DNA of 64,000 nucleotides from Longimicrobiales bacterium (GCA_028278645.1 JANQDZ010000016.1:1-64000), one strand, 5' to 3'; numbered from the stretch's first letter, positions 1 to 64,000 are shown. Numbers and translations are program-made. The notes: generated by a model from the letters alone, not told the origin.

Positions 1-1
1 T

Positions 2-388
2 TTCTGGCCTGGGGCCCTCACGTTGATACTGGAGGATCCCGAGGGTCGTTTTCCGGAAGGGGTGCGGAGTGATGGAGGGGGAGTGGCGATCCGAGTCAGT
101 CCCCACCCGGTGGCCAAAGCGGTGGTGGAGGCTCTGGATGGCCCGTTGGTATCCACCAGCGCCAACCCCCCGGGAGAAGCTCCGGCCCTCAGTGGCCGTG
201 AAGCGCTGGAAACCGCCTTGGCTCTTGGAGCCGGGGACCGCCTGTGGGTCCTGGAGGGGGGAGCGTTGGGCTCGTCACCACCGTCTACCATCGTCGACTG
301 CACCGGGCCTACGCCCAGGGTCGTGAGGGCTGGGTCCCTGGCGGTGGAACGTCTGAGGTGTGTAGTGGCGAATGTCCATGAAGAATAA
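2..388 (+). CDS. tsaC: Threonylcarbamoyl-AMP synthase (Sua5/TsaC), C-terminal part
   Basis: The gene enters from the left edge, so its start is missing. The open frame begins at base 2 with FWPGALTLIL, matching the WPGPLT motif of the Sua5/YciO/YrdC family, followed by the PLVSTSANPPGEAP segment and STIVD, all family landmarks. These enzymes make threonylcarbamoyl-AMP from threonine, bicarbonate and ATP for the t6A37 modification of ANN-decoding tRNAs. The stop overlaps the next gene by 17 bases, suggesting co-translation with the phosphatase, a common neighbour of Sua5. There is no room for a full Sua5 extra domain after the catalytic part, so the short TsaC-like form is likely. Confidence 0.85.
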   Translation, partial: FWPGALTLILEDPEGRFPEGVRSDGGGVAIRVSPHPVAKAVVEALDGPLVSTSANPPGEAPALSGREALETALALGAGDRLWVLEGGALGSSPPSTIVDCTGPTPRVVRAGSLAVERLRCVVANVHEE

Positions 389-899
389 TCACGTAAAAAG
401 GGACCCTACGACCCTTCGGATTCTGTTTGTCTGCACCGGAAACACCTGTCGGAGTCCCATGGCGGAAGGCATCGCGAAAGGGCTCTTAGGGGACCGGGCC
501 GTCGAGTCCGTGGAGGTTCGCTCGGCAGGGACCCACGCAGCCGACGGGTCCCCAGCTAGCGGGGGCGCCCTGAGGGCGGCTACTCGCCATGGCTGGTCTC
601 TCGAATCCCATCGTTCCACCTTTCTCTCGGGTGATCTGGTGGACTGGGCCGATCTGATTCTTGTCATGGGGCCCGGACATCTCCATCAAGTCGAACGGCT
701 GGGAGGAGGGGAAAAAGTGGCCCTTTTGGGAGAATATGCCTCCGGTGAAAGCGGTGACGGCTCGGGGATGTCCACCACTCACCTGGCAATCCCGGATCCG
801 TTTGGCGGCAACGATGCGCGATATGAACAGACCTATCAAACCCTTGATCGGTACGTAACCATGGCCTTGAGGAGACTGTCGGAAGGTTCGGAAGGATGA
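372..899 (+). CDS. Low-molecular-weight protein tyrosine phosphatase
   Basis: A protein of 175 aa. The P-loop CTGNTCRS lies at residues 21-28 with nucleophile C21 and R27, and the general-acid loop PDPFGG carries D142, both diagnostic of the LMW-PTP family (Wzb/Etp/YwlE). Such enzymes dephosphorylate protein tyrosine, or arginine in the YwlE branch; which one cannot be told here. No arsenate-reductase resolving-cysteine pattern is obvious. It overlaps the upstream tsaC end and the downstream aroE start (4 bases), so it sits inside a tight operon. The first ~15 residues are poorly conserved and a later start is possible. Confidence 0.9.
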   Translation: MSMKNNHVKRDPTTLRILFVCTGNTCRSPMAEGIAKGLLGDRAVESVEVRSAGTHAADGSPASGGALRAATRHGWSLESHRSTFLSGDLVDWADLILVMGPGHLHQVERLGGGEKVALLGEYASGESGDGSGMSTTHLAIPDPFGGNDARYEQTYQTLDRYVTMALRRLSEGSEG

Positions 900-1738
900 C
901 GCCTCGAATCACTGCCCGGACCCGGGTCTTTGCGCTGATCGGTGATCCGGTTGCCCACTCATCCTCCCCAATCATCCAGAACGCTGCAATGAGGGATTTG
1001 GGGTTGGACGGGGTTTATGTGGCCCTGCAGACACGATTGGACGAGATGATCGGCTCGGTTCGCGGCCTCGCCACCAGTGGAGGGGGAGGAAACATCACCC
1101 TCCCGCATAAGGAAAAAGCCGCCACCATGGTCGATGTCCGCTCCACCGCTGTGAAGCGGACCGGGGCCTGCAACACGTTCTGGTACCAGGACGGACAAAT
1201 CCACGGGGACAACACCGACGTGGAGGGGTTCTCACGGGCTTTGGAGGCCTTTTTGGGCGGCCCTCCCGGCGGGAAAACGGTTCTGATGCTGGGAGCGGGT
1301 GGTGCTGCTCGGGCGTGCCTGGTGGCCTTGATGGATGGGGGGGTGGAGGAGGTCCATCTCCTGAACAGAACCCGGGATCGGGCTCGAGTAGTGGCCCGAC
1401 GAATCGGGGGAGCCCGGGCCAGGGTGCTGGACGACCCTCGAAAGGCCGACCACCGGGACTACGACCTGGTTGTGAACACCACCCGGCTGGGCCTGGATCC
1501 CGAGGATCCTCTTCCTTTTGACCTCCGCCGCCTAGGCCGGGCCGGAGCGGTGATGGATCTGGTCTATCTTCCTGAACCTACGCCGTTCGTGAAGGCAGCC
1601 CAGGAGCTGGGTATTCGTGCCGACGACGGGATGGAAATGCTGGTCCAGCAGGGTGCGGTGTCCTTCGAACGATGGTGGGGAAGAATACCGTCGGTGGAAG
1701 TCATGAAATCGGCTCTTCGAGGCACATACGGCCGTTGA
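896..1738 (+). CDS. aroE: Shikimate dehydrogenase
   Basis: A 280-residue protein that reduces 3-dehydroshikimate to shikimate with NADPH in the aromatic amino acid pathway. Seen: the N-terminal GDPVAHSSSP substrate-binding segment (residues 17-25), NITLPHK with catalytic K72, GDNTD with catalytic D108, a Rossmann GAGGAARA motif (133-140) and a NRTRDRA NADP-selecting region after it. Length matches the AroE family. The start overlaps the phosphatase stop as ATGA; its TGA overlaps a TTG start of comF. Confidence 0.95.
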   Translation: MTPRITARTRVFALIGDPVAHSSSPIIQNAAMRDLGLDGVYVALQTRLDEMIGSVRGLATSGGGGNITLPHKEKAATMVDVRSTAVKRTGACNTFWYQDGQIHGDNTDVEGFSRALEAFLGGPPGGKTVLMLGAGGAARACLVALMDGGVEEVHLLNRTRDRARVVARRIGGARARVLDDPRKADHRDYDLVVNTTRLGLDPEDPLPFDLRRLGRAGAVMDLVYLPEPTPFVKAAQELGIRADDGMEMLVQQGAVSFERWWGRIPSVEVMKSALRGTYGR

Positions 1739-2496
1739 ACCTCGCTGCGCTCACGAAAGACCTGACCGACCTCTTTTTGCCCCGGGGCTGTCTGGGCTGT
1801 AGAGATCGGATTCCTCCCGAGGAGGGCGATGGCCTGGTCTGCCCTCGGTGCCTGACGCTCCTGCGCCCACCCCCCAGTCCCCGGTGCCTCCGCTGTGACG
1901 CCCCTTTCGGGACGGGGCGGCCCAAGGGTGCTCCCTGCATGGAGTGCGCCGGTTGGCCCGAGGTATTGGTTTCGGCCAGGGCCGCTGTGGTGCTGGAGCC
2001 GCCGGCCGACGCCCTGGTCTACGCTCTGAAGTACGACGGGTGGAGAGCGCTAGGGGGTTTGATGGGCGGACGGATGGCCCGGGTCTGCCCCGGGGACCTA
2101 GCGGATCCGCTCATCGTCCCGGTGCCCACCACTCCCGGACGTCAGCGGACCAGGGGATACAACCAGGCCCTCGTTCTGGCCGAGACGGTGGCCGAGGAGC
2201 TGGGGGAGGAGGTTTCGGAGGTTCTGAGTCGGCCCAGAGGTCGGACACAAGTGGCTCTGGGGCCCTCTGAGAGACGGGTCAACGTGGAGGAGTCGTTCGT
2301 GGCAGTTCGGGACCCCGGCTCCCGAATTCGGGGGCGTGCCGTTATCCTGATAGACGATGTCCTGACCACGGGAGCAACGGCCCTTTCGGCAACGGCGGCT
2401 CTGGCTGGGGAAGGGGCCTCTTCCGTGCACCTTTTGACGTTTGCCCGCGCCCTCCCTTTTGGTGGGCCACGGCGACGAACGGCTGGTGTTTCCTGA
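1735..2496 (+). CDS. comF: ComF-family phosphoribosyltransferase-like protein
   Basis: The N-terminal part carries a CxxC...CxxC zinc ribbon (GCLGC, CPRC, CLRC, CMEC) and the C-terminal part carries the PRPP-binding loop VILIDDVLTTGAT, the two halves of ComF/GntX proteins. ComF acts in DNA uptake in naturally competent bacteria; in other lineages the role is less clear. I chose the TTG at 1735, which overlaps the aroE stop (TTGA) and begins just before the conserved LTDLFLPRGC segment. An in-frame ATG at 1672 would overlap aroE by 67 bases and is less likely. A DNA-uptake-linked gene is of interest given the cassette array at the other end of the window, but the link is only inference. Confidence 0.85.
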   Translation: MNLAALTKDLTDLFLPRGCLGCRDRIPPEEGDGLVCPRCLTLLRPPPSPRCLRCDAPFGTGRPKGAPCMECAGWPEVLVSARAAVVLEPPADALVYALKYDGWRALGGLMGGRMARVCPGDLADPLIVPVPTTPGRQRTRGYNQALVLAETVAEELGEEVSEVLSRPRGRTQVALGPSERRVNVEESFVAVRDPGSRIRGRAVILIDDVLTTGATALSATAALAGEGASSVHLLTFARALPFGGPRRRTAGVS

Positions 2497-2542
2497 TTGT
2501 TGGGCCGCCAAGAAGGCGGCCACACAAACCATCAAAAGTTGA

Positions 2543-3565
<1,023 letters not shown>

Positions 3566-3628
3566 GATTCAGGCTGATCCGAGGCCTCCGGCCCCTGTAA
3601 GGGACCACGGCGGGAGCCGTATAGAGCT

Positions 3629-4210
3629 TTGATGAAGATCAGGGGAGAGGTGGAAGAGTCTTCGAGGAGCAAAACGGACCCTCGGGCCGACTCTGGGCTG
3701 CCACCGGATTTTTCCGAGTGGTTCCGAGATCATCAGCCCACCGTCTACCGGTACGTCCGCTTCCGAATCGCGAACCGTGAGGCCGCGGAGGACGTGACCT
3801 CGCAGGTTTTCATGAAGGCTTTAAAGGCTCTGGATCGGTACGATCCGAACCGTGCGGCTCCCAGGACGTGGCTCCTTCGCATCGCCCGGAATGCCGTCAC
3901 GGACCATCTTCGGTCGCTGAAGCGCCGGTCCTCCCTCCACGTGTCCCTGGATCGTGTTCCGGACCTGGTGGCTGATGTTCCCAGCCAGGAAGAAAGGGTC
4001 CTTAGGGAGGAGCGGATCGAGGCCCTTTTAAACGCGAGCCGTGAGCTCAAGCCCGCCGATCAGGAGATCCTCTCCCTCCGATACGGGGCCGGCTTGGGGA
4101 ATCGGGAGATCGCCGAAGCGTTGAAGATCTCCGGGAACGCTGTGGCGGTTCGACTCCATCGCGCCCTGGCCCGCCTCAAGGTAGTCGTCGAGAAACAGCG
4201 AAGGGATTAA
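3629..4210 (+). CDS. ECF-type RNA polymerase sigma factor
   Basis: A 193-aa sigma-70 family protein with only regions 2 and 4. Region 2 lies around residues 30-90 (YRYVRFRIANREAAEDVTSQ, RTWLLRIARN) and region 4 around 135-185 (LKPADQEILSLRYG, NREIAEALKISGNAVAVRL), a helix-turn-helix. It directs RNA polymerase to a dedicated regulon. The next gene, 13 bases on, is a single-pass membrane protein in the position of an anti-sigma factor. The pair splits gap from pgk, so it may be co-transcribed with glycolytic genes. Confidence 0.92.
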   Translation: MMKIRGEVEESSRSKTDPRADSGLPPDFSEWFRDHQPTVYRYVRFRIANREAAEDVTSQVFMKALKALDRYDPNRAAPRTWLLRIARNAVTDHLRSLKRRSSLHVSLDRVPDLVADVPSQEERVLREERIEALLNASRELKPADQEILSLRYGAGLGNREIAEALKISGNAVAVRLHRALARLKVVVEKQRRD

Positions 4211-4223
4211 GGAAGAACGATAG

Positions 4224-5030
4224 ATGACGAAACCTAACGAGCCTCCTGACAAGGACTTCAGAGCTACGCTTCCAGCTGATTTGCAGGCCCTCGACAGGGA
4301 GCTGTCGGGGATCCGCATTGAGGAGCGCCCGTCGTTCGGGCCGGAGCTGGAGGGTGAGTTGGCGGAAGCTTGGAGGGCCCATCAAGCGTCCCGAGGCGAA
4401 GCTCGCCCGAGGTGGCGCCGGACCCTCCTGGCGGCGGCGGTGGCGGGACTCATGATTGCGGGAGTAGCGGTCCCCGGGGCCCGAGCGGCTGTACTGGGCC
4501 TGGTCCGGACCGTGGCGGAGGAGGCCTTCCCCAACTTCTTCGGACCCGAAGAGCAGGCTGAGGTACAACTACCGGAGATCGAGGTCACTGAACCGGCTTC
4601 GCCGGAGCCTGAAACGGAGGTGGTGGTTTCCGCAGCGGACCCCTTCGAGGAACCTGAGCCGCCGGTTCACCAATTCTCCACCCTACCGGAGGTTCCAACC
4701 ACCTTGCCGGAACTCCTGTCAAGGAGGGAAGCCGAGCAGATTATCGCTGCCGAGTACCCGGCTGAATTGAAGGAAGCGGGGGTCGGCGGCTCGGTGGAGT
4801 TACAGTTCTGGGTGACCTCCATGGGTATGGTCGAGAACATCAGCTTTCAAAACGGGTCGAGCCACCTTCAGCTGAACTTCGCGGCCGCCCGGGCTGCTCA
4901 GAAGTTCCAGTTCAAACCCGCCACGGTGAACGGCGTACCGGTGGGCACCCTGGTAAAAGTCACGGTTCATTTCCACGCCATGACGGGGCAGGGTGGTTTC
5001 GCCCCCGACACCAGCACGTCGGGGGGTTAA
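4224..5030 (+). CDS. Single-pass membrane protein with TonB C-terminal domain
   Basis: A 268-aa protein. Residues 1-66 are a charged cytoplasmic part, 67-90 a hydrophobic segment preceded by RPRWRR, then a Pro/Glu-rich periplasmic linker (about 110-170) and a C-terminal domain that looks like the TonB C-terminus (EYPAELKEAGVGGSVELQFWV near residues 175-195, then FQFKPATVNGVPV). Its place right after an ECF sigma factor suggests the N-terminal part could bind the sigma factor, giving a sigma regulator with a TonB-type sensing domain. That function is inference. It contains no zinc-finger anti-sigma motif. A strong terminator follows. Confidence 0.75.
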   Translation: MTKPNEPPDKDFRATLPADLQALDRELSGIRIEERPSFGPELEGELAEAWRAHQASRGEARPRWRRTLLAAAVAGLMIAGVAVPGARAAVLGLVRTVAEEAFPNFFGPEEQAEVQLPEIEVTEPASPEPETEVVVSAADPFEEPEPPVHQFSTLPEVPTTLPELLSRREAEQIIAAEYPAELKEAGVGGSVELQFWVTSMGMVENISFQNGSSHLQLNFAAARAAQKFQFKPATVNGVPVGTLVKVTVHFHAMTGQGGFAPDTSTSGG

Positions 5031-5054
5031 CCCCTACCTCTTCCGAAGTCTTTT

Positions 5055-5093
5055 CCCCTCCGGTCTCCCGTTGTGAGGCCGGAGGGGCTTTTC
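5055..5093 (+). terminator. Intrinsic terminator after the sigma/TonB pair
   Basis: A 9-bp perfect stem, CCCCTCCGG (5055-5063) with CCGGAGGGG (5079-5087), is followed by CTTTTCT. It separates the sigma/TonB genes from pgk, so pgk probably has its own promoter. Confidence 0.85.
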
Positions 5094-5145
5094 TATGTTC
5101 CACGGCACCTCCCAGAGCCGTTCAATCCATTGGAGTTACCCTGAG

Positions 5146-6366
5146 ATGTTAGCAAAAACGGTTGCCGACCTCCCGGACCACCGGATCGCGGGATCCAGGA
5201 TCCTGGTCCGGGTGGATTTTAACGTCCCGCTGGACTCGGACCGAAAGATCACGGACGACATCAGGATCGTTCGGGCCCTTCCGACCCTCTCCTACCTCCT
5301 GGAGCGTGGCGGCAGGTTGGTGGTGACGTCCCACCTGGGTCGGCCAAAAGGGGTGGACCCGGTTTTCTCCCTCAGACCAGTGGCGGAACACCTGGACAGC
5401 CTCCTGGACTTCCCGGTTCTCTTTTGCCCCGAGCTGATCGGTCCGGAGGCACAAAAGGCCGTTGACGCCCTGCAGGGCGGAGAGCTCCTGCTCCTTGAAA
5501 ACACTCGCTTCCACAAGGGAGAGAAGAAGAACGACCCGGAGCTTTCCAAAGCCCTGGCGGACCTCTGCGACCTTTTTGTGAATGATGCGTTCGGGACGGC
5601 CCACCGGGCCCACGCCTCAACTGTCGGAGCGGCCCAGGTGCTGAGAGAGCGGGGGAGGGAAGCGGTGGGAGGGTTCCTCATGGAGAAGGAGCTCAGGTAC
5701 CTGGGCATGGCCCTGGAAGATCCGGATCGGCCTTTTGTGGCTGTCCTCGGCGGGGCGAAGATCTCCGGGAAGATCGAGGTGATTCAAACCCTCCTTCCCA
5801 AGGTCGATCGGCTCATCATCGGCGGCGCCATGGCCAACACCTTCTTTGAGGCCCTCGGCCTGGAAACAGGGAACTCCCTGGTGGAGGAGGAGCGGGTGGA
5901 GGTGGCTCGGGGCACCCTAGAGGAAGCCGGGGAGAAGCTACTACTTCCCGTGGACTGCGTGGTAGCCCCAGAAATCTCGGCTGACGCCCAAATCCGGGAG
6001 GTAGAGCGGGCTTTGGTGGAGCCCGGCGAGATGATCGGCGATATCGGGTCCGGGAGCCGGGCTCTCTTCGCCGATGCCCTCTCCGGCGCCGGAACGGTGG
6101 TCTGGAACGGACCCATGGGGGTCTTCGAGATGGCGCCCTTCGCCGGTGGGACCCTAGCATTGGCCGAAGCGGTAGCAGCGGTCTCGGACCAGGGTGGAAC
6201 CACCGTCGTTGGAGGCGGTGACTCCGCGTCAGCGGCAGAGAAGGCGGGGGTGGCGGACCGCCTCTCCCACGTGTCCACAGGGGGAGGGGCGTCCCTGGAG
6301 TTCCTTTCCGGGGCTGTCCTCCCGGGTGTCGCGGCCTTGGACAAAAAAGAAGGGAGCCCATCGTGA
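5146..6366 (+). CDS. pgk: Phosphoglycerate kinase
   Basis: A protein of 406 aa that transfers the acyl phosphate of 1,3-bisphosphoglycerate to ADP. Seen: RVDFNVPLD near the N-terminus, TSHLGRPKG, the hinge region GGAKISGKIEV, WNGPMGVFE and GGGDSASAAEKAG, then STGGGASLE at the C-terminus. I chose ATG 5146, preceded by TGGAG, because an upstream in-frame ATG at 5095 lies inside the preceding terminator region. The stop overlaps the tpiA start by four bases. Confidence 0.97.
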   Translation: MLAKTVADLPDHRIAGSRILVRVDFNVPLDSDRKITDDIRIVRALPTLSYLLERGGRLVVTSHLGRPKGVDPVFSLRPVAEHLDSLLDFPVLFCPELIGPEAQKAVDALQGGELLLLENTRFHKGEKKNDPELSKALADLCDLFVNDAFGTAHRAHASTVGAAQVLRERGREAVGGFLMEKELRYLGMALEDPDRPFVAVLGGAKISGKIEVIQTLLPKVDRLIIGGAMANTFFEALGLETGNSLVEEERVEVARGTLEEAGEKLLLPVDCVVAPEISADAQIREVERALVEPGEMIGDIGSGSRALFADALSGAGTVVWNGPMGVFEMAPFAGGTLALAEAVAAVSDQGGTTVVGGGDSASAAEKAGVADRLSHVSTGGGASLEFLSGAVLPGVAALDKKEGSPS

Positions 6367-7130
6367 CCGGAAAGCCTGTGATCGCGGGGAACTGGAAGAT
6401 GAACCTCACACCGGACGAGGTCCGGGAGTTCTTTCAGAATTTCCGACCGGATTTCCAGGACCGGGGCCAACCGGAATTGCTGGTCTTTCCGTCGTCCGTA
6501 TCCCTCTTCGCCGCCCAGGTGGCTCTTCCGCAGGCACCCTCGATTTCGGTGGGGGTCCAGAACATCCATTGGGAATCGGCAGGGGCCTTCACGGGCGAAA
6601 TCTCCGCTCCCCTGGCGCGGGCAGCCGGAGCAACCCATACCCTCATTGGCCACTCGGAACGGCGCCACGTTTTTGGGGAAACCGATGAGGACGTTTCCCG
6701 AAAGACCAAAGCGGCGTTCGGGGCCGATCTGGTCCCGGTGATTTGCGTAGGGGAGGAGCTGGACGAGAGGACGGCCGGCCGCCTGACGGAGGTGATCGTG
6801 GGCCAGCTGGACGCGGTCCTGCCGTCCCTCCAGGGGGCCCGAGGGCGGGAGTACCTCTTGGCCTACGAGCCGGTGTGGGCCATCGGAACCGGTGAAACGG
6901 CCACTCCGGAGGACGCTTCGGAGGCGCATGCGATCCTCCGAGAGCGCTTGAAAGAGGTTTTGGGGGAGGACGAGGGGATGCGGGCGCCCATCCTTTATGG
7001 AGGGAGCGTGAAGCCAGGGAATGCCTCGGATCTCCTAAAGGCACCGGACGTCGGCGGCGTTCTGGTGGGGGGAGCCAGCCTCGACCCCGACTCCTTCGCT
7101 GGGATCGCTGAAGCCGGGGCGTTCATCTGA
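6363..7130 (+). CDS. tpiA: Triosephosphate isomerase
   Basis: A 255-residue protein that interconverts dihydroxyacetone phosphate and glyceraldehyde-3-phosphate. Seen: AGNWKMN at the N-terminus (catalytic Lys), IGHSERR (catalytic His), AYEPVWAIGTG (catalytic Glu) and the phosphate-binding YGGSVKPGN. It starts with GTG overlapping the pgk stop, a translationally coupled pair. Confidence 0.97.
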   Translation: MTGKPVIAGNWKMNLTPDEVREFFQNFRPDFQDRGQPELLVFPSSVSLFAAQVALPQAPSISVGVQNIHWESAGAFTGEISAPLARAAGATHTLIGHSERRHVFGETDEDVSRKTKAAFGADLVPVICVGEELDERTAGRLTEVIVGQLDAVLPSLQGARGREYLLAYEPVWAIGTGETATPEDASEAHAILRERLKEVLGEDEGMRAPILYGGSVKPGNASDLLKAPDVGGVLVGGASLDPDSFAGIAEAGAFI

Positions 7131-7231
7131 GTCTCCGATTTTTCAAGCCTTTGGGGCCCAAAAGGCGTTGACACGCCTCCGATCTCCGAAGAGTTTTACA
7201 TGCTGTGCCATACTTTAAAGGGACTGGGGTG

Positions 7232-7648
7232 ATGTACGGTTTTCTGCTGGCTCTTCTGGTGCTCGACGGACTGTTTCTGGGTGTCGTGATCCTTCTCCAA
7301 TCGGGAAAGGGAGGCGGCCTTGCAGCCATGGGTGGTGGCGCTGCCGCGACTGAGGGAATCCTCGGCGGGAGGCAAGCGACCACGGTTTTGACCCGGGCCA
7401 CCTGGATAGCGGGGGGCACGTTCATGGGCCTGGCCCTCGTTTTGTCTATCATGTCGTCACGTGCGGAGATACCTCAGTCCATTCTCCTGGACGATCTCCA
7501 ACAAGCTCCAGCGGCTCCGGCACCCATTCTTCCGGGTATGACGGACACCCCTGGGGAAACCAGTGGGGAAACCGGTGGGCAAACCGGCGAAGTCGGCGGT
7601 GACCCGGGAACCACCGGCTCCACCGATGGAGAAACCGGGGGAATCTGA
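7232..7648 (+). CDS. secG: Protein translocase subunit SecG
   Basis: A protein of 138 aa. Two hydrophobic segments (about residues 2-22 and 52-72) flank the conserved loop LLQSGKGGGLAAMGGG, which identifies SecG, an accessory subunit of SecYEG. After the second membrane segment comes a long acidic Gly/Glu/Thr-rich tail with GETxGE repeats. I preferred ATG 7232 (AAAGGGACTGGGG upstream) over an in-frame GTG at 7205. secG following tpiA is a widely conserved order. Confidence 0.9.
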   Translation: MYGFLLALLVLDGLFLGVVILLQSGKGGGLAAMGGGAAATEGILGGRQATTVLTRATWIAGGTFMGLALVLSIMSSRAEIPQSILLDDLQQAPAAPAPILPGMTDTPGETSGETGGQTGEVGGDPGTTGSTDGETGGI

Positions 7649-7747
7649 CTTCCTCCGGAGGATCGGTAAGGGAAGACCTTGTAGGGCCCAGCTTCAGTCG
7701 TTACGCACGTCTCCGGATCGGAAATATCGAAAGCGGGAGGGATTAAG

Positions 7748-9232
7748 GTGGCACGGATTGAAGTGCCCATGCCCCAGATGGGTGAGTCCATCGCTGAGGG
7801 TACGGTCTCGAAGTGGCTAAAACAGGTCGGAGACCAGGTGCAGCGGGACGAAGCGATTCTCGAGATCTCCACTGATAAGGTCGATGCCGAGATCCCCTCC
7901 CCGTCTGAGGGTGTGCTCGTGGAAGTTCTCGTCCAGGAGGGAGAAACAGTGGAGGTAGGAACCACCGTCGCCTATATCGATCCTGAGGCTTCCCCCGGCG
8001 ATGCCGCTTCTCCTCCCGCACAAACTCAACTGGAAGAACCGGCTCCGGAGGCAGTTCCGGCTCTGGAGGCAGCTCCGGCTCTGGAGGCAGCCCCGGCACC
8101 AGAGGTCTCCTCCCAGCCCCAACCCGCCCAGCCAGCGGAGGCGGGTCCGGTAGGCGCGGAAGACCCGTCGGGGGCCGGAGAGCTCGATTCCGAGGAAGCC
8201 GGGACGGAGCGGGAGAGGCTTCGTGCAAGATCCACTCCGGTGGTGAGGAAGATCGCTGAGGAGCACGGCATCGACCTTTCCATGGTGCCAGGGACCGGCC
8301 ATCTCGGGCGGGTCACGAAAGGCGACATCATGTCTTTCATCGAGTCCGAGGAGGCCACCGTTCCTACCCCTGAAGCCGCTCCCGTAACCTCCCCCTCTGT
8401 TGCGGCACCCCCGTCCACCCAACCTTTTGCGCCCCCGGTTACACCGGCTGTGGCGCCATCCCAGGCGCCTTCCGACCTCTGGAAGACCTTCTACAGCCAG
8501 GTCCAACATCCCGAGTTCCCCATCCGGGAGGCCGATCGGGTGGAAGCCATGGACAAGATCCGACGGCTCACCGCCGAGCACATGGTCCTGGCCAAGCGTG
8601 TTTCTCCCCACGTCCACTCCTTCATCGAGATCGACTTCACGCAGATCGACAACATGCGGCGGGTGAACAAGGCAAAATGGGCGGAACAGGGCGCAAAAGT
8701 GTCGTTCACTGCGTTTGTCGTCTGGGCGGTGTCCCGGGTGCTCCGGGAGTTCCCGGTGCTCAACGGCACGATATCGGGGAACAACCTGATCTTCCGTGGG
8801 AACGTGAATATCGGCGTGGCTGTTGATCTGGACCCGGGCCTCATCGTGCCGGTGATCCACGACGCGGACGAACTGAGCCTCGTGGGTATCGGGAAGCGGA
8901 TCATTGATCTCGCCGATCGGGCTCGGAGCAGGAGGCTGAATCCCGAAGAAATTCAGGGCGCCACCTTCTCCATCACCAACCCGGGTGTTCTCGGTACCAT
9001 GGCCGGCATGCCCATCATCCCCAAAGGGACCAACGGGATCCTGGGTACCGGTGCCATCGAGAAGAGGGTCGTGGTGGTAGAAGACCCGGATACCGGGACT
9101 GATTTGATGGCCATCAGGAAACGGTCCATCTTCACGTTGGGTTATGACCACCGGATGGTTGACGGAGCAGATGCGGCTCGGTTCTTGGCCCGATTGAAGG
9201 AGCTCATGGAGGGGTTCCCGGAGGATGCCTGA
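7748..9232 (+). CDS. 2-oxoacid dehydrogenase dihydrolipoyl acyltransferase (E2)
   Basis: A 494-residue protein. Residues 1-75 form a lipoyl domain with STDKVDAE, lipoylated lysine K44. A Pro/Ala linker follows, made partly from a short tandem repeat, then a peripheral subunit-binding domain (about 164-200, STPVVRKIAEEHG) and a catalytic acyltransferase domain ending in GYDHRMVDG with H468 and D472. It could belong to pyruvate, 2-oxoglutarate or branched-chain complexes; the sequence alone does not decide and no E1 or E3 gene is adjacent. The start is GTG after AAGGT. It overlaps lipB by eight bases, and lipB supplies the octanoyl group for lipoylation. Confidence 0.93.
   Translation: MARIEVPMPQMGESIAEGTVSKWLKQVGDQVQRDEAILEISTDKVDAEIPSPSEGVLVEVLVQEGETVEVGTTVAYIDPEASPGDAASPPAQTQLEEPAPEAVPALEAAPALEAAPAPEVSSQPQPAQPAEAGPVGAEDPSGAGELDSEEAGTERERLRARSTPVVRKIAEEHGIDLSMVPGTGHLGRVTKGDIMSFIESEEATVPTPEAAPVTSPSVAAPPSTQPFAPPVTPAVAPSQAPSDLWKTFYSQVQHPEFPIREADRVEAMDKIRRLTAEHMVLAKRVSPHVHSFIEIDFTQIDNMRRVNKAKWAEQGAKVSFTAFVVWAVSRVLREFPVLNGTISGNNLIFRGNVNIGVAVDLDPGLIVPVIHDADELSLVGIGKRIIDLADRARSRRLNPEEIQGATFSITNPGVLGTMAGMPIIPKGTNGILGTGAIEKRVVVVEDPDTGTDLMAIRKRSIFTLGYDHRMVDGADAARFLARLKELMEGFPEDA
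8036..8103 (+). repeat. Tandem 18-nt coding repeat in the E2 linker
   Basis: Three to four imperfect copies of an 18-nt unit containing CCGGCTCTGGAGGCAG encode a repeating (P)ALEAAP-like linker between the lipoyl and subunit-binding domains. Such Ala/Pro linkers are flexible swinging arms; copy number may vary between strains. Confidence 0.8.
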
Positions 9233-9896
9233 GGACAGGCTCCCGGCCCTCGAAGTGAGAAAGCTCGGCCGGGTCCCCTATGAAAAGGCGCTGGATCTTC
9301 AAGCGGAGCTGGTGAGTCGGCGGAGGAACCGGGAGATTCCGGACCAACTCCTCCTTCTCGAACACCCCCACGTCATCACCAGGGGCACCTCCTCTCTAGA
9401 ATCCAACCTCCTCCTTTCGGAGGAGGAACTGGCATCCCGGGGGATCCAGCTTTTTGAAGCGGGTCGCGGGGGGGATGTGACCTACCACGGCCCAGGGCAG
9501 CTGGTCGGGTACCCCGTCCTGTCCCTGGCACCAGACAGAAAAGACCTGCACCGTTACCTGAGGGACCTGGAAGAGGTCCTCATCCTCACCCTCCAAGCTT
9601 TCGGAATCCAAGCCGCCCGGGAGGAGGGGCTTACGGGCGTCTGGGTCCCGGAAGGAAAACTCGGCGCCATCGGTGTCCGAGTCTCGTCGGGGTGGATTAC
9701 GTCCCACGGGTTTTCCCTGAACGTAGACACGGATCTGGAGTTCTTCTCAACAACCATCGTACCGTGCGGGATTCAGGGCCGCCCAGTGGCCTCCATGACC
9801 GGGGTCCTGGGGAGACCGATCCGGGTTGGAGAGGTCTTCGATCCACTCCTTATCGCCTTTGAAAGCGTGTTTTCTCGATCCGTTTGTGTTGTCTAG
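9225..9896 (+). CDS. lipB: Octanoyl-[acyl carrier protein]:protein N-octanoyltransferase
   Basis: A 223-residue enzyme that moves octanoate from acyl-ACP to lipoyl domains. Seen: RGGDVTYHGPGQLVGYP (residues 81-97), catalytic lysine K145 in GKLGAIGV and acyl-accepting C181 in IVPCGI. It overlaps the E2 gene, one of its substrates, giving a substrate-enzyme operon. No lipA is visible downstream. The stop codon lies inside a 16-bp perfect palindrome. Confidence 0.95.
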   Translation: MPEDRLPALEVRKLGRVPYEKALDLQAELVSRRRNREIPDQLLLLEHPHVITRGTSSLESNLLLSEEELASRGIQLFEAGRGGDVTYHGPGQLVGYPVLSLAPDRKDLHRYLRDLEEVLILTLQAFGIQAAREEGLTGVWVPEGKLGAIGVRVSSGWITSHGFSLNVDTDLEFFSTTIVPCGIQGRPVASMTGVLGRPIRVGEVFDPLLIAFESVFSRSVCVV

Positions 9897-9902
9897 ACAA
9901 CA
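9887..9902. promoter_or_regulatory. 16-bp perfect palindrome over the lipB stop codon
   Basis: TGTTGTCTAGACAACA is a perfect palindrome containing the lipB TAG. It lacks the loop of a terminator, so an operator for a dimeric regulator is more plausible than a terminator. No regulator gene next to it points to a ligand. Confidence 0.4.
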
Positions 9903-10110
9903 AAACTCGGGTTGGGGTCCGAGGGCCGCCAGGTCGTAGCGTATTCCAGAATAATTGAAATTCGAGATTTCCAATCTTCGCCGGAATCGGACATTCCTGG
10001 CTTGATATCTATTTGTTTACAATTCTGTCACATATAGGAAAATATAGGGAGTTAACGGACTTGTAAGCGATTATGCTACAAAGAGTTACAGCATAAAACA
10101 GATTTTCCGT
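9903..10110. other. AT-rich intergenic stretch without a gene
   Basis: About 200 bases much richer in A and T than the flanks. I see no convincing ORF. TTTACA near 10014 followed by AAAATATA-like sequence about 19 bases later could be a promoter for the RNA candidate downstream, but spacing is poor. Confidence 0.4.
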
Positions 10111-10129
10111 AGCTCGGAGACATATGATC

Positions 10130-10478
10130 CTTGACCTTCCCGACTGGACCCCGCATAGTGGTGGTGCATTCTTGATGCGGCCTGTATGAACGATGGCGTT
10201 GGTCATCCTCAAACAGAGCAAGGATGTGAGCCGCCGGGTGGGACGCCACCGCGGAGGTTGCCAGCCAGGGCTTGGAACCTGACTGGCCGACGGAGAGGTC
10301 GCTGGTCTTCGTCAGAGCCCCAATGCAGAGGGGCGGCCTGAACCGCCGACCGCGCGGAAGAGGGTGAGGGACCGAGCGTTCGACTGCTCGCACGTGGGCA
10401 GGTCCAAGAACGAGGCAAGTCCCGCCAGCGGAAAAAGAAGGCCCCGACCAGGGCGTGCCCGGTCGGGGTCTTTTTTTT
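10130..10478 (+). ncRNA. Candidate structured non-coding RNA with intrinsic terminator
   Basis: No credible ORF is present, yet the plus strand is full of local stems: CCGCAT/ATGCGG (10150-10181), GTGG-GACG-CCAC with an outer CCGC/GCGG (about 10230-10256), GGCGG/CCGCC (10333-10348), CGAGC/GCTCG (10374-10391), then a perfect terminator. I looked for RNase P, tmRNA, SRP and 6S hallmark sequences and could not match any, so the class is unknown. The 5' end is a guess. Confidence 0.45.
10442..10478 (+). terminator. Strong intrinsic terminator, probably bidirectional
   Basis: CCCCGACC (10442-10449) pairs with GGTCGGGG (10461-10468) and is followed by TCTTTTTTTT. On the other strand the same stem is followed by a U-rich tract (complement of GGAAAAAGAAGG), so it can also end the minus-strand RNase H transcript. 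Confidence 0.9.
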
Positions 10479-10522
10479 GTCCCTGCCCCAAGCCGGTAGC
10501 CGGTGAGTATTCCGCTTCTACT

Positions 10523-11212
10523 TCAGCTGTGTGGGAAACCGTTTTCCCCCGGTGGTGCGTCTTCGAAGAAATCGAAATACCTCTCCCGTTCCTCCCTCTG
10601 CTTTTCCAGCCAACTCCCGAACCCGGACTCCACCAACCCACCCGAACTGGTCTGGTCTTTTGCCGCCTTGGTGGCAAGGTGGTTCGCGTACTCGTTCCTC
10701 GGGTGTCCGTGGTGCCCGCGGACCCAAACCCATTCCACATGATGCCTGCCAGCGATCCGGTCCAGCTTCTTCCAGAGTTCGAGGTTCTCCGGTGGGCCGC
10801 CCTTCCGTTTCCATCCCCGGGATTTCCAAACCCCAACCCACTCGTTCATTCCCTTAACCAGGTACTGGCTGTCCGAGACGAACCGCACCCGACAGGGCCG
10901 CTTCAGGAGGGAGAGACCCTGGATGGCGCTTTGGATCGCCATCCGATTGTTGGTTGTTGCGTCCTCTGACTCCCAATAATCCCGCCGCTCCCAGTGACCC
11001 TCCTTCCAGTATTCCACCAAACCCGCTGCGCCCCCGGGGTTCGACCGGTCCATGAACTGGTTCCCGAGGCAGGATTCGTCCGCGTGGATGACCACTCTGG
11101 GAGGGTCAGGGGTCGGGCTGGATGGGTCTTGCTGAGATTTTGGTTGTTCTTGCATCAGGCGGCGGGGTCCGGGCTCTTGGTCCTGTTCTCGGGGGTGGGG
11201 CGACATTCCCAC
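10523..11212 (-). CDS. RNase HI-family protein with altered catalytic residues
   Basis: A 229-residue protein. Residues 1-38 are a Pro/Gln-rich extension; the RNase H fold spans about 39-186. Motifs resemble E. coli RNase HI: HADESCLGN (first Asp, D45), TTNNRM, VSDSQYLVKG (D114) and HHGHPRNE. But the residue after NNRM, the catalytic Glu in RNase HI, is Ala (A92), and the last catalytic Asp is replaced by Asn (N177). RNase HI normally cuts RNA in RNA:DNA hybrids; with the Glu missing, activity is doubtful. The C-terminal ~40 residues are an acidic tail. It is the only leftward gene in this part of the window. Confidence 0.85.
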   Translation of the reverse strand: MGMSPHPREQDQEPGPRRLMQEQPKSQQDPSSPTPDPPRVVIHADESCLGNQFMDRSNPGGAAGLVEYWKEGHWERRDYWESEDATTNNRMAIQSAIQGLSLLKRPCRVRFVSDSQYLVKGMNEWVGVWKSRGWKRKGGPPENLELWKKLDRIAGRHHVEWVWVRGHHGHPRNEYANHLATKAAKDQTSSGGLVESGFGSWLEKQREERERYFDFFEDAPPGENGFPHS

Positions 11213-11234
11213 TGAACATAGTCCGGTGCCTGGC

Positions 11235-11262
11235 TTGACGACCAGGGAAGGAACTCTACATT
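11235..11262 (+). promoter_or_regulatory. Predicted promoter of carA
   Basis: TTGACG (11235-11240), a 16-base spacer and TACATT (11257-11262), 33 bases before the carA start. The same -10 hexamer, TACATT, occurs in the nuo promoter at 23714. Confidence 0.6.
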
Positions 11263-11295
11263 GGCGCCGGACATTCCTCTAAAAACCGGCAAATC

Positions 11296-12426
11296 GTGAC
11301 AACGTTTTCTTCCTCCGACACGGCCTACCTCCTCCTGGAGGACGGGCGGTCTTTTTCAGGTCAGGCCTATGGCGCCCCCGGCCTCGCCCTGGGTGAAGTG
11401 GTCTTCAACACGTCCATGTCCGGCTACCAGGAGATCCTGACGGACCCCTCCTACACCGGCCAATTGGTCACCATGACCTATCCCCTCATCGGAAACTACG
11501 GTGTGAACCGGTCCGATGAAGAATCGGACGGTCCTAAGGTGTCCGGGTTCGTGGTCCGTGAAGGGTCTCGGATGTATTCCTCATGGAGAGGAGAGGGGGG
11601 CCTCCACGACTATCTGGATAGGCACGGTGTGGTAGGGATCGCTGGGGTGGATACCCGAGCGCTGACCCGGCATATCAGAGCAGAGGGCGCCATGCGTGGC
11701 GCCATCGCCCCTGTTTCAGAAGCTTCGGAGGCGGTGTTGGACCGTGTACGGGCCCATCCCCGGATGGAGGGGTTGGACCTGGCCTGCGGCGTTTCGACCG
11801 ACCGGCGTTATGAGGTTCCGGCTGTGGGGGAGGAACGGTTCCATGTGCTGGCCTTCGACTTCGGGGTGAAAGCCCACTCCCCGAAGCTGATGGCGGAGCT
11901 TGGATGCCGAGTGACGGTCCTACCGGCCAACACCCCGACGGAAGCCATCGTGGAAGCGGACCCGGACGGATTATTCGTATCGAATGGTCCGGGGGATCCG
12001 GCCATGGTCGAACAAGCTCAGGGTGCCATCCTGAGGCTTTCAGAGATGGGGACCCCTGTTTTTGGGATCTGTCTCGGCCATCAGCTCATTTCGAGGGCGT
12101 TTGGGGCAAGGACGTACAAGCTCCCGTTTGGCCACCACGGAGGGAACCACCCGGTCCGCAATCTGAACGGCGGCGCGATCGAGATCACGGCCCAGAACCA
12201 CGGGTTCGCGGTGGAACAGGATGGGGAAGGAAACATCCCCGGAGCTCCAGACCTCCGGACCACCCATGTGAACCTTTACGACGGGACCGTTGAGGGGGTC
12301 TCGCACCGAGATCGCCCCGTCTTCTCGGTCCAATATCATCCTGAGGCTGCCCCGGGGCCCCACGATAGTCGGTACCTCTTTCACCAGTTCCTACAATCTA
12401 TGGAGCAGTGTCGGACGCGTACCTAG
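11296..12426 (+). CDS. carA: Carbamoyl-phosphate synthase small subunit
   Basis: A 376-residue glutaminase subunit that feeds ammonia from glutamine to CarB for arginine and pyrimidine synthesis. The N-terminal CPSase_sm domain shows FNTSMSGYQEILTDPSY; the class I glutamine amidotransferase domain shows the nucleophile elbow FGICLGHQ and QYHPEAAPGP with His and Glu. The start is GTG with a predicted promoter upstream. carB is not adjacent. The segment VSNGPGDP is the usual oxyanion motif. Confidence 0.95.
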   Translation: MTTFSSSDTAYLLLEDGRSFSGQAYGAPGLALGEVVFNTSMSGYQEILTDPSYTGQLVTMTYPLIGNYGVNRSDEESDGPKVSGFVVREGSRMYSSWRGEGGLHDYLDRHGVVGIAGVDTRALTRHIRAEGAMRGAIAPVSEASEAVLDRVRAHPRMEGLDLACGVSTDRRYEVPAVGEERFHVLAFDFGVKAHSPKLMAELGCRVTVLPANTPTEAIVEADPDGLFVSNGPGDPAMVEQAQGAILRLSEMGTPVFGICLGHQLISRAFGARTYKLPFGHHGGNHPVRNLNGGAIEITAQNHGFAVEQDGEGNIPGAPDLRTTHVNLYDGTVEGVSHRDRPVFSVQYHPEAAPGPHDSRYLFHQFLQSMEQCRTRT

Positions 12427-12640
12427 CTCCCGTCCCAGGCATCAGATGCCCTCGGTGGGAGGGTTGTGATAGAGCGAGACTTGACGTTTTGGGGAATCGG
12501 ACGTTACCGTGCTCCCCCTCATGTGGCGGGATCGAGCTTACCTCATCCGGGCCACGGACTTAGAAGGAAGTGACGGGCTCGATCGAGTCGGCTTCCCACC
12601 CTTTCCCAGGTGGCACCGGGGGGCTAGTCCCTCCTGGAGG
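12427..12640 (+). other. carA-HU intergenic region with nested hairpin
   Basis: Right after the carA stop, CTCCC (12427-12431) pairs with GGGAG (12457-12461) around an inner GGCAT/ATGCC hairpin; no T-run follows. Further on, TTGACG at 12481 could be a -35 box but its -10 partner is poor. Just before the HU start is AGGTGGCACCGGGG, which superficially resembles a T-box antiterminator sequence. Confidence 0.4.
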
Positions 12641-12645
12641 AATGG

Positions 12646-12948
12646 ATGACCAAAGCGGACCTAGTGGAGCAGGTCGCAGAGGCGATTGGCCCAGGAATCA
12701 CGAAGAAGGACTGCGCTCTTGTGGTAGACGGCTTTTTGAACGCCGTCAAGCTGGCGTTGGCCGAGGGTGAGAACATCGAGATCCGTGGGTTCGGGACCTT
12801 CAAGGTCCGTAGCCGGAAATCCCGTATGGCCCGAAACCCCAGGACAGGGGATCCAGTCGAGGTGCCGTCACGCTCGGTTCCGGTTTTTAAGCCATCCAAA
12901 CACCTGAGGGCTAGAGTAGCCGGGTTGGATAGGGCCCTTCCATACTGA
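12646..12948 (+). CDS. HU/IHF-family DNA-binding protein
   Basis: A protein of 100 aa. The helical N-terminus MTKADLVEQVAEAIG, central EIRGFGTFKVR and the DNA-binding arm ARNPRTGDPVEVP are the hallmarks of HU/IHF histone-like proteins, which bend DNA as dimers. GGAGGA precedes the start. Whether it is HU or an IHF-like subunit cannot be decided. A strong terminator follows. IHF/HU-type proteins can influence folding of integron attC sites in other bacteria; a link to the array here is speculative. Confidence 0.93.
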   Translation: MTKADLVEQVAEAIGPGITKKDCALVVDGFLNAVKLALAEGENIEIRGFGTFKVRSRKSRMARNPRTGDPVEVPSRSVPVFKPSKHLRARVAGLDRALPY

Positions 12949-13025
12949 TCTCGAACCCGGTAGGGTTTCGGCTGCCTAAGGCCGCCGGGCCTCGACCGAT
13001 CTCGCATCTCTGAAGGTTGTAGATG

Positions 13026-13062
13026 GAGCCGAGGCTCACCGAGCCTACGGCTCTCTCTTTTT
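13026..13062 (+). terminator. Intrinsic terminator after the HU gene
   Basis: GAGCCG (13026-13031) pairs with CGGCTC (13048-13053), with inner GGCT/AGCC pairing, followed by TCTCTTTTT. Confidence 0.85.
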
Positions 13063-13096
13063 AACAAAACCCAGATCTGAAGCGTCAGAAAAAACG

Positions 13097-13672
13097 GTGA
13101 AGGACACGCTCCCTAAGAAGCAGCCTCCGGCCCCGGCCAACCAACCGCCAGACGGCGATTTGGTGGACCGGGCGAAGGACGGGGACCTGAGTGCCATGGA
13201 TGAACTCATATCCAGGCACCACGGCAGTGTGTTCCGAACGGCGGTAGGGATCCTGGGCGACGACGATGCGGCCTCGGATGTTGCCCAAGAGACTTTCCTG
13301 AAGGCCTTCAGGGGTTTGGGGAAGTTCCGTGGGGAAGCCTCTTTCAAGACTTGGGTGCTGGCGATTGCCGCCAACGAAGCGAAAGGGCTCCTCAGAAAAG
13401 CTGGCCGTAGGAAAGAGTTATCTCTGGAGAGGGTTGGACCGGTTTCCTCGGAGGAGATGCCCATCGATGAAACCATGGCCCGGGATGAGGATACCAGACG
13501 AATGAAGGAAATGCTCTCCCAACTTCCAGAGAAACAAAGGCAGGCGGTGACCTTGCGGATATTCGAGGATTTGAGCTTCAGGGAGATTGGGGCCGTTATC
13601 GGCTCGAGTGAAGGGGCCGCCCGGGTGAATTACCACCATGGGATCCGCCGGCTCAAGGAGATGTCCAAGTGA
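13097..13672 (+). CDS. ECF-type RNA polymerase sigma factor
   Basis: A protein of 191 aa, RpoE-like. Region 2 covers about residues 23-90 (AMDELISRHHGSVFRTAVG, DVAQETFLKAFRGL) and region 4 about 130-185 (LPEKQRQAVTLRIFEDLSF, REIGAVIGSSEGAARVNYH). The start is GTG. Its last codons overlap the start of the zinc-finger anti-sigma gene (GTGA), the classic sigma/anti-sigma layout. A Spy-like periplasmic protein ends the operon, so envelope or metal stress is a likely trigger (inference). Confidence 0.93.
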   Translation: MKDTLPKKQPPAPANQPPDGDLVDRAKDGDLSAMDELISRHHGSVFRTAVGILGDDDAASDVAQETFLKAFRGLGKFRGEASFKTWVLAIAANEAKGLLRKAGRRKELSLERVGPVSSEEMPIDETMARDEDTRRMKEMLSQLPEKQRQAVTLRIFEDLSFREIGAVIGSSEGAARVNYHHGIRRLKEMSK

Positions 13673-14190
13673 GCGGGAACGAGTGCGAGAAGATCCGAGA
13701 TCTGCTTCCGGAACGGGCGCGAGGTGCTCAGGGGAAGGACGGCGACCTCGTGGAAGCCCATCTCCGCTCCTGTACGGACTGCCGGCGGGAGCTGGAAGTG
13801 ATCAAGGCCGTTCGAGACCAACGGCCAAGCGTCCCTTCGGACCTGGAAGCGAAGATCCAAGCCCGGATCCGGCAGGGCCTGGAAGATGAGTCCTCCCCGG
13901 GTCAGATCCCCGTGAGGGATGATAGCTCCGCCAGACCTGCGTTCGTCGGCCGAAGGTGGGCGCCCACGTGGGCTTTGTCCGCCGCGGCGGTCGTCATTCT
14001 GGCCCTGGGGACGAGCATCCTCTGGAACGGTGGGGACGGGGACATGGTCCAGGACCCGACGGCGGTGGCATCCCAAGAGCTGCTGCCGGAGTCCTGGTTG
14101 TGGGATGATGGAATGGTTGCGGGTGCTCCCGTCTTCGATGGCCTTTCCGACGAAGATCTGGAAGCCCTTTTAGAGGAGTTGGAGGGATGA
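13669..14190 (+). CDS. Anti-sigma factor with zinc-finger motif and one membrane segment
   Basis: A protein of 173 aa. The cytoplasmic N-terminus has the zf-HC2 motif HLRSCTDC (H31, C35, C38), which binds the partner sigma factor in ZAS-type anti-sigma proteins. A hydrophobic segment spans about 103-122 (WALSAAAVVILALGTSILW), followed by an acidic periplasmic tail ending in DLEALLEELEG. It overlaps both neighbours by four bases. Confidence 0.9.
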   Translation: MSGNECEKIRDLLPERARGAQGKDGDLVEAHLRSCTDCRRELEVIKAVRDQRPSVPSDLEAKIQARIRQGLEDESSPGQIPVRDDSSARPAFVGRRWAPTWALSAAAVVILALGTSILWNGGDGDMVQDPTAVASQELLPESWLWDDGMVAGAPVFDGLSDEDLEALLEELEG

Positions 14191-14750
14191 TGTTTAGAGT
14201 AATCGCGGCGCTCGGACTGGCGAGTGTCATGACCCTGGCCCCCCTGTTGGTTTCCGCCCAGGTAAACCCACCGCCGGGCGGCCAACGCCAGAGGCTGCAG
14301 ATGGAACAACGCCTCCAGCTGGGCTTTCAGCGATCGATCCAAAACCAGCTGGGCTTGGACGAGACCAAAATGGCTGGCGTCCAGGCGATCATGCGGTCCT
14401 TCCAGCAAGAACGGTCGGGCCTGAGTCGGGCTCAGGCCTCCCTCAGGCATCGGTTGCGGGATCCCGCCCTCCAGGACCTGACAGACGAGGAAGCGACCGG
14501 GATTCTGCAGGAAATGCTGGATGTCCAGCAGCGGGAGCTGGACCTCTACACAAGGGAACAACAACAGCTCCTGACGGTGATGACATCGAGCCAGCTCGTC
14601 AGGTTCTACCGGCTGAGAGAAAACCTGGGACAGCGAGTCCAGCAGCTACGGCGGGGTGGCGGCCAAGGGCCGGGGGGTGGTCGGGTGGGAGGATCGGGTC
14701 TGGGCCTAGCGCCCGGAGTTGGTGGCGGCGGAGCTGGTTTGCTCCGTTGA
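14187..14750 (+). CDS. Spy/CpxP-like periplasmic protein
   Basis: A 187-aa protein with a signal peptide (MMFRVIAALGLASVMTLAPL, cleavage after VSAQ or VSA). The mature part is helical and Gln/Arg-rich with QLGLDETKMAGVQAIMRSF and LTDEEATGILQEMLD, a pattern seen in Spy/CpxP/ZraP-type proteins that sense or buffer envelope stress. The tail is Gly-rich and repetitive. Placed third in the sigma/anti-sigma operon, it may be a periplasmic sensor. It also resembles uncharacterised LTXXQ-type proteins. Confidence 0.75.
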   Translation: MMFRVIAALGLASVMTLAPLLVSAQVNPPPGGQRQRLQMEQRLQLGFQRSIQNQLGLDETKMAGVQAIMRSFQQERSGLSRAQASLRHRLRDPALQDLTDEEATGILQEMLDVQQRELDLYTREQQQLLTVMTSSQLVRFYRLRENLGQRVQQLRRGGGQGPGGGRVGGSGLGLAPGVGGGGAGLLR

Positions 14751-14779
14751 CGTAATCGGCCACGAGACCTACCGTTTCG

Positions 14780-14808
14780 GGGAGGGCATTCCGCCCTCCC
14801 TTTTTTTT
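14780..14808 (+). terminator. Intrinsic terminator directly before moaD
   Basis: GGGAGGG (14780-14786) pairs with CCCTCCC (14794-14800), followed by eight T. The T-run ends four bases before the moaD start. Confidence 0.9.
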
Positions 14809-14812
14809 GCGT

Positions 14813-15058
14813 ATGCGGATCCAACTTCTCTTCTTTGCATCCTATCGGGAGCTTCTGGGTACGGGTGATATGCCTTTGTCCCTCCCTGAAGGAACCGATG
14901 TGGCCGGACTGGTGGCCGAGCTCCGGGGTCGTGGTGGTGTGTTCAGCGAACTGCCGGCGCACCCGGCGGTGGCAGTGAACGAAGAGTATGCTCCGGAGGA
15001 CCGAGTCCTGACGGACGGAGACGCGGTGGCTTTCATCCCACCGGTGGCCGGAGGTTGA
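14813..15058 (+). CDS. moaD: Molybdopterin synthase sulfur carrier subunit
   Basis: An 81-residue ubiquitin-like protein ending in PPVAGG; the terminal Gly-Gly is activated and thiocarboxylated to donate sulfur to precursor Z. Seen: IQLLFFASYRELLG and VAVNEEYAPEDRVLTDGD. The ATG lies only four bases after the T-run of the upstream terminator and has no Shine-Dalgarno sequence, so it may be leaderless or depend on read-through. moaE follows immediately. Confidence 0.88.
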   Translation: MRIQLLFFASYRELLGTGDMPLSLPEGTDVAGLVAELRGRGGVFSELPAHPAVAVNEEYAPEDRVLTDGDAVAFIPPVAGG

Positions 15059-15060
15059 GG

Positions 15061-15555
15061 GTGCCAACGTCCGGAATCGTCACCGATCCCATCGCGCCCG
15101 AAGTGGTGTTGAGGGACCTTACTACCTCGGAGGACGGCGCGTGCGTCCTCTTTCTCGGCGTGGTGCGGGACCATAATGAGGGTCGGGCCGTGTCCGGGCT
15201 GGACTATGAGGTTTACCAGGGGATGGCCGAAAAAACCCTGGCCGATATCTCCTCCGAGGCCTCTCATCGCTTCGGGACAGACCGGATCACGGTCCTGCAC
15301 CGGATCGGCGAGCTGAAAGTGGGGGAGGTCGCCACGGCCATAGCCGTCGCTACGCCCCACCGGGGTGAAGCGTATGCGGCTTCCAGGTACATCATCGAAG
15401 AGCTGAAACAACGGCTCCCCATCTGGAAGAGGGAGCACTACTTGGACGGGGAGACACGTTGGGTGGGAGGGCACGATCCGAAGGGCACCTCGTCTGGAGT
15501 CGACCCCGCGAAGGAAAACCCCAACGTCCAGCGAGGGGAGGGGGAACGGAGTTGA
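15061..15555 (+). CDS. moaE: Molybdopterin synthase catalytic subunit
   Basis: Partner of MoaD in making molybdopterin dithiolene. Seen: CVLFLGVVRDHNEG, the LDYEVYQGMAEK region, HRIGELKVGE and the catalytic KQRLPIWKREHY segment. GTG 15061 is preceded by GGAGG at ideal distance; an in-frame TTG at 15055 overlaps the moaD stop. The C-terminal ~25 residues are a variable charged tail. Confidence 0.92.
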   Translation: MPTSGIVTDPIAPEVVLRDLTTSEDGACVLFLGVVRDHNEGRAVSGLDYEVYQGMAEKTLADISSEASHRFGTDRITVLHRIGELKVGEVATAIAVATPHRGEAYAASRYIIEELKQRLPIWKREHYLDGETRWVGGHDPKGTSSGVDPAKENPNVQRGEGERS

Positions 15556-16565
15556 GCCAGATTCCCGTCTTCCAGGGCCGGACCATGTCCGATTCTTTCG
15601 GTCGGAGGATCGAGTACCTCCGGATTTCGGTGACGGACAAGTGTAACCTCAGGTGTGTGTACTGCATGCCGGAGGAGGGGCTCCCCTGGCTGAAAAAAGA
15701 CGAACTCCTCACGTACGAAGAGATTCGGGACATCGTGGCCGTCCTGGCTCCCCGTGGGCTAAAAAGGGTCCGGCTGACCGGTGGGGAACCCCTCATCCGA
15801 AAAGACCTCCCTTACCTGGTGGACCTCATCGCATCGGTCCCGGGCATCCAGGATCTGGCCATCTCCACCAACGGTGTCCTCTTGGAGAAGCTGGCTGGTC
15901 CACTGAAGGATGCCGGCGCCACTCGGGTGAACATCTCCCTGGACTCTTTCAGGAAGGACCGAGTAGACGCTCTGGCCCGGCGGGAGGGCACGTTCGAGAA
16001 GGTGCTGGCGGGTTTGGACGCGGCCGAGAAGGCTGGCCTGGAACCCATCAAGATGAACGTTGTCTTGATCCGGGGAAAAAACGACGACGAGATCATTGAT
16101 TTTGCCGAAGCCACCCGGACCCGACCCTGGCACATAAGGTTCATCGAGATCATGCCCACCACGTCGAATTTAGAGCTCAGCGCCAACGATTTCTTCTCGT
16201 GTGACGAGGCTCTGGAGCGGCTCAGCGAGGTGGGGGACCTGAGATCGGTCCCGGGCCCGGAGGGGAACGGGCCGGCAGCTTATTTCCGATTCCCTGGAGC
16301 GAAGGGCACCGTGGGTGTAATCACGCCCATGAGCCACAACTTCTGTGACGATTGTAACCGCCTTCGTCTGACGGCTGACGGGCAGCTCCGCCCATGCCTT
16401 TTCGGAGACATCCAGACCAATCTCCGGGACCCCCTGCGGGCAGGGGAGGATCTCCTCCCTCTTATCGAAAAAACCCTCCGAATCAAGCCGGAACGGCACG
16501 ATCTGGTGCAGGGCAGCGATGCGGGATCCGGCGGCCTGATCGCCCTTTCCCAAACGGGCGGTTGA
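15552..16565 (+). CDS. moaA: GTP 3',8-cyclase (radical SAM)
   Basis: A 337-residue enzyme for the first step of molybdenum cofactor synthesis. Seen: the radical SAM cluster motif CNLRCVYC (C31, C35, C38), TGGEPL, STNG and the C-terminal cluster motif CDDCNRLRLTADGQLRPC. The TTG start at 15552 overlaps the moaE stop and has GGGGAGGGGG upstream; an ATG at 15585 is an alternative. It forms an operon with moaD and moaE. Confidence 0.94.
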   Translation: MSQIPVFQGRTMSDSFGRRIEYLRISVTDKCNLRCVYCMPEEGLPWLKKDELLTYEEIRDIVAVLAPRGLKRVRLTGGEPLIRKDLPYLVDLIASVPGIQDLAISTNGVLLEKLAGPLKDAGATRVNISLDSFRKDRVDALARREGTFEKVLAGLDAAEKAGLEPIKMNVVLIRGKNDDEIIDFAEATRTRPWHIRFIEIMPTTSNLELSANDFFSCDEALERLSEVGDLRSVPGPEGNGPAAYFRFPGAKGTVGVITPMSHNFCDDCNRLRLTADGQLRPCLFGDIQTNLRDPLRAGEDLLPLIEKTLRIKPERHDLVQGSDAGSGGLIALSQTGG

Positions 16566-16617
16566 ACCCCGGCACTAGGGCTGGGTGACTTTTTTCACAC
16601 TATAGCGTTTTGGTGCG

Positions 16618-16646
16618 TTGACACCCCCTCGGGGCTCCGGTAGGTT
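16618..16646 (+). promoter_or_regulatory. Possible promoter of mdh-sdhCAB
   Basis: A perfect TTGACA (16618-16623), a 17-base spacer and a weak TAGGTT (16641-16646), about 50 bases upstream of mdh. Confidence 0.4.
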
Positions 16647-16697
16647 GCCCCGGAAGGCCCTGTGTTTATTCCACTACTGCGTACTTTGGGGAACGTT

Positions 16698-17636
16698 ATG
16701 GTTAACAAGATTTCCGTGATCGGTGGCGGCCACGTTGGGGAGAGCTGCTCTCTGCTGGCAAGCCAACAAGAACTAGCCAAAGAAGTCATCCTCCTCGACA
16801 TCATCGAAGATGTTCCCATCGGAAAAGGTCTGGACCAGTGGGAGGCCGCTCCGGTCCTGGGATTTGATACCCGGGTGAAGGGGACCAACGACTGGGCGGA
16901 CACCGCCGGAACCGACATTTTCATCATGACCGCCGGCGTGGCCAGGAAGCCCGGGATGGACCGGGAGGACCTCCTGAAGATTAATGCCGGGATCGTGAAG
17001 TCCTGCGCCGAGAACATAAAAAAATACGCGCCGGACTCCATCATCATCGTCGTGTCCAACCCTCTGGACGTGATGGCTTACGTGGCCTTCGAGAACTCCG
17101 GTTTCCCTAGGGAGCGCGTCTTCGGTATGGCCGGTATTCTGGACACGGCCCGGTTCCGCTCCTTCCTTGCCCTCGAACTGGACGTGAGTGTCGAGGACAT
17201 CCAGGCACTGGTGCTGGGCGGCCACGGTGACAGCATGGTTCCCCTGGTGAGCTACGCCTCCATCAGCGGTATCCCCCTCACCTTCTTCCTGGACCAGGAA
17301 ACGCTGGATCCTATCATCACCCGGACCCGTAAGGGTGGCGGTGAGATCGTCGGTTACCTGAAGACCGGAAGCGCTTACTACGCACCGGCTGCCGGGGCGG
17401 TCCAGATGGCCGAGGCCATCGTCAAGGACAAGAAGCGGATCTTCCCCTGCTCCTGCTATCTCCAGGGTGAGTACGGCCAAGAAGGCCTCTTCATCGGTGT
17501 GCCCTGCAAGGTTGGCAAGGGCGGAATGGAAGGGATCATCGAAGTACCCCTCTCCGACGACGAGAAGGCCGCGCTGGACAACAGCATGAATGCTGTGAAG
17601 TCCACGATGGACGACCTCGCCAAGCTGGACTACTAG
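16698..17636 (+). CDS. mdh: Malate dehydrogenase (LDH-like type)
   Basis: A 312-residue protein that oxidises malate to oxaloacetate. Seen: VIGGGHVGE (glycine-rich NAD motif), LLDIIEDVP, GVARKPGMDREDLLKIN with substrate-binding arginines, SNPLDVM and GGHGDSMVPL with catalytic His. I chose ATG 16698 after GGGGAAC instead of an upstream ATG at 16662, because the conserved protein begins at MVNKISVIG. It is followed by the other TCA-cycle genes sdhCAB. Confidence 0.95.
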   Translation: MVNKISVIGGGHVGESCSLLASQQELAKEVILLDIIEDVPIGKGLDQWEAAPVLGFDTRVKGTNDWADTAGTDIFIMTAGVARKPGMDREDLLKINAGIVKSCAENIKKYAPDSIIIVVSNPLDVMAYVAFENSGFPRERVFGMAGILDTARFRSFLALELDVSVEDIQALVLGGHGDSMVPLVSYASISGIPLTFFLDQETLDPIITRTRKGGGEIVGYLKTGSAYYAPAAGAVQMAEAIVKDKKRIFPCSCYLQGEYGQEGLFIGVPCKVGKGGMEGIIEVPLSDDEKAALDNSMNAVKSTMDDLAKLDY

Positions 17637-17645
17637 AAGGCCAGT

Positions 17646-17676
17646 GGGGTGGCTCCGGGTCAGCCGGAGTCACCCC
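17646..17676 (+). other. Long perfect hairpin between mdh and sdhC
   Basis: GGGGTGGCTCCGG (17646-17658) pairs with CCGGAGTCACCCC (17664-17676), one mismatch, loop of five. No T-run follows, so it is more likely an RNA-processing or stability element than a terminator, letting mdh and sdh accumulate differently. Confidence 0.6.
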
Positions 17677-17709
17677 CCCTCCAAGGCTACCTGAGCACCG
17701 GGAGATACG

Positions 17710-18390
17710 ATGCGTCGGGTCATAAGTCTCTACCGTACTTCGGTGGGGAAGAAATTCTACATGGCCGTGTCAGGATTTATCCTGATCGGCTTTTTAGTCG
17801 CCCATATGGTCGGGAACCTGAAGATGTACATGGGCGCCGACTCCTTTAATCACTATGCAGAATTCCTTCGGGAGGTGGGGTACCCGATCCTGCCCCACAT
17901 GGCCGGGCTCTGGCTCTTCAGAATCGTTCTTCTGGTGTGCGTGGGCCTCCACATGCTCTCGGCATGGCAGGTCTACACCCAGAGCCGGAATGCTCGGGGA
18001 GGGAAGTACACGAAAGAAGAGTCTCTCCACTTCGCTTACGCTTCCAGGACAATGCGCTGGGGGGGGGTCATTATCGGGGCTTTTGTCGTGTACCACATCC
18101 TCCACTTCACCACCGGAAACGCTCACCCCGAGTTTGTCCACGGGGAAGCCTACCAGAACGTCATTATCGGATTTCAGAGTCCCCTCGTCGTGGCGTTCTA
18201 CCTGGTGGCCCTGGTGATGGTGACGTTCCACATCTACCACGGGCTTTGGAGCGCTTTTCAAACGGTGGGTGCAAACCACCCGAAGTACAATGCGTACCGG
18301 AGGCCTTTGGCCCTGGTTCTGGCTCTCCTCCTCTTCGCCGGTTTCATGACGGTGCCGGTTGGGGTGGTGGCAGGGGTCCTGACGATCTAG
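17710..18390 (+). CDS. sdhC: Succinate dehydrogenase cytochrome b558 subunit
   Basis: A 226-aa protein with about five hydrophobic segments and well-spaced histidines ([42 protein letters not shown]), the pattern of the single-polypeptide di-heme anchor (b558 type) of Bacillus/Bacteroidota-like complex II. That explains why there is no sdhD. It anchors SdhAB and passes electrons to quinone. Confidence 0.92.
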
Positions 18391-18439
18391 AGGTTCCGGA
18401 GACGGAACCCAACGTATACGAGTGGAGGTTTCTGGGGAT

Positions 18440-20353
18440 ATGGAGCTCAACGCCAAAATTCCATCCGGCCCCATCGATCAGCACTGGACCAATCACCAGT
18501 TCGAGATGAAGCTGGTGAACCCGGCCAACAAACGAAAATACAATGTGATCGTTATTGGCTCGGGGCTGGCCGGAGCTGGGGCCGCAGCCACCATGGGCGA
18601 GCTGGGTTACAACGTCCGGGTCTATACCTATAACGACTCGGCTCGTAGGGCTCACTCCATCGCTGCCCAAGGTGGAATCAACGCCGCAAAAAACTACCAG
18701 AATGATGGGGACAGCATCTTCCGCCTCTTCTACGACACCGTAAAGGGGGGAGATTTCCGGTCCAGGGAATCCAACGTTTACCGCCTGGCCGAGGTCAGCC
18801 TGAACATCATCGATCAGGCTGTCGCCCAGGGCGTACCGTTTGCTCGGGAGTACGGAGGCCTTTTGGCCAACCGGTCCTTCGGTGGCGCCCAGGTTTCCCG
18901 GACCTTCTACGCTCGGGGTCAGACCGGCCAACAGCTCCTGTTGGGGTGCTACCAGGCCCTGCAGAAGCAGGTCCATGCCGGGAATGTGAAGGTCTTCTCG
19001 CGGCACGAGATGATGGACGTCGTCGTCGTGGATGGAGTGGCCAAGGGTGTGGTGGTGCGGGATCTCGTGAGTGGCAGGATTTACTCCGACACGGCTGACG
19101 CGGTGGTCCTGGCGACAGGTGGTTACTCCAACGTCTTTTACCTCTCCACCAATGCCAAAGGGTGTAACGTCACCGCTGCGTGGCGGGCGCACCGGAAGGG
19201 TGCCGGGTTCGCAAATCCGTGCTTCACCCAAATCCACCCGACCTGTATTCCGCCTTCCGGAGAGGAACAATCCAAACTCACCCTCATGAGTGAGTCTCTC
19301 CGGAACGACGGACGAATCTGGGTGCCCGCGAAGGAGGGCGACACACGGGCCGCCGCGGACATCCCCGAAGGCGAGAGGGACTATTACCTGGAACGGTTCT
19401 ATCCGTCCTTTGGGAACCTGAGCCCGAGGGACATCTCCTCCCGCCGTGCGAAGGAAATGGTGGACAGCGGGCACGGTGTGGGAGAGATGAGGAACGGCGT
19501 GTACCTGGATTTCGCCGACGCCATCAACCGGTTGGGCGAGGGAGCCATCCGGGAGCGCTACGGGAACCTCTTCGCCATGTATGAAAAGATCACCGGCGAA
19601 GACCCCTACAAGGTGCCCATGAGGATCTATCCGGCTCCTCACTACACCATGGGCGGTCTTTGGGTGGACTACAACCTCCAAACCACCGTTCCCGGCCTTT
19701 TCGCCACAGGTGAGGCGAACTTCTCCGACCACGGGGCCAACCGCCTGGGAGCGTCAGCTCTCATGCAGGGCATGGCCGACGGGTACTTCGTGATGCCGTT
19801 GTGCATCGGCGACTGGTTGGCGCGAGTGAATCCTGGGGACACCCCCACCGATCACCCGGCCTGCAAGGACGCCGAGCGCGAGGTGAAGGAAAAGATGGAC
19901 GCCCTCCTGGCTGTGGGTGGAAAGACATCGGTCGACACCTTCCACCGCAGGCTCGGGAAGGTGATGTGGGATTACTGTGGAATGTCCCGCGACGCCGATG
20001 GCCTCAAGAGCGCCATCTCCCAGATCAAGGAGATCAGGGACGAGTACTGGCAGGACGTCCGGGTACTGGGGAACGGGGAGTCCTTCAACCAGTCGCTGGA
20101 GAAGGCGGGACGCGTGGCCGACTTCATGGAGTTCGCCGAGGTCATGTGCTACGACGCCCTCTCCAGAGACGAGTCCTGCGGCGCCCACTACCGGGTAGAG
20201 CACGTAGATGAGGAAGGGGAGGCGAAGAGAGACGACGAGAACTTCGCCTACTCCGCAGTTTGGGAGTTCAAAGGAGTAGGAGAGGAGCCGGCGCTCCACA
20301 AGGAACCGCTAACCTTTGAGAACGTGCCCCTCTCCACGAGGAGCTATAAATAA
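18440..20353 (+). CDS. sdhA: Succinate dehydrogenase/fumarate reductase flavoprotein subunit
   Basis: A 637-residue protein. Seen: [13 protein letters not shown] (FAD binding), [16 protein letters not shown] with the His for covalent [19 protein letters not shown] and [18 protein letters not shown]. Long insertions compared with E. coli SdhA are typical of the non-proteobacterial b558-type complex. ATG 18440 has GGAGG and GGGGAT upstream; a GTG at 18422 is also possible. It ends one base before sdhB. Confidence 0.96.
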
Positions 20354-21120
20354 TGGACCTCACACTTCACGTATGGCGCCAGGACGGGCCTAACGACAAA
20401 GGGCGTTTCGAAACCCTTCCGGCCAAGGACATCAGCGAGCACATGTCCTTCCTGGAGATGCTCGACCTGGTAAATGAGCAGCTCATCGATCAGGGTAAAG
20501 AGCCCATCGCCTTCGACCACGATTGTCGGGAAGGTATCTGCGGAACCTGCGGCCTCATGATCAACGGGGTTCCTCACGGACCGTTGAGCCTCACCACGGC
20601 CTGCCAGATTCACATGAGACACCTGGAAGGTGCCACGGAAATCTGGGTCGAACCCTGGAGAGCCACGGCCTTCCCCGTGATCAAGGATCTGGTCGTGGAC
20701 CGGAGTGCCATGGACCGGATCATAGAAGCCGGCGGGTACGTTTCGGTTCGTACAGGAGCCGCACAGGACGCCAACGCCACTCCCATCAAAAAAATCGACG
20801 CCGACATGGCCATGGATGCCGCCATTTGTATCGGTTGTGGAGCCTGCGTCGCCGCCTGTCCAAACGCCTCGGCCATGCTCTTCACCTCGGCCAAGGTCGG
20901 ACACCTGGGTTTTCTCCCTCAGGGTCAGCCGGAGCGGTATGAGAGGGTTCTGAACATGGTCCAAGTCCACGATGACGAGGGCTTCGGAAACTGTACCAAC
21001 CACGGTGCCTGTCAGAACGCATGCCCCAAGGGAATCAGCGTGGACTTCATCTCCCGCCTGAACAGGGACCTTGTAAAAGCCACGCTGACGTACAAGCCTT
21101 ACGAGATCACGGCAGTGTAG
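20353..21120 (+). CDS. sdhB: Succinate dehydrogenase iron-sulfur subunit
   Basis: A 255-residue protein. The N-terminal ferredoxin domain carries [10 protein letters not shown] and a later Cys ([2Fe-2S]); the C-terminal domain carries [12 protein letters not shown] and [14 protein letters not shown] for the [4Fe-4S] and [3Fe-4S] clusters. The length and the [12 protein letters not shown] ending fit the b558-type complex. It completes the sdhCAB unit. Confidence 0.96.
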
Positions 21121-21189
21121 GACCGAGAGACTTCGGCGTTTTGATCGCCGCCGGCTTACCAGCTGCGGCGGGGCGACTTGATGTAAGCG

Positions 21190-21219
21190 AAGGGCCGGTC
21201 CCAATCGGGGCCGGCCCTT
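21190..21219 (+). terminator. Hairpin between sdhB and the FKBP genes
   Basis: AAGGGCCGG (21190-21198) pairs perfectly with CCGGCCCTT (21211-21219). Only a short T/C tract follows, so termination may be partial. Confidence 0.55.
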
Positions 21220-21242
21220 CCATGAGGAGGTTGGAGGAGGTC

Positions 21243-21680
21243 ATGAGGAACTTGTGCGTTTTGTTTTTGACCGCTGCTATCGTTGCCTGTGGCGGTGACG
21301 CCGAGATCGCGCCGGCTTTTGCGCCAGATGTGGACCTGGCGGCCATGACCCAGACGGAATCGGGTCTCCATGTTCTGGATCTGGAGGTAGGGGAAGGGGA
21401 GGAGGCATCCATTGGCCTCCTAGCCACTGTCCATTATACCGGGTGGTATCTTGACGGGGAGAAGTTTGATTCGAGCCTTGATCGGGGTGAGCCCTATCCG
21501 GTTCCTCTGGGAGCGGGGAAGGTCATCCAGGGATGGGATGAGGGGCTCGTGGGGATGCGGGTCGGAGGAAAGCGCCGGCTGGTGATTCCTCCTGAATTGG
21601 GTTATGGCCGCGAGGGTGGCAGGGGAATTCCCCCGAACTCGACGTTGGTTTTTGACGTGGAGTTGGTCAATGTCGAGTAG
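21243..21680 (+). CDS. FKBP-type peptidyl-prolyl isomerase, lipoprotein
   Basis: A 145-residue protein. The lipobox LTAAIVAC points to an envelope lipoprotein (C17). The FKBP domain shows VHYTGWYLDGEKFDSS, VIQGWDEGLVGMRVGGKRR and the closing strand TLVFDVELV. It catalyses proline cis-trans isomerisation in exported proteins. ATG 21243 is preceded by GGAGGAGG; the in-frame ATG at 21222 is upstream of that. A paralogue follows. Confidence 0.92.
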   Translation: MRNLCVLFLTAAIVACGGDAEIAPAFAPDVDLAAMTQTESGLHVLDLEVGEGEEASIGLLATVHYTGWYLDGEKFDSSLDRGEPYPVPLGAGKVIQGWDEGLVGMRVGGKRRLVIPPELGYGREGGRGIPPNSTLVFDVELVNVE

Positions 21681-21690
21681 GGGAGGGTTG

Positions 21691-21798
21691 ATGAGGGGTA
21701 TCGGTCCCAGGATTGTACTGACCGGTGCGGCGGCAGTCCTCTGTTGGGCCTGTGCCACCATGGCATTCGAGATTCAACTATTGGGTGTGGGAGAATGA
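21691..21798 (+). pseudogene. Small ORF, probable remnant of a third FKBP copy
   Basis: A 35-codon frame starts at ATG 21691 (GGGAGGG upstream) and ends TGA overlapping the next ATG (ATGA). Its last 14 residues, ATMAFEIQLLGVGE, align with the last FKBP strand of the following gene (ATLVFDIDLLGVG), and the DNA is similar too. The first 20 residues look like a lipoprotein leader ending CWAC. I read it as what is left of a tandem FKBP copy after deletion; it may still be translated and couple the next gene. Confidence 0.55.
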
Positions 21799-22262
21799 AA
21801 AGTTCGATCTTGGGCTTTACCGGCTTCGGACTCCTGCTTTCCCTCCAGGCGTGTGATCCGGGAGGTACCACCGGCACGGAGGGCACGGGTGGGCTCACCT
21901 TCGCCCCCGGGCTCGGCGTGGATCTCACTCAGATGACTCGGACATCCTCAGGCCTCTACTACCAAGATCTTGTGGTGGGCACGGGGGAAGAGGCGGTGGA
22001 AGGGGGCAGGGTCACGGTTCATTACACGGGGTGGCTCCACGACGGGACCCAATTCGACACGAGCCTCGGAGGAGACCCTGCCACCTTCAATCTCTACGAG
22101 GTGATCCAGGGCTGGGCCGAGGGTGTGCCCGGGATGAAGGTGGGTGGGAAAAGGAAGCTGGTGGTCCCCCCCCATTTGGGATACGGGCAGGCCGGGTCTC
22201 CCCCGCTGATACCGGGGAATGCCACGCTGGTCTTCGACATCGACCTGTTGGGGGTTGGTTGA
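21795..22262 (+). CDS. FKBP-type peptidyl-prolyl isomerase, lipoprotein (second copy)
   Basis: A 155-residue protein with lipobox LLSLQAC and FKBP motifs VHYTGWLHDGTQFDTS, VIQGWAEGVPGMKVGGKRK and PGNATLVFDIDLLGVG. Homologous to the gene just upstream, so a tandem duplication that has diverged. ATG 21795 is inside the overlap with the small remnant ORF. Likely an envelope proline isomerase. Confidence 0.92.
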   Translation: MKSSILGFTGFGLLLSLQACDPGGTTGTEGTGGLTFAPGLGVDLTQMTRTSSGLYYQDLVVGTGEEAVEGGRVTVHYTGWLHDGTQFDTSLGGDPATFNLYEVIQGWAEGVPGMKVGGKRKLVVPPHLGYGQAGSPPLIPGNATLVFDIDLLGVG

Positions 22263-22514
22263 TGGGCCCGGCATGATCGCTGCCCAGGAGGGTCTGAGCA
22301 GGTCGGTTCCCCTACGGTCCCCGTGAGGGGGGCGCTCGCCTTCCCGTCTCGATATCTTCGGGGCTCGCTACGCCAAAGCGGGCCCGCAACTTCCTCCTGG
22401 CGACTTCCATCTTCCACAGGCCCGCGTCGGATGCCCCCGCACGGGGGCCGCAGGGGGAACCGTCCGACTCGAATCCGGGAATCGACGAACTGGCCTCCAC
22501 GAGGCCGTGTCGTG

Positions 22515-22889
22515 TCAGCCCCGCACCACCTCCACGTCGATGACCGGCCCCAGGTCGAAAAGGGGTGCGGGACCGTCCAGAAGCCTCCCGACGGGATTCA
22601 CGGCGGATGCAGCCCGGGGTTCCCCGCCGACACTGGCCGGGGTAGGGCCGAAGAAGACGCAGAGGGCATGCCCGGTGGGCCAGTAGGCCAGCTCCCCCAC
22701 CTCCATCTCATCCCGGGCGTCGTCGGCCAGTGGGACGGAAATGCCGCAATCCCCGTAATACTCGTCACCCCACCGGAACATCCTGAACTCTAGCGGAAGC
22801 TCGGCCAGGAGGCCCCGGGCTGTGGGGGAGTCGTTGAGCTCGGCGGCCAACTCCAGCGGTCCGATTCTGATGAGTATGCGCTCGGCCAT
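22515..22889 (-). CDS. Cyclophilin-like fold protein
   Basis: A protein of 124 aa. Seen: ILIRIGPLELAAELNDSPTA at the N-terminus, LPLEFRMFRWGDEYYGDCG, VGELAYWPTGHALCVFFGPTP, and a C-terminal VIDVEV strand; this is the pattern of small cyclophilin-like (DUF369-type) proteins. They share a fold with cyclophilin but catalytic activity is mostly unproven. ATG 22889 has GGAGG eight bases upstream, so I preferred it to 22907. Divergent from the FKBP genes and upstream of nothing obvious. Confidence 0.8.
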   Translation of the reverse strand: MAERILIRIGPLELAAELNDSPTARGLLAELPLEFRMFRWGDEYYGDCGISVPLADDARDEMEVGELAYWPTGHALCVFFGPTPASVGGEPRAASAVNPVGRLLDGPAPLFDLGPVIDVEVVRG

Positions 22890-22974
22890 AGGGTACCTCC
22901 TGGTCACTCTGTCGGTCGGTTACGGGGATGGCGAGCGGCCCCCGAGGGGGCACCGAGGAGAGGGCCGTCGACCC

Positions 22975-23529
22975 TTACAGCTTCGGCAGTGTCACCCCCT
23001 GCTGGTTCATGTACTTGCCCTTCCGATCGGCGTAGGCGATCTCGGGCTCCTCATCCCCCTGAAAGAAGAGGAGCTGGGCGATGCCCTCCCCACCGTAGAT
23101 CTTCGCTGGGAGCGGTGTCGTATTGGAGATCTCGAGGGTCAGGTAGCCACACCAGGTGGGCTCCAGGGGGGTCACGTTCACGATGATGCCGCATCGGGCG
23201 TAGGTGCTCTTCCCGAGACAGACCACCAGCGTATCTCGGGGGATGCGGAAGTACTCCTCCGTTCGGGCGAGGGCGAAGGAGTTGGGCGGGATGATGCATT
23301 CAGCGGAGTTGACGTCCACGAACGACCTGTCGTCGAAGCTTTTTGGATCCACCACCACGTTGTGGACGTTGGTGAAGACCTTGAACTCCGGGGCGACCCG
23401 GATGTCATACCCAAACGAGGAGAGGCCGTAGGAAATATTCCCTTCCTTCACCTGGTTAGGGTGGAAGGGTTCGATCATCCCATGTTCCTCGGCCATACGG
23501 CGGATCCAACGGTCGCTCTTGATACTCAT
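22975..23529 (-). CDS. dcd: dCTP deaminase
   Basis: A 184-residue enzyme that deaminates dCTP to dUTP for thymidylate synthesis. Seen: [13 protein letters not shown] near the N-terminus, [33 protein letters not shown] with the catalytic Glu region, and the dUTPase-like [11 protein letters not shown]. Transcribed away from nuo. A short gap separates it from the cyclophilin-like gene on the same strand. Confidence 0.95.
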
Positions 23530-23690
23530 AAATCCCAGATCGTAAAAGGGGGGTCAAAAGGTCGCTTTCGGACAGGTCAGAAGGTCCGTTCCGAAGCAAG
23601 GCGGGGCCCAAGATACGGGGTGGAAATGCCCCTAGGCAAACGGCATGGAAAATGCTGTTTTTCTACACCCGGAGAGGCCTAAGCTGTTGC

Positions 23691-23719
23691 TTGACCTTCG
23701 TCTAGGCCTCGTCTACATT
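23691..23719 (+). promoter_or_regulatory. Predicted promoter of the nuo operon
   Basis: TTGACC (23691-23696), a 17-base spacer and TACATT (23714-23719), 47 bases before nuoA. The best promoter match in the window; the -10 hexamer is the same as at carA. Confidence 0.7.
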
Positions 23720-23766
23720 CGGGCGTTCGAAAAGTGACCGATTTCACACACGTTTAGGGCATTCCC

Positions 23767-24123
23767 ATGGCGGAATCCTACGTACCTCTCCTAATCCTCT
23801 TCGCGGCCTCGACGGTAGCGGCCCTCGGGTTCGTGGCCATCTCCACCATTCTCAACCCTCGGAGGCCTACTCCTCAGAAGGACATGCCTTACGAGTCGGG
23901 AATGATCCCTTTGGGCGACACCAGGGCCAGGTTTTCCGTGAAGTTCTACGTGGTCGCCATCAGCTTCATCGTGTTCGACTTGGAGACGGTGTTCCTCATT
24001 CCTTGGGCCGTCGAGGTCAAGGAGTTGGGATGGAGCGCCTTCGTGGCGATGACACTGTTCGTCGTCGTCCTGGCGGTCGGACTTCTCTACGAGTGGAAAA
24101 AAGGAGGCCTTGAGTGGGATTGA
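23767..24123 (+). CDS. nuoA: NADH-quinone oxidoreductase subunit A
   Basis: A 118-residue membrane subunit of complex I with three hydrophobic segments and the conserved [20 protein letters not shown] and [13 protein letters not shown] segments. First gene of the 14-gene nuo operon, which carries electrons from NADH to quinone and pumps protons. It overlaps nuoB by ten bases. Confidence 0.96.
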
Positions 24124-24797
24124 ATGACAAGGCGCCTCCCCAGATAGTCGGGGCTTCGCCCGGGCTCCTGGGGGAGGGTACCCCTGCGTTCTTTACGTCA
24201 AAGCTCGATTTCCTGGTGAACTGGGCTCGGAGGAATTCTCTCTGGCCCAACCCCCTGGGGACCGCCTGTTGCGGCATCGAGATGATGGCGGCATTCGCCA
24301 GCGATTACGACTTGGCTCGCTTCGGGATGGAGCGAATGTCCTTCAGCCCGAGGCAGGCCGATGTCCTCGTCTGCGCCGGCCGTGTGACCTACAAGTTCGC
24401 CCCTGTCCTGCGCCGGATTTGGGACCAGATGACCCAGCCCAAATGGTGTATTTCCATGGGCGCTTGTGCCAGCACCGGAGGGGTTTTTGACGTCTACTCC
24501 ATGGTCCAGGGCATCGACACCATCATCCCGGTGGACGTCTACATCCCTGGCTGCCCTCCCCGGCCGGAGGCCCTCATCTACGCCCTCATGATGGTCCAGG
24601 AGAAGATCAAGCAGGAGAGCCTGGATCAACACGCCATTCTCAGGGCCGAGGATCCTGCGGCCGTGGCGAAACCCAGGGCCGACGAGGAGGAGATCGGCGA
24701 CCTGTCTGGACCGTTCGGGAACTCCACCGAGCAGAATCGGGTGAGCGGCCTCGAGCGGACCGACGTCATCAGTCGGCCCGGTGACCGGCTCCCGTAG
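24114..24797 (+). CDS. nuoB: NADH-quinone oxidoreductase subunit B
   Basis: A 227-residue peripheral subunit holding the N2 [4Fe-4S] cluster, the last one before quinone. Seen: [10 protein letters not shown] (tandem Cys), [18 protein letters not shown] and [11 protein letters not shown], the four cluster ligands' contexts. The ~45-residue acidic tail after EKIKQE is not conserved. GTG start with AAGGAGG upstream, inside nuoA. Confidence 0.96.
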
Positions 24798-24815
24798 AGA
24801 TGAAAGCGATACTTC

Positions 24816-25505
24816 ATGGCTGACGAGAGATCCGGCTTCGACGCGGTGGTGGAGGGCCCCAAACCCTCCTACCAAGGAGAGCTCAGCCCGGTTCAGGTGC
24901 AATCGCCGGGAGAGGTCCACGAGTCCGTCGAGGCTTTGAGAGACCTGTTCGGAGAGGCGGTCCTGCGGCACGACGTGGTGGCGAACGGCCAACACATCGT
25001 GTTCGTTCCGCCGGAGCGGAATCTGGAGATCTTGACCTGGCTCCGGGACGACCCGGAACAGCAGTACGATCTCCTGCGGGACGTAACCGCGGTGGACTAC
25101 GGAGGTGGCCAGCCTCTCCAGGTGGTCTATCAGCTGTTTTCCTTCTTCCATAAAAATGCCCTCTGTGTGAAATGTGAGCTCCCGCTGGATGACTTGGAGA
25201 TCGAGTCGGTGGTGAGCCTGTGGAAGGCGGCGAACTGGTTGGAACGGGAGGTCTACGACCTTTTCGGGATCACGTTCAAGAACCATCCTGACCTCCGGCG
25301 GATTCTCATGCCTCCGGACTATGCCGAGGGGCACCCGCTGAGGAAGGACTTCCCTCTGAGGGGAAGGTTCTCCAGAGCCGAGCAAACCCGAAGGGCCCTG
25401 AGTCAGGACCTGGACCACTACTACTTCGATGCGGAAATCGAGCGGGGAGGAGAACCTCAGGAACTCCCGCCGGTAGCGAAGACTGGGGAGGAAGCCCCCG
25501 AATAG
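24816..25505 (+). CDS. nuoC: NADH-quinone oxidoreductase subunit C
   Basis: A 229-residue peripheral-arm subunit (30-kDa type). Seen: LLRDVTAVDY, VVSLWKAANWLEREVYDLFG and HPDLRRILMPPDYAEGHPLRKDFPL. Separate from nuoD, unlike the fused nuoCD of enterobacteria. The N-terminal 50 and C-terminal 30 residues are variable. Confidence 0.95.
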   Translation: MADERSGFDAVVEGPKPSYQGELSPVQVQSPGEVHESVEALRDLFGEAVLRHDVVANGQHIVFVPPERNLEILTWLRDDPEQQYDLLRDVTAVDYGGGQPLQVVYQLFSFFHKNALCVKCELPLDDLEIESVVSLWKAANWLEREVYDLFGITFKNHPDLRRILMPPDYAEGHPLRKDFPLRGRFSRAEQTRRALSQDLDHYYFDAEIERGGEPQELPPVAKTGEEAPE

Positions 25506-25550
25506 GGGCTCTCTCTGCACGGCGCACGAGCGCGAAACGGGAAACGATAC

Positions 25551-26834
25551 ATGGCCCAGAAAACAGTCGAGCTGACCCTCGGCCGAACTCCGGAGATGGG
25601 AGTGGGTGGGAAGCCCGTTATGGGGCCTCTAGCACCCATCGACATGCCCGAACCGGATATGGAATCGGAAAACATGCTCGTGAACATCGGGCCCCAGCAC
25701 CCCGCCACCCACGGGGTGCTCAGGCTGGTTTGCGAGCTTGACGGCGAGACAGTGGTGAAGTGCACACCCCACATCGGGTACCTCCACTCCTCTTTTGAGA
25801 AGCTCGGCGAGTACAGGACGTGGAATCAGATCGTGCCCCTCACCGACCGAATGGACTACCTGGCTCCCCTCATCTACAACTGCGCTTATATCATGAGCGT
25901 TGAGGCCATGATGGGGATCGAGGTTACGGAGCGGTGCAAGCTGACCCGGGTCATCATGATGGAGCTGGACCGGATCTTCGGGCACCTTCTCTGGTTGGGC
26001 ACTTTTGTGATGGACCTCGGCGCTTTCACTCCCTTCCTCTACACCTTCACAGAGCGGGAGCGCATCTACAGGCTCCACGAGGCCTACACCGGAGCCCGCA
26101 TCACCACCTCCGCCACAAGGGTCGGGGGGATGATGTCCGATATGCCCGAGGGCTGGGCCCAGGGCGTCAGGGATTTCTGCCATGGGCTTCCCAGGACCCT
26201 GGAAGAGTGCGAAACCCTGCTGGACAACCATGGCATTTTCCTTAGCCGGTGCCAGGGCATCGGGGTGATCTCCGGCGAGGATGCCCTCAACTATGGCCTC
26301 ACAGGCGCCAACCTCCGGGGGAGCGGGGTCCCGTACGACGTCCGGAAAGACCAACCCTACTACGACTACGAGACCTACGACTTCGAGATCCCGGTGGGAG
26401 AGTATGGCGACTCCTACGACCGGTACCTCTGCCGAATGGAAGAAATGAAGCAGAGCCTGAGGATCCTCCACCAAGCCCTGGACCGGCTGGAAAAGGCCAA
26501 GGGCCCCATGGATGTTGAAGACCCAAGGATCACTCTTCCTTCCAAGACAGACGCCATGAGCGACATGGAGTCCATGATCCACCACTTCAAGCTCGTTACC
26601 GAGGGACTCCATGCGCCGGTTGGGGAGTCGTACTTCCCGGTTGAGGCTTCCAAGGGCGAGTTGGGGATGTACGTGGTGAGCGACGGAGGAACGAAGCCGG
26701 TCCGCTGGCGGGTACGTCCGCCGTCGTTCGTGAACTTGGCGGCCCTGCCGAGCATGCTGGAGGGGCACCTCCTGTCCGACCTGATCACAATCAACGCCAG
26801 TATCGACATTGTTCTGGGGGAAATTGACCGATGA
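25551..26834 (+). CDS. nuoD: NADH-quinone oxidoreductase subunit D
   Basis: A 427-residue 49-kDa subunit that forms the quinone site with NuoB. Seen: IGPQHPATHGVLR (quinone-site His), GYLHSSFEKLGEYRTW, MDLGAFTPFLYTF and SFVNLAALPSMLEGHLLSD. Its end overlaps nuoE as ATGA. Confidence 0.96.
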   Translation: MAQKTVELTLGRTPEMGVGGKPVMGPLAPIDMPEPDMESENMLVNIGPQHPATHGVLRLVCELDGETVVKCTPHIGYLHSSFEKLGEYRTWNQIVPLTDRMDYLAPLIYNCAYIMSVEAMMGIEVTERCKLTRVIMMELDRIFGHLLWLGTFVMDLGAFTPFLYTFTERERIYRLHEAYTGARITTSATRVGGMMSDMPEGWAQGVRDFCHGLPRTLEECETLLDNHGIFLSRCQGIGVISGEDALNYGLTGANLRGSGVPYDVRKDQPYYDYETYDFEIPVGEYGDSYDRYLCRMEEMKQSLRILHQALDRLEKAKGPMDVEDPRITLPSKTDAMSDMESMIHHFKLVTEGLHAPVGESYFPVEASKGELGMYVVSDGGTKPVRWRVRPPSFVNLAALPSMLEGHLLSDLITINASIDIVLGEIDR

Positions 26835-27493
26835 GTGAAGCGCGGAAGATCCCCTTCAGGAACCCCGGCTGGGCTGGAAACACAGGTGAGTTCGATTTGA
26901 CTGAGGCCCAAGTCCGGGGAGACGAGTACGTAGGAAAACGTCCTCCGGAGGGAGGGCACGCTTCGGGTGCCAGCACGTACCCCTACATGCTCGCTGAGAG
27001 GGATCCTGAAGCTCCCATATTCGACGGGCCGTTCAAGGAACGGCTGGAAAAGATCCGTAGCCGATATCCGGACGCCCGATCGGCCCTCTTACCGGCGTTG
27101 GGAATGGCCCAGGAGCTTCGGGGCTACCTTTCGCCGGAGACCATGGAGCAGGTTGCCGGCCTTCTTGACCTCTCCCCGGCATACGTCAGGGGTGTGGCCA
27201 CCTTCTACACCATGTACAACAAGCGCCCCGTCGGGCGCTTTCTCATTCAGGTCTGTACGAACATCAGCTGCGGGATCTGCGGCGGGGACGACGTTCTACA
27301 GGCCTTCTTGAACAATACGGAGACCGAGCTAGGGGAAACCTCGGAAGATGGGAACTTCACGGTCATCGAGGCTGAGTGTTTGGCCGGCTGCGGGTTCCCC
27401 ACCACGGTCCAGATCAACTCTCGTTATTACGAGAACGTGATGCCCAAGGATGTTCCAGAAATCCTGGAACGCCTCAAGGCCCAGGGTGAATAG
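26831..27493 (+). CDS. nuoE: NADH-quinone oxidoreductase subunit E
   Basis: A 220-residue subunit carrying the N1a [2Fe-2S] cluster. Seen: YPDARSALLPALGMAQEL, VRGVATFYTMYN, VCTNISCGICGG and ECLAGCGFPTTVQIN, giving the four Cys ligands. The N-terminal ~60 residues are an extension not needed for the fold; typical NuoE is about 160-170 aa. It ends directly before nuoF. Confidence 0.95.
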   Translation: MSEARKIPFRNPGWAGNTGEFDLTEAQVRGDEYVGKRPPEGGHASGASTYPYMLAERDPEAPIFDGPFKERLEKIRSRYPDARSALLPALGMAQELRGYLSPETMEQVAGLLDLSPAYVRGVATFYTMYNKRPVGRFLIQVCTNISCGICGGDDVLQAFLNNTETELGETSEDGNFTVIEAECLAGCGFPTTVQINSRYYENVMPKDVPEILERLKAQGE

Positions 27494-28789
27494 ATGGCAT
27501 ACCCATATACGCACGAGAAAGAGGTCCGGATCCTCTCCAAACACTTTGGAGAGCCGGAAGCCCGGACGGTCGAGGGGTGGAAGGCCAGGGGTGGATACCA
27601 AACCCTGACCAAAGCCTTCGAGATGGGCCGGGACGCGATCATCAATGAGGTAAAAGCCTCTGGCCTCCGGGGCAGGGGAGGCGCCGGATTCCCGGCAGGC
27701 GTGAAATGGAGTTTCATGCCGAAGGAAAAGACCCGACCTCATTACCTCCTGTGCAACGCCGACGAGTCCGAGCCCGGGACCTTCAAAGACCGAGAGCTGC
27801 TGCGGTGGACACCCCACCAGCTCATCGAGGGGATGATCATCTCGGCTTACGCCATCCAGGCGGAAGAATGCTACGTCTACTGCCGGGGTGAGTTCTTCGA
27901 AACAACCGCGGTCTTGGCAAAAGCGGTGGAAGACGCCTACGAAGCCGGGTACCTCGGGCAAAACATCCTGGGTTCCGGCGTGAACGTGGACATCACTGTC
28001 CACTGCGGTGGCGGCGCCTATATCTGCGGCGAAGAGACCGCCCTCATGAACTCCCTGGAAGGGAGGAGGGGCACCCCGCGGGTGAAACCGCCTTTCCCTG
28101 CCCAAGCCGGATACATGATGATGCCCTCCACCGTGAACAACGTGGAGACTCTTTCGTCGGTTCCGTTCATTATCCAAGAGGGTGCTGATGCTTATCGGGC
28201 CAACGGCACGGAGGAGAGCCCGGGTACGAAGCTCTTTTGCGTGAGCGGCCATGTTCGGCGCCCGGGTAACTACGAGTTGCCTCTCGGCTTCCCTCTCATG
28301 GAACTCATCGAAGACGTCTGCGGCGGAATGAGGGAGGGACGGAAGCTGAAGGGAGTGATTCCGGGTGGCAGTTCGGTCCCCATCCTCAACGCCGAAGAGT
28401 GCGCCGACTGCGAGATGTCGTTTGAAGGAGTGATCGAGGCCGGATCCCAGCTTGGGTGTGCAGCGGTGATCGTCATGGACGACTCCACCGACATGGTGCA
28501 GGCCGTCCGCCGAATGGTGGACTTCTACACTCACGAGTCTTGTGGTCAGTGCACGCCCTGTCGTGAAGGGAGCTCCTGGACCGGCAAAATCCTGAAGCGG
28601 ATCGAAGAGGGCCGCGGAACCGAAGAAGACCTGGACACCCTCATGGAAGTAACCAGTCAGATGGAGGGGACGACCATCTGCGTGCTTTCCGACTCTGTGG
28701 CGGCACCGGTCCAGTCATCCATCCTCAAATACCGTGAGGAATACCTGGCCCGCATCAGGACCGGGGAGAAGGTGGGGGCGGCATCATGA
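27494..28789 (+). CDS. nuoF: NADH-quinone oxidoreductase subunit F
   Basis: A 431-residue NADH-binding subunit with FMN and the N3 cluster. Seen: GLRGRGGAGFPAGVKWSF (NADH/FMN binding), CNADESEPGTFKDRE, GAYICGEETALMNSLEG and ESCGQCTPCREG (Fe-S ligands). It overlaps nuoG as ATGA. Confidence 0.97.
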   Translation: MAYPYTHEKEVRILSKHFGEPEARTVEGWKARGGYQTLTKAFEMGRDAIINEVKASGLRGRGGAGFPAGVKWSFMPKEKTRPHYLLCNADESEPGTFKDRELLRWTPHQLIEGMIISAYAIQAEECYVYCRGEFFETTAVLAKAVEDAYEAGYLGQNILGSGVNVDITVHCGGGAYICGEETALMNSLEGRRGTPRVKPPFPAQAGYMMMPSTVNNVETLSSVPFIIQEGADAYRANGTEESPGTKLFCVSGHVRRPGNYELPLGFPLMELIEDVCGGMREGRKLKGVIPGGSSVPILNAEECADCEMSFEGVIEAGSQLGCAAVIVMDDSTDMVQAVRRMVDFYTHESCGQCTPCREGSSWTGKILKRIEEGRGTEEDLDTLMEVTSQMEGTTICVLSDSVAAPVQSSILKYREEYLARIRTGEKVGAAS

Positions 28790-30381
28790 GCGATCAGCAA
28801 ACTCCGAACACCGTCACCTTCACCCTCGACGGACAGGAGGTCACGGTCCCCAAAGGGACGACCATCCTAAGAGCCGCCGAGTCGATTGGGATCAAAATCC
28901 CGCACTATTGCTTCCATCCAGGCCTTTCATCCCCGGCCATGTGCCGGTTGTGTCTCGTGGAGGTCGAGGGCTGGCCGAGGATGGCTCCGTCCTGCAAGGA
29001 GACCGCTCAGGACGGGATGGTGGTCTTCACCAACAGCGAGTTGGCGCAAAAACAGAGGACCGGGGTCCTCGAGTTCTACCTGGTGAACCACCCCCTCGAC
29101 TGTCCCATCTGCGACCAGTCCGGGGAGTGCGACCTACAGGACTACGTGTTCGAGGAGGGTCGTGAGCACGGCCGCGGGCGTGAGCCCAAGCGCGTCCTGG
29201 GCCGTGACGACTTCGGTGGGGACGTGCTCTTCAACGGTGATCGATGCGTGATGTGCACGCGTTGCGTCCGTTTCATGCGGGAAGTTGCCGAGGACGAGCG
29301 CCTCTGCGTCGTGGAGCGCGGCAACCGAGCGGTAATCGACACGTTCTTCGAGGAGGGCCTGGAAGGTTCACCGTATGCAGGGAACATCATCGACATCTGT
29401 CCCGTCGGTGCTCTCATCTCCAAGGACTTCCTCCACAAAGCCAGGGCCTGGGACTTGGATCGCACGCCGTCGGTCTGCCCCTCGTGCAGCCAGGGGTGCA
29501 ACATCACTCTCCAGGTTCGCGACGATCTGGTCCAACGGCTGAAGCCCAGGGAGAACCTGGAAGTCAACGGCTGGTGGATGTGTGACTTCGGTCGGCATAA
29601 CTACGAGTGGATGAACCGGACCGATCGTACGGAAGTGCCCATGGTCCGCGGGCAGGAGGTCGGATGGGCCGACGCTTTGGGCGACCTCCTGCAGGCGTTG
29701 AAGGATGCCAAAGAGAGCGTAAAGGCGGTGACCTGGGCCCACGCTCCCAACGAGGAGATGGGCCTACTCAGTGGTCTCTTGGCCGAGCTCGGGGGTGGGG
29801 AGGTAGTGTATCGATCCCCACGAACGGAAGGCGAAGTCCCGCTCCCGGGGTTCCCGCTGCTCGCTCGCCGTGAGGACCTGGCGCCCAACGTGAACGGGGC
29901 GGAGATCTTCGGATTTAGAAGGGTGGGGGACAATAACAGCCAGGGCGGCTTGGACGAACTGGCCGGTCACGATGGTGTTCTGATCGTGGTCGGGGACCCC
30001 ATAGAGGACTACGGGGAAGATTTCGGCTCCAAGGCCGAACTCTATGTATACCTGGGAAGCTATCAGTCGAAGACCGCCTCCAACGCCCACTTTGTCCTAC
30101 CGATCACCACTTTCGCCGAACAGGAAGGGACTTACACCAACGTCCAGGGGCGGGTCCAGCGGTTCTGGCCGGGCGTCCGGTCCCCCGCATCTGCACGGCC
30201 TGGGTGGCTCATCCTCGGCGCTCTGGTGGCGGAATTGACCGGAACGGAGGCTCCCGTCAGTGCGGATCAGGCCTTCGCAAAAATCGCCGAGAAGACATCC
30301 GAGTTCGGTGGGATCACATATCGGGATCTGGGACCTCGAGGCGCGGTGGCTGGAAAGCCCGCCGGTGTCTCGGGCGACTAA
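28786..30381 (+). CDS. nuoG: NADH-quinone oxidoreductase subunit G
   Basis: A 531-residue protein. The N-terminal ferredoxin-like part has CRLC with flanking Cys (N1b), DCPICDQSGECDLQD (His/Cys cluster) and CVMCTRCVRF...DICPVGAL (N4/N5). CPSCSQGCN plus a later Cys match the extra N7 cluster seen in E. coli and Thermus. The molybdopterin-type domain after residue 280 is much shorter than in typical NuoG (about 680-900 aa), a compact variant. Confidence 0.94.
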   Translation: MSDQQTPNTVTFTLDGQEVTVPKGTTILRAAESIGIKIPHYCFHPGLSSPAMCRLCLVEVEGWPRMAPSCKETAQDGMVVFTNSELAQKQRTGVLEFYLVNHPLDCPICDQSGECDLQDYVFEEGREHGRGREPKRVLGRDDFGGDVLFNGDRCVMCTRCVRFMREVAEDERLCVVERGNRAVIDTFFEEGLEGSPYAGNIIDICPVGALISKDFLHKARAWDLDRTPSVCPSCSQGCNITLQVRDDLVQRLKPRENLEVNGWWMCDFGRHNYEWMNRTDRTEVPMVRGQEVGWADALGDLLQALKDAKESVKAVTWAHAPNEEMGLLSGLLAELGGGEVVYRSPRTEGEVPLPGFPLLARREDLAPNVNGAEIFGFRRVGDNNSQGGLDELAGHDGVLIVVGDPIEDYGEDFGSKAELYVYLGSYQSKTASNAHFVLPITTFAEQEGTYTNVQGRVQRFWPGVRSPASARPGWLILGALVAELTGTEAPVSADQAFAKIAEKTSEFGGITYRDLGPRGAVAGKPAGVSGD

Positions 30382-30393
30382 GGCAACGAACCC

Positions 30394-31668
30394 ATGAGCG
30401 AACAAACACTGTTCTTGATCGAAAAATCCATCATCGTCCTGGCGGTTTTTGGTGGCGTGATGTTGGTGGTGGCCCTCACCACTCTCGTTGAGCGACGGGT
30501 CGCCGGGTTCATCCAGGACCGTTACGGCCCGAACCGGGTGGGACCCTTCGGGATTCTTCAGCCCGCGGCAGACGGTCTGAAGAACTTCCTGAAAGAGGAG
30601 ACCATGCCGGCTGCGGCGGCCCAGCCCTACTTCTGGCTGGGACCGGTCATCTCTTTGGCTCCGGCCCTGGTGACCTTTGCGGTCGTCCCCTTCGCGGCGC
30701 CCCTTCCCATCGGGGGCCGCGTGGTGGAGATGATCGTGGCCGATGTGCCCATCGGGATTCTGTACATCCTCGCCCTCAGCTCCTTGGGAGTATACGGAGT
30801 GGTGATGGGCGGATGGGCGTCCAATAACAAGTACTCCTTCTTGGGCGGGCTCCGTGCCTCGGCCCAGATGGTCAGTTACGAGGTGGCCTTGGGGCTCGCG
30901 ATCGTAGTTGTCTTGTTGATGGCGGGTAACGTCACCCTCACCGAGATGGTTTGGCAGCAGCAGCAACTGAACTTCTGGTTCGCCTTCCCAATCTCCTTGG
31001 CTTTTATCCTCTTCGTGATATCTGCGTTCGCGGAAACCAATCGAACGCCCTTCGACATGCCCGAGGCCGAATCCGAGCTGGTAGCCGGGTTCCATACCGA
31101 GTACTCGGGGATGAAGTACGCCATGTACCCCATGGGCGAGTATGCCCACCTGGTGACCTCATCGGCCCTCATGGCGACCCTCTTTTTCGGGGGTTGGGAT
31201 ATCCCGTTCTGGACCGGGGATGACGCCTTCCGCTATGGGGACATGTGGATCAGCGGGTTCGCCGCCGACGGTACCCCTATTGAGGCGAGTCTGGCCTGGT
31301 GGAAGACGTTCCTCACGTTCGGGGCCTTTGCGGCAAAGACCTACTTCTTCGTGATCTTCTATATCTGGGTCCGCTGGACGATCCCGAGGTTCCGGTACGA
31401 CCAGATCATGCAGCTGGGCTGGAAGATCATGCTTCCGGTTGCCCTCGCCTACGTGATGGTCGTGGCGGGCACCATCCTGGCGCTGGATCAACTGGGCGTG
31501 GGGTACGGCTTCACGTTCGGCCTGGTCCTCACGGTAGTCAGCGCGATTTGCACAGGTCTATTCCTGCTGGTGCTCGATCGGGGACGGAACCTCTCGGGTG
31601 CCCACTCGAAGGCCCAAAAGCGGTTTGCATCGGAGAGAAAGGCCCTGACGGCCGACTCCGGAGATTGA
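30394..31668 (+). CDS. nuoH: NADH-quinone oxidoreductase subunit H
   Basis: A 424-residue membrane subunit lining the quinone tunnel, with about eight hydrophobic segments. Seen: ERRVAGFIQDRYGPNRVGP, LRASAQMVSYEVALG and SAFAETNRTPFDMPEAESEL, FHTEYSGMKYAMYPMGEY. The C-terminal 25 residues are polar. An unusual polar loop around residues 275-295 lies between two membrane segments. Confidence 0.96.
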   Translation: MSEQTLFLIEKSIIVLAVFGGVMLVVALTTLVERRVAGFIQDRYGPNRVGPFGILQPAADGLKNFLKEETMPAAAAQPYFWLGPVISLAPALVTFAVVPFAAPLPIGGRVVEMIVADVPIGILYILALSSLGVYGVVMGGWASNNKYSFLGGLRASAQMVSYEVALGLAIVVVLLMAGNVTLTEMVWQQQQLNFWFAFPISLAFILFVISAFAETNRTPFDMPEAESELVAGFHTEYSGMKYAMYPMGEYAHLVTSSALMATLFFGGWDIPFWTGDDAFRYGDMWISGFAADGTPIEASLAWWKTFLTFGAFAAKTYFFVIFYIWVRWTIPRFRYDQIMQLGWKIMLPVALAYVMVVAGTILALDQLGVGYGFTFGLVLTVVSAICTGLFLLVLDRGRNLSGAHSKAQKRFASERKALTADSGD

Positions 31669-31690
31669 ACTCAAGAGAGACGAGACTGAG

Positions 31691-32191
31691 ATGCCACCAA
31701 CCGTAAAGGTCATGCGACGCCCGGAGGGAGTGAGGACGTCGTTCCTGCGTGCCACCCTGAAAGGGATGGCCCTGACCTTCAAACATATGGTGAATCCCAA
31801 CAAGATCACCGTCCAGTATCCTGAAGAGAGGATGGAGATCACTCCCAGGTGGCGGGGAACGCATCGGATGGAGACCCACGCCGACGGCCGGCCGAAGTGC
31901 GTGGCCTGCGGCCTGTGCCCCACCGTCTGCCCCTCGAACTGCATCCGTCTGGTGGGAGGCGAAGACGATCAGGGGAACCGGTATCCCATCGTCTACGAGA
32001 TCGATGAGTTCCGCTGCATCTTCTGCGGGATGTGCCAGGAGGTTTGCCCCGTAGAGGCGATTCATGTCGGGGTCCACTACGAGAACGCTGAATATACCCG
32101 AGACCGGTTCGTCTACGACCTGGACCGGCTCATGGAACAGGATCACCCCACGTCACTCCTTTGGGATCCGTCGGATCCCAAATCGGAATGA
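31691..32191 (+). CDS. nuoI: NADH-quinone oxidoreductase subunit I
   Basis: A 166-residue subunit with two [4Fe-4S] clusters (N6a, N6b): CVACGLCPTVCPSNCI and CIFCGMCQEVCPVEAI. It links the NADH arm to NuoB. The N-terminal amphipathic LKGMALTFKHM region is typical. Confidence 0.96.
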   Translation: MPPTVKVMRRPEGVRTSFLRATLKGMALTFKHMVNPNKITVQYPEERMEITPRWRGTHRMETHADGRPKCVACGLCPTVCPSNCIRLVGGEDDQGNRYPIVYEIDEFRCIFCGMCQEVCPVEAIHVGVHYENAEYTRDRFVYDLDRLMEQDHPTSLLWDPSDPKSE

Positions 32192-32204
32192 GGGGGGAGA
32201 CTCA

Positions 32205-32756
32205 ATGGACACTATCTTCGAATTCCTCTTCAGCCGGGACTTTCTTTTCTACGTCTTCAGCGGGGTGACCATCGGTAGCGCCCTGGCCATGGTGACGAGG
32301 AAGAACCCGGTTGCGAGCCTCCTGTTCATGGTGGCTACGCTGGCGTCCCTGGCCGGCATCTACGTGCTCTTCGAGGCCCATTTCCTGGCCGCGATCCAGA
32401 TCATCGTTTATGCCGGCGCCATCATGGTCCTATTCCTGTTCGTGATCATGCTCCTGAACCTGGGGCATGACTACCAGAAGGACCTGAAGGGGGGAGCCTG
32501 GGCCATCTTTGCCTTCGTCGTGGCCGGGGCCATGGCCGGAGTGCTGGCGAGACAGTACGGCGGGATCGAAGCCCTCCCCATCTACCGGGACGCCCATGGG
32601 CCCCAGGTCATCGATGCCCTGCTGGCCGAACAAGGTGCTGTCGGGGTTATGGCCCACCCGCTCTTCACGGACTATGTGCTTGCCTTCGAACTGACGGGCA
32701 TCCTCCTCCTCGTTGCGATAGTCGGGGCCTTGGCTCTGGCAAAAAGGAGGGTGTGA
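32205..32756 (+). CDS. nuoJ: NADH-quinone oxidoreductase subunit J
   Basis: A 183-residue membrane subunit with five hydrophobic segments. Seen: NPVASLLFMVATLASLAGIY and QIIVYAGAIMVLFLFVIML with the conserved pi-bulge region. ATG 32205 has GGGGGGAG upstream; longer in-frame starts overlap nuoI and are rejected. Confidence 0.95.
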   Translation: MDTIFEFLFSRDFLFYVFSGVTIGSALAMVTRKNPVASLLFMVATLASLAGIYVLFEAHFLAAIQIIVYAGAIMVLFLFVIMLLNLGHDYQKDLKGGAWAIFAFVVAGAMAGVLARQYGGIEALPIYRDAHGPQVIDALLAEQGAVGVMAHPLFTDYVLAFELTGILLLVAIVGALALAKRRV

Positions 32757-32762
32757 CGAGCC

Positions 32763-33068
32763 ATGCTTACTGGACTGCTTACCGAAGCCCTCGTTGTCAG
32801 CGCTTTCCTCTTTGTGGTTGGGACCTTCGGCGTTCTGGTCCGCCGGAATGCCATCATCATGTTCCTCTGCATCGAGCTCCAGCTGAACGCTGTGAATCTG
32901 TCCTTCGTGGCCCTCTCCAGGGCCCTCGGGATCGAAGGGCAGCTGTACGTGTTTTTTGTCATGACCGTGGCCGCAGCCGAAGCGGCCGTTGGGCTGGCCA
33001 TCATCATCTCCATCTTCCGGCACTACGAGACGGTCAACGTGAACAACTTCAACCTCTTGAAGTGGTAG
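32763..33068 (+). CDS. nuoK: NADH-quinone oxidoreductase subunit K
   Basis: A 101-residue, three-helix antiporter-like small subunit (MrpC-type). Seen: [13 protein letters not shown] with the conserved membrane Glu and [14 protein letters not shown] with a second one. Length is exactly typical. Confidence 0.96.
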
Positions 33069-33072
33069 GGGC

Positions 33073-35265
<2,193 letters not shown>

Positions 35266-35278
35266 AGGGAAGACACGA

Positions 35279-36895
35279 ATGCTCTCTCTTCTTGAGTCCA
35301 TCGGATACGGCGACTGGATCCTCCACGCGCTCCTGTGGCTTCCCCTGGTGGGGATGGCCCTGGTGCTCATGGGTCCTGCAGCCCGGGCAAAGCACCTCGC
35401 CTTCGGCTGGAGCCTGATCCTTCTGGTACTGAGCCTCGGCCTTTGGTGGGCCTTCGAGTCCGGGGTCGGAACGTTCCAATTCGAAAGCTCCACTCCCTGG
35501 ATCTCCAGTTGGGGAGTGAGCTACGCGGTAGCCCTTGATGGGATCAGCCTTTTTATGGTGATCCTCACCACGTTCACTACGTCGGTGGCTATTCTCGGAT
35601 CGTTCAACTACATCAAAAAGTACGAGAAGGCTTTTTACGCCCTTATGCTCCTTATGGAGACGGGCGTTATCGGCGTCTTCATCTCCATCGATCTCTTCCT
35701 GTTCTACGTGTTTTGGGAGATCACCCTCATCCCGATGTACTTCATCATTGGGGTGTGGGGAGGAGCCAGGAGGATTTACTCGGCAGTGAAGTTCTTCCTC
35801 TTCACTGCGTTTGGGTCCCTCCTCATGCTGGTGGCGCTGCTCTATCTATACTTCGCGGCTGGCGGCGATTCCTTCGCATACGCCGATCTTCTGAACGCGC
35901 CCCTGAACCTCCAGGAACAGCTTTGGCTCTTTGCCGCGTTCTGTCTGGCCTTCTCCATCAAGGTGCCTGTCTTCCCGTTCCATACCTGGCTGCCCGACGC
36001 CCACGTGGAGGCACCAACGCCGGGTTCGGTGGTTCTGGCGGCAGTGCTCCTGAAGATGGGGACCTACGGGTTCCTCAGGTTCCTGCTCCCGTTCTTCCCG
36101 GCTGCCGCACAACACGAGACGGTGATCACCGTCATGATGATCCTTGGAATTATCGGGATCATCTATACCGCTTGGGTGGCTGCGGTCCAGCCTGACGCCA
36201 AGAAGCTGGTCGCCTATACCTCCGTTGCCCACATGGGCTTTGTCGTTCTCGGAGTCTTCGCCCTCACGGTGAACGGACTCCAGGGTGGACTTATCGTGAT
36301 GATCTCCCACGGGATCTCCACGGGGGCCCTGTTCCTTCTGTTGGGCATGATGTACGAGAGGCGCCACACCCGGATGATCGCCGACTTCGGCGGCATCGGC
36401 AGAGTGACGCCCTGGTTCGCCACCGCCTTCATGATTACCGCCTTGGCTTCCATCGGTCTTCCCGGGACCAGCGGATTCGTCGGGGAGTTCCTGGCTCTTC
36501 TGGGGACGTTCCAAGCCCGACCCATCATGGGTGTGATAGCTGGGACCGGAGTCATCTTCGCCGCCTACTACATGCTTCCCATGGTCCAGAAGGTGTTCTT
36601 CAACGCCCTGGATAAGAAGGAGAACCAGGAGATGCCCGATCTCTCCAGGCGGGAGTTGGTCATCCTGGCTCCCATGGTGGCACTGATGATCTGGATCGGT
36701 GTGCAGCCCAGCGTTTTCCTGGAGCGCATGGAGCCCAGCGTCCGGAACGTTCTCGAGTATGTGAATGACAGCGGCCTTCAGGCTCAGCCTGGCCAGAGCG
36801 CGGAGGCCTCGGTGACTTTTTCGAGCACAGTCCCTCTGGATGGTGAGGGAGAGGCGGACGAAGCCGCTCCTATCCACACCGGAGATGAGGAATAA
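35279..36895 (+). CDS. nuoM: NADH-quinone oxidoreductase subunit M
   Basis: A 538-residue antiporter-like subunit. Seen: FWEITLIPMYFIIGVWGG, KVPVFPFHTWLPDAHVEAP, PDAKKLVAYTSVAHMGFV and SHGISTGALFLL. The C-terminal tail past residue 490 is acidic and variable. Confidence 0.96.
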   Translation: MLSLLESIGYGDWILHALLWLPLVGMALVLMGPAARAKHLAFGWSLILLVLSLGLWWAFESGVGTFQFESSTPWISSWGVSYAVALDGISLFMVILTTFTTSVAILGSFNYIKKYEKAFYALMLLMETGVIGVFISIDLFLFYVFWEITLIPMYFIIGVWGGARRIYSAVKFFLFTAFGSLLMLVALLYLYFAAGGDSFAYADLLNAPLNLQEQLWLFAAFCLAFSIKVPVFPFHTWLPDAHVEAPTPGSVVLAAVLLKMGTYGFLRFLLPFFPAAAQHETVITVMMILGIIGIIYTAWVAAVQPDAKKLVAYTSVAHMGFVVLGVFALTVNGLQGGLIVMISHGISTGALFLLLGMMYERRHTRMIADFGGIGRVTPWFATAFMITALASIGLPGTSGFVGEFLALLGTFQARPIMGVIAGTGVIFAAYYMLPMVQKVFFNALDKKENQEMPDLSRRELVILAPMVALMIWIGVQPSVFLERMEPSVRNVLEYVNDSGLQAQPGQSAEASVTFSSTVPLDGEGEADEAAPIHTGDEE

Positions 36896-36901
36896 GCTCC
36901 C

Positions 36902-38416
36902 ATGGAACTCGATTTCTCTTCACAAGCCCACTACTTCCTGGCACTCCTGCCGGAGATCGTCCTGACCGTTTTTGGGATGATCGTTCTGGTAACCGGCGTT
37001 TGGAATAAGGAAGGGGAGGGTAAGGCGGGATCCGAAAGCCTTGGTGCTTGGGCCCTGGTGGGGATCGTCATCGCGGCTGGAGCCAACGGTTGGCTTTACG
37101 GCGTGACCCAGACAGGTGGGGAGGGGATGGTGGTCATCGACCGGTTCCGCCTCTTCGCCAATTGGATTTTCCTATTGGCTGGAGCCCTCTGTGTCCTGAT
37201 TTCCCTGGCCTACATTACCCGCCAGCGAATCCAGGCCGGTGAGGTTTATGCCCTGATGCTTTTCGCCGTAGTGGGAATGATGGTGATGGCCGGGACTGAG
37301 AATCTCATCGTGTTGTTCCTGGGCCTGGAGGTGATGTCGATCTCCATCTACGCCCTGGCGGCGATAAACCGGAGAGACAGGAAATCGGCGGAGGCGGGCC
37401 TCAAATACTTCCTGCTCGGAGCCTTCTCGACCGGGTTCTTCCTCTATGGGATTGCCCTTACCTATGGCGCCACTGGCACCACGGATATCGAAGGAATCTC
37501 CCAGGCCATTCGGACCGGCTCGGCTGCGGGGCCGCTGCTGGCTTTCGGGATCGCATTCCTTGCTATCGGATTCGGGTTTAAGGTGGCCGCGGTTCCGTTC
37601 CATATGTGGACTCCCGACGTCTACGAGGGTGCCCCGGCCCCGGTGACGGCCTTCATGGCCACCGGAGTGAAAGCCGCCGCCTTCCTTGCGTTCCTCCGAG
37701 TCTTCATGGTGGCCTTCCCCCAGGTCCCGGACGATTGGTTCCCGATCTTCTGGTGGCTCGCAGCCATCACAATGGTGGCGGCGAACCTCATCGCATTGGT
37801 CCAATCCAACGTGAAACGTATGCTGGCCTACTCCAGCATCGCTCACGGCGGGTACCTCATCGTGGGGGTGGTGGCGGCCAATCAGATGGCCTCTGGGGCT
37901 ATGCTCTTTTACCTCCTGATCTACACCCTGATGAACATCGGGGCTTTCGCTGTCGTCATCAGCGTCGCATACCAGGGTGAAGATCGGCTCCAGATCGAAG
38001 ATTACGCCGGATTTGGCTGGCAACAGCCGCTCTTAGGGGTGTTTCTGACGGTCTTTTTGCTCTCTTTGGCCGGTTTTCCCGGAACTGGCGGGTTTATCGG
38101 GAAGATTTTCCTCCTTCAGGGGGCTCTGGATGCAGAACTTTGGACTCTAGCCATCGTTTTGGTCCTCGCCACGCTTGTTTCCTACTGGTACTACCTCCGG
38201 GTGGCCTGGTACATGTGGATGCGCGAGGCTTCGGCACCGGATGCTCACGCTTCGGTTTTCACACCGCTCTCCATGCGGGTGGCACTCTTCGGGGCAGCCG
38301 GCTTGATCCTCTTCCTGGGAATCTTCCCCAGCGCCTTCGGCTTCCTGGACTTCGTGCAGTCGAGTGTTGACTCACTGTTCGGCGCGGCTGCCGCGGTGGT
38401 GCAGGTGGCGCCGTAG
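36902..38416 (+). CDS. nuoN: NADH-quinone oxidoreductase subunit N
   Basis: A 504-residue antiporter-like subunit and last gene of the nuo operon. Seen: LFLGLEVMSISIYALAA, AEAGLKYFLLGAFSTGFFLYG, AVPFHMWTPDVYEGAPAPVT and NVKRMLAYSSIAHGGYL. Seventy bases after its stop begins the operon terminator, then the integron. Confidence 0.96.
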   Translation: MELDFSSQAHYFLALLPEIVLTVFGMIVLVTGVWNKEGEGKAGSESLGAWALVGIVIAAGANGWLYGVTQTGGEGMVVIDRFRLFANWIFLLAGALCVLISLAYITRQRIQAGEVYALMLFAVVGMMVMAGTENLIVLFLGLEVMSISIYALAAINRRDRKSAEAGLKYFLLGAFSTGFFLYGIALTYGATGTTDIEGISQAIRTGSAAGPLLAFGIAFLAIGFGFKVAAVPFHMWTPDVYEGAPAPVTAFMATGVKAAAFLAFLRVFMVAFPQVPDDWFPIFWWLAAITMVAANLIALVQSNVKRMLAYSSIAHGGYLIVGVVAANQMASGAMLFYLLIYTLMNIGAFAVVISVAYQGEDRLQIEDYAGFGWQQPLLGVFLTVFLLSLAGFPGTGGFIGKIFLLQGALDAELWTLAIVLVLATLVSYWYYLRVAWYMWMREASAPDAHASVFTPLSMRVALFGAAGLILFLGIFPSAFGFLDFVQSSVDSLFGAAAAVVQVAP

Positions 38417-38437
38417 AGTAAGGCGCCGCCTCGGGCC

Positions 38438-38473
38438 GGTCCGATACGGGTCGTGGGTCCGATACGGGCCGTG
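38438..38473 (+). repeat. 18-bp tandem direct repeat after nuoN
   Basis: GGTCCGATACGGGTCGTG (38438-38455) is followed directly by GGTCCGATACGGGCCGTG (38456-38473), 17 of 18 identical. It lies between nuoN and the terminator, at the housekeeping/integron junction. Confidence 0.85.
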
Positions 38474-38489
38474 CCCAGAAGAAGGGAAG

Positions 38490-38522
38490 GGCACCCTCCG
38501 AAACAGGGGGTGTCTTTTTTTT
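38490..38522 (+). terminator. nuo operon terminator
   Basis: CACCCTC (38492-38498) pairs with GGGGGTG (38506-38512, one G-T pair), followed by TCTTTTTTTT. Confidence 0.8.
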
Positions 38523-38524
38523 GT

Positions 38525-39284
38525 CCCCGCCCGTCGGCCTCCTCGGTTCTGTCTACCCCTCCATCTCCGGAGCCTGCTGGATCAGGACCACTCCTTCTCC
38601 TACGTGAACCAGGCCCTGAGCGCCATCAAGTTCGTTCATCGGCAGGTGCTTGGATGTGAATCGCCGGTAGCCCGCCTCCCGCGGCCTCGAAGGGGGGCTC
38701 ACCTCCCAACCGTTCTTGGGCGGGGAGAAGTGAAGAACCTCCTGGCCGAGCTCCGAAAACCTAAGCACCAGGCTGTAGTCCTGGTCCTTTACTCATCCGG
38801 GCTTCGGGTGGGGGAAGCCCTTCGCCTGAGAGTAAAGGATATCGATTCGGAGAGGGGCCTAATCCACGTTCGCGACGGGAAGGGGAGGAAGGACCGCGTC
38901 GTCATGCTGGCCCAGGTCACCTTGGACGAGCTCCGTGAGTACGTAGGGATTGAGCGACCCTACCATTGGCTCTTCCCAAGCGAAAAACGCCGGGATCGGC
39001 ACATGCACCCCCGGACCGTCCAGCGAGCCGTGGCAATGGCCGCCCGGGCTGCAGGGATCAAGAAAAAGGTCACCCCTCATACCATGCGCCATTCTTTCGC
39101 CACTCACCTCCTGGAGGAAGGGATGGATCTGCGCTACATCCAAAAGCTCCTTGGGCACAAAAAGAGCACCACCACCGAGATCTACACCCACGTCGCCGAC
39201 CGGGACCTGGCAAGGATCCGGAGTCCCGCCGACACTCTGCTGGGTCCTCCCCTGTCCAGCCCTGAGGAGTCAGACCAGGACTAG
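38525..39284 (+). pseudogene. Tyrosine recombinase, integron-integrase-like, 5'-truncated
   Basis: Homology starts near 38565 (HLRSLLDQDHSFSYVNQAL, the end of the SAM-like core-binding domain) and runs to the stop at 39284. The catalytic domain is intact: Arg in SGLRVGEAL, Lys in DGKGRKDR, His and Arg in PHTMRHSFATHLL, His in LLGHKK and Tyr in TEIYTHV. LRVKDIDSERG, GKGRKDR and the RSPAD ending resemble IntI, but the extra IntI segment between the LFPS and TVQRA regions is not visible, so a Xer-like origin is possible. The frame continues open upstream through the nuo terminator into nuoN without homology and no good start codon is present, hence truncation. It reads toward the array, not away from it. 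Confidence 0.75.
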
Positions 39285-39650
39285 TTCGTTATCGTTAACT
39301 AGGCTGTGCTTTCTCTGGCATCCCCTCCGCCGAGGTCCTATCCTGTAGTTAAACTCAGGAAAACGGACCGTAGCCGGTGCGGCAATCCCCCCGGCAGACT
39401 GGCTCAAATGGGTTGTCAATTGACAGAGGTAACATAAGGAAAATAAGTCATTTGCGAGCTATAACTTGCCAAACGACTATAAGTACTTTCGAGGGAGAAA
39501 AGTGCCAACCGAGAGACGGCGTGGAAACGCAGAGTGGGATCCTGGGAGCGGTGGGAGAGGACCAACAGAATCAGCAGTGCCTCTATCACACACCTTACGC
39601 ACTACTCCACCTCCCGCCCTCCTACCATACAACCCTCGGGTAGGTGAGAG
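39285..39650 (+). other. Non-coding leader with putative attI
   Basis: No convincing gene (an 88-codon frame at 39377 has no recognisable features). It holds a 10-bp palindrome GTCAATTGAC (39415-39424), two GTTAA-type boxes (39303-39308, 39350-39355), and near the array an inverted repeat CCTACC/GGTAGG (39621-39626, 39639-39644). The insertion point is GAG/TTAACCGG with cut between G39650 and T39651. This is the expected place of attI. Confidence 0.6.
39420..39447 (+). promoter_or_regulatory. Candidate cassette promoter Pc
   Basis: A perfect TTGACA (39420-39425), a 16-base spacer and AATAAG (39442-39447) point into the array, 205 bases before the first cassette. The -35 lies partly in the GTCAATTGAC palindrome. 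Confidence 0.45.
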
Positions 39651-39724
39651 TTAACCGGCACCGGAGATAGGATTAGGTAGAGAGATCCAGGGTGGCCCTG
39701 AAACGACAACCGGAGGGCTGGACA

Positions 39725-40900
39725 GTGGAAACACGACATTTTCATCCACGCCTCACACTTGCTTTGTTTCTTTCCTGCAGTCTCGTCCTGCTCCGGGGAG
39801 GCATCGCAGGAGCTCAGGATACTTCGACTTCCGGAATCCCAGCCTGCGAGAGCTGCCGAATCGAGGTTCTTCAGACGGTTACGGCTGGAAGCCCCGGCGA
39901 CCCAGAGATCTTCGGGGATTACACCTTCGGCGTTGTCCGGTTGAGCGACGGGAGGATCTACGCCCCGGGGGCAACTGCAAATGTGCTTATGGTTTTTGAC
40001 CAGGGCGGGTCTTTTTTGCACACCCTCGGCCAACCCGGCCCAGGCCCTGAAGAGTTCACCATGATCGTGGGGCTCAAGAGGATGCCGGGAGACAGTCTCC
40101 TCGTTCTCCAACCTGGGCGTTTCTCGGTGTTCTCGGGAACAGAGTCCTTTGCACGAAGCGCCCCATTTCGCCTCAACTCGGCGCCGGCTCTGTCCGTCGG
40201 CCCGGGGGGGAATCTCCTCTATTCTCGGTGGCTAGAATCCCCCGCCGGGGAACAGAAACAGTTCCACATCTTGGATAGCTCTTTCGATCCCATCTTTTCC
40301 TTCGGCGATGTCTCGCCCCAGGAACAGGAGTTATGTGGCCGCTGCGCGACGAGGCCAGCTGCATGGTCCACCGGGAAGCCTGACCACTTCTGGTCGGTGC
40401 GGCCAAATCAGTATGAGATCGAACTCTATCACAAAGAAGGGAGACGAGTCCGGAGGATTCAGGTGGAGGGATCACCCTGGTTCGAGCCTTGGACCAAAGA
40501 GAGGGATGGAGATCGGGGTGCCACGGCCTTCGAGGGGTCCCGCTCCACACGTTGGGGAGAAAGACCGATACCGTACTTTTCCTCCATCCATGAGGACGCT
40601 GATGGGCTTCTCTGGCTTTCTGCGGTTGTCCCAGCTTCGGACTGGAAGCCTTTCCGAGGTGATGTGCCCTCCATGATGGGGGTCAACGATGTGCCCCCAG
40701 AGCTGCAAGAGTACCTGAAGACCGCAACGGAAACGGTGATTGAGGTTGTTGATCCAGACGCGGCCCAGGTTCTGGCCTCGATTCGAACGGGAAGGGTACT
40801 GAGCCTGCTCGACGGGCAAACTTACCGAACTTTCGACCAGGACGAATCCGGTTTCATCCGTCTTCAGCTCTTTGAGGCGCATCTGCGGGGCCGGCATTGA
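39725..40900 (+). CDS. Cassette 1: secreted 6-bladed beta-propeller protein
   Basis: About 391 aa. GTG 39725 follows GGAGG at good distance; a GTG at 39692 adds 11 residues. A signal peptide (LALFLSCSLVLLRGGIAGAQD) is followed by propeller repeats with VVRLSDGRIYAP, VFDQGGSFLHTLGQPGPGP and EEF, a degenerate form of the family motif GxGPGEF. No lipobox Cys is obvious, so it may be periplasmic. The function of this family is unknown; propellers usually bind ligands or partners. First in the array, so best placed for expression from Pc. Confidence 0.75.
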   Translation: METRHFHPRLTLALFLSCSLVLLRGGIAGAQDTSTSGIPACESCRIEVLQTVTAGSPGDPEIFGDYTFGVVRLSDGRIYAPGATANVLMVFDQGGSFLHTLGQPGPGPEEFTMIVGLKRMPGDSLLVLQPGRFSVFSGTESFARSAPFRLNSAPALSVGPGGNLLYSRWLESPAGEQKQFHILDSSFDPIFSFGDVSPQEQELCGRCATRPAAWSTGKPDHFWSVRPNQYEIELYHKEGRRVRRIQVEGSPWFEPWTKERDGDRGATAFEGSRSTRWGERPIPYFSSIHEDADGLLWLSAVVPASDWKPFRGDVPSMMGVNDVPPELQEYLKTATETVIEVVDPDAAQVLASIRTGRVLSLLDGQTYRTFDQDESGFIRLQLFEAHLRGRH

Positions 40901-40964
40901 ACCGAATCTCGGAACCCGCATCAGATTGAGGATTGCGGAGACTCCAAAGTCGGTGTTCGGTGCC

Positions 40965-41094
40965 GGTTAACAGCGGGCCTGCCGCGGCTCGCCTTTCGGC
41001 TCGCCCCCTACGGGTCATTCGCGTCGGTCACGTCGTTTGCAAAGGCAAACGTCGCGCCCTTCGGCGAATGCCGGCAGCCCGCGAGGCGTTAACC
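40965..41094 (+). repeat. attC1, end of cassette 1
   Basis: R'' GGTTAAC, R' GTTAACC, cut after G41088. The left flank CGGTGCCGGTTAA is the exact reverse complement of the cassette start at 39651. Class B (central GTTTGC/GCAAAC hairpin). Cores intact. Confidence 0.9.
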
Positions 41095-41121
41095 GAGACG
41101 GAGTGAGAAAAGACAAAGGCG

Positions 41122-41511
41122 TCAGCGAGGGGTCGTATGGTCCTTGAGCCATGCTGCGAGTTCGGGTTCTTCGAGTTCACTGCTGGCCAAAGCCAACATC
41201 ACGGCGACGACCTCCTCCTCCGGAGCATCGATTCTCAGGCCATTGAGGCCGAGAAAGAGATACATGGCCTGAAAGGCGATGCGCTTGTTTCCATCGATGA
41301 AGGGGTGGTTCCGGGCGATCCCAAACCCGTAGGAGGCGGCCAAGTCACAGAGATCTGATTCTGAGTCATAGCCGAATCTGTTCCGAGGTCTGCTGAGGGC
41401 CGAATCCAGAAGCCCTTTGTCCCGTACTCCGGGCGAGCCTCCATGCTCTTTGACCTGATCAGCGTGCACGGCAAGGATAAGCGTCATCGAGACCCAGCGG
41501 GGTTCCTTCAC
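41122..41511 (-). CDS. Cassette 2: Doc-type toxin (Fic/DOC family)
   Basis: A protein of up to 129 aa. HPFIDGNKR is the Fic/DOC active-site motif and LILAVHADQVKEHGG the usual N-terminus of Doc. Doc toxins phosphorylate EF-Tu and stop translation; the kinase activity here is inferred from the family. The GTG start at 41511 overlaps the antitoxin stop (GTGA); ATG 41487 is an alternative start. Reverse orientation to the array with its own promoter, as for toxin-antitoxin cassettes in other chromosomal integrons. Confidence 0.88.
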   Translation of the reverse strand: MKEPRWVSMTLILAVHADQVKEHGGSPGVRDKGLLDSALSRPRNRFGYDSESDLCDLAASYGFGIARNHPFIDGNKRIAFQAMYLFLGLNGLRIDAPEEEVVAVMLALASSELEEPELAAWLKDHTTPR

Positions 41512-41735
41512 TTCGCGAGTTCCCGCATAGCATTGCGGTACTGCCTAGCGCCCTCGGCGTAGATCTCCATGGCCTTGGCGAAATCAGGATCAAAGGGGGT
41601 GATCAGGATTCCGTCCTCGGTTTCGATGAGGTGAACGCGATCGCCCTCAACCAGCCGGAAACGCTCTAGCATGGCCTTGGGAATCGTGGTCCCAGCGGAG
41701 TTACCGATGGCTCGGATAGTGGTCTGTTTTGTCAT
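41508..41735 (-). CDS. Cassette 2: AbrB/MazE-type antitoxin
   Basis: A 75-aa protein with the swapped-hairpin AbrB pattern (TTIRAIGNSAGTTIPKAML, then VEGDRVHLIETEDGILITPF) and a helical C-terminus that should bind the toxin. ATG 41735 has GGAAGGAGG upstream. It precedes and overlaps the Doc toxin gene, the usual antitoxin-first order. Such proteins bind their own promoter. Confidence 0.88.
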   Translation of the reverse strand: MTKQTTIRAIGNSAGTTIPKAMLERFRLVEGDRVHLIETEDGILITPFDPDFAKAMEIYAEGARQYRNAMRELAK

Positions 41736-41755
41736 GGGATCCTCCTTCCTGCGCG

Positions 41756-41785
41756 ATGTTAGAACAAATGTAATAACATCGACAA
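41756..41785 (-). promoter_or_regulatory. Cassette 2: predicted toxin-antitoxin promoter
   Basis: On the minus strand TTGTCG (41785-41780), 18 bases, TAACAT (41761-41756), 21 bases before the antitoxin start, in an AT-rich patch. It gives expression independent of Pc. Confidence 0.5.
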
Positions 41786-41848
41786 GGAACCGGAAGGGAC
41801 CCGTTTTGGGACGGGGGCGGGTTTGGCGGTCGCCTGAGGCTCCGTCAC

Positions 41849-41990
41849 GGTTAACAGCGGGCAGTGGCCGCGCGCTCGCTTCACTCGCGGCCCTTCGCCG
41901 GTGACGGATGGTGGATGAGAGGCTTCCAACTTGAGGGCGGCTACGGGTAGGCACCTGACGGTGCCTCCGGCAGCCCGCGAGGCGTTATAG
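41849..41990 (+). repeat. attC2, end of cassette 2
   Basis: R'' GGTTAAC, R' GTTATAG, cut after G41984. The left flank CCGTCACGGTTAA matches the reverse complement of the cassette start at 12 of 13 positions. Class A with terminal hairpin GGCACC/GGTGCC. Cores intact. Confidence 0.9.
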
Positions 41991-42019
41991 GTCAAGCCCA
42001 AGGGGGCCAGCAGAACTGA

Positions 42020-42592
42020 GTGCGGAACAACGAGGATTCTCTCTTGCTACGAAAGCATCAAGCTCTTTCCCGGTCCGGCGTCCTCTGTGCGCTTCTACTC
42101 ATCTGCATCTCTTCCTCGGGAGTAGCTCAAGACCGTTGGTTGGCCGCTCTCGGGTTCGGCGGGCTCACAAAAAGCTCTGAGGGGAATGCTTTGGTTTCCG
42201 GGCTCGGTGCGGAAATCGGAGTTGCCGGGAGATACCGAGCTGTTGCCCGGTACCTGGACAGGTCAAGGAAACTCTGCGAGGAGGATGGGGCTTGCGAGGC
42301 AGAGGCTAGGGGCTTCGAAGCCGGAGTAGGGGCTCGCCTCGGCGGCGCCGAACGGATCCTGCCTTTCGTCCAATTCTTGATGGGATACTCCCTGGAAAAC
42401 GACTACTACGGGGGCGGAGCCGATCCGTTCTTCTCGGCTTCCGTAGTACTGGGGGCCGATCTCATGGTTGCTCCGCCGGTCACCCTTCGCGTTTCAGCCC
42501 ATCATCGGCGGATCCCAAGTGCAGGGTACCGGCCCGGCCGGGAAGCCACGAACACTGGCATCTTCGTCGGCGTCGGGCTTTCCACCGGTTGA
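42020..42592 (+). CDS. Cassette 3: outer-membrane beta-barrel-like protein
   Basis: A 190-aa protein with a signal peptide (VLCALLLICISSSGVAQDRW) and then alternating Gly/aromatic strands (LAALGFGG, GLGAEIGVAGRYRAVARYL, FEAGVGARLGG, TGIFVGVGLSTG) typical of small 8-strand outer-membrane barrels, although the last residue is Gly rather than aromatic. Function not recognised. GTG start with a weak ribosome-binding site. Confidence 0.65.
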   Translation: MRNNEDSLLLRKHQALSRSGVLCALLLICISSSGVAQDRWLAALGFGGLTKSSEGNALVSGLGAEIGVAGRYRAVARYLDRSRKLCEEDGACEAEARGFEAGVGARLGGAERILPFVQFLMGYSLENDYYGGGADPFFSASVVLGADLMVAPPVTLRVSAHHRRIPSAGYRPGREATNTGIFVGVGLSTG

Positions 42593-42640
42593 GGGGCCGT
42601 CATATGGCCGAGGCAGAACGCCGATGGAAGTGGACTTGAC

Positions 42641-42780
42641 CTATAACAGGGGCCAGTGCCGCACGCTCCCTACGTTCGCGGCCCGTCGCCGGTGACGGAT
42701 GGTGGTTGAGAAGCTTCGAACAAGAGGACGGCTACGGGTCCCGGCCTTCGGCCGGTCCGGCAGCCCGCGAGGCGTTATTG
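42641..42780 (+). repeat. attC3, end of cassette 3
   Basis: R'' CTATAAC, R' GTTATTG, cut after G42774. The left flank CTTGACCTATAA is the exact reverse complement of the cassette start at 41985. Class A, terminal hairpin CCGGCC/GGCCGG. Confidence 0.9.
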
Positions 42781-42811
42781 GACAACCGCGTCAAATGGAG
42801 GGAGAAGAAGG

Positions 42812-43354
42812 GTGAAGATACGTAGGCTCTGGCTCATTCTGGGTATCGGTCTCTTTCCCAGGTTCGCAGCGGCTCAAGAACCGCCCATCCTCTCCCCGGA
42901 GGACACGGCGGCCGTATGGGCCGCTGCCTTTGACACCCTTCGGGAAGAATCCAGCCCAACCTTCGATGCCGACGTCCTCCTCTGGGTCAGAACTGCGCCG
43001 TACTGGGATTTGACGGCGTCGAATTCACCGCCTTCTGATCGGGTCTGGTCTGGGCTTCTCCAGCGGTTTCCACAAGCGGAATACGCGGAGCCCGCCGAAG
43101 ATCTCATTGATTGCCCTCCCGGCGTGAAACTCAAGATGCCCGGAAACGGCTGCCCTATCCGGGGCGGGGGCCGGATCATTCAGTTCAAAACCATCTCTTC
43201 GGCCAGTTCCGAAGATGTGAGAGTGCGGGTTTATATGGTTCACAGCGCAGCAGACGCACGTTGGACGCAGTGGTTCGGGATGGAAGTCAAAGTCGGATGG
43301 CAATCCGGCTCCGGCTGGGCGGCAAGGGAGATTGTGTGGTACCTGGCTACATAG
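42812..43354 (+). CDS. Cassette 4: secreted protein of unknown function
   Basis: A 180-aa protein with a signal peptide (RLWLILGIGLFPRFAAAQE). The mature part has two Cys (IDCPPG, NGCPIR) that may form a disulfide and a C-terminal half of beta strands (RVRVYMVHSA, MEVKVGWQSGSGW). I do not recognise a family. GTG start after AGAAGGGT. Confidence 0.6.
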   Translation: MKIRRLWLILGIGLFPRFAAAQEPPILSPEDTAAVWAAAFDTLREESSPTFDADVLLWVRTAPYWDLTASNSPPSDRVWSGLLQRFPQAEYAEPAEDLIDCPPGVKLKMPGNGCPIRGGGRIIQFKTISSASSEDVRVRVYMVHSAADARWTQWFGMEVKVGWQSGSGWAAREIVWYLAT

Positions 43355-43364
43355 GCGCGGTGTC

Positions 43365-43503
43365 CAATAACAGCGGTCATGCCGCACGCTCACCTCGTTC
43401 GCGGCCCTTCGCAGTGCACGCTTTTGGGTCGAGAAGCATCGTACAAAAAGGCGGCTACGGTTCCCGGCCTTCGGCCGGTCCGGCAGCCCGCGAGGCGTTA
43501 TCG
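43365..43503 (+). repeat. attC4, end of cassette 4
   Basis: R'' CAATAAC, R' GTTATCG, cut after G43497. The left flank GCGGTGTCCAATAA pairs with the cassette start (one-base gap). Class A. Confidence 0.9.
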
Positions 43504-43587
43504 GGCAACCACAGGCACCCGGTAGAGGAAAGAAGAACGACGGCGGCGAAGGGAGAGGGATTTGACAGAACCGTGGAGCACCTAGGG

Positions 43588-44796
43588 ATGGGTTACACTA
43601 GGAGAACCATCAGCACTTTACTCCAGGTCACCGTGCTATCCGCGCTCATTGTGGCATGCTCAACGAATTCGGGCCGGGGGCACCCTGGGGCAAGTGTAGA
43701 CACGCTGGCCTCAGGCATCATCAGCGTCACCAACTCATCCACACCCAGGTGGCCTGAGGGTGAGGGGTGGAGAGTGGAGGAGGAATACCGACTAGGGTCC
43801 ATCGACGAGGATGGTCCAGAGATCTTTGCCCGAATTCGCGGGCTTGAGGTCGATGCCCTCGGGCGGACCTGGGTCTTTGAAGAACAAGCCCAAGAGATCC
43901 GTGTGTTCGACGAAAAAGGCGACTTTGTGCGCACCATCGGACGAGAGGGGGAAGGTCCCGGGGAGTTCTTAGAGGTAACCGGGGTCGCTTGGGCACCCGA
44001 TGCCACTCTCTGGGTCCTCGATCCTGGGAACCTCAGGATCTCGGTGTTCGATACTGCCGGGTCCCTGGTTGGGACGCATCCCTTTGACCTTTCCTACCGC
44101 TATTTTCCCTGGCCAGGCACTATCGACGGTGAGGGGTCGCTTTATAAACTCCAGCGGACCGCGCCGTTGCCCAACATGGAAACGGTCTTGGTCAGATACG
44201 ACGCCAGTCTCGCTCCGACCGATACTCTGTTGGTCCCAGTCCATCCCAGGGGACCACAGAGATGGGTCCACTCTTCAGGCGGTGGCACCACAACTCTCCG
44301 AATCCCGTTTGCCGGAGACGCGATTTGGAGAGTGACTCAGGATGGCGGTATGTGGGTCGCCATTACCGACGAGTACCGGCTGATCCGCCTCGGACCGAAC
44401 GGGGACACGCTCCGAACCGTGTCGAAGCCGTTTCACCGGCTACCAGTCACCAGGCACGAGGTAGACAGCCTCCTCTCCCGAATGGAGAGATATCGAAGCA
44501 GTATCGATCGGTCCCAGGTGCCCTCCTTTAAACCCCCGATCCAGAACTTCCTCCTCGATGATGAGGAGAACGTTTGGGTGTTCCCCCTCTCCGAAGGGGA
44601 GTACGCCGGTCGGAGCGCCGAAATCTTTAGTCCCGTCGGAAGCTTCCTGGGCACGGTGTTTCTTCCGTATTCACCAAGATGGTATCCCAGGCCAGTGATC
44701 AGGGAGAACCAAATGGTAGGCGTCACAATGGACTCGCTCCGAGTCCCATACGTTGTGCGAGCCACAATACGAAAGCCGGGGATCGCGGGTGGCTAG
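43588..44796 (+). CDS. Cassette 5: 6-bladed beta-propeller lipoprotein
   Basis: A 402-aa protein. Lipobox SALIVAC with Cys 24, then propeller repeats with RTWVFEEQAQEIRVFD and the motif IGREGEGPGEF. The C-terminus ends DSLRVPYVVRATI, a divergent form of the family DxxDVxxVVxx closure. ATG 43588 is the first start giving a clean signal peptide; an in-frame GTG at 43573 has a GGGAGAGGG further upstream and is an alternative. Longer frames would run back into attC4. Role unknown, envelope-exposed. Confidence 0.8.
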   Translation: MGYTRRTISTLLQVTVLSALIVACSTNSGRGHPGASVDTLASGIISVTNSSTPRWPEGEGWRVEEEYRLGSIDEDGPEIFARIRGLEVDALGRTWVFEEQAQEIRVFDEKGDFVRTIGREGEGPGEFLEVTGVAWAPDATLWVLDPGNLRISVFDTAGSLVGTHPFDLSYRYFPWPGTIDGEGSLYKLQRTAPLPNMETVLVRYDASLAPTDTLLVPVHPRGPQRWVHSSGGGTTTLRIPFAGDAIWRVTQDGGMWVAITDEYRLIRLGPNGDTLRTVSKPFHRLPVTRHEVDSLLSRMERYRSSIDRSQVPSFKPPIQNFLLDDEENVWVFPLSEGEYAGRSAEIFSPVGSFLGTVFLPYSPRWYPRPVIRENQMVGVTMDSLRVPYVVRATIRKPGIAGG

Positions 44797-44924
44797 TTCT
44801 CGCGAACGAAGCCCCGGTCCTGGCCTGGGGGTCGAAGGCTGGGACTCTGAAAAGGGAGGAAAGAACCGCCGTCCTAGAACGCCCGATTGAAGTTCCAACC
44901 TCGCCGTCTGGGTCATCGGTTGCC

Positions 44925-45067
44925 CGATAACAGCGGTCATGCCGCCCACTCGCTGTCGCTCGTGGTACTTCGCCGAGGGACCTTTCGGAGCGTAGCCGCG
45001 GTTCAACATGAGGGCGGCTTTGGGTAGGCGCCGTTCGGTGCCTCCGGCAGCCCGCGAGGCGTTAGGC
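44925..45067 (+). repeat. attC5, end of cassette 5
   Basis: R'' CGATAAC, R' GTTAGGC, cut after G45061. The left flank GGTTGCCCGATAA is the exact reverse complement of the cassette start. Class A with a GTTCAACATG stretch in the centre. Confidence 0.9.
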
Positions 45068-45099
45068 GACAAACGAGGCTTCAGGGAGAGGATCAGACC

Positions 45100-46311
45100 A
45101 TGAGCCGAGACCAAAAAGCCTTCCCTGGTTGTACATGCGAGATGATGAGGATAGTGGCGATGGCAGTTCTTGGTCTGCCATCCATCCTCCTGCCGGGCCT
45201 GACCGGGTACCTTCCGGCTGCAGGTCAGACGCGATTCCTTTCTGATCTCCCAACTTTCGAGGTTGAACAGGACCTCCACATCGATGGAAACCTGGCCACG
45301 CTGGTTCCTATCCGCTGGCTGGCAGTCGCCCGGAACGGGACCATCGCCGCCTGCCAAGAACAGATGAGTGCGATTCGCTTCTTCGATTCAACTGGGAACG
45401 ACCTGGGCACGGTTGGAGGGCAGGGTGAAGGCCCAGGGGAATTCAGGATGCCCATCCATGCTGGTTGGATTGGTGACTCGCTTTGGGTTGGTGATTTTTT
45501 GTTAAAACGCGTCACGCTCATCTCCACGGAGCCAGCGACTATCCGCACCCTCCCACCCATTGCCTCAATTCGCCCCGCACCAGCAGATACGGCTCGGTTC
45601 TCCATTGGCTCCATCTACTCCGTCCATGCGTTGTATCCCGACGGAAAGCTTCTGGTGAATACCACTGGCGGGGAATCTCTGGAGGGCAGTCCACTGTTCC
45701 AGGTATCTCAAGATGGCCAAATCGAAAGGCTCATCGTGGAAATCCCCGATGACCCCGATGAGATGGTCCGTGGCCGTTCCGAACGAGGGGTTTCCAGCTC
45801 ACGAGTACCGTTCTATCCCGCTCCGGAATGGGGAGTGGCTCCGGACGGGAGTCGTATCGCGGTCTTGACCATGGATATTTCTGGTCGGGAAGGAGGGACC
45901 TTTCGAGTAGACCTTTTTGACCCGAATGGTGATCAGATCTTTAGCCGGACGTTCCCTTTCGAAGGTGTCCGGATCCCGGATCAGGTGGTGGACAGCGTAA
46001 TGGAGCCTCGTTCCGCCCGACTTTCCAGCCGTGGCATCCTGCGGGAGATCCGGAATCGAATCCCGCCGGTCTATCCACCGGTGGAGAAGATCGTGCTGGG
46101 GATGGATGGGCGGACCTGGATACGACTGTACAGTGGTGAGGAACGGGAGCATTGGCTGATCCTGGACGAGACCGGGAATCCCCAGGGTCGAGTCTCTCTG
46201 CCCGAAAAGACCACGCTCCAGGTGGCAGGCGCCGCCCATGTGTGGGCCTTGGAGCGTGACGAGTGGGACGTGGAGAGCATCGTTCGTTATCGGGTTCGGC
46301 AGGACGGGTGA
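45100..46311 (+). CDS. Cassette 6: secreted 6-bladed beta-propeller protein
   Basis: A 403-aa protein with GGGAGAGG before the ATG. The signal-like segment MAVLGLPSILLPGLTGYLPA has no convincing lipobox; ATG 45142 or 45145 would give a tighter signal peptide. Family motif VGGQGEGPGEF; conserved C-terminus DEWDVESIVRYRV. Same family as cassettes 5, 7 and 8 but low identity by eye, so old divergence. Confidence 0.78.
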   Translation: MSRDQKAFPGCTCEMMRIVAMAVLGLPSILLPGLTGYLPAAGQTRFLSDLPTFEVEQDLHIDGNLATLVPIRWLAVARNGTIAACQEQMSAIRFFDSTGNDLGTVGGQGEGPGEFRMPIHAGWIGDSLWVGDFLLKRVTLISTEPATIRTLPPIASIRPAPADTARFSIGSIYSVHALYPDGKLLVNTTGGESLEGSPLFQVSQDGQIERLIVEIPDDPDEMVRGRSERGVSSSRVPFYPAPEWGVAPDGSRIAVLTMDISGREGGTFRVDLFDPNGDQIFSRTFPFEGVRIPDQVVDSVMEPRSARLSSRGILREIRNRIPPVYPPVEKIVLGMDGRTWIRLYSGEEREHWLILDETGNPQGRVSLPEKTTLQVAGAAHVWALERDEWDVESIVRYRVRQDG

Positions 46312-46386
46312 CCCCGCGGCGGATGGCCACACGCCTCGATCGGAGGATTGCGCCGTGGTCCGGATCAGGGCATGAAATCCTTTGTC

Positions 46387-46529
46387 GCCGAACAGCGGTC
46401 GTACCGCGCACTCGGGTTCGCCTCGTGGCCCTTCGCAGTCGGACCTTTTGGAGCGTAGACGCGATTGAACATGAGGGCGGCTACGGGTCCCGGCCTTTGG
46501 CCGGTCCGGCAACCCACGAGACATTATTT
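46387..46529 (+). repeat. attC6, end of cassette 6, damaged R' core
   Basis: R'' GCCGAAC; R' is ATTATTT instead of GTTRRRY, in the context GAGACATTA rather than GAGGCGTTA. Boundary after A46523. The left flank TTTGTCGCC pairs with the cassette start. Class A. The lost G suggests it can no longer be cut normally. Confidence 0.82.
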
Positions 46530-46560
46530 GACATGTGTCTTTGGATGAAACTTTGAGGCG

Positions 46561-47844
46561 ATGCTCGAAAAACATCCAGCGCCACGGGCGAGAAGAGGTG
46601 CAATCCGCACTCTCCTTTTCACTGTTTTGTCTGCGTTCCTCCCGACTGCCTGTCAGTGGGGGCAGTCAGGATCCGAGACCTTTTCCGTTGTCGACAGTGC
46701 TGGAGTGACGATTGCCGAGTCTAAACGTCCCCTCTGGGAAAAAGGAGAAGCCTGGACCATTGCCCGTGAGCCGGAGGTCGTCATCGGCCTCAGGGAGGGC
46801 GACGAGAGGTACCTGCTGAACGAGGTTGGCGGGGTCCGACGGTTGTCCGATGGACGGATCGCAATTCTCGACCGGGGCTCCTACCGGGTGAGAGTCTACG
46901 ACCGCACGGGAATTCATCTGATGGACTTGGGCGGAGAGGGGGATGGTCCCTCAGAGTTTCGGACTCCCCAGTTTCTGGGGCTCGTATCCGACACACTCTT
47001 CGTCTATGAGGTCATAGGCGGTGCCCTTACCTGGTTTTCCCCGGACGGGCAGCTTCTTCGAACGTCCAACGGGTTCAGCCAGGCCGATAGGACGACGGGA
47101 ACGCTCCGGATGTTTGGGCAGCTCCAGCCCGATTTCGGGATAGCAACGAGAACAGGAGGAGCCAGGTATCAACCGAGTGACCTGGGAATCGACCGGGAAC
47201 CGTGGTCGATCTGGCGGTTCGGACTCGTCAATCCAGGCGTGGATTCACTTGTCTCCGTGCCTGGCGGAGAGATCGAGGTCCTGGCCTCCGATGGGCGCGG
47301 CACCCGGCAACGGCGCTATGTCTTCGGCAAGTGGACCTGTTTCGCCGCGTCAGAAGACAGGATCTATGCCGGGCCAACGGACGAGTTCTCCATCCAGGAG
47401 TTCGACCGGGAGGGCAACCTCCTCCGCATCATTCGGCGAGATGAGGTGCCTCGTCGCGTGACCCGATCGGACTTCAACAACTGGGTCGATCAATACCTCG
47501 ATGTCTTGGATCGACCACGAAATCAAAGAGCGGAGATGAGGCGGACCGCAGGCGAGCTCAAGGTTGCCGAAACCGTGCCTGCATTTAAGTGGATCGGGGT
47601 GGATTCGGAGGGCAGCCTGTGGGTCGAAGAGTGGGAGGGAGTTGGAATCGATCAGGGGATCTTCTCGGTCTTTCGACCCGATGGTGCGTGGCTGGGCCAC
47701 GTCGAGATCCCGGATGGCCTCGCGGTTCCCTTTGGGGAGCCGGACAAGCAAACGATTGAGATCGGCTCCGACTACCTCCTCGGAGTATGGCCCGACGACT
47801 TCGGTGTCGAGCAGGTACGGCTCTACCGGATTGAGAAGCCTTGA
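46561..47844 (+). CDS. Cassette 7: 6-bladed beta-propeller lipoprotein
   Basis: A 427-aa protein. Lipobox LPTAC (Cys 31). Mature start SETFSVVDSAGVTIAES is shared in pattern with cassettes 12 and 19 (DSAGV, DSSGV). Motif LGGEGDGPSEF; C-terminus DDFGVEQVRLYRI. Repeats such as VRRLSDGRIAILDRGSYRV show the blade pattern. Confidence 0.8.
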   Translation: MLEKHPAPRARRGAIRTLLFTVLSAFLPTACQWGQSGSETFSVVDSAGVTIAESKRPLWEKGEAWTIAREPEVVIGLREGDERYLLNEVGGVRRLSDGRIAILDRGSYRVRVYDRTGIHLMDLGGEGDGPSEFRTPQFLGLVSDTLFVYEVIGGALTWFSPDGQLLRTSNGFSQADRTTGTLRMFGQLQPDFGIATRTGGARYQPSDLGIDREPWSIWRFGLVNPGVDSLVSVPGGEIEVLASDGRGTRQRRYVFGKWTCFAASEDRIYAGPTDEFSIQEFDREGNLLRIIRRDEVPRRVTRSDFNNWVDQYLDVLDRPRNQRAEMRRTAGELKVAETVPAFKWIGVDSEGSLWVEEWEGVGIDQGIFSVFRPDGAWLGHVEIPDGLAVPFGEPDKQTIEIGSDYLLGVWPDDFGVEQVRLYRIEKP

Positions 47845-47909
47845 AGTCAAGGGTATTCGGGACCCTGGCGTCGGAGTGCTCCGGTTTTTCGTTGAGCAGG
47901 ACACATGTC

Positions 47910-47987
47910 ATATAACAGCCGTCGTGCTGTTTGCTTGGGGCAAACGTCGCGCCCTTGGCGGATGCCGGCAGCCCGCAGACGTTAAGA
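47910..47987 (+). repeat. attC7, end of cassette 7, short form
   Basis: Only 78 nt: R'' ATATAAC, R' GTTAAGA, cut after G47981. The left flank GACACATGTCA pairs with the cassette start at 46524, which also confirms the damaged attC6 boundary. Arms and the GTTTGC/GCAAAC hairpin stay; the middle is deleted. Confidence 0.85.
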
Positions 47988-48050
47988 GGTAACCCCGTAG
48001 TACATCGAGTTCGGTGGAGACAGCCCTACTTAAGCTGATGGCGGCATTCA

Positions 48051-49283
48051 ATGACTAAGAACGTCTCGAGCGCCATATACAGCCTGATCGTCCTAGCTGC
48101 ATGTTCGTGCGCAAGTGAAGCTGGAACCGCTGGAGACGCAGAAAACGCCATGGCCGGGATCCGATCCATCGACACACTGGCCAATGCAGCCGTCCATGTG
48201 GTCAGCACATCAGAAGGTGTTTGGGCCCACTCAAGTGTCGATCCCTGGCGGTTGGTCGAGGACCTCCGGATCGGAGTGGCTGATGGCGACGAGCGCTACA
48301 TGTTCGGGGGAATCGGAGGTGTGATTCCTACTCCGGATGGTCGGATCTGGGTTCTCGATGGGATGGCGTACCAACTCCGTCTTTATGACCGAGAGGGCAC
48401 CTTCGTTCGAGCGGTTGGAAGGGACGGGGAGGGCCCTGGTGAGTTCGGATTTAACCCCTGCGCATTCCACGGTCCGGAAGGGGAGGTCTGGGTGGAGGCC
48501 GGGGGGCGCTGGCAGTGGTTCGACAGCGAGGGAGGACTTCTCGGTCAACAACGGGTGACACGTAACCTGGGTTGTGGTATCCAGAGGTGGGTTTCCCATG
48601 ACCGTTTCGTAGCGGTCCATGTGGAAGGGACTCCTAGGAGTCGGGAGCGAGAGAGCTACTTCCTTATCCACAGCCGAGAGCCGTCAGGGGAAGTTGCGGT
48701 GACGGATACCGCCCACCGGCCGGTGATTCCGGAAAACCAACGGGTGGAGTGGTTCGATGCGGATAGGCGGTCGAGGATCAGCGTGTTAATGCCCCTGATT
48801 CACCGGGCCACCTATGTCCTGGGCCCGAACGGCGACTTCTGGATCTCCGACGGGAGTGGAGAATACTGCATCAGGCGCCAAACCCTCTTTGGAGACACAC
48901 TCGTCATTATGGAGCGGCCGTACGAACCCATCTCCGTGCCGGATTCCATTCGAGACGACGCCATGCCCGAGCGCCGGCGGAGAGACCTGACCCTCGACCG
49001 CAGCTTCGATCCCGATGATATCCCCCGGGTCTTTCCGCCTTTCGATCGGCTCCTCATCGGAACTGACGGGACTCTTTGGGTCAGGCGGCAGCTGGAAGAT
49101 GGCCTCTATGGGCTCGATGTGTTTGCTTCTGACGGTCGGTTTTTGGGCCCGGTGGAAGCCCCTCCGGAGTTTGACCGGATGGGCATTCACCGAATCACGC
49201 CGGACTACATGTACGGAACGGTGAGAGATGAGATGGACGTCCAATACGTTGTCCGACTCGCAATTCGGAAACCCGAGGGCTAG
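48051..49283 (+). CDS. Cassette 8: 6-bladed beta-propeller lipoprotein
   Basis: A 410-aa protein. Lipobox LIVLAAC with a second Cys two residues later. Motif VGRDGEGPGEF; blade repeats GRIWVLDGMAYQLRLYD; C-terminus DEMDVQYVVRLAI. The start follows a long spacer without a strong ribosome-binding site. Confidence 0.8.
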   Translation: MTKNVSSAIYSLIVLAACSCASEAGTAGDAENAMAGIRSIDTLANAAVHVVSTSEGVWAHSSVDPWRLVEDLRIGVADGDERYMFGGIGGVIPTPDGRIWVLDGMAYQLRLYDREGTFVRAVGRDGEGPGEFGFNPCAFHGPEGEVWVEAGGRWQWFDSEGGLLGQQRVTRNLGCGIQRWVSHDRFVAVHVEGTPRSRERESYFLIHSREPSGEVAVTDTAHRPVIPENQRVEWFDADRRSRISVLMPLIHRATYVLGPNGDFWISDGSGEYCIRRQTLFGDTLVIMERPYEPISVPDSIRDDAMPERRRRDLTLDRSFDPDDIPRVFPPFDRLLIGTDGTLWVRRQLEDGLYGLDVFASDGRFLGPVEAPPEFDRMGIHRITPDYMYGTVRDEMDVQYVVRLAIRKPEG

Positions 49284-49337
49284 CCGGGATCACGGCTGGA
49301 GGCTTGTGCTTTCGAGCGACAGATACTCCGGGGCTCC

Positions 49338-49469
49338 GCTTAACAGCGGGCCGTGCCGCTCGCTCGCTGCCCTTCGCCGGTGACGGAACGTGGTTGAGAA
49401 GCTTCCAACATGAGGGCGGCTTTGGGTAGGCACCTACCGGTACCTCCGGCAGCCCGCGAGGCGTAAATC
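49338..49469 (+). repeat. attC8, end of cassette 8, damaged R' core
   Basis: R'' GCTTAAC; R' GTAAATC has GTA in place of GTT. Boundary after G49463. Left-flank pairing with the cassette start is partial (CGGGG, then CTTAA). Class A with GGCACC/GGTACC terminal arms. Confidence 0.82.
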
Positions 49470-49500
49470 GAAGCACGAATCAAACCTCACCGAGGCGGAA

Positions 49501-50052
49501 ATGGGAGAATCGTTGGGGGTGCCTTTCGATCCGATGGCTTTGGTGTTTATCCCGGGCGGGTTCGTAGCGGCAGCTGGTCTGACCGCGCCCTTTTACTTCC
49601 TTGCCAAGAGCCTCTGGCGAAGAAAGGCGAAAAAAAGGAACCGCCGTGCCGAGTGCGCCCGATGTTCAAACTCTCTGGCCACGGAATCTGAAGGTGACGG
49701 GCCATTCCTCTTCGATGGACTCTTCATTTGCACTTCTTGTGCTGCCCATTATCGGCGGAGGCTTTCCATCTCGCTTCCGGTATTCGGGGGTGTGGTACTG
49801 CTGGCTGCGGTCACTTCCGGCGCAGGCGTTCTTCTCGGCGGGCCAATGGGCGGTGGGCCTGGGTTGGATTGGTGGCTCCAGTCCCGGTGGATTCCCCTGT
49901 TGCTCCCATCTGTTGGAGTTGCTGGTGCGGGATGGTGGATGGTCTGGCGTGGGAAACGAGCCAACCGCCTTGCTGAAGGATCCGAGGATCTAGAGTTGGA
50001 AGGCCCTGAGCTGGAAATCCGTGCGATGCTAGAATCCCGGGAGGATTCTTGA
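49501..50052 (+). CDS. Cassette 9: zinc-ribbon membrane protein
   Basis: A 183-aa protein. Three hydrophobic segments (about 12-34, 92-114, 130-148). Between the first two lies a CxxC/CxxC zinc ribbon (C52, C55, C77, C80), facing the cytoplasm if the first segment is N-out. I do not recognise a named family. The C-terminus is acidic. GAGGCGGAA precedes the ATG. Confidence 0.65.
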   Translation: MGESLGVPFDPMALVFIPGGFVAAAGLTAPFYFLAKSLWRRKAKKRNRRAECARCSNSLATESEGDGPFLFDGLFICTSCAAHYRRRLSISLPVFGGVVLLAAVTSGAGVLLGGPMGGGPGLDWWLQSRWIPLLLPSVGVAGAGWWMVWRGKRANRLAEGSEDLELEGPELEIRAMLESREDS

Positions 50053-50091
50053 TTCCATACGATGCTTCCGAACCCATTGGGGTCGTCCTTC

Positions 50092-50209
50092 GCTCAACAG
50101 CGCGCCTGCCGCGGCTCGCGCCCGTTGGGTCATTCGCGGCGGTCACGTCGTTTGCGGAGGCAAACGTCGCGCCCTTCGGCGAATGCCGGCAGCCCGCGAG
50201 GCGCTAGGC
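50092..50209 (+). repeat. attC9, end of cassette 9, damaged R' core
   Basis: R'' GCTCAAC; R' GCTAGGC (GCT for GTT). Boundary after G50203. The left flank TCGTCCTTCG matches the cassette-start complement except one base. Class B. Confidence 0.82.
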
Positions 50210-50253
50210 GGTGCAAAGGGTTTGCAGGTTAATCGGCCGCCTGTTTTAAGGCG

Positions 50254-50436
50254 ATGCCCGTTTGGGTTCCACAAACCGATGGGGGGGAATTGAGAACTCA
50301 GGTCTATGCGGGATTTGGAGCCTTAGTGCTTGTCCTTGCCGGGCTCTCGATCGGGTTGTCGTACCTCGAAAACGACATTTGGCCACCGCTGGGAGACACC
50401 CTTGGCGCGTTATCGGTGTGGGGCTGCTGTTATTGA
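50254..50436 (+). pseudogene. Cassette 10: small membrane protein, apparently frameshifted
   Basis: From ATG 50254 a membrane segment (YAGFGALVLVLAGLSIGLSYL) is followed by a frame that ends early at 50436. In the +2 frame at about 50410-50468 a second membrane segment (VIGVGLLLLILARVLRPKK) fits as the continuation, so one indel near 50400-50415 would restore a two-helix protein of about 70 aa. Function unknown. Confidence 0.55.
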
Positions 50437-50481
50437 TTCTGGCGAGAGTGCTCCGCCCGAAGAAGGTGGACGGGGCACACC

Positions 50482-50612
50482 GCTCAACAGCGGTCCTGCC
50501 GCGCACTCAGTCTCGCCTTGTGGCCATTCGGGTCATTCGCAGCGTTCACGCCGCTTGCGGGGGCAAGCGCCGCGCCCCCCGGCGAATGCCGGCAGCCCGC
50601 GAGGCCTTGGAC
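50482..50612 (+). repeat. attC10, end of cassette 10, damaged R' core
   Basis: R'' GCTCAAC; R' CTTGGAC (G lost, CTT). Boundary after C50606. The left flank shares CACCGC with the complement of the cassette start. Class B. Confidence 0.78.
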
Positions 50613-50645
50613 GTCGCCCCGAGAGGAGAGAGGGTAAGGACGCCA

Positions 50646-51446
50646 ATCGTTAGAATCGGATGTACTGCGGTCCTCGGGCTCCTCCATGTTTCCCCGAGTG
50701 CTTCTGCGCAGGATGTGCATCCTTCCTATCCTGAAGCTGGGGTCAGAGCTGTGTCGACCTCGCTCCTTCCGCCCCGTGAACTTCGAGGCGTGGTCATCGA
50801 CGCCATGACCGGCGACCTTCTTCCCGGAGCACCGGTCTACCTCGATGGGTTGGGTGTCGGTGTCCTGAGCGACAGTCTCGGTCGGTTTCGCTTCTCCTCA
50901 CCGCAGGAAGGAAAGGTGCGATTGTCTGCTGACTATATCGGCCGCGAGAGCGTCAGCCAAACGCTGGATCTCCCTTCCGACCGAGGCACCGCGGTCCAGA
51001 TCGGTCTCCTCAATTCCGGCCCGGCCTTTTGCCAGCGAATTGTTGTCTATAAGGAGGATCGTGTTGACGTGAAAGTTCGCGACGTGTTGTCCGGGGAAGC
51101 ACCACAGACCGAGCTCAGACTGACGGTATTTCGAGACGGCAGGGAATCTTCTTCCTCCTCCGACACCCACGCAGCCGCAGACCATGCGCTACTGGGAGTG
51201 GAAACGGGTAAGGGGCCTTTCACAGTGGAAGTTTCTGCTCCTGGGTACTCGGTGTGGCGGATTGAGGGGATTGAGAAAGAGAATGATCGGTGTTCAGGGG
51301 TCATAGCGCGTCCGTTGCAGGTCTGGCTACTCCCGCAGGCAGGGGCAATGTCTAACAGCGGTCCTGCCGCGCACTCACTGTCGCCTCGTGGCCCTAGGCT
51401 GTTCAGACAGAGGTTGTTGAATCGTTTCTTGGACAGCTTTGGGTAG
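50646..51446 (+). CDS. Cassette 11: secreted carboxypeptidase-regulatory-like protein
   Basis: The signal peptide (VRIGCTAVLGLLHVSPSASAQD) begins right after an ATC codon at 50646 spaced well from GGTAAGGA, so the start codon looks mutated from ATG to ATC; no ATG, GTG or TTG fits except the TTG at the cassette edge (50607). The domain ELRGVVIDAMTGDLLPGAPVYL, then DSLGRFRFSSP is a carboxypeptidase regulatory-like beta sandwich, usual in TonB-linked envelope proteins. The frame runs on into the attC, so its last ~30 residues are encoded by the recombination site. May be a dying gene. Confidence 0.6.
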   Translation: MVRIGCTAVLGLLHVSPSASAQDVHPSYPEAGVRAVSTSLLPPRELRGVVIDAMTGDLLPGAPVYLDGLGVGVLSDSLGRFRFSSPQEGKVRLSADYIGRESVSQTLDLPSDRGTAVQIGLLNSGPAFCQRIVVYKEDRVDVKVRDVLSGEAPQTELRLTVFRDGRESSSSSDTHAAADHALLGVETGKGPFTVEVSAPGYSVWRIEGIEKENDRCSGVIARPLQVWLLPQAGAMSNSGPAAHSLSPRGPRLFRQRLLNRFLDSFG

Positions 51447-51471
51447 GCACCGGCCGGGGCAGACGTTAGGC
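51350..51471 (+). repeat. attC11, end of cassette 11, degraded inner arm
   Basis: R'' GTCTAAC, R' GTTAGGC, cut after G51465. The left flank GGGGCAATGTCTAA pairs with the cassette start allowing G-U. The 3' arm CGGCAGCCCGC is replaced by CGGCCGGGGC, so the inner stem is disrupted. Confidence 0.75.
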
Positions 51472-51698
51472 GGTGCCAGGGATGCCTCACCAAGGCCTCT
51501 GGGCCTGACCAAAGCCAGGAATTATTAGGTTGCCGATGCCTTTCTCGTGGATTCGACGTCGACCATCGGGGGTGTCTGCATAGTAACCGATTTCTTTGAT
51601 GAGATGAGGATGCTTTTTCCGAGACTATACGGGGAGCCAAAGCCTTGATCTCCCGGCGAGGGATTCGATGTTGTTTAGACTGGCACCGGAAAGCGGGA

Positions 51699-52841
51699 AT
51701 GCGCTGGAGGCTTCTACTTTTCGTGAGCTGGGCTTGTACAGGTGGTGAAGCTCCGTCCGACCAACCTGTCCGAACGGACTCCGCCGGTGTTGCCCTGGTC
51801 TTAAACACCCAAGACGACCGTTTTCTGGATTGGAGTTTCGAGCGTGTCCTCGACCTCGGCGGCACGGACTCCGGTCCAACGGCGTTCTTCCGGGTGTTCC
51901 CCACTTCGATCGGTGTTGATTCACTCGGCAACATCTATGTGCTGGATGCTGGAAACTTCACTGTCGCGGTTTTTGATCATGCTGGGCATCACCTAAACTC
52001 CTTCGGTCGAGAAGGGGAAGGTCCCGGGGAGTTCGGTTTTCCTTCAGACATGGCGGTGCGGCCTGATGGCCAGACGGCCATCTATGATTTTGCACGTCGA
52101 GCTCTCCTCTTCTTTGATCCAAACGGCTCCTGGGCAGGGACTCTTCCGCTGCCGGGCCCTCTACAACGCAAGGTTGCCCTCCTCGACCATGGGCGGATCG
52201 CAGCCGATGTGACGCAGGCGGCCGAAGTGCCGGACTCGACAGATTATCTTCTTCTAGTGTTGGGTTCTGATACGGCCGACCTTGGAAGAGTCCGGCAGGT
52301 CAGCAGCCCTCGACCCCAGCAGTTCTCCTGCACGTCGCATGCGAAGCCGCGGTACTTTTCACCAAGGGTGGTGTGGGCTGCAGCGGGCAGTCGCGTCGCC
52401 TTCAGCGACGACACCAGCTATTCCATACATCTGTTCGGAGAATCCGGCTGGTCAGCTATCTGGCGGCGTGAGCTCCCTGTGGTCAAATCCACTCTCCAGC
52501 TTGCCGCCTGGGAAGTGAACCATGGCGACAGCCTCCGTGTGCGCGGCTGTGCTATCCCCGCCGAAGAAGCCGCTAGGAAGTTCGGCTACGCAGACCTCGC
52601 CCCAACTATCGAGAACCTGGCCGTTACCCCTGATGGTGGAATCTGGTTGAGGCGTCGAACAGACGAGCCAGGCAAACTGCCGATTGATATCCTCGACCAC
52701 ACCGGTGCATACCGCGGCACCCTAGCCGGCGACTGGCCTTTCCCAGCCGTGTTTCGCGGCCCGGACGAGTTCGTGACAGTGGAGACAGACGATTACGATG
52801 TTCCACATGTCGTTGTATACCGGGTTCACCGGGGCTTGTGA
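51699..52841 (+). CDS. Cassette 12: 6-bladed beta-propeller lipoprotein
   Basis: A 380-aa protein. Short lipoprotein leader MRWRLLLFVSWAC with Cys 13. Then TDSAGVALVLN, blades such as NIYVLDAGNFTVAVFD, motif FGREGEGPGEF and C-terminus DDYDVPHVVVYRV. ATG 51699 is chosen over an in-frame TTG at 51645. The gene is preceded by an unusually long 233-base leader in the cassette. Confidence 0.8.
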   Translation: MRWRLLLFVSWACTGGEAPSDQPVRTDSAGVALVLNTQDDRFLDWSFERVLDLGGTDSGPTAFFRVFPTSIGVDSLGNIYVLDAGNFTVAVFDHAGHHLNSFGREGEGPGEFGFPSDMAVRPDGQTAIYDFARRALLFFDPNGSWAGTLPLPGPLQRKVALLDHGRIAADVTQAAEVPDSTDYLLLVLGSDTADLGRVRQVSSPRPQQFSCTSHAKPRYFSPRVVWAAAGSRVAFSDDTSYSIHLFGESGWSAIWRRELPVVKSTLQLAAWEVNHGDSLRVRGCAIPAEEAARKFGYADLAPTIENLAVTPDGGIWLRRRTDEPGKLPIDILDHTGAYRGTLAGDWPFPAVFRGPDEFVTVETDDYDVPHVVVYRVHRGL

Positions 52842-52850
52842 CGTTTTCTG

Positions 52851-53023
52851 GGCACCGCGGTCATGCCGCTGCTCGCCTTCGGCTCCCGCCCTTCGCCGGT
52901 GACGGTTGTGGATTGGGGAGCATCATAAAGGTGGGCGGCTCGGGTCATTCCCGGCGGTCATGCAGCTTGCAGAGGAAAGCGTCGCACCCTTCGCGAATGC
53001 CGGCAACCCGCGAGGCGTTATCT
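52851..53023 (+). repeat. attC12, end of cassette 12, R'' core deleted
   Basis: GGCACCGC runs directly into GGTCATGCCG: the CTAACAG expected between them (compare attC11) is missing, so the R'' box is gone. R' GTTATCT is intact, cut after G53017. The remaining left flank still pairs with the cassette start at 51466. Composite class AB. Confidence 0.8.
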
Positions 53024-53050
53024 GAAAACGCAACCGGAAGAAGTTGGAGA

Positions 53051-54271
53051 ATGAAGACCTTTTGGTTTTGGCTCCGGTCGGTCTACGGCTTGTCCGGATT
53101 GGATTTTGGCTGGATTCTCATCTTCGGCATCTGTCTGGTTGGGTGCGGTCCAACGCCAGGGCAGTCCGGAGATTTCAGCAGCGTTCAGCTTGAGGCCTCG
53201 AAAGCCAAGGTCTATGGGGCCGCTGATGGCCCAGGAGCCCTGACCGCAGCCTTTGATGTAGCGGTCTCCCCACAAGGCCGGATTCTCGTCTCGGAACCGT
53301 CCCTCGCCGAGATAGCCGTGTTTGATGCTCAAGGGGCCTTTCTTCAAACCATCGGCCGAAGAGGAGAAGGGCCGGGTGAATTCCAAACCCCGGGGGCCAT
53401 CCGGTTCAAAGGAGATACACTGACCGTCCTGGACTTCATGTCTGGGATCAACCTCTTTACTGTCGACGGCGAATTCATCGACCGGGTCTCTTTTACGCTG
53501 CCGACTCCCCCGGAACTGGGCTTCCCAACCCGACCGGCCCTTCTGCTTGCAGATGGATCGGTGGCTTGCTTTGCACCTCTCCGGTCCATGTTGATCGTGA
53601 GTGGTGAGGTGACGCACGAGTCCTGGGTGAAGGCAGACCGAAGTGGGGCCCTAGTGGACACCTTGGTCAAGTACCCGGTCGACGGTAGGTATTCCAGTTT
53701 TCGGCTGCCGGAGGGGCCGCCGTATGTTGGGCCTCCCGCGACGCCCTGGGATGACATCCTGGGAATGCCACCGGATGGGTCATTGTTGGTGATGGTGAAC
53801 CGGACCGCAGCCCTTTCCGGGACTGAGCCGGTAGTTGAGCTGTTTCGAATCGACCTTTCCGGGGACACGGTCCACAGTAGGAGCATTCGTTACGATCCGG
53901 TACCGTTGACGACGGATTGGCGAGATAGCGTTGCGTATAGTTGGGCGCAAAAGGAGGCCGATAGGCGAAATCTGACGGCAGACCGGCTCGCGGGCATCTA
54001 TTTGGAGGGGATGGATTGGCCAGCACACCATCCTGCCGTTTCTGCGGTGGTCGTGGGAGGAGATGGCACGATCTGGATGAGAAGAGAGATCCCGATTGGT
54101 GATTCGATCCGTTGGGATCTGGTTGACTCAGATTTCGAACCGGTCGGATTCACCTTTCTTCCCATGGACTTTACCGTGAAACGGGTTTCGAGATCAGCAG
54201 CTTGGGGTGTTGAACGGGACGAGTATGACGTTCCCTCGGTAGTACGATACGACGTCAACGGTGCAGGATAG
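53051..54271 (+). CDS. Cassette 13: 6-bladed beta-propeller lipoprotein
   Basis: A 406-aa protein. A longer signal segment ends in lipobox ICLVGC. Motif IGRRGEGPGEF; blade GRILVSEPSLAEIAVFD; C-terminus DEYDVPSVVRYDV. ATG 53051 follows GTTGGAGA; longer frames run back through attC12. Confidence 0.8.
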   Translation: MKTFWFWLRSVYGLSGLDFGWILIFGICLVGCGPTPGQSGDFSSVQLEASKAKVYGAADGPGALTAAFDVAVSPQGRILVSEPSLAEIAVFDAQGAFLQTIGRRGEGPGEFQTPGAIRFKGDTLTVLDFMSGINLFTVDGEFIDRVSFTLPTPPELGFPTRPALLLADGSVACFAPLRSMLIVSGEVTHESWVKADRSGALVDTLVKYPVDGRYSSFRLPEGPPYVGPPATPWDDILGMPPDGSLLVMVNRTAALSGTEPVVELFRIDLSGDTVHSRSIRYDPVPLTTDWRDSVAYSWAQKEADRRNLTADRLAGIYLEGMDWPAHHPAVSAVVVGGDGTIWMRREIPIGDSIRWDLVDSDFEPVGFTFLPMDFTVKRVSRSAAWGVERDEYDVPSVVRYDVNGAG

Positions 54272-54291
54272 GCATTTGGGTACACGGTTTC

Positions 54292-54433
54292 TGATACCAG
54301 CGGGCCGTGCCGCGCGCTCCCTCCGTTCGCGGCCCTTCGCCGGGGGACCTTTTGGAGCGTACACGCGGTTGAACATGAGGGTGGCTAGGGGTCCCGGCCC
54401 TCGGCCGGCCTGGCGGCCCGCGAGGCGTTAGGT
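54292..54433 (+). repeat. attC13, end of cassette 13, damaged R'' core
   Basis: R'' TGATACC (ACC for AAC); R' GTTAGGT intact, cut after G54427. The left flank CGGTTTCTGATA is a near match to the cassette-start complement. Class A. Confidence 0.8.
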
Positions 54434-54464
54434 GAACTTTACTCGGGATCGGAAAGGCAAAACC

Positions 54465-54947
54465 ATGGGGATAAAAAAGTCCCAAGCTGTCTTGGCTGCC
54501 AGCGATCCTACGATGAGCGGCCCGAGTACGTCACGTGCCGTTCAGGCCTTGAAATACTCATCCAGGATCGGCGCATACGGTCTCGCGGTGGCGGCCTATT
54601 CCCTTGTTGGCTTCCCCCTCCCCCCGGGAACCAGAGTTTGGGTAGCCGGACTCAGCCTCCTGTTCGGGGGGATAGGGACTCTAGCCTCCTCGGCCATCGT
54701 CACCCTCCGACTCCGAGGCTCTTTCCGCATCCTTGAACTTGCATCCCTCCTCGGCTTGGGTCTGGGGCTTGCCGCAGTAGTTCTTGCCGTCTTCATATTG
54801 TTCGGAGGTTGGGCCGGATTGGAGAAGTTGGTGGTAATAGCGTACATGGCGATTCCGGTTCTGGGGCTCGCCATGGTGCTTCTACTCCTTGTCGGGGTCG
54901 CGAAGCGCATTCTCAAGGGCGATGACTCCAAACCAGAGTTCACCTAA
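54465..54947 (+). CDS. Cassette 14: multi-pass membrane protein
   Basis: A 160-aa protein. Polar N-terminus, then four hydrophobic segments (about 35-52, 57-78, 88-112, 123-147). Family not recognised. ATG 54465 after GGAAAGG is preferred to the GTG at 54432, which lies five bases from the cassette start. The stop codon TAA is supplied by the attC R'' box (CACCTAAC). Confidence 0.65.
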   Translation: MGIKKSQAVLAASDPTMSGPSTSRAVQALKYSSRIGAYGLAVAAYSLVGFPLPPGTRVWVAGLSLLFGGIGTLASSAIVTLRLRGSFRILELASLLGLGLGLAAVVLAVFILFGGWAGLEKLVVIAYMAIPVLGLAMVLLLLVGVAKRILKGDDSKPEFT

Positions 54948-55084
54948 CAGTGGGCCAAACGCCGGCTCGCTGTCGCTCGCGGCTCTTCGCCGAGAGGACC
55001 TTTCGAACCGAAGGTACGGTCGAATATGGAGGGCGGCTCAGGGTGCGGGCCTCCGGCCCGTCCAGCAGCCCGGAGGCGTTATCG
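54942..55084 (+). repeat. attC14, end of cassette 14
   Basis: R'' ACCTAAC, R' GTTATCG, cut after G55078. The left flank AGTTCACCTAA is the exact reverse complement of the cassette start. Class A; the right arm reads AGCAGCCCGGAGG, slightly altered. Confidence 0.88.
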
Positions 55085-55110
55085 GTAATCGTCTCATTCA
55101 GAGTGATGGA

Positions 55111-56415
55111 ATGATTGAGAACAGTGCTGCGACCCAAGCCGAGCCATTCCCCGAAGCCCGCATCGACGCCTTCAGCACCGAAAGAAGGAGCCTGGGGGCG
55201 CGAGCAGTGTCTGCAGCCCTGGCCATCGCCGGGAGCGCCGGCTGTGGGATCCCTTCCGAGACGGCAGGTCCGGACGTCGATGTCTTACCGGTTCTGGGTT
55301 TCACCGAGGAATTCCGCATCGGGAGCCGGGACGACCCAGAGTTCGGGTTCTCAGAGATCGGACCGGCGACGATCGATCGTGACGGACAGATCTGGGTCCT
55401 TGAGTTTCAGGACCAAACGATACGGGCATACAGCCCGACGGGAGAGCTCCTACGAACGCTCGGAGGGCGTGGGGAGGGTCCCGGGGAGTTCGCTATGGTC
55501 GGTGGTCTGTGGGGCGTAACCGGTGACACGGTCTGGGCTATCGACGTTTCGTTGAGCCGAATTACCCTGTTCGATAGGCTGGGTACGCTACTTTCCACCG
55601 GGAGATTTGAGAGGGTACCTGTTGGCTCACATGGAGGGCGGCCCATCGGCCATGTGCTTCCGCGTGCCCTCCGATCCGACGGGGTTTTTTCCAGCCGGAT
55701 TTCAGGATTCTCAAGTCGGCAGGATACGGTGAGGGTACCCCAGGTCCTCTACGGTCCGTCTGGGGGAGTGGTAGACACGGTCGGATGGGACCTCTTCCCG
55801 CCCAGGACACGAGAGACCCAGTGGCTCGAGGTAGGACCGGTCCGATATCCGGTTCCTCTACCTCCCTCACAGGAGCCCCTTCTAATCGACCTGGCAGAAG
55901 CTCGATGGATCATCGACCGCCCCGTGATACAATCAGAGGCGCTACCCACCTTCCGCATCACTCGATTCGGTGGGCCGGGAGATACAGTGTTCGCCAAGAT
56001 CTACAGGTACCATCCTCAACCCTACCCGGCGGAAGTCCTCGATTCCATGGCGTGGGAGGCCGCCCTGAGTCCCTTCGGCGCCAGAGTCGGAGCGCCGGAA
56101 GGCGCCGACGTACATGCCACCTTCCGTGCGCTGCGCGGCGCCATGGACTTTCCCGATTCCCAGCCTCCCGTCCAAGGTGGGATCGGGGGTGACGATGGGA
56201 CGATCTGGCTGAAACGAGAGGATAGGGGCGGGGAGACTGATCGGTGGCTTGTCCTCGATTCGGATGGGACACCTCGGGGCCATCTGCCTCTCCCGCGGAG
56301 GTGGACCGTGTCCTGGGTGAGCGCCGACGGATTCCTGGCCATTGAACCTGACAACGTGGATGTGCCATGGTTGGTAAAGCTCCGAATCGACCTCGCGGAG
56401 GCCGATTACCGATAA
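55111..56415 (+). CDS. Cassette 15: 6-bladed beta-propeller lipoprotein
   Basis: A 434-aa protein. A ~30-residue polar segment precedes the leader ALAIAGSAGC (lipobox), an unusually long N-region, so a later start is possible. Motif LGGRGEGPGEF; blade GQIWVLEFQDQTIRAYS; C-terminus DNVDVPWLVKLRI. The TAA stop lies in the attC R'' box (CGATAAC). Confidence 0.78.
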   Translation: MIENSAATQAEPFPEARIDAFSTERRSLGARAVSAALAIAGSAGCGIPSETAGPDVDVLPVLGFTEEFRIGSRDDPEFGFSEIGPATIDRDGQIWVLEFQDQTIRAYSPTGELLRTLGGRGEGPGEFAMVGGLWGVTGDTVWAIDVSLSRITLFDRLGTLLSTGRFERVPVGSHGGRPIGHVLPRALRSDGVFSSRISGFSSRQDTVRVPQVLYGPSGGVVDTVGWDLFPPRTRETQWLEVGPVRYPVPLPPSQEPLLIDLAEARWIIDRPVIQSEALPTFRITRFGGPGDTVFAKIYRYHPQPYPAEVLDSMAWEAALSPFGARVGAPEGADVHATFRALRGAMDFPDSQPPVQGGIGGDDGTIWLKREDRGGETDRWLVLDSDGTPRGHLPLPRRWTVSWVSADGFLAIEPDNVDVPWLVKLRIDLAEADYR

Positions 56416-56583
56416 CAGCGGGCCTTCCGCGCCCTCGCTTCGCTCGCGGCCGTTCGGCGAGGGTGCTCGTAGGTTGGCAGCGGATCTCAGTGCGGCTACG
56501 GATCATTCACCCGTGGTCACGCCGCTTGCTGATGACAGGCGTCGCGCCTTTTGCCAATGACGGCAGCCCGCGAGGCGCTAGCA
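56410..56583 (+). repeat. attC15, end of cassette 15, damaged R' core
   Basis: R'' CGATAAC; R' GCTAGCA (GCT for GTT). Boundary after G56577. The left flank CGATTACCGATAA is the exact reverse complement of the cassette start. Composite class AB. Confidence 0.85.
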
Positions 56584-56623
56584 GATACTGGAAGAGCTTA
56601 TTCCCAACCCGGAGGGATCGCTG

Positions 56624-57862
56624 GTGACTTCGGCAAGAATCCAAGGGGACGGTAAAGGCTACCTGGAGTTTCTCCTGATCTCCGTCTTCGTCGTCCTGGT
56701 CTCGTCCTGCGTGGGTGGAGACGGAAGTTCGGCTGCTCTGCACGTGGAGTTCGACACCGTTCGTGGCATTCCAGTCACGGTGAATCGTGGCGAGCCGCCT
56801 GGTTGGCCCGTGGACACTCTTCTCTCCTTGGGCGGTTCGCTCGCGACCGAGGAGCCGGAACAGTTTGGGCGGATCGGCTCGATCGTCGCTGACGCAAACG
56901 GAAACCTGTTTGTTCTGGATGTGATTCGCGACGAGGTTATGGTGTTTTCCCCAAAGGGGGAATACCTGCGAACGGTCGGAAGACGAGGGCCCGGGCCGGG
57001 TGAATACCGGGGCCCGGCCCACCTCGGGCTGCTCGGGGACACTTTGGTGGTCTCCGACATGACCGATTACCGACTTTGCCTATTCAAGCTCGACGGTGAG
57101 TCGATTGGCCAGTGGAGTACCTTCCTAGAACTAGGGGGAATCATCCAGACCGGGCTGGAGCAGATCTGGCTGAACACATTCAGATTGAGAGGGTCTGGCT
57201 TCGAGGAGGTGTTCGCCGGACATGGACTCCGCGGGCCGATGGACACGGTGCCGGCCAGACCTGATTCGACCCGAGACTTGATGGAACCGGAGAACAGCGT
57301 CACCTGCAGGTCCCCCGCACGCATCTCAGTGTTTTCAGTGCCTTTTAGGCCGGGGATTGTCCGGATTCCTACTCCCAATGGCGAGATCTTGGAATCGGAT
57401 CCTGTCGGCTACCGTATCGTGTTCACGACGTTGCAGGGCGATACGGCGCGCATCGTCGAGTACCAGACGCCTGATATTCAGGTTTCTGATTCCGATTGGG
57501 ACGAGCAAGAGGAGGAATGGAGGAGGTTTCGTGCTGAGCGTCCAGGTGGAGCGTGCGATTCGCGTCCGACCCGACCAGCGAGAAAGCGGCTCATTGATGA
57601 TGTAGTCTTTGACGATCAGGGCCGGACCTGGATTGAGAGAGTGCAGCTGGACTCGAGTGATGAGGAGCGCTTCGATGTCTTCAACCCCGAAGGTGAGCTC
57701 CTTGGAATGGTCGTCACACCGACACGGGCCTGGTCAGCACGGCCTTTTATCCGTGGCGACCGGATCTATCTGGTCACCGCGGATTCACTCGACGTCCAGT
57801 CCGTCCACGTCCTTCAGTTCTCCCCGGAAACACAGATTCGAGGGCCGGTGGGAGAGACCTGA
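56624..57862 (+). CDS. Cassette 16: 6-bladed beta-propeller lipoprotein
   Basis: A 412-aa protein starting GTG after GGAGGGATC. Lipobox VLVSSC. Motif VGRRGPGPGEY; blade NLFVLDVIRDEVMVFS; C-terminus DSLDVQSVHVLQF. GIPVTVNRGEPPGWPVD resembles the post-leader region of cassette 5. Confidence 0.8.
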   Translation: MTSARIQGDGKGYLEFLLISVFVVLVSSCVGGDGSSAALHVEFDTVRGIPVTVNRGEPPGWPVDTLLSLGGSLATEEPEQFGRIGSIVADANGNLFVLDVIRDEVMVFSPKGEYLRTVGRRGPGPGEYRGPAHLGLLGDTLVVSDMTDYRLCLFKLDGESIGQWSTFLELGGIIQTGLEQIWLNTFRLRGSGFEEVFAGHGLRGPMDTVPARPDSTRDLMEPENSVTCRSPARISVFSVPFRPGIVRIPTPNGEILESDPVGYRIVFTTLQGDTARIVEYQTPDIQVSDSDWDEQEEEWRRFRAERPGGACDSRPTRPARKRLIDDVVFDDQGRTWIERVQLDSSDEERFDVFNPEGELLGMVVTPTRAWSARPFIRGDRIYLVTADSLDVQSVHVLQFSPETQIRGPVGET

Positions 57863-57891
57863 ATGACGAAGCGGGCAGCGGATCTAGTTTC

Positions 57892-58073
57892 TGCTAACAG
57901 CGGTCATGCCGCGCACCCGCTGTCACTCGTGGCCCTAGGCCGGGGAGGTTTTGGAGCGTAGCAGCGTTTGAACAGAAAGGTGGCTCCGGGTCCTTCACCT
58001 GCGGTGACGCTGCTTGCAAGAGGCAAGCGCCGCGGCCCTGGCGAATGCCGGCAGCCCGCAGACGACGTCACGC
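57892..58073 (+). repeat. attC16, end of cassette 16, damaged R' core
   Basis: R'' TGCTAAC; R' GTCACGC (GTC for GTT) with a duplicated GAC just before it. Boundary after G58067, fixed by the pairing of the next cassette. The left flank TCTGCTA pairs with the cassette start. Composite class AB, the longest site (182 nt). Confidence 0.8.
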
Positions 58074-58128
58074 GAAAACCACCAGAGGGGCCGGATTTGG
58101 CAGGTTTGACCGAAGGAGTGGTCCGGTA

Positions 58129-59304
58129 ATGAAAGCAGCGAGAGTATGCTTCCTCTTGGGGGCTGGAGTCCTCACAGGAGGGTGCGACGGGGAGCAGTCC
58201 GACCAATCCCCTCCCTTTGAGAGTAAGTGGGCGGTCTCTGCTCAACCCAGAGTTGTGATCGGCGGCCAGGACGAGCGGCAGGAATACCTTCTCCATGCGG
58301 TGGCAGGTGCGACCCGGCTAACCGATGGGCGCATCGTCGTTGCTGACCAAGGGTCCGGAACGATCTCCTTCTATGACCCCCAGGGAATCCATCTGCTGAC
58401 CGTTGGGGGAAAGGGAGGAGGTCCGGGCGAGTACCAACTCATCATCCAGATTCGGCGGCTTCCGGGCGATACTCTTCTCGTCTTGTCGCGGCAACCAGGT
58501 CTGACCTGGCTTTCCCCCGAAGGCCGCTATCTTCGCTCCGCACGGCTGGCTGTTTCGAGCCTTTTCCGACAGCCCTGTCGGATGACTGAAGAATGGCACC
58601 TCCTGGGGGATGGAAGCGTTCTCTCTGTTCTCGAGGATAACTTTTCAGGAAATCATTGTCCTCCACGCCCTGAGAATCCATGGCGGCAGTCCGGACTCAT
58701 CGCCCGTTCGGTCAGCCTGGACGGTCATTTCGACACCCTCGGTATCTTCCCAGCTACTGAGCGGAATTCCCCCAACTACCGGGCGTATGGCAAACGTCTT
58801 GTGGTTGCCTTCGGACAGGATCGAGTCTATTCCGGTGACACTGGAGCGTCGGAGATCCCCGTTCTGGACTTCGGCGGGGACACCGTCGACATCCTGTCCT
58901 CACCGTTTGAGCCCGTGGCCATCCCTGCAGAAGCGAAACAGGCCGACGTTCGACGTTCCACTCTACCCGACGGCACGGTTCGTAGTTTCAACCGCTATGA
59001 CTACCCTGAGTACTATCCGCTATTCGGTCGGCTCTTGGCTGACGAACTGGGAAACCTCTGGGTGATGGCCTATCCACCGCTCCGGGAACCGATCTCATCT
59101 TGGCGTTTGGAAAGGGTGTATGGGTTCTTCGTTGAGGAAGGGGGGGCTCGTTGGCGTGTTCTAGATCCCAGTGGTAAAACTATCGCGGAGGTCCGTACTC
59201 CTCCGGGGTTCTTTCCCCTTGAAGTCGGGAGAGATGATATCCTCGGAGTTCATAAGGATGAGTTCGATGTGCAATCGGTCCAAATTTATGCTTTGGATCG
59301 ATGA
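58129..59304 (+). CDS. Cassette 17: 6-bladed beta-propeller lipoprotein
   Basis: A 391-aa protein. Leader MKAARVCFLLGAGVLTGGC with lipobox Cys 19. Motif VGGKGGGPGEY; blade TRLTDGRIVVADQGSGTISF; C-terminus DEFDVQSVQIYAL. ATG 58129 follows GAAGGAG. Confidence 0.8.
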   Translation: MKAARVCFLLGAGVLTGGCDGEQSDQSPPFESKWAVSAQPRVVIGGQDERQEYLLHAVAGATRLTDGRIVVADQGSGTISFYDPQGIHLLTVGGKGGGPGEYQLIIQIRRLPGDTLLVLSRQPGLTWLSPEGRYLRSARLAVSSLFRQPCRMTEEWHLLGDGSVLSVLEDNFSGNHCPPRPENPWRQSGLIARSVSLDGHFDTLGIFPATERNSPNYRAYGKRLVVAFGQDRVYSGDTGASEIPVLDFGGDTVDILSSPFEPVAIPAEAKQADVRRSTLPDGTVRSFNRYDYPEYYPLFGRLLADELGNLWVMAYPPLREPISSWRLERVYGFFVEEGGARWRVLDPSGKTIAEVRTPPGFFPLEVGRDDILGVHKDEFDVQSVQIYALDR

Positions 59305-59340
59305 GGAGGGCCTCGGACGACGGATCGGATTGCGGTTTTC

Positions 59341-59519
59341 GCGTAACAGCGGGCCTGCAGCGCCCTCACTTCGCCCGTGGCCCTTCGCTGGTGACGGTTC
59401 GTGTGGGAGAGGCATCATACAGGTGACGGCTCCGGGTCCTTCACCTGCGGTCACGCCGCTTGCAGGAGGTAAGCGTCGCGCCCTCTTTCGCGAGTGTCGG
59501 CAGCCCGCAGACGTTATGT
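59341..59519 (+). repeat. attC17, end of cassette 17
   Basis: R'' GCGTAAC, R' GTTATGT, cut after G59513. The left flank GGTTTTCGCGT is the exact reverse complement of the cassette start at 58068. Composite class AB. Confidence 0.9.
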
Positions 59520-59569
59520 GAGATGGCCTCGCCGTTTCTCGTGAACGCAGCCAATCGGAGACGCCACAA

Positions 59570-60067
59570 ATGGGGGAGATCAATACTGTGAGAACCATGA
59601 CAATCGACTTCGAGTTCTTTAAGAAGGACAACTGGTCGGATGACGAGGTCCGGAATGTCAAGTTAGCGATAGGGTTCGTGCAGAAGCTCATGAATGACCA
59701 TGAGTTCGACCTGGTCCTGGAGGAGTTCGGCAATCCGTCCTACCGTCAGCACAACAGGAGCATCCCGGATGGCATGGAAGCGCTGGTCAACTACGTAAAG
59801 AACTTCACGAAGAGATTCCCGGATTACGTGTACGACGTTAAGCGCATCCACGCCGATGGCGATTTCGTCATCTTCCACTCACACATAACGACGAACACGA
59901 AGGATCGAGGCAATGATCGAAGGGGAATCAACGTGTTCGATACGTGGAGAATCGTCGATGGGCAGATTGTGGAGCACTGGGACTCACTTCAACCCATGAA
60001 CGGCTTTATGCGCTTCTTCTTCTGGATAACCGGTGGCAAGATCGCGAATACGAACGGTGTCTACTAG
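59570..60067 (+). CDS. Cassette 18: SnoaL-like / NTF2-fold protein
   Basis: A 165-aa protein without signal peptide. VKLAIGFVQKLMNDHEFDLVL, YRQHNRSIPDGMEALVNYV, FVIFHSHITT and FDTWRIVDGQIVEHWDSLQP match SnoaL-like, NTF2-fold proteins. Members include polyketide cyclases, isomerases and many uncharacterised enzymes; the substrate is unknown. GTG 59588 after GGGGGAG is an alternative start. Confidence 0.82.
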   Translation: MGEINTVRTMTIDFEFFKKDNWSDDEVRNVKLAIGFVQKLMNDHEFDLVLEEFGNPSYRQHNRSIPDGMEALVNYVKNFTKRFPDYVYDVKRIHADGDFVIFHSHITTNTKDRGNDRRGINVFDTWRIVDGQIVEHWDSLQPMNGFMRFFFWITGGKIANTNGVY

Positions 60068-60106
60068 CTGGATTCGGAGGTTCGACCCTGCAGGTGGACA
60101 CACGTC

Positions 60107-60196
60107 ACATTACTAGAAGGCTGCCGCCTTCACTCGTTTCACTCGCTCCGGAGAGCGCGGCAGGGAGGCCGCGCCGGCAACCTCTAAACGTTATCG
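60107..60196 (+). repeat. attC18, end of cassette 18, second attC family
   Basis: R'' ACATTAC (TAC for AAC), R' GTTATCG, cut after G60190. Only 90 nt with different arms (GGCTGCCG / CGGCAACC) and AAACGTTA before the cut. TCACAT pairs with the cassette start. Confidence 0.78.
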
Positions 60197-60256
60197 GGCA
60201 GCGCACGGGTGGACGGCCGAGAGAAGAACCGCCAGCCTGAGTGAGGGAAAGGTCAG

Positions 60257-61519
60257 ATGAGGCAACCGAAGCAGTTGCTGTTTAGGCTCCCTCTTGTTTG
60301 TGCCTTCTACATTGTCACGTCCTGTCAGCCTTCGGAACAGGCTGACCTTGGCACCGGGCCGACCGTGCGAGACAGCTCAGGTGTTCGAATCGTGGAGTTA
60401 CCCGGGGCTCTTCTCAGTGACCTTCCGAGCTGGTCCATCGCTGAACAGCCGGACCTAGCGATTGGTCTGGTGGAAGGACCGGAGCCGTATCTCTTTGGCC
60501 GGATCGCCGATGCTGCAAAGCTCGAGTCAGGCCAGTTGGTTGTTCTCGACGGCCAAGCCCGAGTCATCCGTGTTTTCGATGGCGAGGGATTGTTCCTTTC
60601 GGAAATGAGTGGGTACGGAGAAGGTCCCGCCGAACTCCAGGATCCAACGGTCTTCAGGACGGTGGGCGACACCGCCATTGCTTTGTATGATCGTCTCCTT
60701 CGCAAGATCGCGGTCTTCAACGTGAACGAGGGGTTTGTCGAGACCGAGAAAGTCATGCTGGAGGGGTGCCCTCCCCATGATCCGAGGATTCCTCTTCCCT
60801 CCTGCTACGTATCGGGACTTCTCAATGACCTGACGAGGGTAGTAACGGGCTTCGGCCCCCGGTCGCCGTCATTGAACACGCAACCCGGCGAGACCGCTAC
60901 GTCTGGCCGGCGAGTGAGGTCCTTTGGCCTCGCCGACGGCAATTCCGTGACGACCCTCGACACAGTCCTCTCCGAAACGACCACGTACGTCCACGACTCA
61001 AAATGGCTTTGGTTCATATCAACCGCCTTCGACTGGTCGGGAGGGTTCGTTGCTGGCAAAGACCGTGTCGTGGTGGCGACCAACAGCACTTTCGAGTACA
61101 GAGTCTGGTTGGGGGACGGGCGCCTGGGATCGATCGTTCGGGTGGATACGACTGCGAGCCAACTGCGCTCTTCACACCTCGACCCGATCCGAGCCTGGGC
61201 CGCATCCGGGGAATCGCCCTACGACCCGAGCCGGTACCTGGCCGAGGCCCCGTTCCCGGACACCATACCGTTTTTCGGTGAGGTTTTGGTTGATGAGGTT
61301 GGGCGGGTTTGGCTGGCCGAGTATGGACCCGACGTTGAGCTCCTTCCCAGGGAGTTTTGGGATTGGACGGTTTTCGCGGCGGATGGCCTGCCTCAGGCCC
61401 GAATTCGGACCCGTAGCCCGAGCGACCTTCTGGAGATCGGTGAGGACTACGTTCTCATGCGGCTCGTTGATGACCTCGGGGTCCACACCTTGGGCCTCTT
61501 CGATCTCCTCAGGGGCTAA
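60257..61519 (+). CDS. Cassette 19: 6-bladed beta-propeller lipoprotein
   Basis: A 420-aa protein. Leader ends in lipobox IVTSC. Mature start RDSSGVRIVEL parallels cassettes 7 and 12. The family motif is degenerate (MSGYGEGPAEL), and the C-terminus is DDLGVHTLGLFDL. Blades such as SGQLVVLDGQARVIRVFDG are clear. GGAAAGGTC before ATG. Confidence 0.78.
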   Translation: MRQPKQLLFRLPLVCAFYIVTSCQPSEQADLGTGPTVRDSSGVRIVELPGALLSDLPSWSIAEQPDLAIGLVEGPEPYLFGRIADAAKLESGQLVVLDGQARVIRVFDGEGLFLSEMSGYGEGPAELQDPTVFRTVGDTAIALYDRLLRKIAVFNVNEGFVETEKVMLEGCPPHDPRIPLPSCYVSGLLNDLTRVVTGFGPRSPSLNTQPGETATSGRRVRSFGLADGNSVTTLDTVLSETTTYVHDSKWLWFISTAFDWSGGFVAGKDRVVVATNSTFEYRVWLGDGRLGSIVRVDTTASQLRSSHLDPIRAWAASGESPYDPSRYLAEAPFPDTIPFFGEVLVDEVGRVWLAEYGPDVELLPREFWDWTVFAADGLPQARIRTRSPSDLLEIGEDYVLMRLVDDLGVHTLGLFDLLRG

Positions 61520-61640
61520 GGGGAGCGTTCAGAGTCGACGGAGGGACGTTCGGACAGATCGACGACATATGGGCTCCGGACCTCTTCGGCAGGCCGTCGT
61601 GCACTACTGAAGTGGACGGTCGTGCAAATGGACCACGCCG

Positions 61641-61732
61641 CCCGAACACAAAAGGGTTGCCGCCTTCGCTCGAGCAGCTCGCTTCGGAGAGTGCAGCGCG
61701 GAGGCCGTGCCGGCACCCCCAGAACGTTCGCT
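61641..61732 (+). repeat. attC19, end of cassette 19, second attC family
   Basis: R'' CCCGAAC, R' GTTCGCT, cut after G61726. 92 nt, arms GGGTTGCCG / CGGCACCCC, as attC18. The left flank GCCCGA pairs with the cassette start. Confidence 0.8.
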
Positions 61733-62019
61733 GAACAACCTTCCCCAGGTCTCGGAGGCCTGATGGAAATGAGATGATACGTTGACCTCTACCGTCTCAC
61801 CGATGACATCCGGTCCTAAGGTCCCGCCGACCGAGAAGACGGCAGGTCAGCTAACAGCGGGCTCATGCCGCACACTCGCTATTGCTCGTGGCCCTTCGGC
61901 GGGTGTGTTCGTAGGTTAGCAGCGGATCTCAGTGCGGCTACGGATCATTCACCCGCGGTCACGCCGCCTGCTTTTGGCAAACGCCGCGTCCTTCGCGAGG
62001 TCCGGCAGCTCGCGAGGTG
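61727..62019 (+). other. Cassette 20: no convincing gene
   Basis: A 293-bp cassette, of which 177 is attC. The 122 bases before the attC hold no clear gene; a 38-codon frame from ATG 61803 would run through the attC. GATGATACGTTGACC at 61773-61787 has a TTGACC that could be a -35. It may be a gene-less cassette, a decayed one, or carry a promoter or small RNA. Confidence 0.6.
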
Positions 62020-62025
62020 TTAGGC
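61849..62025 (+). repeat. attC20, end of cassette 20
   Basis: R'' AGCTAAC, R' GTTAGGC, cut after G62019. The left flank GTCAGC pairs with the cassette start. Composite class AB; the right arm reads GGCAGCTCGCGAGGTGTTA. Confidence 0.85.
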
Positions 62026-62089
62026 GGCCAGGTGGAGGATTCAAGATACGAAATTCAGAGCGTAATACTTAAGGAGGAGGTCACCGCTG

Positions 62090-62590
62090 ATGGTGATACG
62101 TGGATACAAATCGTCTGATCTTGAAGCGTGCAGAAACCTCTGGGCGGAGATGACTCAGCGCCACCGAGAGATCTACGACGATTCAAGCATCGGGGGCGAT
62201 GATCCAGGATTGGAGTTCGACGGCCATCTATCCCAGGTTGGTCCGGCCTTAATCTGGGTAGCAGAAGCCGATCAAGAAGTTGTCGGATTCGTGTCCCTAA
62301 TCCATAAAGGGGAGGAAGCTGAGATTGAGCCAATCGTCGTCAGATCCGACGTTCGCGGCGGTGGGATTGGCTATCAGCTAGTTGATCACGCCGTGGACGA
62401 AGCCGGAAAGCTCGGTGTGCTTTGCCTTAGCGTAAATCCTGTCGCCAGGAACGAGGCGGCAATCTCGTTTTTCTACGACGCCGGGTTTCGCAAAATGGGA
62501 CACATTCAGCTCTTTAAATGGCTTGGGGATTCCTTTCCTGGCCAATGGAAAGAGGGCCTCGAGATGTATGGCAAGAGCTTCGAATATTGA
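62090..62590 (+). CDS. Cassette 21: GNAT-family acetyltransferase
   Basis: A 166-aa protein. ALIWVAEADQEVVGFVSLIH, IEPIVVRSDVRGGGIGYQLV (acetyl-CoA motif A, RGGGIG) and ARNEAAISFFYDAGF are the GNAT signature. The substrate is not predictable; GNAT cassettes in clinical integrons include drug-modifying enzymes, but nothing here points to one. AAGGAGGAGG before ATG. Confidence 0.9.
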   Translation: MVIRGYKSSDLEACRNLWAEMTQRHREIYDDSSIGGDDPGLEFDGHLSQVGPALIWVAEADQEVVGFVSLIHKGEEAEIEPIVVRSDVRGGGIGYQLVDHAVDEAGKLGVLCLSVNPVARNEAAISFFYDAGFRKMGHIQLFKWLGDSFPGQWKEGLEMYGKSFEY

Positions 62591-62637
62591 CCGGGACGGT
62601 CTTACCGTGGGTGACCGCCCAAGACACCTGGCCGACA

Positions 62638-62767
62638 GCATAACAGCGGGTTTGCTGCGGTTCGCCTTTGGCTCGCGCCTTACGGGCCATTCACCTGCGG
62701 TCACGTCGTTTGTATGAGGTAAACGGCGCGCCCTCGGCGACTGCCGGCAGCCCGCGAGGCGTTATGA
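62638..62767 (+). repeat. attC21, end of cassette 21
   Basis: R'' GCATAAC, R' GTTATGA, cut after G62761. The left flank has CACCTGGCCG complementary to the cassette start, but six extra bases separate it from TAAC. Class B. Confidence 0.85.
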
Positions 62768-62803
62768 GAATGGTCTTAGAACACTTCACCGAGGGAGTAG
62801 GCT

Positions 62804-63706
62804 GTGGAGAATAGAGGGAAGAAGGACCAATCCGGTGAAATGCCGTTCTTGGATCATCTGGAAGAACTTCGGTGGCGCATCATTTGGTCGCTGGTTGCGA
62901 TCGTCGGCGGGTTTGGGGTTGGTATCTGGTTGGTCATTCAATTCGGCATCATCGACCTCCTCAATGCTCCACTCTACTCTGCCCTCGCCGCCGCCAAAGA
63001 GGTGAACCCTGACTTCGGCTTTGGCTTGGCTTCTGACCGACTCTTCTTCTCCAACCTGACCGAACCTTTCTTCTTCGTCCTGAAGCTGGGGCTCCTGACC
63101 GGGCTCGTCCTTTCTTCTCCTGTGATCGGGTATCAGGCCTGGGCTTTCCTCTCTCCTGCTCTCGAACCGAAAGAGCGACGGGTTATCATCCCCAGCCTTT
63201 CGTTCGGCGTGATCCTGTTCTTTCTGGGCGCTTGCTTCGCCTACTTCCTGGCCCTGCCCGGAACCGTCCGGTTCCTACTTCTGTTCGGTGCGGAGTGGTT
63301 CAGCCCCATGATCACGGGCGGGCCCTATTTGGCTCTGACGATCCGCCTTCTGTTCGCTTTTGGTTTGGTGTTCGAACTCCCCATCGTAGTGTTAATCCTC
63401 TCCGTACTGGGCCTGGTGACCCCGGAATTCCTGCGAGAGAAGAGACGTCACGCCATCGTCGGGATCACGATCCTGGCGAGTGTGCTGACCCCCACCGACG
63501 TGGTGACGATCACCCTCATGCTGATGGTGCCGCTGATAGTGCTCTACGAAATCAGCATCGCTCTGTCCGCGGTCGTAACGCGGCGGCGGAAAGAAAGCTC
63601 AGGAAAAGACGTGGAAGGAATGGACCAATCGGTGCCGGTGGTTCTCGCCTTCTTGATACCTGTTGCACGCTGGCGTGCGCGGGCCATCGCCAGCCCCGGT
63701 GGCTAG
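62804..63706 (+). CDS. tatC: Cassette 22: Sec-independent translocase subunit TatC
   Basis: A 300-residue protein. MPFLDHLEELRWRI at the N-terminus, FFFVLKLGLLTGLVLSSPV, QAWAFLSPALEPKERR and FGLVFELPIVVLIL, with six membrane segments, identify TatC, the core receptor that exports folded twin-arginine proteins. GTG start after GAGGGAGTAGGCT. The C-terminal ~35 residues are a tail. It lies between attC21 and attC22 and its cassette ends pair, so it is a true cassette, an unusual cargo for a housekeeping gene. No tatA/B is adjacent. Confidence 0.93.
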   Translation: MENRGKKDQSGEMPFLDHLEELRWRIIWSLVAIVGGFGVGIWLVIQFGIIDLLNAPLYSALAAAKEVNPDFGFGLASDRLFFSNLTEPFFFVLKLGLLTGLVLSSPVIGYQAWAFLSPALEPKERRVIIPSLSFGVILFFLGACFAYFLALPGTVRFLLLFGAEWFSPMITGGPYLALTIRLLFAFGLVFELPIVVLILSVLGLVTPEFLREKRRHAIVGITILASVLTPTDVVTITLMLMVPLIVLYEISIALSAVVTRRRKESSGKDVEGMDQSVPVVLAFLIPVARWRARAIASPGG

Positions 63707-63771
63707 TGGGCATGATCCTCACACGATCACCCGAGTATGGCTATCGGATAGGCCAAGGGGATACGCCATTC

Positions 63772-63949
63772 TTCTAACCGCGGGCCGTACCCCGCGCTCG
63801 TTTCACTCGCGGTCCTTCGCCGGTGACGGTTCATGTGGGAGAAGCATCATACAGGTGGCGGCTCCGGGTCCTTCACCTGCGGTCACGCCGTTTGCTTCGG
63901 CAAACGTCGCGCCTTTCGGCGAATGTCGGCAGCGCGCGAGGCGTAAGCC
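63772..63949 (+). repeat. attC22, end of cassette 22, damaged R' core
   Basis: R'' TTCTAAC; R' GTAAGCC (GTA for GTT). Boundary after G63943. The left flank CCATTCT pairs with the cassette start. Composite class AB; the right arm has GGCAGCGCGC. Cassette 23 starts at 63944 with no gene before the edge. Confidence 0.82.
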
Positions 63950-64000
63950 GAAGCCCAGATGTCACGAAAGGACTGAGAACCCGCCAAACCTCGGAGGGGG

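Follow-up and report, generated by a model that had tools for sequence, protein, structure and literature searches.

Sedentary chromosomal integrons, such as those of Vibrio, Xanthomonas and Treponema, comprise an attI site followed by a long array of attC sites that delimit mostly one-gene, unidirectional cassettes, toxin-antitoxin cassettes among them, and the locus presented here has all these traits in common with them. The cargo of integrons is generally portrayed as a varied collection of genes. Exported proteins are common in it, with signal peptides in 11–14% of the products and estimates of the exported share of up to a third if membrane proteins are included (PMC10963911, PMC12444791). 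In the Treponema integron, the integrase gene is transcribed towards the array (PMC3607928), which is also the orientation observed here.

The window, i.e., the whole stretch of 64,000 nucleotides analysed, corresponds to bases 1–64000 of contig C50 in the draft genome of a Longimicrobiales bacterium (4.9 Mb, 103 contigs, 95.6% complete). It harbours a chromosomal integron adjoining nuoN. A preliminary description made from the sequence alone had reported that about half of its cassettes encode one family of beta-propeller lipoproteins, and had proposed that they form a surface-variation or receptor repertoire.

Cassettes, attI and attC sites

In a genuine cassette, the first bases past the crossover point pair with the R'' box of the attC site that terminates the same cassette. 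Starting from an attI-like core at 39651, R' and the R'' of the cassette's own attC are complementary at 125 of 154 variable positions in 22 cassettes, against 72.3 ± 5.5 positions for shuffled pairings, none of 20,000 shuffles reaching 125. The cassettes are thus real, and their previous numbering was reproduced exactly. As in other integrons, the attI site adjoins the integrase gene and the attC sites exhibit R'', L'', L' and R' boxes with cassette-specific R''/R' complementarity. The main features outside the propeller genes are the following:

38364–39284 (+): tyrosine recombinase frame directly after nuoN, with integron-type homology from about 38562 (PF00589, 8.7e-43)
39651–39660 (+): attI-like core GTTAACCGGC, the point of crossover, at which cassette 1 begins (complements the R'' of attC 1, GCCGGTTAAC)
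40964–41094 (+): attC 1, type 1 (covariance model R1; R''/R' complementarity)
41848, 42640, 43364, 44924, 46386, 47909, 49337, 50091, 50481, 51349, 52848, 54291, 54941, 56409, 57891, 59340, 61848, 62637 and 63771: starts of further type 1 attC sites (model R1)
60105–60196 (+): attC 18, type 2, unlike type 1
61641–61732 (+): attC 19, type 2
41122–41954 (−): cassette 2, Fic/Doc toxin and MazE-like antitoxin on the opposite strand (PF02661, 2.6e-18; PF04014, 2.4e-8)
62804–63706 (+): cassette 22, TatC, a housekeeping-type translocase carried on a cassette (PF00902, 2.5e-60)

A duplex-energy scan for attC sites was dropped as non-specific, control regions scoring equally high, and we relied instead on covariance models combined with the R''/R' test. 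Model R1 was trained on 18 of the type 1 sites of the window and detects mainly by sequence, since its RNAalifold structure is poor; the structure of the type 2 model R2 is better. An Rfam search gave no match.

With both models, the array could be followed beyond 61.5 kb; it leaves the window and extends on C50 to about 71.2 kb. It comprises 27 cassettes, 16 of which (59%) carry a propeller, one of these being a weak match of 31 bits. The majority of the C50 cassettes encode exported or membrane proteins. Arrays of the same kind are present on contigs C38 and C71, with approximate cassette counts (some sites were possibly missed, and draft assemblies break at arrays), and single or few attC sites occur on each of C97, C66, C26 and C9. 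The C50 array is a mixture of the two attC families, and both carry propellers. Among the matches listed for the relatives searched, type 1 sites occur only in the genome of the window and in one genus mate; type 2 sites were found in at least 20 of 112 genomes, from 12 genera.

The propeller family

Eleven of the first 19 cassettes encode six-bladed propellers:

39725–40900 (+): propeller 1, cassette 1 (PF17170, 24.4 bits; family alignment)
43588–44796 (+): cassette 5, lipobox LIVAC (PF17170, 41.6 bits)
45100–46311 (+): cassette 6, structure modelled (family alignment; model)
46561–47844 (+): cassette 7, lipobox LPTAC (Pfam, family alignment, profile)
48051–49283 (+): cassette 8, lipobox VLAAC (PF17170, 25.1 bits)
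51699–52841 (+): cassette 12 (PF17170, 34.3 bits)
53051–54271 (+): cassette 13 (PF17170, 34.2 bits)
55111–56415 (+): cassette 15, older paralogue of a further cassette of the contig, at 66.8 kb (alignment, tree)
56624–57862 (+): cassette 16, lipobox LVSSC (PF17170, 39.9 bits)
58129–59304 (+): cassette 17, lipobox LTGGC (Pfam, family alignment)
60257–61519 (+): cassette 19, with a type 2 attC (Pfam, family alignment)

All eleven ORFs named in the preliminary description are present and intact (380–434 aa). They align over their full length as one family and are, as had been stated, divergent overall, with 18–26% identity to the first. The GxGxGPGEF motif is recognisable in all of them, with drift to GPSEF, GPEEF, GPAEL or GPGEY, and the C-terminal DxxDV strand, described as mostly shared, is found in its strict form in seven. 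Their assignment as secreted proteins or lipoproteins agrees with a lipobox-like cysteine in 9–10 of the 11, as judged by pattern match. Six score above the curated cut-off of PF17170 (6-bladed beta-propeller) and five below.

The predicted fold of the cassette 6 protein (mean pLDDT 73) best matches NHL propellers, followed by the exported Bacteroides proteins 4raa and 3s9j and, lower, by the B12-capturing surface lipoprotein BtuG (8ptd). These matches are broad (TM about 0.5), BtuG being one hit among many. Fold and export signals suggest an extracytoplasmic binding role as the likeliest one for these proteins.

Propellers are concentrated in attC arrays

Using a profile built from the 11 propellers and counting hits above 30 bits, we identified 76 propeller genes in the genome, 28 in attC arrays and 48 outside. 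The arrays represent 1.55% of the assembly, so that 1.2 propellers would be expected in them (24-fold excess over length, binomial p about 5e-31); C50 alone contains 16 against 0.5 expected (p about 6e-20). The concentration of the family on cassettes is therefore borne out. The preliminary description had also held that propellers equally common and equally diverse outside the array would speak against a repertoire, and here the genome goes against it: the 48 external propellers outnumber those of the arrays and are no less diverse.

The family is present in at least 55 of 59 relatives, the counts from this search being lower bounds because at most about 32 candidates per genome were scored, and it is therefore not integron-specific. 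Since type 1 attC sites are found in two genomes, the family is wider than this integron and presumably older. In the same genome, contig C75 carries tandem clusters that resemble the array in their many adjacent propellers but differ from it in having no attC; given this lack of attC repeats and their short intergenic gaps (about 100 bases or less), these propellers are not mobile cassettes. The sister species G001 has five propellers among about 21 attC sites, and no propeller was present in the 20 kb inspected of the integron of G022, from another propeller-rich genus, so that propeller capture is not a rule of the present integron class.

Such abundance in the genome and the family raises the possibility that supply alone filled the array, propellers being the commonest small exported gene and capture from the surroundings being random, with no need for selection; the interleaving of cassette and chromosomal propellers in the tree described below is in line with it. 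We nonetheless regard this explanation as unlikely, since 76 genes amount to about 1.7% of an estimated 4,500 whereas propellers occupy 59% of the C50 cassettes, the excess over length is 24-fold, and the 20 kb inspected of the G022 integron contain no propeller although that genome is also rich in them.

Origin of the cassette propellers

In a tree of 82 propellers including 27 array members, the latter do not form one clade. Their distribution requires 19 label changes (22.8 on average after shuffling), at least seven of which are forced by well supported branches. The nearest kin of the cassette gene C38_2583 is the chromosomal C36_41918, and those of the sister species' cassette genes L077_2283 and L074_8 are the chromosomal C75_74783 of the genome of the window and C78_56019, respectively. 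Close kin thus occur in both states, as cassette and as chromosomal gene, and the direction may be either capture or release. Adjacent cassettes are no more alike (22.1% identity) than all pairs (22.2%). The lack of a clade and of neighbour similarity indicates that each propeller was recruited separately.

Simple tandem duplication in place, which the preliminary description had named as evidence against its proposal, accordingly does not account for the concentration. Repeated copying of a single captured propeller cassette is very improbable as the main cause and was rejected on the tree and on neighbour identity; the presence of propellers on both attC families also contradicts it. A few observations do fit copying: C50_54841 and C50_66753 are 46% identical, another pair shared between arrays is 83–85% identical, and gene and attC distances are weakly correlated (Mantel r 0.15, p 0.013), which indicates that a few cassettes were duplicated or share history.

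The pair shared between arrays, C38_12983 and C71_9541, corresponds to one cassette in two arrays, 83% identical in DNA and protein alike, and the homologous block begins at the crossover point. It displays a matched R'/R'' change, GTTATCGGAC/GTCCGATAAC and GTTATCGGGC/GCCCGATAAC, as would be expected under selection on the folded site. Its dN/dS of 0.15 (NG86) or 0.21 (YN00) points to purifying selection, an estimate from a single pair, the other propellers being too divergent. The diversifying selection implied by a variable surface is thus not found in the sole testable pair.

The integrase of the window and the expression of the array

The recombinase of the window scores 208 bits against TIGR02249, below the cut-off of 265, with matches at model positions 56–184 and 219–315 separated by a gap at 184–219, and it does not contain the I2 insert, the integron-specific additional domain. 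Compared with its homologue in G001, it also lacks the start codon and about 65 N-terminal residues. Its core-binding domain has lost its N-terminal half, and the integrase is thus not intact. In the sister species, the gene likewise lies behind nuoN and has retained the N-terminal part, its contig ending before the C terminus. The deletion, which could be an assembly fault, suggests that the integrase has been inactivated in the genome of the window. An integrase scan of named genomes retrieved, apart from short segments, distant relatives only, from Flavobacteriia and others, with at most 47% identity.

It had been suggested that cassette order, set by the integrase, controls which propeller is expressed from a Pc promoter. 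An exported family concentrated on mobile cassettes, an integrase transcribed towards the array and its retained N-terminal part in the sister species are compatible with such surface variation. We found no support for it at this locus, because the integrase has lost its N terminus and start codon and a scan of 39200–47000 revealed no promoter-like site (1.7 expected; a weak scan with the sigma-70 consensus only); furthermore, 27 cassettes are a large number to be ranked by position from a single promoter, 48 propellers are encoded elsewhere in the genome, and the testable pair is under purifying selection. Surface variation by reordering hence appears quite unlikely here; in relatives, order-controlled expression may occur.

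The apparent inactivity of the integrase and the empty promoter scan would also fit cassette genes that are unused passengers. This is no more probable than reordering, as the propeller frames of the C50 array are open across the gene and dN/dS is 0.15–0.21 in the shared pair.

A group of integrases without I2

The I2 insert is held to occur in integron integrases only and to be required for capturing cassettes (PMC7790495). By alignment, at least about 40 relatives of the integrase of the window, all from the same bacterial family, lack this IntI-specific insert. The K and HxxR motifs are 65–72 residues apart in the 32 I2-less relatives that could be parsed, and 106 residues apart in canonical IntI from this bacterial family. 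The sequences closest to the integrase of the window (G000, two in G001, G022, G121 and G008) group in a single clade separate from IntI (support 93).

These recombinases are associated with integron sites in other genera. An attI-like core with a matching R'' (at least 12 of 14 positions) lies downstream of six of 30 I2-less loci, compared with none of 26 upstream and none of 30 reversed, which makes it unlikely that they are chance neighbours of attC sites; at a threshold of 11 of 14, the numbers are eight downstream, one upstream and none reversed. In this downstream test, the core at 39651 pairs at 12 of 14 positions with the R'' of another attC of the array. The eight loci that pass at 11 of 14 come from eight genera (G000, G006, G020, G022, G031, G074, G093 and G112), and in G006, G020 and G093 type 2 attC sites follow the I2-less integrase at a distance of about 2 kb or less. 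G022 encodes an intact I2-less integrase of 316 aa next to an array whose R''/R' complementarity reaches 15 bases; a canonical IntI is encoded on another of its contigs, together with attC sites of a different type. The arrays of G022, G121 and G008 could be acted on by a canonical IntI encoded at another place in the same genome. G000 and G001, both draft genomes, yielded no I2-bearing IntI.

On balance, we lean towards the view that a distinct integron lineage of this bacterial family runs on naturally I2-less integrases, of which the propeller array would be one product. Such enzymes might recognise folded attC sites through another contact or act in a Xer-like manner, and could represent either a pre-I2 state or a parallel invention. 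Our literature search, mainly of open-access papers, retrieved no report of integrons with a naturally I2-less integrase; the early state of integron integrases has so far been mimicked by evolving IntI1 in the laboratory (PMC7790495). In one early genome survey at least, genes were retained only if they had either the additional domain or an intI patch (PMC2426708), so that I2-less systems would have been passed over. These integrases bear on how integron integrases arose from ordinary tyrosine recombinases.

Discussion

The propeller cassettes of this array would be members, captured one by one, of an extensive, lineage-wide family of exported, six-bladed, NHL-like propeller lipoproteins. 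Propellers entered the arrays on many independent occasions, with attC sites of two families. Capture would date to a time when the integrase was active; its N-terminal part persists in the sister species, and it seems inactivated here. It belongs to an I2-less lineage, members of which adjoin attI-like and attC sites in other genera also. The captured propellers have probably been kept as working outer-surface or periplasmic binding proteins with differing ligands, the array being then a stored, mostly frozen set of them. We therefore consider it probable that this chromosomal integron holds separately captured propellers as a mostly frozen library of binding proteins, a function suggested by their fold and export signals.

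With respect to the repertoire of surface proteins or receptors proposed initially, the strong concentration of an exported family on cassettes and the lack of in-place duplication stand; the location of 48 of the 76 propellers outside the arrays, the lack of diversifying selection in the testable pair and the lack of support for Pc control do not favour it. The array propellers may still have a repertoire role.

The same literature search retrieved no integron paper naming both gene cassettes and beta-propellers, and nothing on propellers with Gemmatimonadota. An array half-filled by one repeatedly recruited host family offers a direct case for testing cassette origins, and suits this purpose because near relatives occur both as cassette and as ordinary gene in sister species.

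Among known proteins, BtuG and other propeller surface lipoproteins of Bacteroides have the propeller fold and lipoprotein nature in common with the present family, their relation to it being distant. PF17170/DUF5128 proteins share profile and motif with it; here, however, five of the 11 propellers fall below the cut-off and the genes are cassette-borne. Compared with sedentary chromosomal integrons, finally, the array differs in that about half of its cassettes encode one protein family, most encode exported or membrane proteins, and its integrase has no I2.

Integrases lacking the I2 insert

In eight genera, an integrase that lacks I2, the insert specific to integron integrases (IntI), is followed directly by an attI-like core with a cassette site that matches. 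The integrase loci preceding an attI-like core are:

window 38364-39284
regions L095, L102, L103, L106, L109, L110 and L111 of relatives

Some relatives with an I2-less integrase encode a canonical IntI elsewhere in the same genome. A second I2-less integrase, which belongs to another clade and carries a long N-terminal extension, spans contigs C54 and C29 (end of region L055 and start of L054), which share a 99-base overlap. Compared with the sister species (L114), the integrase of the window has an N-terminal deletion (38417-38570) that leaves it with no start codon and only one half of its core-binding domain.

A second attC family and cassette cargo

The same arrays contain an interspersed second attC family, unrelated to the first and present in 20 of the 112 family genomes:

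window 60105-60196, second-family attC
window 61641-61732, second-family attC
contigs C38 and C71 of the window's genome, further copies

Among the cargo, one cassette bears a gene for a TatC translocase (window 62804-63706), and cassette 2 carries, on the opposite strand, a Fic/Doc and MazE-like pair (41122-41954), probably an array-stabilising toxin-antitoxin. One gene of the C38 array region (L019 14918-16987) encodes a CAP12/Pycsar TIR domain fused to a Cpn60 chaperonin domain and could be a defence gene.

Propeller clusters and putative partners

On contig C75, propellers occur in tandem clusters devoid of attC (L022 3271-8346; L029 7154-11541), which include the nearest chromosomal relative of one sister-species cassette. 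Carboxypeptidase-regulatory-like proteins, one of them additionally containing a TonB plug domain, recur within or next to arrays and may be partners of the propellers:

L017 11352-13892
L019 7519-9303
window 50262-51446
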